From contig VWND01000003.1 in NCBI GenBank assembly GCA_009599575.1, positions 558,001-622,000 on the forward strand: a stretch of 64,000 nucleotides of DNA, read 5' to 3'. Of this stretch, positions 1 through 64,000 are shown one piece after another. The translations under genes and the position numbers were made by a program. Source of the stretch: Blumeriella jaapii (taxonomy: Eukaryota > Ascomycota > Leotiomycetes > Helotiales > Drepanopezizaceae). Position 1 is the first letter of the stretch. The number at the start of each line of letters is the position of its first letter. The notes under the pieces were generated by a model. It saw only the letters and a program-made list of their open reading frames with translations, had not been told where the DNA came from and did no database searches.

Positions 1-515
1 GCGGTATGCTTTTGGTATTCTAGGAATAGTTTGGACACTACTCTCTTCACTTGAAACGGATATTGCACCTGTGGATTTCTTCGTTTATCTCTGACGCTCT
101 GGCTAGACGAAGCTTTTTTGGCGTACAAGTTTGGTTCTGCATGATTGCGTTTTCTCGAGAAAAGGTGAACGTTCGGACATTACTTCATGATCGTCCCGCA
201 GAATAAACAGGATTCGTAATTCTCGAGACTATTCTATTCACGAGAGAATAGGTGCGCACACACGAGTTGAATTTTATCACGGATAGTCTCATCCCAATTT
301 GAATTCTCTACAAACTCCCCTTAGATCCATTTTTACATTAAAGCGACATTAAAAAAATTTCCATTGTACAAACTCCAGGACTTAAACAAATGATCTTCCA
401 CGTAGGAAACTCGCGTTTGTTTTCTTTCGCTTACCTGGGAATCCTTGCAACAACTGCGGAGGGCTCGTGGTGGATGCTATCACTGTGAAGACTATCATGA
501 ATTAAATATTGCTAT
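1..515. other. Host flanking DNA, not repeat-derived
   Basis: This is the only stretch with balanced base composition and no sign of RIP. It matches nothing else in the window. It ends at the terminal TGTAAAAG of element A. No convincing coding region is visible: the short frames here are under 35 codons, and one possible 5' splice-donor-like CAGGTAAGC lies on the minus strand near 434. It is probably intergenic or gene-flanking sequence next to the transposon block. GCTAT (511-515) or its last four bases should be one half of the target duplication of A; the other half lies outside the window. Confidence 0.6.
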
Positions 516-782
516 TGTAAAAGTAGGTAGGAAAACCAGACTGATACGGCCATATGTCGGTGGGTAAGATAATCTAGGGAATCTCTAGAAGAAACTGAGA
601 AAAGGAAAAAAAAAATAAGCGAAGGTATAAATTGAATTGCGTGCTTATAATATTATCTAAGGGAGTGCTTTGTTTTTATACCTGTTGAAAGTAGTCAGTG
701 GCAGGAGGTTTCGAAAGGGTCTATGCCTCGACTATAGCTAAAACTACTAATTTCTATTAATACAAAGTATTACCGTTTTATA
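516..782 (-). repeat. 3' LTR of element A (267 bp)
   Basis: On the plus strand it begins TGTAAAAGTAGGTAGG and ends CGTTTTATA (CA mutated to TA). The same 267-bp repeat occurs at 17300-17566 and 28348-28614 as the two LTRs of copy B. Read on the minus strand it has the normal TG...CA ends. Confidence 0.85.
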
Positions 783-959
783 TTTTGTTTTAAATAATAT
801 ACGTAATCGTTTTTGATTACGACCAAAAAAAAATATAATTTTAATAAATGCAATCTAGTCTATTTTATATAATTTAAAAACTAATTAATCAAAAACCGAA
901 CTTTTTAATTTTATATTTTTTCGGTTTTTTAATTCGTTTTTGGCTTTTTTGCTATTAGC

Positions 960-1990
960 TTTTGCGAAGGGGTAGCGTTTCGCTTGTCGTTTGAATTATT
1001 TTATTTATTTTGCTTTTTTAAAAAATGGTTTAATAAAATGTTAATCGAAGTATCGTTTAGATTTACGAACGTTTTAATAGCTTTTTCGTCGATAATATTA
1101 TTAAATGTCGCCGCGACGAATGCTTTTTACGACTTTTTTCCGTAAATAATAGATTTCAGCTTTTGAACGTAGTTTTACGCTTTGCAAAACGCGCTAAAAA
1201 ATCTTATATTAAAATCGTGGAAGTAATCGATTAGCTCGTCGTAATTAAAATCGATTAACGCTTTTGCTTTTCGTAAAACTAATAAATCGGATTACGATTG
1301 TTTACCGACGAATGCTTTTGAAAAGGTTCCGAGGCTTATAAAAAAAACTATTTTACGAAATAGTTCGAAAATAGTCGTTTACAATCGAAACTACCGAAAA
1401 TGCTGTAATTGCTTTCGCCGCAATACAAATAATATCAGATTGCTTATCGAATTATCGTTTTCGAAGTAGTTTTTGTATTTCTGCGCTGTGTAATTGTTCG
1501 AATAAATTAATATCGCGCCGTCGGCTTTTTGGGTTCTGAATTTAACGAAAATTTTTTGCTTAGTCGAAAAGCTGATAAAAATTATTTTATTTTTTATTTC
1601 GTAGCTTTCGGTTTCGTAGTCCGATAAAATAGCCGAGGCTATTGTTTTAAACGCGCTGAAATACGAGAAAGCTAAGCTTTTCTGAATGGTTTTAATCAGT
1701 TTGGCGTCGTAGTATAATTGCAAATAAGCTTCGATTATTTCCGAATTATACGCTAGTACAAACAAAACGTAATAGTCGAAAATGGCGTCGGTAAGATTTT
1801 CGATTTTTTTTTTTTTTTAAAAATCGGCGATATCGAATTTTATAATCGTAATACGGTCGGGACCAGCGAAACTTAAGGCGATCGGAACGTTAAAATATAC
1901 TACGAAGCGGTAGTTTCCAGAATTCCGGGTAATTAAAGCAGCGAGGTAAAAGCCGGAATGCATTTTGAAAGCTTATTAAATAAAACTGTA
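960..1990 (-). pseudogene. ORF-Y of element A: unidentified distal 3' ORF
   Basis: A long minus-strand frame lies between ORF-X and the 3' LTR. The piece 1391-1765 is open for 124 codons, starting MFVLAYNSEIIEAYLQ; the same frame continues on both sides across TAA codons that are explainable as RIP of Gln codons. The C-terminal part is rich in Lys, Gln and Asn and looks basic. The homologous frame is present in copy B at about 17740-18760 with the same peptide order, so it is part of the family and not a chance frame. No signal peptide or membrane segment is evident. I do not recognise the protein. It could be a separate gene or the second half of ORF-X after a frameshift or intron. Confidence 0.5.
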
Positions 1991-2059
1991 AAGTATATTA
2001 GCGAAAAAAGCTATAAGCGCTTTTTAGGTTTTGACCAGTCGAAAATAATATTTATATAT

Positions 2060-4200
2060 AATTTTTTTTTTTTTTATAAAATATAATAATAATTTGTTTT
2101 TTTCGTTGTAAAACCTTACGTAATTAACGAATTCGCAGCTTAATTCGGATAAATTTTAAAAAATACTTTCGGTCGAAAGGCCAGAAAAGTCGGCTTTTAG
2201 AAATATTCGTTGCTTTTATTTTTTTACGTTTTAATCGAGCTTTATAATCGCGCTGAAAGCTTTAAAATCTGTTTTAAAATTTACGTAGCCTAAGTAAGTT
2301 TTCGTACGCGTTTAAATAATTCTCGTAATTTTTCGTCGAAATATAAATTAATTATTAAAATCAATTTCGAATACGTCGTAATCCGAATTTTTAATAGCAG
2401 CGAATCGATTAGTAAAATCGATAACGTTAATTCTTTTTGTAATTAAATCGCAATACGCCGCGTAATAACGCACGTGAAAATAGTAAAACTTGCCGTTTTT
2501 TTTAATATTAACGTTATTCGTAAAAACGAAATTAAAAAATCGGAGTTTTTCAGCGAAGAAAAGCTCGAGTAAAAACGGATTATCGTTTTTAAAAGTTTTT
2601 TTTATTTGTTTCGGCGTATTATATTTATAATCTTCCGAAAAAAGCTTGGTTTAGTTTTCGTTCGAAACGAAAGGAAAAAAGCTAACGAGTTTATTTGATT
2701 TTTATATAAAAATATCGAAGTAAAATTTCTGAATCGTTTCGTCGTCGAAAGCGAAAGTTTTAAGCAGAGTAATTTAATTTTAAGCTTTTTGTATGATTTT
2801 TTCCGCGATAATTTCGATATTTTTTTTTAAATTTTTTCGGTCGAATCGTATAATAATCGAAATTTTAAATGCTTTTATTAAAATTTAAAGTATTAGCGGT
2901 GGCGATACGACGTTTTTAAACGCAGCAAGCGTTTTTAGTATTTGTATATTTAATTTCGAAAAATTAAATTTAAAATCGTTTGAATTTTTCTTTTTCGGAA
3001 TGCCGATGTTTTTTAAATCTGATTTCGTAAAATCGTCGCGTTTTTTGTTAATTAGCTTAAAGCTTATGGCTCGGCGTCGATTTCCGGCTGTTTTTATTCG
3101 CGGTGCTTTTTTATTAGCGACGTAAATAATTTTTTTTTTCGAATAAAAAAAGTTTCGGAAATATCGGCGCGCTTTTTTACGTTTTTTATTTTTATTTTTT
3201 TCGGAATTGTTTTTATAAATATAATAAGTTTTTTATATTCGAATAAGCGGTTGTTTGCTATTACGCTTTTAATTTCGTTTTCGGATTTGTTTTCGATAAT
3301 TAAAAATAAAAATCGCCGAATTGTTTTAGCTGCTTTAAAAGTATTAATTGCTATCGCGTATGTTTTTTCGAACTAAACGAAAATAATATTAGCTTTTTCG
3401 TTTTTTTCGTTTTCGTAAATTTGAAATATCGGAATAACGTCGTTTTTTTTATTCGGTATAAAAATGCCGCATTTAGCGACGCTTAGTTTTTTGTTTTAAA
3501 AAAAAATTAAATTTAGGATTTCGCAGCCGATTAAAATTTTTTTTGGCGATTGCATAGCGTCGTCGATTAGTTTGCAAACAATTGTAAAAAAGCTTATAAA
3601 TCTGCGGGCTTTTAAATTATTAGCTTTCAGAGCTTGCGCTTTAAAAATATAAGCGTTTAATATTCAGATTCTTTTTTTAATAAAAATAATAGTTTCGAAA
3701 AAGCGAGCGAAATGCCGAAATGAAATAACATCGGTGATTTTGCTAAAAACGTATTTTTAAATATTTTTTTTTCGTTGATTTGGCAAAAAGCGCAATATTC
3801 GGTCTGTTATTTTCTTTTTGTTATTTCGAGCTTTTTTTGCTTCGGCGAAAGCTTTTAAAGCGTTATCGTAATTCAACAGAAATTTATCGTAATTAAAGTT
3901 TTTGCGAACGAATTTAATTTTAACGAAATTTTTGTAATCGAATAAAAATTCGTTAACGTTTTCAGTTATTATATCGAATTGCTTTATAAATGTTTTTACG
4001 AAAGCTGCTTATTAATTTAAAATAGCGGTATTATATATTTATTTAAATTCGAAAAAATTGCGTATAATAGTTTCGTTTTAAAGTAAATTAAAAATAAATT
4101 TGCTAGGTTTAGCAACGCTTTGTTTAAAAAACGATATAATATCGATAAGTTTGTTAATTAAAAAAGTATATTGTATTTGTTAAAAAATAATTAGAAAAAA
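2060..4200 (-). pseudogene. ORF-X of element A: unidentified ~700-codon 3' ORF downstream of pol
   Basis: This is the counterpart of the frame read through in copy B at 18850-20990. It lies on the same strand as pol, downstream of it, separated by ~400 bp of almost pure A/T. Readable blocks include CKLVDDAMQSPKK, KTIRRFLFLIIEN and AAYCDLITK. The stops are TAA/TAG at positions compatible with Gln or Trp. One stop is TAA here and TGA in B, as expected if a TGG codon was hit on different bases. A 32-bp copy of the palindromic repeat (3096-3127) lies inside it. No family is recognised; it is not gag, pol or an obvious envelope gene. Confidence 0.55.
3096..3127. repeat. Palindromic repeat copy 1 (32 bp, in ORF-X of A)
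   Basis: It starts ATTCGCGGTGCT and ends AGCGACGTAAAT. The arms are inverted repeats with the right arm decayed by one G-to-A and one deletion or loss relative to copy 19875-19907 in element B at the homologous site. Confidence 0.7.
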
Positions 4201-4620
4201 GTACGGGAATTGTAAAGTATTTGTATTTAAAAGCTACGGAAATCCGCATGCTGTTTTTTTAATAAATTATAACTGTTTAAATAAGCATCCGTTTAAAACA
4301 ACGAAAAAAGTAAATAATATAAAAAATAGCAAATAATAAAATATATAAAAAATAGTTTTCGTAAAATGTACGAGCAAAATAGATGTATCAGATATGCGGC
4401 TTAAACATGTACAAAGCTTTTATTTTAGTAAACAAAAAATACAATCAAACAAAAAAAAATATAATAAATGTTTTAAATAATATAAAAAAAGGTTTTAAAA
4501 ATAAACAGTATATATAAAACAGAATAATACAATTAAGCAAAACAAAAACAGTAAAATAATATATAATAAAAAGGAAAACAATAGGCAATAAAAATAATAG
4601 AATAATTAATAAACAATTTT
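4200..4620. other. A/T-only spacer between pol and ORF-X of A
   Basis: About 400 bp of nearly pure A and T separates the pol stop from ORF-X. The equivalent in B is about 21000-21414. The frames here consist of Phe, Ile, Tyr and Leu only and are composition artefacts. It may be an original spacer, perhaps carrying signals for expression of the downstream ORFs, driven further to A/T by RIP. Confidence 0.5.
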
Positions 4621-4772
4621 ATAAGCACCTTTTTCCTTTTCGATTATAAATAAAATCACGATTTGAACCGTGTTTTCAGTCGCCGGATTATCGATCGGTT
4701 GTTTCCAAATCTTTTTACGAGTTTTTTCTTTTTCAGAAATATAATCGCTCTGATCGGAATCGTCGTCGAAAT

Positions 4773-5038
4773 TGTGACGATTCACTCTGTTGCCACCTCT
4801 CGTGTCACCCCAGCAACTACGTATAGCTGCAAGCTCCCTGGTCTTCTGGTGGGTCTTCCTATCAATTATGGAAACTATCATATATATAAGGCTTTTTCCC
4901 CTTAGCAACCTTTGCCTTCTGCAGTTGTTGATTCTAAATGAATATTTTTGTTACAAAACCAAAGGCTCGTTTTATACTATATAAATACGGCGACCAATTG
5001 ATTGATTTCCTAGCCTTCCGATTAATTAGATCGTTATA
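4773..5038 (+). repeat. 5' LTR of G1 (266 bp)
   Basis: It starts TGTGACGATTCACTC and ends ATCGTTATA, from an ancestral ATCGTCACA that is intact in the 3' LTR. The ends therefore form a short inverted repeat TGTGACGAT/ATCGTCACA. The differences I see from the 3' LTR are transitions. Confidence 0.92.
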
Positions 5039-5389
5039 TTATTAACAACTCTTTTTCTACGCTAGCGACAGCGTAAATTATTTTTCCTTTCGAATTTCTT
5101 ACGGATTACATCAAAGTGATCGACCGGTCGTAAAAAGGCTTATTTCCGCATTTCGCGAAAAATAGCTTTTGTTTAACGATTTTCCTTTTAGCAGAGCTTT
5201 TCAGCTTTTGCTATTATATTTTAACCTTCCTCTTTCTTTCAATCAGCGAAAAAGCAATTTTTCCCAAAAGCTTTTTTTTCTGAAAAACAGTTTTTTTTCC
5301 GAGGAAAAAAAAACAAAGGAAAAGGCAAAGCGCCAATTATTTCGCTTGCCACCTTCCAGCCTAGCGCTGAAAGCGTTTAGTTAAGACTT

Positions 5390-6870
5390 TTGCAAAATCA
5401 ACTGAAAAAAGCGCAAAAGCGTAAACGACAACTTCTGAAAGCTATGCGATTGCGACAAATCTTTTAATTAAAACGTTTAATAAAATTTATCGAACGTGCT
5501 TCTGCCAGTCGCGAATCTGCTGCTTTTCCTTCTTTTTGCAACGTTTTATTTTAATTAACAGACGCTGCAAACCAACTTCCACGCTTTTCGCGAACTTTTT
5601 TTAGATTTTTTTATAACGGCCAAAACTTTAGCGCGCTTTTTGAACGCTATAGTTTTTATTTATCTGCTGACTTTCGACTAGCTCGTATAAAACGCGTTCC
5701 GAACTTTGAGTTTAAGCTAAATAATAATAAAAATTACAAAGCACGCCACTGGAAGACTAAAATTCTCGACAACCTCGAATTTTACCACGATTATTTCGCT
5801 GGCGATCGATTCCGCAAAAATTATATACTCGATCAGACCGAAAGCGTAGCAAAAAAGTTTCTGACCCCGCGTATTTTGAACCGTTCCGATCTTATATTTC
5901 CCGAAAAATTAATAAAAAAGGTCGCCGATTTTCTGGCCGATTTTTCCGACGTTTAAAAGGCCGAAGACGAGTTTAAAATGCTTGCAATAAATACGCACGA
6001 CGACTTTTAGCGATTTTATCTGCGATTTTCCATTTTCGCAGCGAACGCTTAAATACGAACTGATAAACAGCTTCGAAACGCTTTTCGCGACAAAATACCA
6101 AAGCGTTTACGAGAAAAGCTGTATTTGAAATAAGCGCGTACAACGATTTTAAAAATTAGCTTATCGCCGTCCGTTAAAAAAAACAAAATCAATTAGCTAA
6201 ACGAATTTTATACGCGAATCGCTTTTTAACCAAGTTTATTATTTATTAAAATAGTAGATTTTTAACCAAAGCGTATTACGAATCAAATCGTACGTACGAA
6301 AATCGTTTAAATGCTCCATAGGCTCCTTTTCAGCCCTTTGTTTTTTCTTTTTTTCTACGCCAGAACGCTTCCTTTGGCGTTTTTTCTTTTCGATCGGACC
6401 AACGACAACGCTCGTCTTTTATTTCATACCAAAAGGTTCGAGGCCAATTTGCACGATTTTTTACGGGCCGACCTTCGGTTCCACTCAAAAGCCTTTTCAG
6501 GCTGATAGGTGTAAACGAAGTCGAACCGGCCGAAAATTCGCCTTTCGATAATAATAATAAAAACGAAAACCTTTTTTCAAACGATTTTCAAAATGCATAT
6601 AAAAAAGTTAAAGGCTTTTCCGCCAGTCGAGGAAACGCCCAGGCCTAAGCAAAACCTTTTTTTTAAGCGTATTGCGCGATATGCGTTATTTTAACGTTCG
6701 AAAGCTTTTTGGTAGCGACTTATTAATAATCTCCGTTATATTTATTAAAAATAGCTTTTCGTACAAAATGAAAACGCTCGCCGATTTTAAAGCGAACGGT
6801 TATGCGTTAATCGATTCGGCGCTGATTAAGTTTTTTTTTTTTTTTTTAAAACCTTTGATTTAATCTTTTT
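5390..6870 (+). pseudogene. G1 gag and aspartic protease remnant
   Basis: The region after the 5' LTR reads as a broken gag. The block at about 5860-6050 corresponds to the 63-codon frame LNRSDLIFFEKLIKK... that is still open in G2. At 6672-6863 a frame of 63 codons contains ADFKANGYALID, the position of the retropepsin active site; the expected Asp-Ser-Gly-Ala is mutated to Asp-Phe-Lys-Ala, consistent with C-to-T and G-to-A changes. The protease is followed by a poorly conserved linker carrying palindromic repeat copy 2 and a long poly-T run. Confidence 0.75.
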
Positions 6871-7250
6871 CGGCTTTTTTTTTTGTAAAAAAGTATAATA
6901 AAGCTCGTGGCTATTTAATTATATATTTTACGCTTTTTAATTTTATTATTAACAATCGAATACAATCGTTTATTTTTTTTTTAATTACCAACCTCGGAAA
7001 TTATAGTGTGATTTTAGAAAAAGCTTGGCTGGCCGAATATTAAGTTTTACTAAAATGTAATAAACGCAAGCTTTATTGGCCGAAGTTTTATCCCCTTATA
7101 GCCTTTTACGCTCGTTATATTAAAATCTTTTATTTGCATCTCCGAAAGATTTAATTTCGCTATCAAAACGACGCTGTAAAACGTAATAAAAATTTTAATC
7201 AATTATAGCAAACTTACGACGCTGTGCGAAGCGCGAAAAGGTCGAATTTC

Positions 7251-7283
7251 ATTCGCGGTGCTAATTTCGATAGCGACGCTAAT
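7251..7283. repeat. Palindromic repeat copy 2 (33 bp, G1 protease-RT linker)
   Basis: It reads ATTCGCGGTGCTA, a 7-base loop ATTTCGA, then TAGCGACGCTAAT. The arms pair except for the two middle bases and one mutated position. In frame on the plus strand it encodes IRGANFDSDAN. Confidence 0.85.
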
Positions 7284-7571
7284 AAAATAATATAAAAAAT
7301 TATATTATCTTTCCAGGCTGCCGATTTTTTTTTTATTATTTTTTTTTTTTTTTTTTTTTTCTTTTCGTTAAAACAGCTTTTTTATTCTACGAAAAACAGT
7401 TATACCAAAAATCGAAAAAAAGCCTTCGCCGCGATGGCCTTTTAGCTTAATATAATCGATAGTTTAAATAAGCCATTTTTTAAATTTTTCAAACGACCAG
7501 TTCGAAAACGAATTTTTTAATTTACTGCTTATCCAATTTTCATTTGCCAAATTATTGCACACGCTTTTAAA

Positions 7572-10500
7572 TTGATTTCCAGAAAAAAAGCAATTAAAAT
7601 ATTTTTAATTTTCCTGTACGAAATCGATAAAATATTAGACGACCTTACGTATAACACTTTTTTTAAAACCCAATTTTACAGTTTTTTCGAACGTTTTAAA
7701 ACTAATAAAATATCGATTTCGACCTTTTTAATCAGCTTAGCAGAATTAACTTCGAATAAACCTTTTTTCGAATCTTTTCCTTCGAAGTACAAAAACCTCG
7801 AACACGTATTTTCTAAAGCCGCCAGTAACGAGCTAGCTTCTTACCGGCCCTACGACCACAAAATCGAGCTTATTATAAATGAAAAAAAGCTAAAATATAC
7901 TTTTTTATACAAAATATCGATTTCAAAGCTCGAAATTATCAAAACCTATTTGCAAAACAACTTTGATAAAAGTTTCATCGAATCTTCCATCGTTTTCTTC
8001 GCTGCTCCAATGCTTTTCGCTAAAAAACCCGACGGTTTATTGCGTTTTTATATCGATTATCGAGCTTTTAATAATATTATTCGTAAAGATCGCTATTTTT
8101 TCTTTTTTATCGATAAGACTTTTGTTCGTTTTTCGGAAGCGCGAATTTTTACGAAATTCGATATTCGTTAAGCTTTTTATAAAATTCGAATAGATTTCGT
8201 TAATAAAAAACTAACGACGTTTCGTACGCGTTACGGCGCTTATAAGTGCAAAATGCTACCTTTTGGCCTTATTAATAAACCCGCAATTTACTAACGCTAT
8301 ATAAACGACGTTTTTTTCGATTATTTGAACGATTTTTGTATTATATATTTGAATAACATTTTTATTTATTCGTTCGACTTTTTGAAACACGCTATATACG
8401 TTCGCAAAATGTTTTAAAAGCTCGCTAACGCTGGATTACAGGCCGATATTCGAAAGTTTGAATTTAACGTTATTCGGACCCGTTACCTAGGTTTTATTAT
8501 TTCGATTAAAAGCTTAAAGATAAATCCAAAGAAAGTTTTCGTAATCGTTTACTGAAAGCCTCCTATTATTGTAAAAAGTGTATAAAGCTTTTTTGGTTTT
8601 TGTAATTTTTACCGACGTTTTATTCGAAACTACGGTATAATTGCAAAGCTTTTGGTCCATTTAATTAAAACTAACGTTTTTTTCAATTTTATTTTTGAAT
8701 ATTAAAAGAGTTTCGACCTTTTTATACTAGCTTTTATTACTGCACCAATTTTATAATATTACAGGCAAAACCTTCCCTGCATATTAGAAATTGACGTTTC
8801 CGACGGCGTAGTAGCTTTTGTGCTTTCGCAATTTTATAGCGACGACTGGCTTTCAGTCGCCTATTTTAGTAAAACTATAGCTTTCGCAAAGCTAAACTAC
8901 GTCGTATACGATAAAAAAATGCTCGCAATCGTAAAATTTCTAAGTAATTTTCGTGCTAAATTAGCTAGTTTAGTTTATTAGATTAAAATAATTACTGATT
9001 ATAAGATTTTAAAGTATTTTATAATTTTCAAATTTTTCGCTCGATAAATACGCTGAGCCGAACTCTTCGCCGACTACAACTTTTTTATTACGTACAAATC
9101 AAATAAACATAACCTTTTGACTGACGCATTAACACGTCGTACGAGCGAATTCGACCGCCAAAACTCTTTTAAACGCATTCAGCGCCTGCAAATATTTTTT
9201 CGAACCGATTAGATCGATTATCGCTTTTTGATTAAAAAACTTCGACCGCTTACGGCCTTCGAAACAGCTGTTTTTATCGTTGAAATAGCTGATTTTTCTT
9301 TCGCACTTCGTATCGTTAACCAGCTTTTCCACGCTAATCGCATAATTAGCAGTTTGATAGCCTTCCGAAAAAAAGCTGTACGAAACGCTACGAAAAGAAA
9401 CGACGATAATAATATTCCGTTTTCGTATATATTTAAACGCGACTTGCTGTTATATTACGGCCGTTTAATAATATCAGACGTCGATTATTTTCGTTTGGCT
9501 TTTATACGAAAAGTGCACGACCAGATTTTTACCGCTTACTTCAGCGCTCGCAAAACTACGCAATTGCTTTCGGACTAATATTATTAGCGAGATATAATAG
9601 CCTTTGTAAAATAATATTATCGCAACTGCCACGCTTATCGAAAAAGTTTTATTTCAAAAGATAAGCGCTCCGATTTTCTTCAGCTTTTTTCTGTTTTTGA
9701 CCACTTTTGGAAGCATATTATAATAGATTTTTGCAATTTTAATAAAAACAAATACGGTTACGATAACGTATTCGTAATAATAAATCGCTTTTCCAAGCAG
9801 ATTATTTCGATTTCTTGCCATAAGAATATCGACGCTCGAAGCTTCGCCAAATTATATATATTCCACGTATACAAGTATTTTAACCTTTCAAAAAGTATTA
9901 TTAGCGATCGTAGCTTTTAGTATTAATTTATTTTCTGATCTGAATTACAAAATATTCGGTACGCAATTAAAGCTTTCGACAGCCGCTTATTCTAAAACCG
10001 ATAGTCAGACCGAAATTTACAACTAATATTTGCAAAAACGTTTTCGATCTTTCGTAAACTTTTATTAAAACGATTGAAACGAATTTCTTTTAATAATAGA
10101 TTTCGCTCAAATAGTTCTTTTTTATAAGAATCTAAATGGCCTTTCACTTTTTGAAATTGTATACGGTTATATTCCTTATATTAATTGAAACTGGAAGCTC
10201 GATACTTCTCTTTTTCTTAACCTTTTATATAAGCTAAACGTAAACGAAGCTTGTGCGTACGCTCGCCGCCATTACGACGCCTGGAACTTCGCCAAATCGC
10301 ATTTTTAATAAATCTACGATAAAATAAAAAAAAGTGCGAATAAATCTCGCCGCGCGAACGATTTTGACGTTGGCGACTACGTATAGCTCGATATGCGCCT
10401 ATTTCCGATCTTCCGGCCTTTTCGTAAATTCGACAATTCTATAAACGGCCTTTTTAAAATTATAGCCAAAATTTTCGACAACGCTTTTAAACTAAACCTT

Positions 10501-10914
10501 TCTAGTATTATAAACGTATATTTAGTTTTTTACGCTAGTCGATTGCGTAAAGCAGCTAACGACGCGCTTTTAGATCAGGTTAATCCAGCCTCTGAATCTA
10601 TTAATATAACTGGTAAGTTTAAATACGAAATCGAAAAATTAATCGCCTGTCGAATGCAGCGGAAAACCTTTTAGTACAAAGTTTTTTAGGTAGGCTTAAA
10701 TAAAAATCTTACGTAATACCCCGCGTCTGACTTTATATACGCTCTCCTGAAAGTGCGCGATTTTTATTTGGCGTATAAAAAGCTTCCCGGTCCTTCTGCA
10801 AAACTTGTAAACTGGCTAAAGGTATATTCCGAAGGTTTGGATTCGTACGATCATTTGGATAATAACGTACCAATGGATAAAAGCTCGAGGACGCGCTTTT
10901 TTCGGACGGGGGGG
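7572..10914 (+). pseudogene. G1 pol remnant: RT, RNase H, integrase, chromodomain
   Basis: RT begins in the frame 7572-8171 (199 codons), with FAAPMLFAKKPDG and YIDYRAFNNI of the Gypsy RT fingers. The catalytic YLDD reads YLNN at 8346-8357. RNase H follows at about 8780-9130 (readable LEIDVSDGVVAFVLSQF). The integrase zinc-binding region is at about 9470-9650 and its core, with IIIDFCNFNKNKYGYDN, at about 9715-9950. A C-terminal chromodomain is readable at about 10619-10730 (YEIEKLIACRMQ, then YKVFWVGL-like with a stop at the Trp). Such a chromodomain is typical of chromoviruses and is known in the family to bind methylated H3K9. All stops seen are TAA or TAG, as left by RIP. Confidence 0.88.
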
Positions 10915-10917
10915 TAA
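10895..10917 (+). other. Polypurine tract region of G1
   Basis: The sequence GCTTTTTTCGGAC followed by seven G and TAA lies directly before the 3' LTR. This is the expected plus-strand priming site. H1 and TRG carry closely similar tracts at the same place. Confidence 0.7.
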
Positions 10918-11183
10918 TATGACGATTTATTTTATTATTACCTTTCGTGTCATCCCAGCAACTACGTATAGCTGCAAGCTTTCTGGTCTCCTGGTGGGTC
11001 TTTCTATTAATTATGGAAACTATTATATATATAAGGCTTTTTTCTTTTAACAACCTCTGCCTTTTGCAGTTATTGATTTTAAATGAATATTTTTGTTACA
11101 GAACCAAAGGCTCGTTTTATATTATGTAAACACGGCGACCAGTTGACTGATCTCCCAGCCCTTCGACTGATTAGATCGTCACA
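10918..11183 (+). repeat. 3' LTR of G1 (266 bp)
   Basis: It starts TATGACGA (TG mutated to TA) and ends GATCGTCACA. It is followed by the GAAAT duplication. It is the same length as the 5' LTR. Confidence 0.92.
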
Positions 11184-12500
11184 GAAATCGCTGGAATCGG
11201 AATCGCTGTTTGATTTAAAATCCAAAAGATAGATTTTCTGGTTTTTTTTGTAAAATCGTTTTAACCGGTTAGCGGCGAACGTTTTTTTCAGTTTTGTTTC
11301 ATCGAGTTTCGTAAGCTTGTAATAGCTTTTATTTAATTCGGCCTCGCATACTTCGTAAAGCCCGAGCTATTTATAATTAAATTTAATATCGGCCGATTTA
11401 TTAATAGCGCGCTAAACGTCGTAAACTAAAACCAAATTTTTTTTTAATTAGCGTTTTTTTTAAAATTTTGGTTTTATTCCAGATTTTTTTAACTGCCTTC
11501 CTATACCTTTTTTTTTTTAAAATTATTTTTTTTATATTTATATCGCGGTAATCGAGCTGCTTAAATTTTATTACCAGTAAATTAACTTTCGTTTTTATTT
11601 TAACTACGTTATAAAGCTTTTATACAAGTTATTTTATTTTTAAAAACAGTCGAGCGTTTCTGCCGTACTAAATGAAAAATAAAATTATTTTAATAAAAGC
11701 GTATATGCATATACGCATAATAAAAAGCATTTCCGAGAATTTCCGCGACCAACGCTTATAACTTTTTCGAATAGCTTTTAAAAGGCCGTCGAAAATATTT
11801 CTATAGTTTCGTTCAACGGATCCGTTGCTTTTTAAATTGTAAACTGAAATTTAAATGCGTTGGATATCGTATTTTTTTATAAAAATTTCGATAACGCTTT
11901 TGTTTTCGGATTTATTATCGATATTTAATTTGCTAAACAAACCGTATCGATATACAACGTTTTTTCAAAAAAAGATTGCTATAATTTCGGAAATAGCGTT
12001 TCGGAAAGGTCGCTTTTCAAGCTATTTAAATAAATCGTTAATAGCGAATACAAAGCATATATAACCGCGATCGGTAATTAATACGCGTATAACATCGAAA
12101 TTAACTTTTTTCTAAATTTCAGAAAACCACGTCGGATATAATAAATTCTTTTTTCGGCCAGGCTTTTGTTTTTAATAAAAAATGCAATTTTTAATAAAGG
12201 TTTTGCAATCCTCGAAGTATTTTTTCTATTAAAAATCGTTTTTAGTTCGGTAATAAATGGTTTTAGCTTTTTTATAAAACACTTTTTCGTAAGCTTTTTT
12301 TATAATTTAAAACTTATCGGCTTTGTTATTTACTATTAAACGTTTTTAATATATATTGTTTTTTATTTTATATAGTTTTTTATTAGCTAAAATATAATCG
12401 AAAATCTGGTTTTTAAATAATTTAAACTGATAATTTAATACGCTAAATGATTTAAACAAAATAATTAAATAATACGCGATTAAATAAAAATCTTCGGTTT
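11184..12500 (-). pseudogene. Element A integrase and pol C-terminus
   Basis: This piece resumes A after G1. On the minus strand it carries the integrase core (counterpart of B 22080-22540, where VITDRG-like and AYNSKSNGSVKRS blocks are readable) and the C-terminal domain with FAANRLKRF, typical of this fungal Gypsy lineage. The extreme C-terminus of pol lies on the other side of G1, at about 4610-4772. Confidence 0.75.
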
Positions 12501-12568
12501 CGTAATTATCGATCAAAAGTTTATCTTTTTTATTAATCGGCTTATTCCGATCGTTTTCGGTTAAATTT

Positions 12569-12601
12569 ATTCGCGGTGCTAGCCGAAATAATAACGCGAA
12601 T
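12569..12601. repeat. Palindromic repeat copy 3 (33 bp)
   Basis: It starts ATTCGCGGTGCTA and ends AACGCGAAT. It lies in the RNase H-integrase linker of A. On the minus strand it encodes FALLFRLAPRI, and it is one of two copies 30 bp apart. Confidence 0.85.
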
Positions 12602-12631
12602 ACTTTTTCGGCCCGAAAATTAATGTTTTTT

Positions 12632-12664
12632 ATTCGCGGTGCCAACCGAAATAACAACGCGAAT
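12632..12664. repeat. Palindromic repeat copy 4 (33 bp)
   Basis: It starts ATTCGCGGTGCCA and ends AACGCGAAT. On the minus strand it gives the same peptide FALLFRLAPRI as copy 3, from which it is separated by 30 bp. Both copies lie in a 113-codon open minus-strand frame (12346-12687). Confidence 0.85.
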
Positions 12665-12955
12665 AGTTTCGGCTTTATAAAATCCAAAGCGCAAATAACA
12701 AAGCAGCCGATTTCGTTAGCGATTTATTCGTCGATATTTTATTCGTTTTATTTAGCGAAATCAAACGGATAAAAACGTTTTCGTTTGGAAAGGTCGTTTG
12801 CCGCTATGTTAATCGTTTTTTTAATATATTTGATTTCGAAATTTATAAATCGCATCCAAGTTATTTAATTAATAACGAACGCTTTTGATAGGTTATTAAC
12901 TTTTTTATTTAATTAATCGACAAAGACTTTTGCGTCTGTTTCCAAAATGAAATAT

Positions 12956-13257
12956 TGTTGCGCTATATTTACATTCCTTTATTATCTTTCATTTCTTTTG
13001 TTCCAGATTCATTCTTTCTGTACGCTTTCAGTAGTTAGATGTTCCTGAAGCTCGGAAAGGCTCGTAGTCACGTGATAACGAGCCTTCTCGGAGATTAGTT
13101 TTTCCGAGCGATTGACTAAGCGAGCCCGAACCTTTCGTTTTCTGCGGAAAGCTCGCTAGTCAGATTTAAAATAATATAAGTAATATTTTATTACATATAA
13201 TTTATTTGTTCCAGCCTCCGGTAAAAGTTTCTACCGACTATTCGGCTATGCACGATA
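12956..13257 (+). repeat. 5' LTR of T (302 bp)
   Basis: It starts TGTTGCGCTATATTTAC and ends GCACGATA (CA mutated to TA). It contains the pair AGCTCGGAAAGGCTCG and CGAGCCTTCTCGG, a partly self-complementary stretch around a CACGTGA. The LTR is less AT-rich than T's interior. Confidence 0.9.
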
Positions 13258-13275
13258 ATTATGAGTCCCGGAGCC
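13258..13275 (+). other. Primer-binding site of T, half-tRNA type
   Basis: Directly after the LTR comes ATTATGAGTCCCGGAGCC. TTATGAG is complementary to the CUCAUAA anticodon loop expected in initiator tRNA-Met. Copia elements commonly prime from such an internal tRNA fragment rather than from the CCA end. The match beyond the loop was not checked against a tRNA. Confidence 0.55.
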
Positions 13276-13499
13276 AATCAATAAGCTTTTTTTTGCAATG
13301 CATACGCTAAAAGATTCGTTGAAAGCTTTTATCGGTTAATTTATTCGAATTGTTAAAAGATATTTGTGAAAGGTTATATTTTGCAAAGTTTTTTTCATTT
13401 GGCAAAAGGCCACGAATCGATAAAAAGCTATTAAAAATGCGGGAAGCATTAATTTTTCGATTTCCTTAATTTACAAATTTTATTTTTATTTTTTTATTT

Positions 13500-14336
13500 T
13501 TTTTAATTAAATCAATCGATTTTTTCACAACGAAAACAATATATCGGCTTTTACGAAAAAGGAGATTTTCTTTTACGACCCAAAATCGTGAATTTTCTGA
13601 TTAAAAGCGTATAAATTTCATCGATCAAGGATTTTTTTTTTTCGATTACACCGATCCTGATTTTCTATTTCGCTTTTTTATTAATAAACGATTATAAAAA
13701 CAGTTTTTTTACTAGTTTATCGATTAAAAAAATAAAAAGCGCTAAGCAAATTACGATCGAAAATGCGCCGAATATAATGGCATAACCGAAACAAAAAAGG
13801 CCGCCGTTACGATTAATAACTTTTCCGACAGACTTCGACTAGCCAATTTGATTTTCGACGATTTGAAAAATAAAATCGATTATCTTTCGAAAAACTATTT
13901 AAAAAAGCTTAAAAAATAGCAGAAATACGTTACTGCCTATCAGAAGTTGCTCGATTAAGTTTTTTTAATTATAAAAATCAGTTTAATAAATTTTGCAATT
14001 GCTTAATCGAAAATTAACGCTATTAATAATAAAAAAGCGTACGCTATTTTCTATATTGATTTGCAAAAAAATTCGTTAATAGATAGGAATATGCGAAAGG
14101 TTAAAAATCCATATTATAAAAAAAAACAGAAATTACTTCAAGCATTCGTTTTTATTTTAAAAAAAAATATTGCTTTTGCATACTTTTCCGTAATTAGCTC
14201 CGTCAGATCTGATTACAAAAACACTTTCCGTAAAGCGTATAATAAAAGGGTGAATATTACCGAATAGATAAAAAAATAGCAGACCGCTTATAAAGCAGCT
14301 GTCGAATATAAGATTTCTGATATAAATGGCCGCTAC
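13500..14336 (+). pseudogene. T gag, first part
   Basis: A plus-strand frame with Lys/Asn-rich alpha-helical composition runs up to the TRG insertion (readable SLIDRNMRKVKNPYYKKK from about 14070). It resumes at 16383 on the other side in the same sense (ATDFLDAVAAYINL). No conserved active site is expected here; assignment as gag rests on position between the primer site and protease. Confidence 0.6.
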
Positions 14337-14498
14337 TGTAACGGCCCGGCCGTTCGGCTTTCGGCTCTTCAGTCTTCCGTTACAGTTCTGGCATAGCGCC
14401 AGGGGCAGGGGGTTCTACAGTGTATATAGTTCGCCCCGAGCTTCCTTCCTTTCAGCTCTTTGTCTGTATCTTAAGGGAAATATATGAGGTTCGTCACA
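14337..14498 (+). repeat. 5' LTR of TRG (162 bp)
   Basis: It starts TGTAACGGCCCGG and ends GAGGTTCGTCACA. It contains TATATAG upstream of CGCCCCGAGC, a possible TATA box and start region. Confidence 0.92.
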
Positions 14499-14530
14499 CT
14501 ATACAGACCCTTCGTTCGGAGTGACGTCGT

Positions 14531-14619
14531 ATTATTAATTATTGATTATTGATTTTATTGATATTGGTTTATTGATTATTGGCTTATTGATTTATTGATT
14601 ATTGGTTATTGGTTCATTG
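14531..14619 (+). repeat. TTGATTATTGG-type tandem repeat in TRG leader
   Basis: Irregular repeats of TTGATTATTGGT/TTATTGATT run for about 90 bp between the 5' LTR and gag. The leader to 14939 otherwise shows no clear gene. The repeats may be part of the untranslated packaging region; that role is a guess. Confidence 0.6.
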
Positions 14620-14939
14620 ACCCCTTTTATCGATTACAACTCTCGCCATTTTATCGTCTCCGGTGTATCCGACCTCTCGCACCATTTTTTCACCTACCGA
14701 AATTTATTGTTTCAGGCGCTTCCGATCAATTGCGCCACCTTTTATTACTACGATTATTGCACCTTCTCGTACGCTACCGCCATACTAGCGTGCACCGCCT
14801 TACAATACTTCAATACGACTACTCCCACCGATAATTTGGTGCTTCCGACCCAAAAGCATCCCCACAGCTATTACAGCGCCAACCTCCCTTTTGTTTTTTT
14901 CGATTATTTATTCGTTTTTAAACTAGCTACGTTATAGCT

Positions 14940-16085
14940 ATGTCTACACCACTTTCTGAAGGCTCTGCCAGTTTTATTCAACTGCAAATGCAACAGCGCA
15001 TTCTAGAACTCGAGCAGCAGCTTGAAAACCTCGATATACGAATCGACGATCTGACCGAAAATCGTCGGCCCAGGCCGTGTTTACCCGATCCTATCAAGTT
15101 TGGTGGGGCCAAATGGGATACATGGTACTCCTTAATTAAAGCCAAATTACGAGTCGACGGCCAGTCAATCGGCAACGCCACCGCCCAGTTTTATTACGTT
15201 TTTGCAAATCTCGAAAACAACTGCCAATCGCTAGTTTTACCTCTGCTTTCTTCGGCCGAATCATATCAATCTTGGAGTTATTATATTTTACTCGAAGAAC
15301 TGCGCCGAGTGTACGATAACTCGAAAAAGGTTTAAAAGGCAAAAGACCGACTACTAGCGTGCAAATAAGGTTCCAGCTTTTTGCAGGTTTATATTGCGAC
15401 CTTTCAGCGTTTGTTGCACGAAAGTCGTATTAATTGGGATGACGTAGCCAAAATCGTCGCATTTCGGAACGGTTTAGCCGACCCGGTGAAAAGGCTACTC
15501 CGGGGCCATATGGACCTTTCCACCATTTGGATTGCATACGTTGCATTTTTACAACGTTTAGTTGGTTCGGGTTCCCGATCAGTCAGTTTCGGCCCTCCTT
15601 TTTCTTTCCCTTCGGGCCAGCCCGGCCCTAGCACCCCTCGGAACAACCCCCCTCCTAGGGTGGTCGGTATGCGTACGAATACGCCGACCCGCCGGCTGAT
15701 ATACGACGCTGGCGATCCGATGGATATAACCCAAATCGAGGAACGAAAGGAGCTCGAACGCATTAACGAATTAGGAGCAATCGAGGTTTCAGAGGCGATT
15801 AACAAAGACGAAACTTTGATTTTGGACCAGAAATACCCAGTTTTACTAAGGGCTTCTACCTCGTCGATGGCTTAAAGAGAAGACTGGCGTCGTACAGGCT
15901 GTTGCACTAGATGCGGCGGTACAAATCACTGGATTGCGGGCTGCAAATTCAGACCCGCCATACTTCGCGACGTTTTGAGACGAGAGCAAATGGCTGCAAT
16001 CGGTTTGTACGGCGACGAAGATGAGGCTGAAATCGAAGCTGCATTGGCAGAGGAGTTTTCGGACGGTTCAGAGTGGGGGTTTTAG
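14940..16085 (+). pseudogene. TRG gag with CCHC zinc knuckle, three nonsense codons
   Basis: One continuous frame of 381 codons starts at the ATG at 14940 (MSTPLSEGSASFIQLQ). A coiled-coil-like start (residues about 15-40, LELEQQLENLDIRIDDL) is followed by a retrotransposon gag core (KFGGAKWDTWYSLIKAK...). A Pro/Ser-rich linker comes next, then a perfect CX2CX4HX4C knuckle (CTRCGGTNHWIAGC, about 15908-15949) and an acidic tail ending EEFSDGSEWGF. Three TAA codons (15333, 15366-15368, 15873) interrupt it. Each is one C-to-T change from the Gln codon CAA, which is what light RIP does. Otherwise it is intact. It would form the particle that carries TRG RNA. Confidence 0.9.
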
Positions 16086-16192
16086 TAGTGGTTTTCTTTC
16101 ATTCCTTTATATTTTGATTGCAATTGCAGTCGTTCGTTCGTTTTATTTCGGTGTGCCGAACCTTCGGTATTTTCTGTATAGCTGAGAGGCCA

Positions 16193-16215
16193 GCTTTTTT
16201 CGGAGGGGGGGGTAG
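16193..16215 (+). other. Polypurine tract of TRG
   Basis: AGCTTTTTTCGGA followed by a run of G and TAG stands immediately before the 3' LTR. It is almost the same as the tract of G1 and H1. Confidence 0.75.
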
Positions 16216-16377
16216 TGTAACGGCCCGGCCGTTCGGCTTTCGGCTCTTCAGTCTTCCGTTACAGTTCTGGCATAGCGCCAGGGGCAGGGGGTTCTACAGT
16301 GTATATAGTTCGCCCCGAGCTTCCTTCCTTTCAGCTCTCTGTCTGTATCTTAAGGGAAATATATGAGGTTCGTCACA
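16216..16377 (+). repeat. 3' LTR of TRG (162 bp)
   Basis: It is identical to the 5' LTR except for one base (CTCTCT against CTCTTT). It is followed by GCTAC, the target duplication. Confidence 0.92.
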
Positions 16378-16382
16378 GCTAC

Positions 16383-17299
16383 GCTGCCACCGATTTTCTC
16401 GACGCAGTCGCCGCATATATTAACTTATAATAGGCGAACGGCAAAAAAGCTAAGTATTTGAAAAACGAATTTGCCGGTCTTCCTATAAAAAAAATTCCAA
16501 TCGAATTGAGCTTTATAATCTTTTTTTTTTAAAAACAACCGAGGATTTGATAATTCAGGCCGAAAAATCGAAGTTTTCGCTATTTTCTTTTTCGATTTTG
16601 AAAACAACGATACTTCGAAAAATCGTAAAAAAAAAGGAGAAAAAGACAAAAAAAAAAAAGGAAAAAGGTATAACTGCTTATGCGATGCGACATTTTTAAA
16701 AAGCGCTATTTTTATTTTTTAACCGATTATAAAAAGCTTTTGTACGCAATAAATAATCGTCGTAAAAAAAAAACTTTTTCCAACTTTTTAAATAAGCAGA
16801 AAATCGCTGAAATGCGAAAAAAGCTGTTTTTCAATTATAAAAAGGCTTTGAAAGCTTTAAATAAAAAAGGTATTCAAATAATCGCAATTAACAAAATCTT
16901 TGGAATCCTAATAAACAAGCCAAAACAAATTTTAAAATCAACTTTTAAAAACGATCAAAAAAAGTCTTTTACCGCAACTTTCTGTTTTTTTTACTCTGAT
17001 GCGATCAAAAAGCATTTCGGAATCAACGTTTTAGCTTTAAAGCCTGATTAATATTATTTTTTAAATAAAAATACTTTTTTTAACAATTGCTCTGAAATTC
17101 ATTTAATAAACGACAAAAACTTTTTTATCGAAAAGTTTTACAAAAAGATTAATAATCCTATTAATAGCGTTTATGCAAGCATATAAAGTTTTTTAATCGT
17201 CGGAAAAAGAAATCGTTTGATAAAAAAGGCTTTTCGCAAAAAAAATAAAAAGCCTTAAAATATGATTTTTAACAACGTAGCGTTCGTTTCAGATTTTAT
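16383..17299 (+). pseudogene. T gag second part and start of protease
   Basis: The frame 16680-17051 (123 codons) begins MRCDIFKKRYFYFLTDYKK, where a CxxC-type knuckle may have been. It continues past a TAA into FNNCSEIHLIND at about 17078-17115, the likely remains of the Copia protease active site. It stops at the insertion of B at 17299. The frame rejoins after B at 28615: GATTTTACCATT reads in frame when one TTAC is removed. Confidence 0.65.
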
Positions 17300-17566
17300 T
17301 ATAAAAGTAGGTAGGAAAACCAAACTGATACGGCCACATGTCGGTGGGTAAAATAATCTAGGAAATCCTTAGAAAAAACTGAAAAAAGGAAAAGAAAAAT
17401 AAATAAAAGTATAAATTGAACTGCGTATTTATAATACTATTTAAAAGAATGCTTTGCTTTTATACCTGTTGAAAATAGTTAATAGCAAAAGGTTTCGGAA
17501 GGGTTCATGCCTCGACTATAACTAAAATTATCAATTTCTATTAATACAAAGTATTACCGTTTTATA
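17300..17566 (-). repeat. 3' LTR of B (267 bp)
   Basis: It starts TATAAAAGTAGGTAGG on the plus strand and ends CGTTTTATA. It pairs with 28348-28614. Confidence 0.88.
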
Positions 17567-17739
17567 TTCTGTTTTAAATAATATACGTAATCGTTTTTAA
17601 TTACGACCAAAAAAAAACATAACTTTAATAAATACAATTTAGTTTATTTTATATAATTTAAAAACCAATTAACCAAAAACCGAATTTTTTAGCTTTATAC
17701 TTTTTCGGTTTTCTAATTTGTTTTTAGCCTTTTTGCTAT

Positions 17740-18760
17740 TGGCTTCTGCGAAAAAGTAGCGTTTCGCTTATCGTTTGAATTATTTTATTTATTTTGCTTT
17801 TTTGAAAAGTGGTTTGATAAAATATTAATCGAAATATCGTTTAAATTTACGAACGTTTTAATAGCCTTTTCGTCGATAATATTATTAAATATCGCCGCGA
17901 CGGATGCTACGACTTTTTTTCGTAGATAATAGATTTCAGTTTTTATACGTAATTCTACGCTTTGCAAAAAGCGCTGAAAAGTCTTATGTTAAAATCGTAA
18001 AAATAATCGATTAATTCGTCGTAATTAAAACCGATTAATACTTTTGTTTCGCGTAAAATTAATGAATCGGATTACGGTTGTTTGCCGACGAATGCTTTTG
18101 AAAAGGCTCCGAAGCTTGTAAAAAAAACTATTCCACGGAATAATTCGGAAATAGTCGTTTATAATCGAGATTATCGAAAATGCTATAATTGCTTTCGCCG
18201 CAGTATAAATAATATTAAATTGCTTATCGGATTATCGTTTTCGAAATAGTTTTTATACTTTTGCATCGTATAATTATTCGAATAAATTAATATCGCGCCG
18301 TCGGTTTTTTAAATCCTGAATTTAACGAAAACTTTTTGCTTAATCGAAAAGCTAATAAAAATTATTTTATTTTTTATTTCGTAGCTTTCGGTTTCGTAAT
18401 CCGATAAAATATCCGAAGCCATTGCTTTAAACGCGCTGAAATACAAAAAAGCTAAACTTTTTTAAATGGTTTTAATTAGCTTAGCGTCGTAATATAATTG
18501 CAAATAAGCTTCGATTATTTCCGAATTATATACGAATATAAGCAAAACGTAATAATCGAAAATAGCGTCGGTAAAATCTTCGATTTTTTTTTTTTTTTAA
18601 AAATCGGCGATATCGAATTTTATAACCGTAATACGGTCGGGATCAACGAAATCTAAAACGATCGAAACGTTAAAATATGCCACGAAGCGGCAGTTTCCAA
18701 AGTTTCGGATAATTAAAGCAACGAAATAAAAGCCGAAGTGCATTTTAAAAGCTTATTAAA
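17740..18760 (-). pseudogene. ORF-Y of element B
   Basis: This is the same unidentified frame as in A at 960-1990, in the same order (readable IIFISFSIKQK and NYFENDNPISNLILFILRR). It is more damaged by TAA/TAG than in A. Conservation of the frame in two independently mutated copies supports a real ancestral gene. Confidence 0.5.
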
Positions 18761-18849
18761 TAAAACTGTAAAGCATATTAGCGAAAAAAGCTATAAGCGC
18801 TTTTTAGGTTTTAACCAATCGAAAATAATACTTGTATATAACTATTTTT

Positions 18850-20990
18850 TTTTTTATAAAATGCAGCAGTGGCTTGTTTTCTCCGTTGTAAAACCTTACG
18901 TAATTAACGAATTCGCAGCTTAATTCGGATAGATTTTGAAAAACACCTTCGGTCGAAAAGCTAGAAAAATCGGCTTTTAGAAATACTTATTGCTTTCATT
19001 TTTTTACGTTTTAATCGAATTTTATAATCGCGCTGAAAGCTTTAAAATTTGTTTTAAAATTTGCGTAGCCCAAATAAACTTTAGCACGTATTTAAGTAAT
19101 TTTCGCAGTTTTCGTCGGAATATAAATTAATTATTAAAATTAACTTCGAATACGTCGTAATCCGAATTTTTAATAACAGCGAATCGACTAGCAAAGCTAA
19201 TAACGTCGATTTCTTTTGTAATCAAATCGCAATACGCCGCGTAACAGCATATATAAAAATAGCAAAATTTGCCGTTTTTTTTAGCGTTAATATTATTCGT
19301 AAAAACGAAATTAAAAAATCGGAGTTTTTCAGCGAAGAAAAGTTCGAATAAAAACGGATTATCGTTTTTAAAAGTTTTTTTTATTTGTTCCGGCGTATTA
19401 CATTTGTAATTTTCCGAAAAAAGCTTAATTCAGTTTTCGTTCGAAGCAAAAAAAAAAAAGCTGACGGATTTATTTAATTTTTATATCGAAATATCGAAAT
19501 AAAACTTTTAAATCGTTTCGTCGTCGAAAGCGAAAGTTTTAAATAAAATAATTTGATTTTATACTTTTTGTATAATCTTTTCCGCGATAATTTCGATATT
19601 TTTTTTTAAGCTTTTTCGATCGAATCGTGCAATAATCGAAATCTTAAATGCTTTTATTAAAATCTAAAATATTAACGATAGCGGTACAACGTTTTTAAAC
19701 GTAGCAAACGTTTTTAATATTTATATATTTAATTTCGAAAAATCAGATTTAAAATCGTTTAAATTTTTCCCTTTCGAAATGCCGGCGTTTTCTAAATCTG
19801 ATTTCGTAAAATCGTCGCGTTTTTTGTTAATTAACTTAAATCTTATAGCTCGGCGTCGATTTCCGGCTGTTTTTATTCGCGATGCTTTTTTTACTAGCGA
19901 CGCGAATAATTTTTTTTTTCGAATAAAAAAAATTTCGAAAGTATCGGCGCGCTTTTTTACGTTTTTTGTTTTTATTTTTTTCGAAATCGTTTTCACAAAT
20001 ACAATAAATTTTTTATATTCGAATAAACGGTTATCTGTTATTACGCTTTTGATTTCGTTTTCGAATTCGTTTTCGATAATTAAAAATAAAAATCGCCGAA
20101 TTGTTTTAGCTATTTTAAAAATATTAATTATTACCGCGTGTATTTTTTCGAATTAAACGAAAATAATATTAGTTTTTTCGTTTTTTTCGTCGTCGTAGAT
20201 TTAAAATATCGGAATAGCGTCGTTTTTTTCGTTCGATATAAAAATGCCGCATTTAACGACGCTTAATCTTTTGCTTTAAAAAAAAATCAGATTTAAAGTT
20301 TCGCAATCGATTAAAACTTTTTTTAGCGATTGTATAACGTCGTCGACCAGTTTGCAAACAGTTGTAAAAAAACTTATAAACCTGCGGACTTTTAGATTGT
20401 TAGCTTTTAAAACTTGCGTTTTAAAAATATAAGCGTTTAATACCCAAATTTTTTTTTTAATAAAAATAATAGTTTCGAAAAAGCGAGCGAAATGCCGAAA
20501 TAAAATAATACCGATAATTTTATTAAAAACGTATTTTTAAATATTTTTCTTTCGTTAATTTAACAAAAAGCGTAATATTCGGTTTATCACCTTTTTTTTA
20601 TTGTTTCGAACTTTTTTTGCTTTAGCAAAAGCTTTTAAAACGTTGTCGTAATTCAGCAGAAATTTGTCGTAATTAAAATCTTTGCGAACGAATTCAGTTT
20701 TAACAAAACTTTTGTAATCGAATAAAAATTCGTTAACGTTTTTAATTATTATATCGAATTGCTTTATAAACGTTTTTACGAAAACTGTTTATTAATCTGA
20801 AATAGCGGCATTATATGCTTGCTTAAATTCGAAGAAATTACGTATAATAGTTTCGTTTCAAAATAAATTAAAAATGAATTTGCTAAGTTTAGCAACGCTT
20901 TGCTTAAAAAACGATATAATATCGATAAGTTTGTTAATTAAAAAAATATATTATATTTGTTAAAAAGTAAATAAAAAAAAATACGGGAAT
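18850..20990 (-). pseudogene. ORF-X of element B: unidentified ~700-codon 3' ORF
   Basis: I followed one minus-strand frame without any indel from about 20990 to 18850. It begins around LSKALLNLANSF and NFFEFKQAYNAA, passes CKLVDDVIQSLKK, KTIRRFLFLIIENE and the 91-codon open piece 19721-19996, and ends near a Cys-containing block CCYAAYCDLITK and FRRKLRKLLKYVLKF. Interruptions are TAA, one TAG and one TGA, which reads TAA in A and fits a Trp codon. The protein is basic and rich in Lys, Ile and Phe. It matches no gag, pol or env motif known to me. The palindromic repeat at 19875-19907 adds exactly 11 codons (FASLVKKASRI). Confidence 0.6.
19875..19907. repeat. Palindromic repeat copy 5 (33 bp, ORF-X of B)
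   Basis: It starts ATTCGCGATGCT and ends AGCGACGCGAAT. It sits at the same site as copy 1 in A, but with the right arm intact. Confidence 0.85.
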
Positions 20991-20999
20991 TGTAAAATA

Positions 21000-21413
21000 T
21001 TTGTATCCAAAAGTTACGGAAATCCGCATGCTATTTTTTTAATAAATTATAATTATTCAAACAAACACCCGTTCAACAGCGAAAAAAGTAAACAATATAA
21101 AAAATAGCAAATAATAAAATATATAAAAAATAATTTTCGTAAAATATACGAGTAATATAAATATATCAAATATGCGACTTAAACATATACAAAGCTTTTG
21201 TTCTGATAAACAAAAGTATAATCAAAACAAAAAAAAGTACAATAAGTGTTCTAAACAATATAAAAAAAAATTTTAAAAATAAATAATATATATAAAACAA
21301 AATGATTAGATTGTATATAAATAAGCAAAACAAAAACAAAAAAACAGTATATAATAAAAAAGAAAACAATAAATAAAAAAAGAAAACAATAAATAATAAA
21401 AACAATAAAATAA
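21000..21413. other. A/T-only spacer between pol and ORF-X of B
   Basis: The equivalent of 4200-4620 in A. It contains strings such as AATAAATAAAAAAAG and no gene. The apparent frames of 60-80 codons are low-complexity. Confidence 0.5.
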
Positions 21414-22800
21414 TTAATAAACAATTTTATAAGCATTTTTTTTCTTTTCGGTTATAAATGGAATTACGACTTAAATTATACTTTCAGCAGCGAAATCATC
21501 GTTCGGTTATTTCCAAACTTTTCCAAAGAGTTTTTTTTCAGAAATATAATCGTTTTAATCGGAATCGTCGTCGGATTCGCTAAAATCGGAATCGCTTTCC
21601 GATTTAAAATCCAAAAAGTAAACTTGCTAATTCCTTTTGTAAAATCGCTTTAACCGATTGGCTGCGAACGTTTTTTTCAGTTTTGTTTTATCGAATTTCG
21701 TAAGCTTATAATAGCTTTTATTCAATTCGGCTTCGTATATTTCGTAAAATCCGAGCCATTTATAATTAAATTTAATATCGGCCGATTTATTAATAGCGCG
21801 CTAAACGTCGTAAACTAAAACCAAATCTCTTTTTCTGATTAGCGTCTTTTTTAAAACCTTGGTTTTATCCCAGACTTTTTTAGCTATCTTTTTATATTTT
21901 TTTTTTTTTAAAATTATTTCTTTTATATTTATATCGCGGTAATCGAGCTGCTTAAATCTTATTACTAATAAATCAGCTTCGTTTTTATTTTAACCACGTT
22001 ATAAAGCCTTTATACAAGCTATTTTATTTCCAAAAATAGTCGAGCGTTTTTGCCGTATTAAATGAAAAATAAAATTATTCCAGTAAAAACATATATATAT
22101 ATACGTATAGCAAAAAGCATTTCCGAGAATTTCCGCGACCAACGCTTATAATTTTTTCGAATGATTTTTGAAAAGCCGTCGAAAATATTTCTATAACTTC
22201 GTTTAACGGATCCGTTGCTTTTCGAATTATAGGCTGAGATTTAAATGCGCTAAATGCCGTATTTTTTTATAAAAGTTTCGATAACGCTTTTGTTTTCGAA
22301 TTTATTATCGACGTTTAATTTGCTAAATAAACCGTGCCGATATATAACGTTTTTTTAAAAAAAAGTCGCTATAGCTTCGAAAATAACGTTTCGGAAAAAT
22401 CGCTTTTTAAGCCATTTAAATAAATCGTCGATAGCGAATACGAAGCATATATAACCGCGATCGGTAGTTAATACGCGTATAACGTCGAAGTTAATTTTTT
22501 TTTAGATTTTAAAAAACCACGTCGGATATAATAAATTCTTTTTTCGGCCAAGCTTTCGTTTTTAATAAAAAATATAACTTTTAACGAAAGTTTTGCAATT
22601 TTCGAAGCATTTTTTCTATTAAAAATCGTTTTTGATTCGATAGTAAATAACTTCAGCTTTTTTATAAAACATTTTTTCGTAAGCTTCTTTTATAACTTAA
22701 AACTTATCGGCTTTATTATTTATTATTAAACGTTTTTAATATATATTGTTTTCCATTTTATACAGCTTTCTATCGGCTAAAATATAATCGAAAATTTGGT
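21414..22800 (-). pseudogene. B integrase and pol C-terminus
   Basis: The integrase core is readable on the minus strand at about 22080-22540 with an ITDRG block, IYRHGLFSKLNVDN and AYNSKSNGSVKRS, which hold the Asp/Asp/Glu region. The Glu is replaced by Lys, as G-to-A would do. The C-terminal domain at about 21610-21790 contains FAANRLKRF. The tail is acidic (SESDSDFSESDDD) and pol ends at TAA 21414-21416 after YKIVY. The same block in A is split by G1. Confidence 0.8.
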
Positions 22801-22958
22801 TTTTAAATAATTTAAATTAATAATTTAGCACGTTAAATAATTTAAATAAAATAATTAAATAATATGCGATTAAATAAAAGTTTTCGGTTTCGTAATTATC
22901 GATTAAAAATTCATTTTCGTCGTTAGCCGTTTTATTCCGATCGTTTTCGGTTAAATCC

Positions 22959-22991
22959 ATTCGCGGTACCAGCCGAAATAATAACGCGAAT
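22959..22991. repeat. Palindromic repeat copy 6 (33 bp)
   Basis: It starts ATTCGCGGTACCA and ends AACGCGAAT; one transition separates it from copy 3 at the homologous site in A. Confidence 0.85.
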
Positions 22992-23021
22992 GCTTTTTCG
23001 GCCCGAAAATCGGTGTTTTTT

Positions 23022-23054
23022 ATTCGCGATGCCAGCCGAAATAGCAACGCGAAT
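23022..23054. repeat. Palindromic repeat copy 7 (33 bp)
   Basis: It starts ATTCGCGATGCCA and ends CAACGCGAAT. It is the second of the tandem pair, homologous to copy 4. Confidence 0.85.
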
Positions 23055-23099
23055 GCTTTTGGATTTGTAAAATTCAAAGCGCAAATAGCGAAGCAGCCG

Positions 23100-24560
23100 A
23101 TTTCGTTAGCAATTCATTCGTTAATATTTTATTCGCTTTATTCAGCGAAATTAAATAAATAAAAGCGTTTTCGTTTGGAAAAACCGTTTGCCGCTGTATT
23201 AATTATTTTTTTAATATATTTGATTTCGAAATTTATAAATCGTATCTAAACTATTTAATTAATAACGAATGCTTTTGGCAGGTTATTAGCTTTTTTATTT
23301 AATTAATCGATAAAAACTTTAGCGTTTGTTTTTAAAATAAAATATACGTCGTACAATTCGCTTTTTATTTTTTTATTGCTTTAAAAGCGCCTCGACATTT
23401 TCGTTTAATAGCATCGTAGCGTATTTTCGCGAAAAACCATAAGCTATTTTCGAATCGTAAAAAATGCCGTTTTTTGTTTTTATCGATTTGTTGCAATACA
23501 GCTTTTTAACCGAAAATGCTAACGTCGACAATTAAAATGATTTTTTTTGCGTTTAGGCTGTAATCGATCCGTATAAGCGATAAAGCCGATAAAAAATCGT
23601 TTTTAAAAACTTTTATAGTTTTATTCTGCTTTTTTTCCTAAACGAAATCGACTTTTTTTTTTATCGTAGCGTAAATAAATACAGCTTTTTAAAAAAAGTT
23701 TTTAATTTAATTGCGATAATAAATCACAACGCTAATAAAAGTTCTGGCTTCGGTAATATTTTTACACCTTTCCTATTCGCAGATCTTTTTAATTTTTTTT
23801 CGCTAAAAATAGCGGCCAGCGCTATCAATTATATAATCGACGATATTTATTTCGGACATGCAAAATTTTAATCGAGGGCTAATAATAGCTTTGGCTTTTT
23901 CGAAGCAAACTATAATTTTATCGATATTTTAAATATATTTTATTATATAACATCGAATTTTAGGAAAAATCTTTTTATTATTATAATATAATCTAGGGTT
24001 TTTTACTTCGACGTCGTTAACGTAAAGCAAAGCAATATCGGAAATGCAAATTATAAAAACCTTATATACGATTCTTACGAATTAAGCGATTAAATTAATA
24101 ACTTTTATAAGTATTTTAATTATACGTAATAAACCGATTGGAATTTAAATAGCTGTTATATTTCGAAATCGTAGATTAAGTATTAAATAATCGTAGCCGA
24201 AAAACAAATCGAAAAAGAAAACGATCGTTAATTTTGCGAATTCGTTTGAAAATTAATCGACGTTAAATAGCACGTTAGCGTTTCGTATCGTTATTTTGTT
24301 TATTTCGACGATTGCGATAATAAATTTATAAATGCTTTTTTTTTTTTCGCAACGATAAACTATTTGTTTTTATATAAGCCGTGGCAGAATTCGAAAATCC
24401 CTTGCTTAATTCGTTTTTTTAGTATTTCGACCATTTTATTCTAAAAAGCTTTGAAAATTAAAAAGGTTTTTTTTTGCTAAGCTTCGTAAAATACGGTTTT
24501 GATATTAATATAAAACGTAACGTTAAAGCTGAATTGATCCATTTCGGTAAAATCGAAAAC
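23100..24560 (-). pseudogene. B reverse transcriptase and RNase H
   Basis: RT starts near 24420 on the minus strand with GILEFCHGLYKNKW and continues with IAIVEINKITIRNANV and the catalytic motif read as YVND at 24013-24024 (YVDD in the family). RNase H follows at about 23340-23700, with LIVDVSIFG and LQQIDKNKK. The motif set (GILE...YRN.W, INK.TIR.A) is that of the widespread non-chromodomain Gypsy lineage of filamentous ascomycetes. Many stops are TAA or TAG. Confidence 0.85.
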
Positions 24561-24966
24561 CATAGCCTTTTTTCGATTGCGTAAGATTTCGTATAAAACT
24601 TTTTTTTTTTTTGGCAAAAATTAAGTTCCGATTACTAAATTATCAAATCGTTTTTTTATAAATCGGCTGCCAAATAACAAACTGGAAAATCGGCCGATAA
24701 TAAATTTTTCGAATTCGCCAGTAATTAATTAAAATAGTTTTATTGTTTCGTCTTTTTCGAATCAATCGTTTATTTTTCCGGAGATATTTCCACCGGATTC
24801 GCTAAGATTTACGAATCGTATTTTATCAGCTTTGCGTTTGTAAAAAATGCTGATATTAATACAAAAAAATAAAATATATAAATCGGGTTTGTTTAATACA
24901 AAAACGAAATCTTCGAAACTTTTATTTCCGAGTTAATAGCCAAAAATATTAATATTAGCCAATTTT

Positions 24967-24999
24967 ATTCGCGGTGCTATTTCGATTAATAACGCGAAT
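24967..24999. repeat. Palindromic repeat copy 8 (33 bp, protease-RT linker of B)
   Basis: It starts ATTCGCGGTGCTA and ends AACGCGAAT, with both 7-base ends perfect. On the minus strand it encodes FALLIEIAPRI. Confidence 0.88.
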
Positions 25000-25379
25000 G
25001 CTTTTAATCGAGTATTTTCCAGATTTTATTATAGTTCAGCGTTTGTCCTAAAGCCAAAGCCGGCTATTCGTTTTTTAATAAAACGTCGATTAAGAAAACC
25101 TTGTCGCCGGCGACGATAATTTGATTTTGAAAAAACCGGTTCCAGTTCCAGAAAAAAGCTTTTATCTGGCCGTTTTCGGTGTATTTAAAGCTGACGAAAC
25201 TTTTTAAAATTTAAAGCATTTTAAAAATAATAAAATAAAAGCATTTTTTTATTATTAAAAAGTTTTCATAAATAATAATATTTTTAACGTCGACTTTTAT
25301 ATTTCGTACAATTTTATTAAACTTAATAATATTTTTATTAACGGTAATATAAATTATTCGTTTATCGATAATAATCGAA

Positions 25380-27900
25380 ATACTATTGGCTTCGGCTGTT
25401 TTCTAATTTATGCAATTAATTTCGGTTTTATTATCGAATAAAACGAAAGCGGTCGTATTTTTCTTAAGCATTATTTTTATTTTCGGCGCTTTTATAACCG
25501 TGTAAAAGCAGTTTCGTCGTTTTGACTTTTAAGTTTTTATAGCGAAGGCCAAAAGACTGACTTTTCCGAAAATTCCTTTCTATCGGCTAAATTGATTACG
25601 GTATTATAAATTTCTTTTTAATTTTTTTTTAATTTAAAATCGTTTTTTTCTCGAATGATTTTAATCTTTTCGTTTTTTTTTAATGCAAGGATTTGTTTAT
25701 TAATAATTTTATCGAATTTTTTTTTTATATTAAATAAATCGCTGAATTTCAATTTAATTTTTTGTTTTATAATCTTTTTAATAGCTTCGTCGACGGCTTC
25801 GGAGCTGATATATTTGTCGATTCATTTCTCGCTTCGTATTAATAATAAACGCTTAAAAGCTGATATTTTTTAAATAATTTAAATCGGAATATCGGTGTCG
25901 ATATTTTTTATATCGTCGTTAATTTCTTTTATTATAAGCGTTTTTTTAATAGTTTTATCGATTTCTTTTCGAATTCCAAAATCTTTTTTCCTTTCGATTC
26001 TGACGTTTTTTTTTATACCAATTGGTTTAGCGAATAAAACAGAAGCATTTTGCTTCCTTATGATTTGCTAATTTAATTATACAGCTATAATATTTGCAAA
26101 TACGATATTTGCATTAGTAATATATATATTTGTTTTTCATTTATATATTTAAACTTTATTTACATTTAAAATAAAGGTTTTTTTTTTAATTAATACGCCT
26201 TTTGAAATATTTTCTCTTTTATTAGTAAAAATCGTTTTCGCATTTTTTCTGTTTTCTAAGCAATCGTTCTATTCCGTACCTTTCATTTTTAAACGAATAA
26301 TATTCAATCAGCTTTGATTTTCAGCTTTGTTAAAAAAGCTTATTTTTATTTCCGTCGGGCCGAAGCAAATCGCTCCGTATTTATTAATATAGCAAATATT
26401 ATTATTTATACAAAAATTAAATATTTTATATTCTAAGCGAATATAAGATTTTTCGCAATAAATTTTTTTATTATCACAAAATCTATACTTAAGGCCACGA
26501 AGTCTATTTTAATAATTACTTCTACCATTTTAATAGCCGCGATTTTAGTTTCCGCGTTGATTTTCTTTTTTTTTCTGATAATCGTTATTATAATTAATAT
26601 TTCGCTAATTTTAATCGCTAATACGAAAAAGTTGCCACTGGACAGCTATTACTTTTACGATAGCTTAGCGAAATTAATCGCTTCGCGTATTTTAAAAAAA
26701 ATAATTATTATAAAAGCTATTTTAATCGTTTTTATTATTCGAGTTAACGTAAAAAAGTTTCTTCTGCTGCTTTATAAAACCTTCGACCTTGCTTTAAAGC
26801 TTTTAAATTTTAATATCGGTAAATTTTAATACGAAAGTTTCGATATTTTTATCAAGCTTTTCCAAATTAATAAATTTTATAAAACGATTAAATAATATAA
26901 TAACTGGTTGTTTTTTGGCGATTTCGGTAACTTTTAATAGCTGGGCATATTCCTGCATTAAAGCTTCTACGTCTTTTTTGTAAATAAAAAAAAAAGATTT
27001 TTTTTAATTTATAGCTTCGATAATACGTTCGTTTTGATTTTGTTTAAAAACGAATTCCACAAATTTAAAATATTAATCGAAGGTTTTTAAATCTTATTTA
27101 TTAATTTTAAAATGCTTAATAATCTTATTGCGAATACTAATTGAAAGGCCAAATAAAAACAATTTTCTCTGTTTAACCTCGCTTAAAACCTTTTTATTAA
27201 CGAAAACGTTAAAAACTTTCGTATAAATACGATAATAAATCTTAAGTTTTTTGGCTTAGCGAATTATTATAATAAACTATTTAAAAAAAGCGATAATATC
27301 GCGAATTTGCTAACGATCGTAGTTTCGGAATTCCGATTTCAAAGCTTTAACTAGCTTACGCCAATCTCGAGCCCTAATAACCTTCTATTCGTTTATCGAC
27401 TTAATAATATTTTTAATAATTAAGTTATAATAGCAAAAAAGTTTATCGAATATTTTAGTTTTAAAAATTCCGAAATTCTTATAAGTTTTTTTATATTTTT
27501 CGATAAAATCGGTAATATTAGCGCTATTAAATAAAAATGCACCAAAGGAGCCAGAAAAAAGCATGCGGCCTCGTATAAGAAAACGAAAAGCGTCGTTGTT
27601 TATAATATTAATAAAAATATTAATAGAATTTAAATTAAACGAATAAATGTTTTCTGAAATTGCAAATTATAAATCTTCAGCGTAAAAAAAATCGTTTTTA
27701 ATAAAAAAGCTATCAAAAAGATTTTTATGTTTTTTAAAAAAATTAAATAAAATAAAATTGCGTTTAAATATTTAAATAATATATTAAAAAATTTGTTTTT
27801 TAATAAATTAATTAAATTAATATAATATTGTTATATAATCCACGGTTTCGATATTCCGTAGCTCAAGCTAATATACGTACAGCCATCTCCTTATTATTTC
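25380..27900 (-). pseudogene. B gag with zinc knuckle, and aspartic protease
   Basis: Reading the minus strand from about 27900, a helical gag region is followed near 26450 by Cys-containing sequence that fits a mutated CCHC knuckle (CDNKKIYCEK). A segment with NICYINKYGAICFGPTE comes next, typical of gag of this lineage. Near 25410-25440 the protease active site reads FDNKTEINCI, where the family has Asp-Ser-Gly-Ala-Glu. The first ~450 bp after the 5' LTR (27900-28347) shows no frame and is probably the leader. Confidence 0.7.
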
Positions 27901-28347
27901 TAATAAAAAGCCGCAAATTATAATTGCCACAATTATAAAGCGTAAGATTAAAAGGTTAAGTTTTCGCCAAGCGTTTGACTAAAAAAGATTTAATTTAAAA
28001 AGGCCGAGCGCAGCGGTCGAAGCGTACGAATTAATATTCGATTTGTTATTTTTAAACAAAAAAGCGACTTTCGAGTTTTAAACTTCGCACGATTCAAAAT
28101 TGTCTAACCGTAATTTCAAATGTTTTTAAAATATATTACACTTTTGTAGTTTAATAATTGTGCGCAAAATAAAAAAAGCTATTAAAAGTCTTTTATATAA
28201 TGCAGCTGCGAATAATATTATATAAGAAATCTTTTAAGCCGTAATAGCGAAATATCGAAATCGATTTTAATTGTAAATTTAAAAAATGCATCGGTAAATA
28301 TATAAAAACGAAATATCGAAATTTAAATTTTTGCGTAAATTATTAAA

Positions 28348-28614
28348 TATAAAAATAGGTAGGAAAACCAAACTGATACGGCCATATATCGGTGAGTAAA
28401 ATAATCTAAGGAATCCCTAGAAAAGACTGAAAAAAAAAAAAGAAAAATAAGTAAAAATATGAATTAGACTGCGTATCTATAGTACTATCTAAAAGAATGC
28501 TTTGCTTTTATATCTATTAAAAGTAGTCAATGGCAGGGGGTCTCGGAAGGGTCCATGCCTCGACCATAGCTAAAACTACCAACTCCTATTAATACAAAGT
28601 ATCATCGTTTTACA
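28348..28614 (-). repeat. 5' LTR of B (267 bp)
   Basis: It starts TATAAAAATAGGTAGG on the plus strand and ends ATCATCGTTTTACA with the terminal CA intact. It precedes TTACC, which continues the Copia frame of T. Confidence 0.88.
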
Positions 28615-29879
28615 TTACCATTAATATTATTTCCGTTAGTTTTTTAGCTAAAAAAGATTATTAATTTCAAAGGTCGGATAATACTTTTCGTTCTAGAAAT
28701 CCTGAAAGCTTCATTTTAAAACGTTAATATTAAACGATCGCCGATTTTTATATATTTAAATATATTAAAATTAACTGCTTTTTTTGTTTGCATTTTCCAC
28801 GTAATAATTTAAACTTTTAAAACGTAATTCGCTCGGCTTAATAATTTATATAATTCCGAAACGTCGTACACGCTATAAGTTTAAGAAAAGCAGCGTATTT
28901 ACGTACGATCGGAATAACGATACGCGTTTGTAGCACTTTCGTTCGGGCTATTTGGATAAAAACGCGTTCGAAAAGCTGATCGAAAACATTCGTAAAATAA
29001 AAATCAAAAGCTTAATCAGAATAAAATGCGAAAAGTATGCTGTCACGTATTTAAAACAAATGATTTTAAAAATAATATTAAAAAATAAGTTTTTTAAACT
29101 TTTTTTTCGCATCGGCTAAGATTTTTACAACTATCCTAAAGGTCGTAGAAAAGCTTATAACGGCTCGACGTAAATATTTTTAATAAAAAACGAATATAAT
29201 AAAAAAATTTAGGCCTTCGCTACTAAAACGAAAAGTATAAAAATCGTTTTGAACCGTTTCCAAACGTTCGACGTATAAATGAAACGCTAATATAATTTTT
29301 TAATTTGCAAAATTCGATAAAATAACGAATCGTCGGTAATTTCAAAGCAAAAAAACATTATTTCGGAATACCAGAAATAAGCGGAGCGCGAAAGTATCGA
29401 TTTGAAATTAATTTTATTTTACGTGTATTAATTAAACGGCTCGATCGAACGAGCAGGAAAAGAAGTAATTAAGCGTTCGATAAAAATAAAAATTGAAACG
29501 GAACTTCCAATTTTTTTTTGGTCCGAAACGATAAAAGCAGCAGCGTATTTGTATAATATATCGCCGTTTGCGAAAAAATAATTTAAATTTTTAAATAAAA
29601 TTTTATATAGCTGGTTTAAATAATATTTCCGGTATTACGACCCTGCTATTATAAAAGCGCGTACGGCCGATTTCAGACCAAACTAAAGCAAAGTTTATAC
29701 GTACGAAATTCGTGCGTATTTAATAATAAAAAATCGGAAAGCTATAAAACATAAAAAAAAATTTAAAGTTTTTTCGAAAAAACATATCGGATATTTAATT
29801 AAATACAGCGCCTTTAATATTTACAAAATCTGAATGTTTCAGCTAATGCGTATAATTATAAGCCGAAACGTAGTATTTA
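28615..29879 (+). pseudogene. T protease end and Copia integrase
   Basis: The sense frame opens with TINIISVSFLAKKDY, the usual end of a Copia protease. The GAG-pre-integrase zinc-binding region is readable as HFRSGYLDKNAFEKLIENI and CEKYAV, where a Cys is lost. The integrase core is at about 29090-29560 with the catalytic Glu in NGSIERAGKEVIKRS (codon 29447-29449). The frame ends at the H1 insertion and its last codons (SRNVVF) rejoin after 36332. Confidence 0.8.
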
Positions 29880-30163
29880 TGTTACGATCCTGGCCAGTGG
29901 TAGTTGCCAGTGGTATGGCTGCCAGTGGTATGGCTGCCAGTGGTATGGTTGCCAGTGGTATGATTGCTGGTGGTGTCGGATTAAGGTTTGGGCACGGACC
30001 ACCTCGGCCACTAGGCCTCGCGCTAAGTCACGTGACCCATAAGCGCAACCCATTGTACATAAAGTTCGCGACTCCGAGCATTCTAGCTCGGTGTTTTTCT
30101 TTCAATTTACATGCGTACCTTTTGGTCCATATCATTCCGATCATCCTTAAGCTAGCTGTAATA
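29880..30163 (+). repeat. 5' LTR of H1 (284 bp) with 15-bp tandem repeat
   Basis: It starts TGTTACGATCCTGGCC and ends AGCTAGCTGTAATA. Near the start a 15-bp unit (TGCCAGTGGTATGGC) is repeated about four times; H2 LTRs lack three units (45 bp). A CACGTGA and GTACATAAAG (possible TATA region) follow. Confidence 0.92.
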
Positions 30164-31780
30164 TAAAAAAAGACCAAACAACCTTCGCTGGGAAGCTTTA
30201 TATCCACGGTTAAAAATTCGATTTGCTTCTGCAACTCGAACTTTTTTTAGGCCGCCCGTACCGACGTTTATTCATCGGTGCCTTAATCAAAACTTCCTTT
30301 TACTGATCTTGTTTTCAGAAAAAGCTGGAGTTTTTCTTTCTATCAATTCGATCTGCTTTTGCAATTCGAATCGCTCCTTCTTAATACCATAACATCCTAT
30401 GCTTTTCTTATAAATCGACGTGGCATCCGAAAACGAACGCAATCCGTACGATTCGGCTTCGAATCAGCACCTCCATCCTCTGCTTCTGCCTCTGGCGCTT
30501 TCGAATTTTTATTCGTTTTAGGCTTTTTCGACGATTTTAGCAGCGAGTTTTTATTCTACGACTTTTTTACCGAATCACAGTTATTTGCTGCTGGATCCCT
30601 TCGCCCTATCATCGAACTTAAGGTCGAATTGTACGACGCTGACACCCTAATACCTCTAAACCGACGAATACTTTTACGACTGCCCAGCATATTTGCTAAC
30701 GCTAAAGGATTTATTACGGCCCAGCAGCTTCAGATCGCTTAAATAATCGCTCAAGCTATCGCCGCCGCTCGCCTTCCAGCTCCCGTTATCGCCCGCGACG
30801 CTTTTTTTCCATTTTAAGCTTCGCGCGCTTTTACGGCGGATTTTTAATTAATTCCCGAATACTACCTTTCCGTCCTCGACTCAGCTATTTTTCGAATCGA
30901 ACCATCCAAAGTCAAATATCTTCGCTACGCTTTTAGCGACCATTAAAGAAAAATTAAATATAACGCATGAAAAATAAATATAAAACTGTTTATTAAGAAA
31001 TACTTAGGGAATTTTACATAAGGTATAGATTAAGCCAAAGCATATTTTAAATGCATTATTAGGAAGGCAAAAACTATTATCTTAAAGCATTTGAACTTCG
31101 AATTTCATGATTAAGCCTAGTCGGCCCGAAACGTTTTTCGCATTTTTGATTAGCGCTTTTTTAATTACAACCGCGTTCAGTTTGCTAAATTGCAATATAA
31201 TAAGCTTTATATAAATAACGGTCAGATTTATAATAATTTTCGTTTTTTGTTTATTCGTTACGCAGTTATTAGCAAAGTTGCTAAAAACCGTTGGTTTGAG
31301 GACATATGCGAAAAGGTTATTTTTATTTTCAAATACGATTTTCGAATGGAAAAGTATAAAATGAATAGTAATTATACTGTTTTAAACGAGTTTTTGGCCG
31401 TTGCGAATAAGAAATCACGTAATATCCGAGCTGAAAAAATGGCTTTTGCCCGTCGCATAAGCTATTTTTCCTTTGCTGTGGCTTTTGCTAATTAAAACTT
31501 TAGGCGTACTTCCGGTATTTTTAAAGCCTTATAGCGTTTTACTTTTTTAGCCCCTTTTGTTCGCACGCTTTTTTTTTTTTTTTTTGATAAAGATTTTTAC
31601 GAGCGTGTGGCTGCTATTTCTGCCATTTTCGTTTTTTTTTCGTTTGGCTGCGCGTTTTTTTAGCGTTTATTATAATTGCGGCAAGCCCGGCTATTTCGTA
31701 AACGTTTGCTCCGACGCCAAGCTTAGTCGCAAAATCGCCGAAATAATTATCGATAAAAAATAAAACAATCTGTTAAAAAA
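30164..31780 (+). pseudogene. H1 gag
   Basis: The frame 30359-30742 is open for 127 codons with a Ser/Ala/Phe-rich start and RPIIELKVELYDADTLIP. Gag continues at 31190-31495 (FEDICEKVIFIFKYDFRMEK). The zinc knuckle is at about 31671-31706 and reads YYNCGKPGYFVNVC; the first Cys and the His of CCHC are both changed to Tyr. The knuckle is followed by DAKLSRKIAEII, the usual gag end. The first ~190 bp (30164-30358) is leader with no clear primer site. Confidence 0.8.
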
Positions 31781-31919
31781 CTTTTAAGCCGTGGCAAAAA
31801 CTTTTATTATGGCAAGAGATTCGATTTATAAAAGAATTTAAAATTTGATCAGCGTTTTTTAATAAAAAGGCGATAGTTTTTAGTTTTTATAAAATTAGCA
31901 CGCAATAGATTATATATTA

Positions 31920-34900
31920 AAACATTTGTATATATCGATAGCGGAGCTAATATTTTCGGTGCGATCAAAACTTTTTTAGCGTATCAATTTTTTTAACGTT
32001 TCGGAATAAGTTTTATTCGGCTGCATAAATTTATTATATTTACCGGCTATAATGGCGAGCCGGAGAAGCTTATTTTTTTTGCTATTTTTTTTTTTTTTAC
32101 GATTAACCGACGTCGTGTAAATTTTCCTTTTCTGATTATAAACCTGGGTTTTATCGACGTTTTTATTAGTCGCAAATTTTTACAGTACTACGATTTGAAA
32201 TAAGCGTATGGCCAAGGAAAAAACAAGATAAAATGGCCATTCGATATGTTTATTATTTTTTATTTCAACGAGCAGTTGTTCGTCGATCTTAATTAGCGAA
32301 CAAAGTCTAAAGTGTTTAGTCGCATATATCAAAAGAATGCAAATAAACGAAACAGCGCAATAGGAGTCTTATATATTTCTGCCAGCATTTTTACGACGAT
32401 TAAAAAGGCTTATTTAGGCTTTGGAATTAATAGACCCTTCACGTTTATACGAGATTTTAAAAGCAGTTTGCACAAAATAAAAAAGTTTTTTATTGGCAGC
32501 TCTGAACCGACTAAGCCGGTTTTTTTAATCGTATTAATTATTTTTTTTACTTTTAATTATAATATCAGTTGTATTTCCGCTTTTGCATTCAGCGCTTTAC
32601 AAATACGCTACGAAAAGCGAGTGCGGGCCGTAAAAAAAAAAGGGTTATTATTATTCAGCGATTGTACGTTTGTTGCTTTTATATACGATATAAATAAAAA
32701 ACGTTTCGCCGTGCGAAGGTCGCCGAATTTAAAAAAGTTATATAGCTCGCGGCAGTAGAAGGTATTTCCGTTCCCGACGCTTTGCAAGCCAAGTATAACG
32801 ATAATATGATTTTTGTGAAAAAGCTTTTTCTAGTTTAGTACTCGGAATTCGAAGAATTGTTTTATAAGCAAAAAGGCGATAAGCTCGCTTTCCGCCGCTT
32901 CGGTGTAAATTACAAAATATATTTTGCCACGGAGAATACGTTTTTTATAGAACTATTTAGACGTTTTACGGATAAACAGCTTACAGAAGTCAAAAGCTAT
33001 ATTTTCGACAATTTGCATAAGGGTTTTATTGAACTTTTTAATGCTTTTTTCGCCGCTCCGATTTTATTTATTAAAAAGTTAGACGGTTTTATACGCTTGT
33101 ATATCGATTACCGCAAACTTAACGATTTTACGAAAAAGGATTTTTATCTTTTGCTTTTGATCGACGAAATGCTGGCGCGAATTATTAAAGCCAAAGTGTT
33201 TACGAAAATTGATATTTAATAAGCATTTAATCGAGTCCGGATATTCGAAAAATCTGAAGAATTAATTAGTTTCCGCATTCGATACGGCATGTATAAGTAT
33301 AAGATTTTTCCGTTCGGCTTTATTAATAGGCCCGTTATATTTCAACGCTTTATTAATAATATTTTTATAAAGTATTTGAATGATTTCTGTTCGGCGTATT
33401 TTAACGATATTTTTATTTATTTCGCGAATAATTTAAAATATAAGATTTACGTTAAAAAGATTTTGTCGATTTTAAGAAAATACGATTTGAAAGCTGATAT
33501 TAAAAAATGCGAGTTTAATATTACGAAAATCAAATTCTTAGGTTTCGTTATTAGCATTTAAAGCATTAAAATAAATCCGGAAAAATCGCTATTATTAAAA
33601 ATTAGTAATATACAGCGAATATGCGAGGCGTGCAGAGCTTTTTAGGCTTTTGCAATTTTTACAAACGCTTTATAGCCGGCTACAGCCGCATTTGCCGCCC
33701 TTTTACTGCTTTTACAGGTAAAAACGTTTTTTTCGTATTCGAGAAAAAGCAGAAAAACGCATAAGAAGCATTGCGCAAGGCTTTGCTGAACGCTTCCATT
33801 TTATGCTATTACGACCTTTATAAGCAAACGCGCCTGGAAACCGACTTTTTTAATAGAATAGTGGCTGGCGTATTATTATAATTGCAAAAGAATGATTTTT
33901 ATTATTCGGTCGGTTTTTTTTTCAAAATTATAATCGACGCCGAGCTTAATTATCCGATTTACGACAAAAAGCTTTTCGCTATTTTTCGCTTTTTTAAAAA
34001 TTATAAGCCGGAGCTGTTGGGCGCTTAAAAAACGTATATATATACATCGATTACCGCGCTTTGGAATATTTTATAATAACCAAGGATTTTTCGGCTCGAT
34101 AAGCCCGATAGGCCGAGTTTTTCGCCGATTTTTATTTTATAATTATATATCGGTCGGAAATTATTAATACGCTCGCTGATATTTTTTTTCGCAAAAACCA
34201 AAATATTTTTTTATTAAAAGCGCGATAGCGAGCAGCTCGGAAGCAGCAGATGCTTTCAAACGATAAGTTAGATTTTTAGATTTTAAAAAAAATGGCTGCT
34301 AAAAGTATAGCCACGTTGGCGCTTATGGAAATAGCGTCCGAAAAGCGCGACAACGACAGCATTTTTTTCGAAAACGAAAAAGATAATAAAAACGAAAAGA
34401 ATAAAATGCTTATAGGGGAATCCGCAGACCCAACTTTCGTGATCGCGTACGATATGCATAATTATATAATTATAAACGACTTGCTATAAGCCAACAAAAA
34501 CTTTTCTTTTTTCGAAGCGCAACGAGCGTAAATCCGCAATTATAGTTTTGATTATTAATTGCGATAGAATAAGTTGTTTTTCTAAGGCAGATTGATAATG
34601 CTTTTGGAATTTTCCGAGCTGCGAATTTTTTTAATCCGATATATTTACGAACAGTTTTGCGTGATATACGCTGGAATAGAAAAAATAAAGCTTTTGGTCG
34701 GTCGCAAATATTATTAAAAGGCTATAGGAGCAGATATATAACAGTACGTTTCGAATTGTCGTTGTATACGAATAAAAGTTAGGCGCGACAAAACCCCGGG
34801 CTTTTTAAAACTTTTGCTTATATTCAGCAGATTTTATTAATATTTAACGATGGATTTTACGAAACTTTTATTAAACGAAGATGGTCACGATTTTGCTTTC

Positions 34901-35884
34901 GTAATAATGGATCGCCTGTTTAAAAAGCTTTTGTTAGTTTTCTGCCATAAGACTATTATAGCGAAAAGGCTGGCAGCTTTGTTTTTGGTTTATTGGGTGC
35001 GTTATTTCGGTATGCCGGATTTAATTGTTTCGAACCGAAAAGCTTAATTTATTTCGGTTTTCTGGCAAAAACTCTGCCGTATATTAGGAACCAAGGTTAA
35101 ATTGATTATTGCGTATAATTTTAATGTCGATGGGCAGACCGAAATAATAAATCAGTATATTAAGCAACGCTTCCGCTTTTTTTACTTTTATTATTAAAAC
35201 AATTGGGAACGCTTTTTATTTTTAATAAATATTATATAATTGATTTTGCCGCACGAATCTTTCGGCAACGTTTTTTTTTTCTAAGTTTTAAATAAATACG
35301 AGGTTCGCATATCTTGGAATATAAACAATTTTCGTTTTTTTCGTTCGGCCACCGAAAAGCTTAACCGCGACGAGGCTTTGCATTTGGCCTTTCGAATTAA
35401 AAAGATTATAAAATACGCGCAATTGTTTATTGCGTAATAATAAGCTAAGATAGAGCGCTTTGTTAATTTGTATAGACGACCGGTGGATTGGAATATGGGC
35501 GACGAGATATTAATAAATATTAAGAATTGAAAGCTCGACCGACTTTTCCGGAAGCTTTCGGACAAATGGTACGGTCCAATTAAAATCGTCGATAAAATAA
35601 AAGAAAGTTGGAAGCTTGACTTTTCCGCAGACTGGTCAATTTATTTAATTTTTTATTTATATTCGTTTCGAAAGCATATTAGCAATTTTTTACCTGATTA
35701 ACGCCGCTCCGAACCAACTTTTATTTAATTATTTTCCGAACAAACGAAATGGAAAATCGAAGAAATAATAGGTTCGAGGTTGCATAAAGGAATATTGCAA
35801 TACCAAGTCAATTGGAAGGACGCTGATAAAGACTTCGAATGGTACCTTTGTTTTAACGCTATAACGGCCCTCCATATTTTTTAA
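31920..35884 (+). pseudogene. H1 pol: protease, RT, RNase H, integrase, chromodomain
   Basis: The retropepsin site is intact as YIDSGANIF (Asp-Ser-Gly-Ala at 31937-31948). RT spans about 32857-33640, with LYIDYRKLNDF and the catalytic motif read as YFND. RNase H is at about 33700-34240 (DYRALEYFIITKDF). The integrase core is at about 34580-35640 (FAFVIMDRLFKKLL; FNVDGQTEIINQYIKQ). The chromodomain at about 35740-35884 is readable almost whole, starting TKWKIEEIIGSRLHKGILQYQ and continuing VNWKDADKDFEWYL. Stops are TAA/TAG. This is the best preserved Gypsy pol in the window. Confidence 0.88.
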
Positions 35885-36020
35885 ACATTTCACCGATCAT
35901 ACCCCGCCGCCAAAAGCTCTTTATAAGCGCTTCCCGCATGGTTACAAGTTTATAACGAAGGCAGGGAAAATTACACTGAGTTGGAGGACGATAGACTCAT
36001 AATTGCAACTGCGAGGACGC

Positions 36021-36043
36021 AGTTTTTCGAAGGGGGGGGGTAG
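36021..36043 (+). other. Polypurine tract of H1
   Basis: AGTTTTTCGA followed by a run of ten G and TAG directly precedes the 3' LTR. The H2 equivalent is at 53052-53075 on the minus strand. Confidence 0.75.
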
Positions 36044-36327
36044 TGTTACGATCCTGGCCAGTGGTAGTTGCCAGTGGTATGGCTGCCAGTGGTATGGCTG
36101 CCAGTGGTATGGTTGCCAGTGGTATAATTGCTGGTGGTGTCGGATTAAGGTTTGGGCACGGACCACCTCGGCCATTAGGCCTCGCGCTAAGTCACGTGAC
36201 CCATAAGCGCAACCCACTGTATATAAAGTTCGCGACCCCGAGCATTCTAGCTCGGTGTCTTTTTTTCAATTTACATGCGTACCTTTTGGTCCACATCATC
36301 CCGATCACCCTTAAGCTAGCTGTGACA
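36044..36327 (+). repeat. 3' LTR of H1 (284 bp)
   Basis: It starts TGTTACGATCCTGGCC and ends GCTAGCTGTGACA. It has the same number of 15-bp units as the 5' LTR. The differences seen are transitions. ATTTA follows. Confidence 0.93.
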
Positions 36328-39108
36328 ATTTAACAAATCCAAGTTTTACTTTTCGAAGCGTAAAAGTTTAAGTTTTATAACTAAACTAAAATTTTAAAAA
36401 ACCGTAAAGTTTATCGAAAATGCGAAAAACGAAAAAGCTTAAAACGCTGAATATTAAATATTAGCGGGCGGTTTTAATGGCGGCGCAAACCAGCCAAAAT
36501 TCGGTATACTGAAAAAAAGGTGATACAAAAAAAAAACCATTATTATAAAACGAGCAATTTCCAAATTTTATAAAAAAAAATGGAAGTCTTTTTTCATCGG
36601 AGCCGCCATCAGAACCAGGATTTATTTCAGGCTTTTCTAATGGACTTCCAAAACTTACGATGAAAAAAAAGAATATTTTAATACTAATGGATTTAAATAT
36701 TTCAAAAAAAGCCAAATCCTCGGAAATAAAAGATTTAATAAAAGTCGAAGCGATCGAGCCTTTTTTTACGATCGATTCAGACGTTTAAAGCTCGGAAGTA
36801 ATAGTTTTTTATAAAAGTTTTTTCGATAAAACTATTATCGATCAGTTTTAATTTTTAAAATTAATTATCAGTCGAAAATATGTAAAACACATCCGAAACA
36901 CTTTAACCGACGCGATAAAAGCGTCAGAAAATTATAGAAGTTTAAAAAAAAAATAATAAATTAACAAAGCTTATTATTGCAAAATAGAATAAAACAAAGC
37001 AAAACTTTAGAAGGTTTTTCGGCGCGGGCATAAAAATGGCTCTATATAAGAGAGCGCGCAATTTAATCTTTTAAATTATAATTAAAAGCTATTGCTCGGC
37101 AAATCAGGCGTTAAATCGATTTAAAATAAAATAGCCACTTGAACGCTTGCTTTTGAAAGCTTTTTTTAAGGCTGATTACTAAAAAGAAGGCATTATTTAA
37201 AAAAAGTAAAAAAAACAAATCGAAGTTTCCGATAAGCGATAAAAAGCAGCTGATTTTAAAAACTGCTAAACGAAATCGTATAAATTCCATTTTATATTGG
37301 CCGAATAAACCGGAAATATACGCCACGGTATGCGAAATCTTTTAATTAATAGCTTTATTTATTAAATAACAGATCGACGAATTCGTTTATACGTTTTAAA
37401 TAAACGAGCCGATTCAAATGGATAAAAAAAACCTTTAGGCTATTTACGCAATAATGGCGGCTTCGATAAAAAAAGAATCGGTAAGAAATATTTAATTTTT
37501 CGATCAAAAACAATATCGGAATAATTTACCGAAGATTTTAAGAAATTGGAACGAATTGAAAAACCATCAGATAAGAAAGCAGTTTAAAAAAAAAGCAAAA
37601 ACCGAAATTAAAAACTTGGAAATCAAAAAGTGCTGGAGGATTATCAAAAAAAATAAAATTATAAAGCTTATTTTATTTAAATAGGTTTTTATATACAAAA
37701 CAAATAACTTAGGCGAATTGCAGCGATGTAAATCGAGACTAGTCGTGAAAAAAGATTTTTAAAACGAAACTTTAATTTTTTTTATATACGCAGCTATATT
37801 CGCAGCCCGTTTTTTTCCGAACGGTTATAGCGCTAACGGTTTATTTCGATCTGGAAATTAAACAATTTAATATGATTAATATATTCGTTAATATAAAACG
37901 AGATTTCAAAAATAAATCAATTACGTATTATTTGCTTAATAAATTCAAACAATTAAATATAATAATATAACTAAACCGAGTTTTATATAGGTTAAAAGAC
38001 TTTCCAGCTTTATAATACGGCGAATTTGCTAATATTTTAAAAAAATTAAAGCTCGAACCAATAAGCGAAAAGCTTTATATATTCGCCAACGAAATACGAA
38101 GCGTATACGTAGCGTTTTACGTCGACGATATTTAAATTTTATATTACGCTTTTTATTTGTTAAAAGCCGACGAAATTATTTTCGGTCTAAAAAAAGCTTA
38201 CGAGCTTATAAATATAAAAGATCTAGATTATTTTTTCGAAATTCGTATTTTACGAAACAAATAAAAAAAAAAGTTTTTCTGCTTTACGATTCGTATATCG
38301 AAAAAATCGCTACGAAATTTAATATATGCAAAAAGCGCTTTTTAAATACGCTTTTTTTAATCTGCGAATTTATTAAAAACCCAAGCGTAGCCACGTTTTC
38401 GCAAATTAAAAAATATTAAAAAAAAGTCGGTTTAATTTTGTATACGGCTATTATACTTCGATCCGACGTGGCTTTCGCAGTTTTTCAGCTTTTTTACTTT
38501 TTTATCAATTTAAGTTTTTAATATTTCGAGGCAGTTAATTAAACGCTTCGATATTTTTATAAAACGAAATTCTTAAAAATCGTTTACAATCGGAAAAAGC
38601 GGAAAAATTAATTAATAGTTTTTACCGACGCTTTTTTCGCCGACGACTTAGAAACTCGGAAATCTTTTTAAGATTATATTTTTTTTTTTTTCGGAAATGC
38701 TATTTTATAAAAAGCTGTACGACAAAATACAATTACCACTTTTTCCACTGAAGCGGAATTATTTACGTATATAACGATCGTAAAAAAAATAATAGCATTT
38801 CAACGTTTTTTTAAAAAGTTTCGATTCGATATTGTTTTTAAATAAAACGTATATTGCGATAATTAGCAAACGATTAAATTAATCGTAAAAAACAAAAAGA
38901 AAATTTCTACGAAGCTTCGCTACGTCGATATAAACAATATATAAATTCGCCAAAAGTATTAAAATAAAAAATTTAAAATTATATATTTTTTAATAAATAA
39001 AATGCACGCAAACGGTTTTATTAAAAATCTGACCCGACAAAAGCACGAAAATTTCGTTAAATTTTTTAATTTACGAAATTTTCGAAACTTTGTCGAAAAG
39101 CTCGATTA
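36328..39108 (+). pseudogene. T pol second part: Copia RT and RNase H
   Basis: The frame rejoins from H1 with NKSKFYFSKRKSL. RT is readable from about 37680 (FIYKTNNLGELQRCKSRLVV) to 38270. The Copia catalytic motif YVDD is intact at 38118-38129, preceded by ANEIRSVYVAF. RNase H follows at about 38620-39100 with VYCDN, TKLRYVDINNI and MHANGFIKNLTRQKHENFVKF, all standard Copia signatures. The order integrase before RT places T in Ty1/Copia. Pol ends near TAA 39106-39108. Confidence 0.88.
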
Positions 39109-39224
39109 ATCGAGCTGAAAAGCTTGTATTTTACAGGCGTATACTTATTTAAACAAACTTTTATTAAAACTTAAAATAACAAAAATCATTTTTTAAGTAA
39201 AAAAAATCCGAATCTTTCGCAAAC

Positions 39225-40472
39225 TCAAAAATCCAAAATCAAACCGCTTAGCTTTGCAAAAAATTAAAAATATAACCCGCCAAAACAATAATCCGCGTCC
39301 GACGCTTCGCGATAATCAGGTTTGAAATAAACTTTTTAATAAGCTTTTTAAAAACAGCTGTCGCCGGCTGTACAATCGAAGCATTTTTTTTTTTTTGCGA
39401 AGCTTTATTAGGCTAAAAACCAAAAAACGTTTGGCAAAAAAATCGCCGCGAAATTTTTTTTTGAATTTTCAAAAACGGAAGCATTTTTTAATAAATCGTG
39501 GCCAGGCTTTATTCCGCCAGCATATAAAATAAGCGTAAGAGTTTTTATTCGAAAAGCAGAAGTCTAAAGGACTTTACGAGCCGCGGCGAGCTTCGCGTTA
39601 ATAATACGTTTTGTATTTATTAATTTTACTTTTAAATTACGATCGATTTAAAAGCTTACTTTTTTGCATTTTTAAAACCGCTTTAATCGTAAAATAAAAA
39701 ATAACCGTTATATTCTAAAAATCGATTAGCAAAAACGACAAAGTTTTTCGATAAAACTAATCGCTTTAATAATTTTATTAATCCGAGTTTTAAAAACGGA
39801 AAACTACGCAGCCAAAACGTTCGCGTCGGCCGGAATACATAACGTGCTAATTACGTAGCATCGATAGCAACGAACTTTAATTATATTCGATAAACAATCG
39901 TAATTTAAATTTTCAATTATTTCGCGAGTAATATAAGTTATATAAAAAATAAAATTAAAAAGCTTAGGAATAGCAGGCTTTTTGGCTTTAATACGAGCGC
40001 GTTTTAAAAAACGATTATCGTCGTTATTTTTATTTTTAATTTTTTCGCTTTAGTAATTCTCGGCCGCTTTTTTTCCAAAAGCGCCAGTATTCTGCTTTTT
40101 TTTTTCGGAAATGCCATCAGAACCGAAACCACCGCCAATAGCTTTTTCACCGCCAGCAGCGTTTCTCCCACTTTCAAGCGTTATATCGGCATTTTCGAAG
40201 CCAGGCAAATATAAATTTCCGAAAAAACCGTTTAAAAACGAAATATCGAAAAAATCGCTTTTTTCGAAAAGGTCGAAAAAAAACGAATTGGCCGAAAAAG
40301 CCGACTGATTGCGCAAAATAAATTTCGCAAAATTTCGATTACGCAAGCGCCGAAAACTGAAAGTTCGAAAAGCTAAATCAATTTGTCGCGTGAAATTACG
40401 CGAACAATCTTTTTTAAATATAGGAAAAACTATATCGATGTTTTTAATTAAAATAATAAAGCCTGAATCCAT
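39225..40472 (-). pseudogene. Antisense ORF in the 3' region of T, with cysteine clusters
   Basis: Between RNase H and the 3' LTR a minus-strand frame runs for about 415 codons without an indel. Its first 140 codons (40472-40050) are fully open, from MDSGFIILIKNIDIVFP through a Gly/Ala/Glu-rich stretch (NAAGGEKAIGGGFGSDG). Later come a basic patch (FLKRARIKAKK), a CX2CX6C cluster (CYRCYVISTLC, 39837-39869) and a CX2C (39729-39740). Almost all interruptions are TAA/TAG. The cysteine spacing resembles half of a fungal Zn2Cys6-type cluster, but the second half is not canonical. Antisense ORFs in this position are known in some plant LTR elements. The function is unknown. Confidence 0.45.
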
Positions 40473-40690
40473 TAAAAAACTAATAGAAAAATGAAAAAGT
40501 TAAGGTTTTCAAAAGCGACGAGACTTTTATTTAAATTAAATTAATTTTATTTACGCTTCGCAACGATAAAAAATATAAACAAATTATATAAATATTACAA
40601 TATCGCGTTACGGCCGTATTCGGACGACAAAAAGACCTTTCCGCGCTTTGAGAATAGCTAATCACCGGATTGGCAATCAGCTAAAAAATA

Positions 40691-40992
40691 TATTGCGCTA
40701 TATTTACATTTTTTTATTATTTTTTATTTTTTTTGTTTCAGATTTATTTTTTTTATACGCTTTCAGTAGTTAGATATTCCTGAAGCTCGGAAAAGCTCGT
40801 AGTCACGTGATAACGAGCCTTTTCGAAGACTAGTTTTTCCGAGCGACTGACTAAGCGAGCCCGAACCTTCCGTTTTTTGCGGAAAGCTCGCCAATCAGAC
40901 TTAGAATAATATAAATAATATTTTACTGCATACAATTCATCCGTTCCAGCCTCCGATGAGGGTTCCTACCGACTATTCGGCTATGCACGACA
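40691..40992 (+). repeat. 3' LTR of T (302 bp)
   Basis: It starts TATTGCGCTATATTTAC and ends GCTATGCACGACA with CA intact. AATAT follows and rejoins element A. No clear polypurine tract is visible before it. Confidence 0.9.
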
Positions 40993-40997
40993 AATAT

Positions 40998-43900
40998 ACG
41001 CCGTATAATTCGCTTTTTATTTTTTTTATTATTTTAAAAGCGCTTCGATATTTTCGTTTAATAACATCGTAGCGTGCTTTAGCAAAAAATTATAAACCGC
41101 TTTCGAATCGTGAAAAATATCGTTTTTTGTTTTTATCGATTTGTTACAATACGGCTTTCCAACCGAAAATATTAGCGTCGATAATTAAAATGATTTCTTT
41201 TGCGTTTGGGCTATAATCGATTCGCATAAGCGATAAGGCCGATAAAAGGTCGTTTTTAAAAATTTCCATAATTTTGCTTTGTTTTTTTTTCTAAACGAAA
41301 TCGATTTTTTTTTTTATAATAGCGTAAATGGATGCAGCTTTTTAAAAAAAGTTTTTAATTCAATTGCGGTAATAAATCACAACGCTAATAAAAGCTTTAG
41401 CTTCGGTAATATTTTTATATTTTTTCTATTCGTAGATTTTTTCAATTTTTTTTCGTTAAAAATGGCGGCTAGCGCTGTTAGTTATATAATCAACGATATT
41501 TATTTCGGATATACAAAATTTTAATCGAGGGTTAATAATAGCTTTGGCTTTTTCGAAGCAGATTATAATTTTGTCGATATTTTAAATATGTTTTATTATA
41601 TAACGTCGAATTTTAAAAAAGATTTTTTTATTATTATAATATAATTTAAAGCTTTTTATTCCGACGTCGTTAATATAAAAAAAAGCAATATCAGAAATGC
41701 AAGTTATAAAAATCTTATATACGATTTTCACGAATTAAACGACTAAATTAATGGTTTCTATAAGTACTTTGGTTATACGCAGCAAACCGATTGAAATTTA
41801 AATTGCTATTATATTTCGAAATCGTAGATCAAGCATTAAATAATCGTAGCCGGAAAACAAATCGAAAAAAAAAGCGATTATTAGTTTTGCGAATTCGTTC
41901 GAAAATTAATCGACGTTAAATAGCACGTTAGCGTTTCGTATCGTTATTTTATTTATTTCGACGATTATAATAATAAGTTTGTAAATGCTTTTCTTTTTTT
42001 TCGCAACGATAAACCATTTGTTTTTATATAAGTCGTAGTAAAATTCGAAAATCTTTTGCTTAATTCGTTTTTTTAGCATTTCGACTATTTTATTTTAAAA
42101 GGCTTTAGAAATTAAAAAAGTTTTTTTTTGCCAAGCTTTGTAAAATACGGTTTTAATATCGATATAAAGCGTAACGTTAAAATTAAATTGGCCTATTTCG
42201 GTGAAATCGAAGGCCATAGCTTTTTTTCGATTGCGTAAAATTTCGTATAAAACCTTTTTTTTTTTTGGCAAAAATTGAATTCCGATTGCTAAATTGTCAA
42301 ATCGTTTTTTTGTAAATCGGCTGCCAAATAATAAGCTGGAAAATCGGCCGGTAATAAATCTTTCGAGCTCGCTAATAATTGGTTAGAGCGGTTTTGTTAT
42401 TTTATTTTTTTCAAACTAATCGTTTATTTTTCCGAAGATATTTCCACCGAATTCGCTAAGATTCACGAATCGTATTTTATTAGCTTTGCGCTTGTAAAAA
42501 ATGTTAATATTAATACAAAAAAGTAAAGTATATAAGTCGGATTTGTCTAATACGAAAACGAAATCTTCGGAACTTTTATTTCCGAATTAATAATTAAAAA
42601 TATTAATATTAGCTAATTTTATTCGCGGTGCTATTTCGATTAGTAATGCGAATGCTTTTAGCTAAGTATTTTCCAGGTTTTATAGCCCAGCGTTTGTCCT
42701 AAGACTAAAGCCGGCTATTCGTTTCCCGATAAAACGTCGACTAAAAAGATTTTATCGCCGGCGACGGTGATTTAATTTTAAAAAAACCGGTTCCAGTTTC
42801 AAAAAAAAGCTTTCATCTGGCCGTTTTCGGTGTATTTAAAACTAACGAAACTTTCCAAAATTCAAAGCATTCCGAAAATAATAGAATAAAAGCATTTTTT
42901 TATTACTAAAAAGTTTTTATAAATAATAATACTTTCAACGTTCATTTTTATATTTCGTATAATTTTATTAAATTTAATAATATTTTTATTAACGGTGATA
43001 TAAATTATTCGTTTATCGATAATAATCGGAACATTATTGGCTTCGGCTGTTTCCTGGTTTATGCAATTGACTTCGGCTTTATTATCGAATAAAGCGAAAG
43101 CGGTCGTACTTTTTTAAGCATAATTTTTATTTTTAATATTTTTATAGTCGTATAAAAGCAGTTTCGTCGTTTTGACTTTTGGGTTTTTATAACGAAAGCC
43201 AAAAGGCTAATTTTTTCCGAAGATTTCTTTTTATCGGCTAAATTAATTGCGATGTTGTAAATTTCTTTTTAATTTTTTTTTAATTTAAAATCGTTTTTTT
43301 TTTCGAATAATTTCAACTTTTTCGTTTTTTTTTAGCGCAGAAATCTGTTTATTAATAATTTTATCGAATTTTTTTTTATACTAAATAAATCGCTGAATTT
43401 TAATTTAATTTTCTGTTTTATAATTTTTTTAATAATTTCGTCGACTGCTTCGAAGCTAATATATTTATCGATTTATTTTTCGCTTCGCATTAATAATAGG
43501 CGCTTAAAAGCTGATACTTTCTGAATAATTTAAACCGAGATATCGGTATCGATATCGTTTATATCGTCGTTAATTTTTTTTATTATAAGCGTTTTTTTAA
43601 TAATTTCATCGGTTTTTTTTCGAATTTCAAAATCTTTTTCCTTTTCGATTCTGACGTTTTTTTTCATACTAGTTGGTTTGGCGAATAAAACAAAAACATT
43701 TTGCTTTTTTATAATTCGCTGGCTTAATTATGCAGCTATAATATTTGCAGATGCGATATTCGTATTAGCAATATATATATTTGTTTTCTATTTATATATT
43801 TAAATTCCATTTATATTTAGGATAGAGGTTTTTTTTTTAATTAATACGCCTTTTAAAATGTTTTTTCTTTTACTAATAAAAATCGTTTTTATATTTTTTC

Positions 43901-45000
43901 TGTTTTTTAAGCAATCGTTCCATTCCGTATTTTTCATTTTTAAGCGAATAATATTCAACCAGCTTTGATTTTCAGCTTTGTTAAAAAAGCCTATTTCTGC
44001 TTTCGTCGGTCCGAAGCAGATTACTTCGTACTTGTTAATATAATAAATATTATTATTTATACAAAAATTAAATGTTTTGCATTTAAAGCGAATATAAAGT
44101 TTTTCGCAATAAATTTTTCTGTTATCATAAAATCCATATTTAAAGCTACGGAATTTGTTTTAATAATTACTTTTATTATTTTAATAGCTGCGATTTTAGT
44201 TTTCGCGTTGGTTTTTTCTTTTTTTCTGATAATCGTTATTATAATTAATATTTCGCTGATTTTGATCGCTAGCACGGAAAAATTGCCATTGGGCAGCTAT
44301 AATTCCTACGATAGCTTGGCGAAATTAATCGCTTCGCGTATTTTAAAGCGAATAATTATTGTAAAAGTTATTTTAATCGTTTTTATTATTCGAGTTAACG
44401 TAAAAAAAATTTTTTTGCTGTTGCATAAAATTTTCGACTTTGCTTTGAAGTTTTTGAATTTTAATATCGGTAAATTTTAATATAAAAGTTTCGATATTTT
44501 TATTAAGCTTTTTCAAGCTAGTAAATTTTGCAAAGCGATTAAATAATATAATAACTGATTGTTTTTTAGCGATTTCGGTAATTTTTAATAGCTGGGCATG
44601 TTTTTGCATTAAAGCTTTTACGTTTTTTTTATAAGTAAAAAAAAGATTTCTTTTGATTTATAGCCTTAATAGTACGTTCGTTTTGGTTTTGCTTAAAAAC
44701 GAATTTCACAAATTTGAAATATTAATCGAAGGTTTTAAAGTTTTGTTTATTAATCTTAAAATGCTTAATGGTTTTGTTGCGAATGTTAATTGAAAAGCCA
44801 AGTAAAAATAATCTTTTCTGCTTAATTTCGCTTAAAACTTTTTTATTAACGAAAACGTTAAAAACTTTGATATAAATACAATAATAAGCCTTGAGTTTTT
44901 TAATTTAGCGGATTGTTATAACAAATTGCTTAAAAAAAGCGATAGTATCGCGAATTTGCTAGCGATCGTAGTTTCGGAATTCCGATTTTAAGGTTTTAAT
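40998..45000 (-). pseudogene. Element A RNase H, RT, protease and gag
   Basis: This resumes A after T and is the counterpart of B 23345-27365. RT is read on the minus strand at about 41600-42100, with the YVDD site at about 41660-41675. The protease-RT linker carries palindromic repeat copy 9. The protease lies near 43040-43110. Gag spans about 43400-45000 and includes open pieces 44057-44275 and 44373-44609 (LQSKVENFMQQQKNFFY). The insertion of G2 interrupts gag at TTAAT. Confidence 0.75.
42621..42653. repeat. Palindromic repeat copy 9 (33 bp, A)
   Basis: It starts ATTCGCGGTGCTA and ends AATGCGAAT; one transition breaks the right arm. It is homologous to copy 8 in B. Confidence 0.85.
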
Positions 45001-45266
45001 TGTGACGATTCACTCTGTTGCCACCTTTCGTGTCACCCCAGCAACTACGTATAGCTGCAAGCTCCCTGGTCTCCTGATGGATCTTCCTATTAACTGTGGA
45101 AACTATTATGTATATAAAGCTTTCTTCTTTTAGCAACCTTTGCCTTTTGTAATTATTGATTTTAAATGAATATTTTTGTTATAAAACCAAAGGCTCGTTT
45201 TATACCATATAAATACGGCGATCAGTTAACTGATTTTCCAGCCCTCCGATTGATTAAATTGTTATA
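45001..45266 (+). repeat. 5' LTR of G2 (266 bp)
   Basis: It starts TGTGACGATTCACTC and ends AATTGTTATA (ancestral ATCGTCACA). It pairs with 51145-51410. Confidence 0.92.
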
Positions 45267-45639
45267 TTATTAACAACTCTTTTTTTACGCTAGCGACGGC
45301 GTAAACTATTTTTCTTTTCGAATTTCTTACGGATTATATTAAAGTGATCGACCGGTCGTAAAAAAGCTTATTTCCGCATTTCGCGAAAAATGGCTTTTGT
45401 TCAACGATCTTTTTTTTAGCAGAGCTTTTCAATTCCTGCTATTACATCTTAACCTCTTTTCTTTTTTTAATCAGCGAAAAAGCAATTTTTTCCAAAAGCT
45501 TTTTTTTTGAAAAACAATTCTTTCCCCGAGGAAAAAAAAACAAAAAAAAAGACAGAGCGCTAATCATTTCGCTTGCCATTTCCTAGCCTAGCGCTAAAAG
45601 CGTTTAATTAAAACTTTTGTAAAATCAATTAAAAAAAAC

Positions 45640-47080
45640 GCAAAAGCGTAAACGACAACTTTTAAAAGCTATGCGATTGCGACAAACCTTTTAATTAAAG
45701 CGTTTGATAAAATTTATCGAACGTACTTTTGCCAATCGCGAATCTGCTGCTTTTTCCTTTTTTCGCAACGTTTTATTTTAATTAATAAACGCTGCAAACC
45801 AACTTTTACGCTTTTCGCGAATTCTTTTTGAATTTTTCTATAACGGCCAAAACTTTAGCGCGTTTTTTAAACGCTATAATTCCTATTTATTTGCTGATTT
45901 TCGACTAGCTCGTATAAAACGCGTTTCGAATTTTAAATTTAAGTTAAATAATAGTAAAAATTACAAAGCACGCTATTGAAAAACTAAAATTTTCGATAAT
46001 TTCGAATTTTACCACGACTATTTCGCTAACGATCGATTTCGCAAAAATTATATATTCGATCAAACCGAAAGCGTAGCAAAAAAGTTTTTGACCTCGCGTA
46101 TTTTAAATCGTTCCGACCTTATATTTTTCGAAAAATTAATAAAAAAAGTCGCCGATTTCCTGGCCGACCTTTTCGACGTTCAAAGGGCCGAAGACGAATT
46201 CAAAATGCTTGCAATAAGTACGCACGACGACTTTTGGCGATTTTACCTGCGATTTTCTATTTTCGCAGCGAACGCTTAAATACGGATTGACAAACAGCTT
46301 CGAAACGCTTTTCGCGACAAAATACCAAAGCGTTTACGAGAAAAGCTGCATTTGGAATAAGCGCGTACAACGATCTTTAAGAATTGGCTTATCGCCGTCC
46401 GTTAAGAAAAATAAAATTAATTAACTAAACGAATTTTATACGCGAATCGTTTTTTAATCAAGTCTATCATTTATCAAAATGGTAGGTTTTTAACCAAAGC
46501 GTACTACGAGTCAAATCGTACGTACGAAAGTCGTTTAAATATTTCATAAGCTTTTTTTCAGCCTTGTTTTTTTTTTTCTTTTACGCCAAAACGCTTCTTT
46601 TAGCGTTTTTTCTTTTCGATCGGACCAACGATAACGCTCGTTTTTTATTTTATACTAAAAGATTCGAGGCCAATTTGCACGACTTTCTACGGGCCGACCT
46701 TCGGTTCCACCCAAAAGCTTTTCCAGGCTGATAAGTATAAATAAGGTCGAACCGGCCGAAAATTCGCTTTTCGATAATAATAATGAAAACGAAAACCCCT
46801 TTCCAAACGATTTCCAAAATGTATATAAAGAAATTAAAAGCTTTTCCGCTAGTCGAAAAAACGCCCAGGTTTAAGCAAAGCCTTTTTTTTAAGCGTATTA
46901 CGCGATATGCGTTATTTTAACGTTCGAAAGCTTTTTAATAGCGATTTATTAACAATTCTCGTTATATTTATTAAAAATAGTTTTTCGTATAAAATGAAAG
47001 CGCTCGCCGATTTTAAAGCGAACGGTTATGCGTTAATCGATTCGGCGCTAATCAAATCCTTTTTTTTTTTTTAAAACCTT
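45640..47080 (+). pseudogene. G2 gag and protease remnant
   Basis: The best preserved gag piece of the G family is 46088-46279 (63 codons: LNRSDLIFFEKLIKKV ... AISTHDDFWRFYLRFS). Later gag reads NDNARFLFYTKRFEANLHDF. The protease site at about 46990-47060 reads ADFKANGYALID, mutated at the same Ser-Gly as in G1. Confidence 0.75.
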
Positions 47081-47475
47081 TAATTTAATTTTTCCCGGCT
47101 TTTTTTCTTATAAAAAAGTATAATAAAGCTCGTGGTTATTTAATTATATATTTTACGCTTTTTAATTTTATTATTAACAATCGAATACAATCGTTTATTT
47201 TTTTTTTAATTATTAACCTCGGAAATTATAATATGATTTTAGAAAAAGCTTGGCTGGCCGAATATTAAGTTTTATTAAATTGTAATAAACGCAAGCTTTA
47301 TTGGCCGAAGTTTTATTTCCTTACAGCTTTTTACGCTCGTTGTATTAAAGTTTTTTATTTACATTTCCGAAAAATTTAATTTCGCTATCAAAACGACGCT
47401 GTGAAACGTGATAAAAACCTTAATTAATTATAGCAGATTTACGACGCTATGCGAAGCGCGAAAAAGTCGAATTTT

Positions 47476-47508
47476 ATTCGCGGTGTTAATTTCGATAGCG
47501 ACGCCAAT
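47476..47508. repeat. Palindromic repeat copy 10 (33 bp, G2)
   Basis: It starts ATTCGCGGTGTTA and ends TAGCGACGCCAAT. It is at the same place as in G1, in a 98-codon open frame (IRGVNFDSDAN). Confidence 0.85.
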
Positions 47509-47823
47509 AAGATAATACAAAAAATTATATTATTTTTCCAGGCTGCCGATTTCCTTTTTATTATTTTTTTTTTTTTTTTTTTTTTTTCTTCGTTAAAACA
47601 GCTTTTTTGTTCTACGAAAAACAGTTATATTAAAAACCGAAAAAAAGCTCTCGCCGCGATAACCTTTCAGCTTAATATAATCGATAATTTAAACAAGCCA
47701 TTTTTTGAATTTTTCAAACGACCAGTTCGAAAACGAATTTCTTAATCTACTGCTTATCCAATTTTTATTTATCAAATTATTACACACGTTTTCAAGCTGA
47801 TTTTCAAAAAGGAAGCAATTGAA

Positions 47824-50800
47824 ATGTTAACTTTTCTGTACGAAATCGACAAAATACTAAACGATTTTACGTATAATACTTTCCTTAAGACCCAATTTTA
47901 CAGTTTTTTCGAACGTTTCAGAACCAATGAAATATCGATTTCGACCTTTTTAACCAGCTTAACAAAGCTAACTTCGAATAAACCTTTCTTCGAATCTTTT
48001 CCCCCGGAGTATAAAAACCTCGAACACGTGTTTTCTAAAGCCGCCAATAACGAGCTAGCCTTTTACCGGCCCTACGACCATAAAATCGAATTTATTATAA
48101 ATAAGAAAAAGCTGAAATATATTTTTTTATACAAAATATCGATTCTAGAATTCGAAATTATTAAAACTTATCTGCAAAACAATCTTGATAAAAGTTTTAT
48201 CGAACCTTCCACCGTTCCCTTCGCTGCTCCAATGCTTTTCGCTAAAAAACCCGACGGTTTACTGCGTTTCTGTATCGATTATCGAGCTTTTAATAATATT
48301 ACTCGTAAAAATCGCTATTCCCTTTTTTTTATCGATAAAACTTTTGCTCGTTTTTCGGAAGCGCGAATTTTTACGAAGTTCGATATTCGTTAAGCTTTTT
48401 ATAAAATTCGAATAGATCCCGCTAATAAAAAACTAACGACGTTTCGTACGCATTACGGCGCTTATAAATGCAAAATGCTATTTTTTGGCCTTATTAATAA
48501 ATCCGCAATTTACCAACGTTATATAAACGACGTTCTTTTCGATTATTTAAACGATTTTTGTATTGCATATTTAAATAATATTTTTATTTATTCGTCCGAT
48601 CTTTTAAAACACGTTATACACGTTCGCAAAATGCTTCAAAAGCTCGCTGACGCTGAATTATAGGCCGATATTCGGAAATCTGAATTTAATATTATTCGGA
48701 CCCGTTATTTAGGTTTTATTATTTCGATTGAAAGCTTAAAAATAAATCCAGAAAAAGTCTTCGTAATCGCTTATTAAAAACCTTCTATTATTATAAAAAG
48801 TGTACAAAGCTTTTTTGGTTTTTATAACTTTTACCGACGTTTTATTCGAAACTACGATATAATTGCAAAACCTCTGATTTATTTGACCAAAGCTAACGTT
48901 TTTTTTAATTTCACTTTTGAATATTAGAAAAGTTTCGACCTTTTTATATTAGTTTTTACTACTGCATCAGTTCTATAATATTACAGGCAAAACCTTTCTT
49001 GCATATTAAAAACTAACGCTTCCGACGGCGTAATAGCTTTTGTGCTTTCGCAATTTCATAGCGACGACTGGCTTCCAATCGCCTATTTTAGCAAAACTAT
49101 AGCCTTCGCAAAGCTAAACTACGTCGTATACGACAAAAAGATGCTCGCAATCGTAAGATTTCTAAGCAATTTTCGTGCTAAACTAGCTGGTTCAATTTAT
49201 TAAATTAAAATAATTATTAATTATAAAACCTTGGAATATTTTATAATTTCCAAATTTTTAAACGTTCGATAAATACGCTAGGCCGAACTCCTCGCCGATT
49301 ACAACTTTTTTATTACGTACAAACCAGGTAAATACAACCTTTTGGCTAACGTATTAACACGTCGTACGAGCGAACTCGACCGCTAAAACTTTTTTAAACG
49401 CATTCAGCGCTTGCAAACACTTTTTCGAGCCGATCAGATCGATTACCGTTTTTTAATTAAAAAACTTCGATCGCTTACGGCCTTCGAAACAGCTGTTTTT
49501 ATCGTTAAAATAACTGATTTTTTTTTCGCATTCCGTATCGTTAACCAGCTTTTTCACGCTAATCGCATAGCTAACAGTTTGATAGCCCTCCGAAAAAAAG
49601 CTGTACGAAACGCTACGAAAAAAAACGACGATAATAATACTTCGTTTTCGTATATATTTAAACGCGATCTGCTATTATATTACGGCCGTTTAATAATATT
49701 AAACGTCGATTATTTTCGTTTGGCCCTTATACGAAAAATGTACGACCAAATTTCCACCGCTTATCCTAGCGTTCGCAAAACTACGCAATTGCTTTCGGAC
49801 CAATACTATTAGCGAAGTATAACAGCCTTCGTAAAACAATATTATCGCAATTGCTACGCTTATCGAAAAAATTCTGTTTCAAAAGATAAGCGCCCCGGCT
49901 TTTTTCAGTTTTTTTCTGTTTTTGACCATTTTTGAAAGCATATTATAATGGATTTTTGCAGCTTTAACAAAAACAAACACGATTATAATAACGTATTCGT
50001 AGTAATAAATCGCTTTTCCAAGCAAGCTATTTCGATCTTCTGCCATAAAAATATCGACGCTCGAAGCTTCGCCAAATTGTATATATTCCACGTATACAAG
50101 TATTTTAATTTTTTAAAAAGTATTATTAGCGATCGTGGCCCTTAATATTAGTCTATCTTCTGGTCTGAATTAAACAAAATATTCGGTACGCAATTAAAAT
50201 TTTCGATAGCCGCTTATTCTGAAACCGATAATCAGACCGAAATTTACAACTAATATCTGCAAAAACGCTTTCGACCTTTCGTGAACTTTTATTAAAACGA
50301 TTAAAGCGAATTTCTCCTAATAATAGATTTCGCTCAAATAATTTTTTTTTACGAAAATCTAAATAGTTTTTTATTTTTTGAAATTATACACGGTTATATT
50401 CCTTATATTAATTGAAACTGAAAGCTCGATACTTCCTTTTTTCCTAACCTTTTATATAAGCTAAACGCAAACGAAGCTCGTGCGTACGCTCGCCGCTATT
50501 ACGACGCCTGGAACTTCGCCAAATCGCACCTCTAATAAGTTTACGATAAAATAAAAAAAAATGCGAATAAGTCTCGCCGCGCGAACGATTTTGACGTTGG
50601 CGACTACGTATGGCTCGATATGCGCCTATTTCCGACCTTCCGGCTTTTTCGCAAGCTCGATAATTCTATAAACGGCTTTTTTAAGATTATAGCCAAAATT
50701 TTCGACAACGCTTTTAAGCTAGACCTTTTTAGTATTATAAACGTACACCCAGTTTTTTACGCTAGTCGATTGCGTAAAACAGCTAACGACGCGCTTTTAA

Positions 50801-51110
50801 ATCAGATTAATCTAGCCCTTGAATTTATTAATATAATTGATAAACTTAAATACAAAATCGAAAAATTGATCGCCTGTCGAATGTAGCGAAAGACCTTTTA
50901 ATATAAAGTTTTTTAAATAAGCTTAAATAAAGATTTTACGTGGTACTTCGCGTCTGACTTTATATACGCTTCTCTGAAAATGCGCGATTTTTATTTGGCG
51001 TATAAAAAGCTTTCCGGTCCTTCTGCAAAACTTATAGACTGGTTGAAAGCATATTCCGAAGGTTTGGATTCGTACGATCATTTGGATAATAACGTATCAA
51101 TGGATAAAAG
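47824..51110 (+). pseudogene. G2 pol: RT, RNase H, integrase, chromodomain
   Basis: RT is open for 189 codons (47824-48393), including FAAPMLFAKKPDGLLRF and CIDYRAFNNITRKNRY. The YLDD motif reads YLNN in the frame 48475-48663. RNase H is at about 49010-49390 (DKKMLAIVRFLSNF). The integrase N-terminal region is open for 133 codons at 49411-49812, and its core DFCSFNKNKHDYNN is at about 49950. The chromodomain lies near 50840-50980. Domain order and frame match G1 throughout. Confidence 0.87.
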
Positions 51111-51144
51111 CTCGAGGGCGCGCTTTTTTCGGACGGGAGAGTAA

Positions 51145-51410
51145 TATAACGATTCATTCTGTTGCCATTTTTCGTATTATCCCAGCAACTACGTATAACT
51201 GCAAGCTTCCTGATCTTCTGATAAGTTTTTCTATTAACTGTGGAAACTATTATATATATAAGGCTTTTTTTTTTTAGCAACCTCTGCCTTCTGCAGTTGT
51301 TGATTCTAAGTGAATATTTTTGTTACAGAACCAAAGGCTCGTTTCATACCATATGAACACGGCGACCAGTTGACTGATTTCCCAGCCCTCCGACTAATTA
51401 GATCGTCACA
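51145..51410 (+). repeat. 3' LTR of G2 (266 bp)
   Basis: It starts TATAACGATTCATTC, ends GATCGTCACA, and is preceded by a mutated polypurine tract (GGACGGGAGAGTAA, 51131-51144). Confidence 0.92.
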
Positions 51411-51415
51411 TTAAT

Positions 51416-51632
51416 TAGCTTACGCCAGTTTCGAGCCTTAATAGCTTTTTATTTATTTATCGACTTAATAATATTTTTGATCGTTGGGTTATAATAGCGA
51501 AGAAATTTATCGAATATCTCAGTTTTAAAAACTTCGAAATTTTTATAAGTTTTTTTATATTTTTCGATAAAATCGGTAATATTGGCGCCGTTAAATAAAA
51601 ATGCATCAGAGGAGCCAGGAAGAGGCATGCGG
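51416..51632 (-). pseudogene. Element A gag, 5' fragment
   Basis: A 217-bp piece of A between G2 and G3 aligns with B at about 27365-27572 (shared GGAGCCAG and GGCATGCGG blocks). It is a gag or leader fragment. TGCGG (51628-51632) is the likely left half of the G3 target duplication; the right half is outside the window. Confidence 0.7.
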
Positions 51633-51899
51633 TGTGACGATCTAATTAATCGGAGGGCTGGGAGATCAGTCAACTGGTCGCCGTGTTCATATGGTATGAA
51701 ACGAGCCTTTGATTCTGTAACAAAGATATTCATTTAAAATCAACAATTGCAAAAGACAGAAATTGCTAAAAAAAAAAAGCTTTATATATATAAATAATTT
51801 TTACAATTGATAAAGAAACCCATCAGAAAACCAAAAAGCTTGCAGCTATACGTAGTTGCTAAGATGATACGAAAGATGGCAATAAAATAAATCGTTATA
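51633..51899 (-). repeat. 3' LTR of G3 (267 bp)
   Basis: On the plus strand it starts TGTGACGATCTAATTAATC and ends AAATCGTTATA. The adjacent CTATTCCTCCGTCC is the RIP-altered polypurine tract on the minus strand. Confidence 0.9.
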
Positions 51900-51929
51900 C
51901 TATTCCTCCGTCCGAAAAAAGCGCGCTTT

Positions 51930-52812
51930 CGAGCTTTTATTTATTAGTACGTCGCTATCCAAATAATCGTACGAATTTAAACCTTCGGAATACGCTTTTA
52001 GCCAATCTACAAGTTTTGCAGGAAAACCGGAGAGCTTTTTATGCGCCAAATAAAAGTCGCGCATTTTTAAAAAAGCATATATAAAATTAGACGCGAAATA
52101 CTATATAAGATTTTTATTTAAGCTTATTTAAAAAGCTTTGTATTAAAAAGTCTTCCGCTGTATTCGACAGGCGATTAATTTTTCGATTTCGTATTTAAGC
52201 TTACTAATTATATTAATAAATTTAAAAATTAAGTTAATCTGATTTGAAAGCGCGTCGTTAGCTGTTTTACGCAGTCGATTAGCGTGAAAAACTAGGTGTA
52301 CGTTTATAATACTAGAAAGGTCTAGCTTAAAAGCGTTATCGAAAATTTTGGCTATAATTTTAAAAAGGCCGTTTGTAAAATTGTCGAGCTTGCGGAAGGG
52401 CCGGAAGGTCGGAAATAAACGCATATCGAGCTATACGTAGTCGCTAACGTTAAAATCGATCGCGCGGCGAAACTTATTCGCACTTTTTTTTATTTTGTCG
52501 TAAGCTTGTTAAAAATGCGATTTGGCGAAGTTCCAAGCGTCGTAATAGCGGCGAGCGTACGCACAAGCTTCGTTTGCGTTTAGTTTGTATAAAAAATTAA
52601 GAAAAAGGGAAGTATCGAGCTTTCAGTTTCAATTAGTATAAGGAATATAACCGTATACGATTTCAAAAAGTAAAAAGCTATTTAAACTTTCGTAAAAGAA
52701 GATTATTTAAACGAAATCTATTATTAAAAGAAATTCGCTTCAATCGTTTTAATAAAAATTTACGAAAAGTCGAAAGCGTTTTTGCAAATATTAGTTGTAA
52801 ATTTCGGTCTGA
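51930..52812 (-). pseudogene. G3 integrase C-terminus and chromodomain
   Basis: A 93-codon open frame (52143-52424) reads MRLFPTFRPFRKLDN ... LKYEIEKLIACRIQRKTF. It covers the end of the integrase region and the start of the chromodomain, as in G1 at 10393-10674. It is separated from the rest of pol by H2, inserted at TCTGA. Confidence 0.8.
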
Positions 52813-53051
52813 TGTCACAGCTAGCTTGAGGGTGATCGGAATGATGTGGACCAAAAGGTACGCATGTAAATTGAAAGAAAAACACCGAGCTAGAATGCTC
52901 GGGGTCGCGAACTTTATATACAGTGGGTTGCGCTTATGGGTCACGTGACTTAGCGCGAGGCCTAGTGGCCGAGGTGGTCCGTGCCCAAATCTTAATCCGA
53001 CACCACCAGCAATTATACCACTGGCAATTATCACCGGCCAGGATCGTAACA
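52813..53051 (-). repeat. 3' LTR of H2 (239 bp)
   Basis: On the plus strand it starts TGTCACAGCTAGC and ends CAGGATCGTAACA. It is 45 bp shorter than the H1 LTR because three 15-bp units are missing. The polypurine tract follows at 53052-53075 (minus strand). Confidence 0.92.
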
Positions 53052-53199
53052 CTACCCCCCCCTTCCGAAAAACTGCGTCCTCGCAGTTGCAATCATAAGT
53101 CTATCGTTTTCCAATTCAATATAATTATCTCTGCCTTCGTTGTAAACTTGCAACCATACGAAAAGCGTTCGTAAAAAGCCTTTGGCGGTGGGATATAAT

Positions 53200-56100
53200 C
53201 GGTGAAATACTTAAAAAATATGGAAGGCTGTTATAACGTTAAAACAAAAGTATTATTCGAGATTTTCATTAGCGCCCTTTCAATTAACTTAATATTGCAA
53301 TACTTTTTTGTACAATCTCGAACCTATTATTTTTTCGATTTTCCATTCCGTTTATTCGGAAAATAATTAAATAAAAGCTGGTTCGGGGCGGCGTTGGCCA
53401 GATAAAAAATTGCTAATATGCTTTCGAAGCGAATATAAATAGAAAATTAAATAAATTAACCAGTTTGCGGAAAGGTCAAGCTTTCAGCTTTTTTTTATTT
53501 TATCGACGATTTTAATTAAGCCGTATTATTTGTCCGAAAGCTTTCGGAAAAATCGGTCGAGCTTTTAATTTTTAATATTTACTAATACTTCGTCGCTTAT
53601 ATTTTAATTTATCGGTCGTTTATACAAATTAACGAAGCGTTTTATTTTGGCTTATTATTATATAATAAACGATTATGCGTATTTTACAATTTTTTTAGCT
53701 CGGAAAGCCAAATGCAAAGCTTCGTCGCGGTTAAACTTTTCGATGACCGAGCGAAAAGAACGGAAATTATTTATATTCCAAAATATACGAGCCTCGTATT
53801 TATTTAAAATTTAAAAAGAAAAAACGTTGCCGAGAAATTCGTACGATAAAGTTAATTATATAATATTTATCAAAAGTAAAAAGCGTTTTTAATTATTTTA
53901 ATAATAAAAGCAAAAAGGGCGGAAACGTTGCTTAATATATTAATTTATTACTTCGGTCTGCCTATCGATATTAAAATTGTACGCAGTAATCAATTTGATT
54001 TTGGTTTTTAATATACGGCAGAGTTTTTGCTAAAAAACCGAAACAAACTGAACTTTTCGATCCGAAATAATTAAATCCGGCATGCCGAAATAGCGCATTT
54101 AATAAACCAAAAACAAAGCTGTCAGTTTTTTCGCTATAATAGTTTTATAGCAAAGGATTAACAAAAGCTTTTTAAATAAGCGATTTATTATTACGAAAGC
54201 GAAATCGTAACTATTTTCGTTTAATAAAAGCTTCGTAAAATTTATCGTTAAATATTAATAAAGCCTGCTGGATATAAGCAAAAGCTTCAGAAAGCTCGGA
54301 ATTTTGTCGCGCCTAGCTTTTATTCGTATGCAACGACAATTCGAAACGTATTGCTGTATATCTGCTTTTATAATTTTTTAATAATATTTGCGACCGACCA
54401 AAAGCTTTATTTTTTTTATCCTAGCGTATACTACGCAAAATTATTCGTAAATATATCGGATTAAAAAAATTCGCAATTCGAAAGATTTTAAAAGCATTAT
54501 TAATCTGCTTTAGAAAAACAATTTGTTTTATCGCAATTAATAATCAAAACTATAATTGCGGGCTTACGCTCGTTGCGTTTCGAAAAAAAAAGAGTTTTTA
54601 TTGGCTTGCAGCAAATCGTTTATAATTATATAATTATATATATCGTACGCGATTACGGAAATTAGATCTGCGGGTTTTTTTATAAGCATTTTATTTTTTT
54701 CGTTTTCGCTGTCTTTTTCGGAAAAAGTGTCGTTATCGCGCTTATCGGACGCTGTTTTTACAGGCGTTAGCGTGGTTATATTTTTAACAGCTATTTTTTT
54801 TAAAATCTAAAAATTTAATTTATCGTTTAAAAACATTTGCTGCTTTCGAACTGCTCGCTGTCGCGCTTTTAATAAGAAAATGTTTTGGTTTTTGCGAAAA
54901 AAAGTATTAGCGAACGTATTAATAATTTCCGACCGATATATAATTGTAAAATAAAAGTCGGCGAAAAACTCGGCTTATCGGGCTTATCGAGCCGAAAAGT
55001 TTTTAATTATTATAAAATATTTTAAAACGCGGTGATCGGTATATATATATACGTTTTTTTAAACGCTTAACAGCTTCGGTTTGTAATTTTTGAAAAAGCG
55101 AAAAATAGCGAAAAGCTTTTTATCGTAGATCGGATAATTAAATTCGGCGTCGATTATAATTTTGAAAAAAAAACCGATCGGATAATAAAAGTTATTTTTT
55201 TACAATTGCAATAATACGCTAGCTATTATTTTATCAGAAAAGTCGGTTTCCAGGCGCGTTTGCTTATAAAAGTCGTAATAGCATAAAATAAAAGCGCTTA
55301 ACAAAATTTTGCGCAATACTTTTTATACGTTTTTCTGTTTTTTTTCGAATACGAAAAAAACGTTTTTATTTGTAAAAGCAGTAAAAAAGCGGCAAATGCG
55401 GCTGTAGCCGGCTATAAAGCGTTTGTAAAAATTGCAAAAGCTTAAAAAGCTTTGCACGCTTCGTATATTCGCTGCATATTACTAATTTTTAATAATAGCG
55501 ATTTTTTCCGGATTTATTTTAATATTTTGAATACTAATAACGAAATCTAAAAATTTGATTTTCGTAATATTAAATTCGCATTTTTTAATATTAGTTTTTA
55601 GGCCGTGTTTTTTTAGAATCGACAAAATCTTTTTAACGTAAATCTTATATTTTAAATTATTCGCGAAATAAATAAAAATATCGTTAAAATACGCCGAGCA
55701 GAAATTATTTAAATGCTTTATAAAAATATTATTAATAAAGCGTTGAAATATAACGGGTTTATTAGTAAGGCCGAACGAAAGAATTTTATATTTATATATA
55801 TCGTATCGGATACGGAAACTAATTAATTTTTTAAACTTTTCGGATATCCGGACTCGATTAAATATTTATTAAATATTAATTTTCGTAAATATTTTAATTT
55901 TAATAATTCGCGCCAGCATTTCGTTAATTAAAAGCAAAAAATAGAAATTTTTTTTCGTAAAATCGTTAAGCTTGCGATAATCGATATATAAGCGTATAAA
56001 GCCGTCTGACTTTTTAATAAATAAAATTAAAACGGCGAAAAAAGCATTAAAAAGTTTAATAAAACTTTTATACAAATTATCGAAAATATAGCTTTTGACT

Positions 56101-57200
56101 TTTGTAAATTGTTTATTCGTAAAACGTTTAAATAATTTTATAAAAAGCGTATTTTCCGTGGTCAGATATATTTTGTAATTTACACCGGAGCGGCGGAAAG
56201 CGAACTTATCGCTTTTTTGCTTATAAAACAGTTTTTCGAATTCCGAATATTAAATTAAAAAAAGCTTTTTCACAAAAACCACGTTGTCGTCGTATTTGAT
56301 TTGCAAAGCGTCGAAAACGGAAATATTTTTTATTGCCGCGAGCTATATGATTTTTTTAAATTCGGCGACCTTCGTACGGCGGAAACGTTTTTTATTTATA
56401 TTATATATAAAAGTAATAAACGTATAATCGCTGGATAATAGTAATTCTTTTTTTTTTGCGGCCCGCATTCGTTTTTCGTAACGTATTTGTAAAGCGTTAA
56501 ATGTAAAAGCGGAAATATAATTAATATTGTAATTAAAAATAAAAAAGGTAGTAATTGGCCCGGTTAAAAAAACCGGCTTGGTCGGTCGGTTTTAAAGCTG
56601 CTAATAAAAAAACTTTTCCATTTTATACAAACTGTTTTTAAAGTTTCGCATAAACGTAAAAGATTTATCAGTTTTCAAAGCTTAAATAAGTCTTTTTGAT
56701 CGTCGTAAAAGTGTTGGCAAAAGTATATAAAACTTTTATTACGCTGTTTCGTTTGTTTGCATTTTTTTAATATATACGATTAAATATTTTAAGCTTTTTT
56801 CGCTGATCGAAATCGACGAACAATTGCTCGTTAAAATAAAAAATAATAAATATATCGAATGGCCATTTTATTTTGTTTTTTCTTTGGCCGTACGCTTGTT
56901 TCAAATCGTAATGCTATAAAAATTTGCGATTAATAAAAACGTCGGTAAAACCCAGGTTTATAATCAAAAAAGAAAAATTTACACGACGTCGGTTAATCGT
57001 AAAAAAAAAAAAAATAGTAGAAAAAATAAATTCTTTCGGCTCGCTATTATAGCCGGTAGATATAATAAGCTTATGCAGCCGAATAAAATTTATTCCGAAA
57101 CGTTAAAAAAATTAATACGTTAAAAAAGTTTTAATCGCACCGAAAATATTAGCTTCGCTATCGATATATGCAAATATTTTAATATATAATTTATTGCGTA
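53200..57200 (-). pseudogene. H2 pol: protease to chromodomain
   Basis: On the minus strand the protease site near 57150-57185 reads DSEAN (Gly to Glu). RT is readable at 55869-56075 (FIRLYIDYRKLNDFTKKNFY) and onward to about 55500. RNase H is at about 54960-55400, integrase at about 53500-54600, and the chromodomain remnant near 53220-53350. Every domain is interrupted by TAA/TAG. It matches H1 in order and spacing. Confidence 0.82.
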
Positions 57201-57299
57201 TTAATTTTATAAAAACTAAAAACTGTCGCTTTTTTATTAAAAAGCGTTAGTTAAATTTTAAATCCTTTTACAAATCGAATCTTTTGTTATAATAAAAGT

Positions 57300-58935
57300 T
57301 TTTGCCACGGCTCAAAAGTTTTTTAATAAATCGTTTTGCTTTTCGTCGATAGCTATTTCGGCGATTTTGCGATTAAGCTTAGCGTCGAAGCAAACGTTTG
57401 CGAAATGGCCGGACTTGCCGCAATTATAATAAGCGCTAAAAAAACGCGCAGCCAAGCGGAAAAAACCGGAAATAATAAAAATAGCAGTTATACGTTTGTA
57501 AAAATCTTTACTAAAAAAAGAAAAAGCTGTGCGAGCAAAAAGGGCTGAAAAAATAAAACGTTATAAAGTTTTAAAAATACCGGAAATACGTTAAAATCCT
57601 AGTTAACAAAAGCTATAACAAAGGAAAAATAGCTTATACGACGGGCAGAAGCTATTTTTTCAGCTCGGATATTGCGTAATTTTTTATTCGCAACGGCCAA
57701 AAACTCGTTTAAAACAGTATAATTATTATTTATTTTATACTTTTCTATTCGAAAATCGTATTTAAAAATAAAAATAATTTTTTCGCATATATTTTTAAAT
57801 CAACGGTTTTTAGTAATTTTGCTAATAACTGCGTAACGAATAAATAAAAAACGAAAATTATTATAAATCTGACCGTTGTTTATATAAAATTTATTATATT
57901 GCAATTTAACAAATTAAACGCGGTTATAATTAAAAAAGCGCTGATTAAAAATACGAAAAACGTTTCGAGCCGATTAAGCTTAATTATAAAATTCGGAATT
58001 TAAATATTCTAAAATAATAGTTTTTGCCTTTTCAATAATATATTTAAAATATGCTTTGGCTTAATCTATGCTTTATATAAAATTTCTTAAGTACTTTTTA
58101 ATAAATAATTTTATATTTATTTTTTATACGTTATATTTAATTTTTTTTTAATAGTCGCTAAAAGCGTAGCGAAAATATTTAATTTTAAATAATTCGATTC
58201 GGAAAATAGCTAGGTCGAAAACGGAAAAGTAATACTCGGAAATTAATTAAAAGTCCGCCGTAAAAGCGCGCGAAGCTCGGAATAAAAAAAAAGCGTCGCG
58301 GACGATATTAGCGAAAGCTGAAAAGCGAGCGGCGGCAATAGCTTAAGCGATTATTTAAGCGATTTAAAACTGTTAGGCCGTAATAAATCTTTTAGCGTTA
58401 ATAAATATACTAGGCAGTTGTAAAAGCATTCGTCGGTTTAAAAATATTAAAATATTAGCGTCGTATAACTCGATTTTAAATTCGATAATAAAGCGAAAAA
58501 ATCCAGCAGCAAATAATTATAATTCGGTAGAAAAGTCGTGGAATAAAAACTCGCTGCCAAAATCGTCGAAAAAGCCTGAAACGAATAAAGATTCGAAAGC
58601 GGCAAAAGCAAAAGCAGAAAATGGAAATGCTGATTCGAAGCCGAATCGTACGGATTGCGTTCGTTTTCGAATGCCACGTCGATTTATAAAAAAAACATAA
58701 GATATTGTAATATTAAAAAGAAATAATTCGAATTGCAAAAGCAGATCGAATTAATAAAAAAAAAAGACTCCAGTTTTTTTTAAAAACAAAATCAGTAGAA
58801 AAAAGTTCTGATTAAAGCACCGATAAATAAACGTCGGTACGGACGGCCTGAAAAAAGTTCGAGTTGCAAAAGCAGATCGAATTTTTAACCGTGGATATAA
58901 AGCTTCCCAGCGAAGATTGTTTTAGTTTTTTTTTA
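57300..58935 (-). pseudogene. H2 gag
   Basis: Open minus-strand pieces at 58517-58738 (INRRGIRKRTQSVRFGFESA, as in H1) and 58447-58677 mark the gag start. The knuckle region lies near 57400. It is the same gene as H1 gag at 30359-31780. Confidence 0.75.
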
Positions 58936-59174
58936 TATTACAGCTAGCTTAAAAGTAATCGGAATAATATAAACCAAAAAATACGCATATAAATTAAAAG
59001 AAAAACACCGAGCTAAAATGCTCGGGGTCGCGAACTTTATATACAATGGATTGCGTTTATGGGTCACGTGACTTAGCGCGAGGCCTAATGGCCGAGGTGG
59101 TCCGTGCCCAAACCTTAATCCGACACCACCAGCAATTATACCACTGGCAACTACCACCGGCCAGGATCGTAACA
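58936..59174 (-). repeat. 5' LTR of H2 (239 bp)
   Basis: On the plus strand it starts TATTACAGCTAGC and ends CCAGGATCGTAACA. It has the same reduced repeat number as the 3' LTR, followed by TCTGA. Confidence 0.92.
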
Positions 59175-59179
59175 TCTGA

Positions 59180-61964
59180 TCGTCGGTTTTAGAATAAGCG
59201 GCTATCGAAAGCTTCAGTTGTATACCGAGTATTTTGTTTAATTCAAATCAGAAAATAAATTAATACTAAAGGCTACGATCGCTAATAATACTTTTTAAAA
59301 AACTAAAATACTTGTATACGTGGAATATATACAATTTGGCAAGGCTTCGAGCGTCGATATTTTTATAACAGAAAATCGAAATAATTTATTTAAAAAAACG
59401 ATTTATTATTACGAACACGTTATCGTAACCGTATTTGTTTTTGTTAAAGCTGCAAAAGTCTATTGTAACGTGCTTCCAAAAATGGTCAAAAACAAAAAAA
59501 AGCTGAAAAAAGCCGGAGCGCTTATTTTTTAAAATAAAACTTTTTCGACAAGCGTGGCAATTGCGATAGTATTGTTTTACGAAAGCTATTATATTTCGCC
59601 AATAATATTGGTTCGAAAGTAATTGCGTAGTTTTACGAACGTTAAAATGAACGATGGAAATCTGGTCGTGCACTTTTCGTATAAAAGCCAAACGAAAATA
59701 ATCGACGTTTAATATTATCAGACGACCGTAATATAACAGCAGATTGCGTTTAAATATATACGAAGTGTTATTATCGTCGTTTTTTTTCGTAGCGTTTCGT
59801 ACAGCTTTTTTTCGAAAAGCCATTAAACTGTTAGCTGTGCGATTAGCGTAAAAAAGTTGATTAACGATACGAAATACGAAAAAAAAATTAGTGATTTCAA
59901 CGATAAAAATAACTGTTTCGGAAACCGTAAAAAGTCGCAGTTTTTCAGTCAAAAAGCGGTGATCGATTTGATTTGCTTAGAAAAAAGTTTGCAAACGCTG
60001 AATACGTTTAAAAAAGTTTTAGCGGTCGAATTCGCTCGTACGACGTATTAATGCGTCAGCCAGAAGATTGTGTTTATTTAGTTTGTACGTAATAAAAAAG
60101 TTGTAATCGGCGAAAAGCTCGGCCCAGCGTGTTTATCGAGCGTTTAAAAATTTAAAAGTTATAAAATATTTCAAAGCTTTATAATTAATAATTATTTTAA
60201 TTTAATAAATTAAGCTAGCTAATTTAATACGAAAATTGCCTAAAGATTTCACGATTGCGAATATTTTTTTATCGTATACGACGTAGTTTAGCTTTGCGAA
60301 AGCTATAGTTTTGCTAAAGTAAGCGATTGAAAGCCAGTCGTCGCTATAGAATTGCGAAAGCACAAAAGCTATTACGCCGTCGGAAGCGTCGGTTTTTAAT
60401 ATACAAAAAAGGTTTTGCTTGTAATATTATAAAACTGATGCAATAGTAAAAGCTAATATAAAAAGGTCGAAACTTTTTTGATATTCAAAAATGAAATTGT
60501 AAAAAACGTTAGCTTTGGTCAAATAAACCAAAAGCTTTGCAATTATATCGTAGTTTCGAATAAAACGTCGGTAAAAATTACAAAAACCAAAAAAGTTTTA
60601 TATATTTTTTACAATAATAAAAAGCTTTTAGTAAGCGACCACGGAAATCTTTTCTGAGTTTATTTCTAGATTTTCAGTCGAGATAATAAAATTTAAATAA
60701 CGGGTCCGTATAATATTAAATTCAAATTTTCGAATATCGGCCTGTAATCCAGCGTTAGCGAGCTTTTAAAGCATTTTGCGAACGTATATGGCGTGTTTAA
60801 AAGGTCGGACGAATAAATAAAAATGTTATTCAGGTATGTAATACAAAAATCGTTTAAATAATCGAAAAAAACGTCGTTTATATAACGTTGATAAATTGCG
60901 GATTTATTAATAAAATTAAAAAGTAGCATTTTGCATTTATAAACGCCGTAACGCGTACGAAACGTCGTTAGTTTTTTACTAACGGAATTTATTCGAATTT
61001 TATAAAAAACTTAACGAATATCGAATTTTGTAAAAATTCGCGCTTCCGAAAAATAAATAAAAGTTTTATCGATAAAAAAAAGGGGGTAGCGATTTTTACG
61101 AATAACGTTATTAAAAGCTCGATAATCGATATAAAAACGCAATAAACCGTCGGGTTTTTTAGCGAAAAATATTAAAGCAGCGAAAAAAGCGGTGAAAAAT
61201 TCGATAAAGTTTTTGTTAAAGTTATTTTGCAAATAAGTTTTAATAATCTCGAGTTTCGAAATCGATATTTTATACAAAAAAATATATTTCAGTTTTTTTT
61301 TATTTACAATAAGCTCGATTTTATAATCGTAAGGCCGGTGAAAAGCTAGCTTATTACTGGCGGCTTTAGAAAATACGTATTCGAAGTTTTTGTATTCCGA
61401 GGAAAAAAATTCGAAAAAAAGTTTATTCGAAGTTAGTTTTACTAAGCTAATTAAAAAGGTCGAAATCGATATTTTATTAGTTTTGAAACGTTCGAAAAAA
61501 CTGTGAAATTGGATTTTAAAAAAAGTATTATACGTAAAATCGTTTAGTATTTTGTCGATTTCGTATAAAAAGATTAAAAACATTTTAATTGCTTTTTTTT
61601 TGGAAATCAGCTTAAAAGCGTATGCAATAATTTGGCAAATGGAGATTGGATAAGCAGTAGATTGAAAAATTCGTTTTCGAACTGGTCGTTTAAGAAATTT
61701 AAAAAAAAATTGCTTATTTAAATTATCGATTATATTAAGCTGAAAAGCCATCGCGGCGAAAGTCTTCCTTCGGTTTTTGGTGTAATTGTTTTTCGTAAAA
61801 CGAAAAAGCTGTTTTGACGAAAAAAAAGAAAAAAAAAAAAAAAAAATAATAAAAAAGGAATCGTCAGCCTGGAAAGGTAGTGGAGTAATTTTTTGTATTA
61901 TTCCATTAGCGTCGCTATCGAAATTAGCACCGCGAATGAAATTCGATTTTTTCGCGTTTCGCAT
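59180..61964 (-). pseudogene. G3 pol: RT, RNase H, integrase
   Basis: The frame 61011-61964 is open for 317 codons, the longest in the window. It begins in the protease-RT linker (palindromic repeat, poly-Phe run) and covers RT up to IFTKFDIR. RNase H is at about 60080-60400 and the YLDD site at about 60840 (YLNN). The integrase zinc-binding and core region is open for 188 codons (59386-59952, including CHACRKSF and DFCSFNKNKYGYDN). H2 interrupts the integrase after this. Confidence 0.87.
61905..61937. repeat. Palindromic repeat copy 11 (33 bp, G3, reversed)
   Basis: It reads ATTAGCGTCGCTA ... TAGCACCGCGAAT on the plus strand. It is homologous to copies 2 and 10. Confidence 0.85.
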
Positions 61965-62299
61965 AACGTCGTAGGTCTGCCATAATTGATTAAGGTTTTT
62001 ATTACGTTTTACAGCGTCGTTTTAATAACGAAATTAAATCTTTCGAAAGTGCAAATAAAAGATTTTAATATAATAAGCGTAAAAGGCTATGAAAGGGTAA
62101 GACTTCGGCTAATAAAACTTGCGTTTATTACAATTTAATAAAACTTAATATTCGGCCAACCAAGCTTTTTTTAAAATTATATTATAATTTCCGAAGTTGG
62201 TAATCAAAAAAAAAGTAAACGATTGTATTCGATTATTAATAATAAAATTGAAAAGCGTAAAATATGTAATTGAATAGCTATAAGCTTTATTATACTTTT

Positions 62300-64000
62300 T
62301 TACAAAAAAAAAAGCCGGAAAAAATTAAATTAAAAGTTTTAAAAAAAAAAAAAAAAACTTAATCAGCGCCGAATCGATCAACGCATAACCGTTCGCTTTA
62401 AAATCGGCGAACGTTTTTATTTTGTACGAAAGGCTATTTTTAATAAATATAACGGGAATTATCAGTAAATCGCTATTAAAAAGTTTTCGAACGTTAAAAT
62501 AACGTATATCGCGCAATACGCTTAAAAAAAAGGCTTTGCTTAGGCCTGGGCGTTTTTCCGATTAGCGGAAAAGCTTTTAATTTTTTCGTATGCGTTTTGG
62601 AAATCGTTTGAAAAAGGGTTTTCGTTTTTACTATTATTATCAAAAGGCGAATCTTCGGCCGGCTCGATTTCGTTTATATTTATTAGCCTGAAAGAGCTTT
62701 TGAGTAAAACCGAAAGTCGGCCCGTAAAAAATCGTGCAGATTAACTTTTTTAAACTTTTTGATATAAAATAAAAGACGAGCGTTGTCGTTGATCCGATCG
62801 AAAAGAAAAAACGCCAAGGGAAGCGTTTTAGCGTAAAAAAAAAGAAAAAACAAAAGGCTGAAAAAAAGCTTGTAAAATATTTAAACGATTTTCGTACGTA
62901 CGATTTAATTCGTAGTACGCTTTGATTAAGAATCTACCATTTTAATAAATAGTAGATTTGGTTAAAAAGCGATTCGCGTATAAAATTCGTTTAGCTAATT
63001 AATTTTGTTTTTTTTAACGGACGGCGGTAAGCTAATTTTTAAAAGTCGTTGTACGCGCTTATTTTAAATGCAGCTTTTCTTATAAACGCTTTAGTATTTT
63101 ATCGCGAAAAGCGTTTCGAAGCTGTTTATCGATTCGTATTTAAACGTTCGCTGCGAAAATGGAAAATCGCAGATAAAAGCGCTAAAAATCGTCGTACGTA
63201 TTTATTGCAAGCATTTTAAATTCGTTTTCCGTTTTTTAAACGTTTGAAAAATCAGTCAGGAAATCGGCGACCTTTTTAATTAATTTTTCGAAAGATGTAA
63301 AATCGAAACGGTTTAAAATACGCGGGGTCAGGAATTTTTTTGCTACGCCTTCGGTCTAATCGAATATGTAATTTTTGCGAAATCGATCGCTAGCGAAATA
63401 ATCGTAATAAAATTCGAGATTATCGAAAATTTTAATTTTTTAATAGCGTATTTTATAATTTTTATTATTATTTAATTTAAATTTAAAATTCGAAACGCGC
63501 TTTATACGAGCTAATCGAAAATCAGCAGATAAATAGGAATTATAACGTTTAAAAGGCGCGCTAAGGTTTTGGCCGTTATAGGAAAAACCAAAAAGAATTC
63601 GCGAAAAGCGTGGAAATTGGTTTGCAGCGTTTATTAATTAAAATAAAACGTTGCGAAAAAAAAAAAAAGCAGCAGATTCGCGGCTGGCAAAAGCACGTTC
63701 GATAAATTCTACCAAACGCTTTAATTAAAAAGTCTGTCGCAATCGTATAATTTCCAAAAGTTGTCGTTCACGCTTTTACGCTTTTTTCAGTTGATTTTAT
63801 AAAAGTTTCAACTGAACGCTCTTAGCGCTAAGCTAAGAAATAGCAAGCGAAATAGTTAGCGCTCTGCCTTTCCTTTTGTTTTTTTTTCCTCGGGAAAAGG
63901 ATTGTTCTTCAAAAAAAAAAGCTTTTAAAAAAGGCTGCTTTTTCGCTAATTAAAAAAAAGAAAGTTGAGGTGTAATAGCAGAAGCTGAAAAGCTTTGCTA
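62300..64000 (-). pseudogene. G3 gag and protease, continuing past the window end
   Basis: The protease piece 62325-62516 reads FADFKANGYALIDSALI on the minus strand, with the same mutated active site as G1 and G2. Gag is at about 62520-63800. The last bases match the G1 leader at about 5200, so the 5' LTR must start about 190 bp beyond the window. Confidence 0.75.

Follow-up and report, generated by a model that had tools for sequence, protein, structure and literature searches.

A short palindromic module at five sites in two retrotransposon families

A short imperfect palindrome, composed of two 14-nt arms, mismatched at two conserved positions, and a 7-nt loop, is present in eleven copies in the window (the whole 64,000-nt stretch of Blumeriella jaapii DNA analyzed), and comparison of the copies shows that the module at all five of its sites is, judged from sequence, one homologous DNA unit. 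All eleven copies listed in an earlier sequence-only reading were found. Two A/B elements account for eight of them, at four sites each, and G elements for three, at one site; self-comparison of the window thus gave sites P1, P2, P3 and P4 in A/B and a single G site. Using purine/pyrimidine coding, which is blind to C-to-T decay, the ten pairs formed by these five sites were identical at 30–35 of the 35 module positions, compared with 7–16 of 20 positions in the flanks of the same pairs. Both ranges refer to window copies only; the module range was the same in a larger set, in which the selecting pattern had fixed much of the arms, hence the recalculation. These values support the proposal that two families carry, at non-homologous places of their coding sequence, a discrete palindromic unit.

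The unit had been described as 33 bp long, with one copy of 32 bp. The copy at 3096 is indeed one base short and its right arm is decayed, but 35 bp was the best length for the module, giving sharp ends. The outer base was C in all matches listed (from a search that excluded T there), and A or G at this position gave only five matches genome-wide, two of which were another sequence and not the module. The module length therefore looks like 35 bp. A purine at position -2 beside the module was found at one place in the genome, which was of the G form. A pattern comprising only the arms, with three mismatches, was present in the window at chance level (15 matches; 9.47 expected), whereas a degenerate pattern of the whole unit, with up to three mismatches, gave 19 strand-hits compared with 0.03 expected from shuffled sequences. 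It is thus the whole unit that is exceptional.

The first A/B element (513–51632, minus strand), as delimited by self-comparison, is interrupted by (i) G1 (4770–11183, plus), (ii) a ∼28 kb block with end repeats at 12950–13262 and 40686–40997, and (iii) G2 (44998–51410, plus). Its parts AB1 and AB3 have matching 5-bp duplications at their joints and look like a single interrupted element, which leaves two A/B elements in the window with four modules each. This element probably continues beyond G3 (51633–64000, minus), which runs off the window and is itself interrupted by element H at about 52813–59174. The second A/B element, AB2 (17297–28616, minus), has LTRs at 17297–17568 and 28348–28616.

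The module lies mostly in linkers and in frame. In A/B element 1 the copies are at 3095–3128 (P1, in ORF-X; the short copy), 12568–12602 (P2), 12631–12665 (P3, 63 bp from P2) and 42620–42654 (P4), and in AB2 at 19874–19908 (P1, ORF-X), 22958–22992 (P2), 23021–23055 (P3) and 24966–25000 (P4), all on the plus strand, A/B being coded on the minus strand. P4 is placed between protease and reverse transcriptase (RT), P2 and P3 between RNase H and integrase, and P1 beyond integrase, ∼1.7 kb past its end as judged by eye. The G-site copies are at 7250–7284 in G1 and 47475–47509 in G2 (both plus) and at 61904–61938 in G3 (minus), the last within a native 336-codon open frame that enters an RT-like stretch.

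Ty3/Gypsy elements, the putative class of both carriers, are defined by LTRs and the pol order protease, RT, RNase H, integrase, and chromoviruses, the earlier label for G, by a chromodomain near the integrase C-terminus. In A/B, RT_RNaseH scored above the Pfam cut-off and the H2C2, SH3_Tf2-1 and protease models below it, and the integrase core and RT were recognized by eye. In G, integrase H2C2 and SH3_Tf2-1 scored above the cut-off and RVT_1 below it, and a single open frame runs from the module into the RT-like stretch. A further 20 pieces, mainly of A/B, matched no pol family, and native pieces of 138, 336 and 201 residues had no match in a large protein database at E values of 0.001, 0.001 and 0.01, respectively. 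The linkers of A/B and G do not look homologous. A similarity of the G linker to A/B P1 (tblastn, E about 1e-6) was attributed to composition and disappeared with default filtering and composition correction. Element H was considered as an empty-site relative of G and set aside, its protease–RT linker being too diverged by eye.

Genomic distribution and the search for empty sites

The search for further copies proposed in the earlier reading was productive within the two families and, among the copies fetched, found none beyond them. In the 47.4 Mb genome, 1,083 places with exact arms were identified, as were 546 that differ from the G form by at most three mismatches. All 45 of the 45 copies fetched by the module pattern alone lay in A/B or G; these were the first-listed of the 1,083, situated mainly on a single contig, and their context was scanned on one strand. 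The same was true of all 82 of 82 copies fetched, although the 37 further copies, obtained with A/B flanks (18) or the G form (19), could hardly reveal a new context. Eight loci belonging to other Gypsy elements, which by eye form two families, contained no module at a threshold of at least 19/27. Scans of prokaryote and viral contigs with exact module patterns gave no matches, and neither did scans of the window with Rfam (gathering scores) and for tRNA. In what was searched, the module was thus shown to be confined to two families. Two copies with mixed flanks, candidates for A/B–G chimeras, were each interpreted as an insertion nested close to the module.

Rickettsia palindromic elements are recognized by empty homologous sites in relatives, and MITEs by a target-site duplication at their ends together with an autonomous partner. 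Copies lacking exactly 33 bp, which had been expected to prove insertion, were absent from the 40 rows compared within this genome at each of three sites, P4, G and P2/P3; the underlying DNA searches scored the best 40 of 477–693 candidates, and all counts are lower bounds. At P2/P3, five of the 40 rows lacked 63 bp, exactly one module and spacer, and in all five the left flank of P2 joins the right flank of P3. These losses occur on several transversion haplotypes, some of them common to double copies, in a set of 47 rows of which several overlap and represent a single genomic copy. They speak for exchange between modules, but may be the product of ordinary recombination between direct repeats. 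Neither an empty site nor a donor was found, so that insertion itself is unproven. The sequence-only reading was to be given up if there were no further families and no empty sites and if the A/B and G linkers proved homologous by descent; no further family or empty site was seen, but neither was homology of the linkers.

Orientation, reading frame and folding

The coding strand in the window is minus for A/B and plus for G1 and G2, and relative to it the module has the opposite orientation and another frame in A/B and in G. Consequently, it encodes peptides resembling FALLFRLAPRI in A/B, and IRGANFDSDAN (as in G1) or IRGVNFDSDAN (as in G2) in G. The earlier claim of a frame preserved throughout and of a shared peptide, [LF]A.L...[AV][PS]R[IM], was not confirmed, since only the A/B coding strand carries this motif, which is antisense in G. 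Because orientation and frame differ between the families, a peptide as the shared entity is unsupported. Codons across the A/B sites agree outside the loop, apart from C/T and G/A differences. Apparently the sites have the DNA sequence in common and not the peptide that it encodes.

The in-frame coding position is frame 1 of the TC strand in A/B and frame 0 of the GT strand in G. Stop counts, which took in classified copies (50 module copies are unclassified), were lowest for A/B in TC frame 1 (0.2, 4.25 and 3.29; n = 5, 4 and 7), with the mirror frame of the opposite strand almost as open (0.6, 5.0 and 4.71). For G, GT frame 1 had the smallest raw count (2.58, compared with 4.42 in frame 0). 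Near the module, GT frames 1 and 2 contain stops present in 28–30 of 30 copies; frame 0 contains only stops that vary among copies, the commonest being found in 11–22 of 30. A frameshift hairpin in G, suggested by the stop counts, was rejected, as the frame 1 stops in 28–30 of 30 copies lie on either side of the module.

At the four A/B sites the orientation and frame of the module are identical, though each of 10 copies leaves at least four of its six readings open. Such agreement would arise by chance in about 1.6% of cases if the sites were independent, and hints at selection on an A/B peptide or at in-frame segmental copying. It should be noted that the difference in orientation was shown by the sequences to rest on few positions, two per arm. 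In the window copies, the arms match at 26–28 of 28 positions as placed and at 24–26 when flipped, but in four A/B pairs the whole module is one match better when flipped. The P2/P3 module matches P4 at 33/35 flipped and 32/35 as placed, a difference that lies within the loop and is as loop inversion would give.

RNA folding z-scores ranged from -0.88 to -3.96 in seven A/B copies and were -1.23, -0.30 and -1.72 in the G copies, which fold weakly; pair 5–31 is broken in all three of the latter. Over 10 copies, 90.0% of cells were paired, compared with 89.4% in shuffles, and slid partners were exceeded. The covariation score (0.150, compared with 0.130 in shuffles) was reached by 103 of 500 shuffles, with 10 copies, little divergence and low power. 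The pair counts lend no support to a functional hairpin. C-to-T change in G copies amounted to 0.53 at CpA, 0.55 at CpT, 0.47 at CpC and 0.07 at CpG; these copies were mostly selected by exact module match, which makes the module columns uninformative on conservation. The variants ACTCGCG/CGCGAGT were present in both arms at four places among the matches listed, and others had one changed arm. As a sign of covariation they were discarded, mostly having a single changed arm, and were taken as less decayed states.

Possible origin of the module

The explanation we prefer, and would call nearly as probable as not, is that the module is a passenger palindrome, not itself mobile, that was copied within retroelements, survived in frame in linkers and was multiplied by its carriers. 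Copying from site to site would have taken place inside one element genome, or from one co-packaged genome to another, and template switching or fold-back priming in the course of reverse transcription would be the most likely means. Copies that landed in frame in linkers would have been retained, presumably by tolerance alone, the G site being the module flipped relative to coding, and the carriers would have amplified the module to about 1,600 copies. If this is true, reverse transcription can spread tiny hairpins between unrelated retroelements and generate novel linker peptides, which would be a testable way of turning DNA repeats into protein sequence. A bolder proposal, which we consider possible but doubtful, is that of a hairpin parasitizing retrotransposons: a 35-bp palindrome moving within and between retroelement genomes only during reverse transcription, by hairpin-driven strand transfer, and surviving in frame between domains.

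An RNA hairpin kept by both families at domain junctions, where it would slow ribosomes or serve packaging or dimerization, is unlikely. The between-domain positions and the A/B z-scores speak for it, as does the link in HIV between conserved RNA structure and protein domain junctions that has been reported (PMC4439019). However, pairing and covariation did not exceed the shuffles, and the G copies are weakly folded with pair 5–31 broken. If the hairpin were nevertheless functional, the module would be a repeated RNA signal at polyprotein junctions. A peptide unit of A/B, [LF]A[LS]L...[AV][PS]R[IMV], duplicated to mark linkers, for example as a putative protease cleavage site, with G as an accidental reversed copy, would explain the uniform orientation and frame at the four A/B sites and their location between protease and RT, between RNase H and integrase, and beyond integrase. 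We regard it as quite unlikely, given the codon agreement outside the loop, the reading of G on the other strand (IRGANFDSDAN) and the distance of P1 from integrase.

The suggestion of a self-mobile element that inserts in frame into genes, like the Rickettsia elements, fits the palindrome, its fixed length and its in-frame positions in differing coding frames, but fared poorly, with no copies found outside A/B and G and no empty site in 40 rows at three sites; we now consider it very unlikely. A site bound by a putative host protein, and retained for a role in transcription or chromatin, would agree with the strict CGCG arms and could be used in either orientation. This is highly improbable, since the module lies within coding sequence and not in LTRs, and CpG-sparing decay likewise yields invariant CGCG. 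Such decay could even have produced the entire pattern, the loss of non-CpG cytosines leaving self-complementary CG islands in AT-rich DNA and chance ATTCGCG...CGCGAAT arrangements, as the sparing of CpG in G copies and the chance-level count of the arms-only pattern might suggest. This scarcely credible alternative is largely refuted: between-site identity persists under purine/pyrimidine coding, a single pair fixed beforehand would reach at least 31/35 with a chance of about 2e-6 (though likeness guided the choice of the present pairs), and the whole unit far exceeds the shuffles.

Palindromic coding inserts or repeats have been described in bacteria, an archaeon, some microbial eukaryotes and organelles (sources include PMC2996958, PMC10969869 and PMC6649704); in LTR retrotransposons none were found in the literature searched, with most subscription papers outside its scope. 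The Rickettsia elements and similar Wolbachia repeats are likewise palindromic DNA in frame within open frames, in parts of proteins that tolerate it (PMC10969869 and PMC2996958). However, the Rickettsia elements are about 150 bp long (PMC10969869) and occur in many unrelated genes, whereas the module is 35 bp long and all copies observed belonged to two retrotransposon families. Palindromic amphipathic repeat coding elements (PARCEL; PMC2996958) share coding dyad symmetry and, in some taxa, a link with mobile elements, but consist of 25-residue units in tandem that carry a protein motif; the module forms single 11-codon units (with one close pair) whose peptide differs by family. HIV and the module have in common structure-prone RNA near polyprotein junctions, though in HIV this is not a single repeated sequence and the module is without covariation support. 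Inverted repeats within coding sequence are also known from Nematomorpha mitochondria, where they are perfect, reach 284 bp (PMC6649704) and have arms encoding the genes' own conserved regions, with no shared unit.

Extent and homology of the palindromic module

All eleven copies of the palindromic module claimed in the sequence-only reading are present in the window. A degenerate module pattern gave 19 strand-hits there, versus 0.03 in shuffled sequences, while the window count of an arms-only pattern (three mismatches allowed) was not above chance. Self-comparison of the window defined five module sites, four in the Gypsy-type element A/B (P1 in ORF-X, P2 and P3 in the RNase H-integrase linker, P4 in the protease-RT linker) and one in the second retrotransposon family, G. 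In the source genome (47.4 Mb, 91 contigs; the window lies within contig C3), the exact form ATTCGCG-N19-CGCGAAT was found at 1,083 places and the G form, with up to three mismatches, at 546.

We treat the module, first described as 33 bp, as a putative 35 bp unit, because the base before the arm was C in every match listed (in a search excluding T at this position) and A or G in just five matches genome-wide, three being the module in its A/B-type form and two other sequences. Almost every copy examined has mismatched arms at the same two positions, with R-T in one arm facing T-Y in the other, and therefore the palindrome has a direction. Arms from different sites match at 26-28 of 28 positions as placed and at 24-26 when flipped; over its full length, loop included, the module gains one match from flipping in four A/B pairs, owing to the loop. 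The direction thus seems less secure than the homology.

In 31 G copies around the module (loci L048-L077 and window 46776-48208), C-to-T change reached 0.53 at CpA, 0.55 at CpT, 0.47 at CpC and 0.07 at CpG. The CGCG cores look frozen because this decay spares CpG, and the sites were therefore compared by purine/pyrimidine only. Identity among the window copies alone was 30-35 of 35 for all ten site pairs, and the 20 bases flanking each side gave 7-16 matches of 20, close to chance. The module is a homologous unit with sharp boundaries. The G decay hits CpA, CpT and CpC about equally; the abstract of PMC2621366 describes RIP in most fungi as CpA-preferring.

Carrier elements and occurrence in the genome

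The 11.3 kb element A/B carries P1-P4. The 6.4 kb element G is nested in it, with 5-bp duplications seen at the joints, and the A/B pieces AB1 and AB3 appear to be a single element broken up by later insertions. A block of ~28 kb is inserted in A/B element 1, with end repeats at 12950-13262 and 40686-40997 and a 5-bp duplication; the end-repeat copy at 40787 has its own hairpin around CACGTG. Two 165-bp direct repeats (14334-14498 and 16213-16377; 98.8% identical, ~1.9 kb apart) are far closer to each other than other window repeats, and between them lie two frames, of 168 and 155 codons, that overlap.

A self-mobile palindromic element, as proposed earlier, should leave copies elsewhere, and none were seen among the loci covered here. 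Both flanks were compared for 82 distinct copies, and all 82 lay within A/B or G, including the 45 fetched by module pattern alone, which were those able to reveal another context. Two copies with mixed flanks read as nested insertions near the module. When the second base beyond the module had to be a purine, the genome yielded one place, of the G form. Some 50% of copies in random sequence contexts should be recovered by this search, which would overlook any family that has a pyrimidine at this base or whose arms have diverged. When the joined flanks without the module were used as query, the anticipated empty sites were found in none of the 40 scored rows at each of P4, G and P2/P3. At P4 and the G site, every row carries roughly a module's length beyond the query: 31-33 extra bases in the 40 rows at P4 and 27-41 in the 40 at the G site, where a flanking T tract varies in length. 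At P2/P3, 35 rows held both modules, five held one and none held zero.

All five P2/P3 singles join the left flank of P2 to the right flank of P3. They occur on several transversion haplotypes, some common to doubles, a pattern that fits, though not firmly, repeated loss between the two modules. The stretch lost from this linker (window 22958-23055; loci L078-L082) in 5 of 40 scored copies measures 63 bp and comprises a single module with its spacer. At position 1500 of locus L036, a G element LTR starts at the P4 module edge, representing one G insertion at the palindrome end; the frequent targeting of palindromes by LTR retrotransposons, stated in the title of PMC6911290, may bear on it.

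Reading frame, folding and the nature of the unit

The A/B RNase H piece (above the Pfam cut-off) and the A/B pieces with zinc-finger, SH3 and protease similarity (all below it) lie on the window minus strand; a further 20 pieces, the majority from A/B, matched no pol family. Stops per 335 nt at P1, P2/P3 and P4 were lowest in the matching frame (0.2, 4.25 and 3.29) and second lowest in the mirror frame of the opposite strand (0.6, 5.0 and 4.71). The raw stop count of G has its minimum in frame 1. Close to the module, however, 28-30 of 30 G copies share stops in frame 1 and in frame 2, and the frame 0 stops all vary among copies; in copy G3, a native 336-codon frame crosses the module and continues into an RT-like stretch. 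From the stop counts, the pol similarities and the G3 frame, A/B encodes FALLFRLAPRI-like peptides and G encodes IRGANFDSDAN, the A/B-like peptide in G being antisense. ORF-X of A/B, beyond the integrase, is strongly open (window 19724-20152, minus strand; locus L097, 1256-1867, with a native 204-codon piece), and the pieces of it that were tested matched no family in Pfam.

A transferable peptide would be expected to keep strand and frame. The module does not, and such a peptide cannot explain both families. As to the suggested hairpin, seven A/B copies folded with z-scores of -0.88 to -3.96 and three G copies with -0.30 to -1.72. Pair counts in ten copies were not above shuffles, one pair of the hairpin is broken in all three G copies, and nothing in these results points to selection on pairing. 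A functional hairpin also lacks covariation, in a comparison with low power; the palindrome is conserved as sequence. What remains after the mobile, peptide and hairpin readings is a passenger DNA unit carried by retroelements. We infer that the module would be copied during replication of its carrier elements, which would then multiply its copies. The passenger reading does not explain why P1-P4 all have the module in one common frame, which has a chance of ~1.6% given at least four open readings.

No such unit in LTR retrotransposons was found among the open-access papers listed in literature searches. Judged by passages of PMC10969869 and PMC2996958, the nearest described systems are Rickettsia palindromic elements (both sources) and PARCELs (PMC2996958); the module differs from the former in size and dispersal, and from the latter in lacking tandem peptide repetition.
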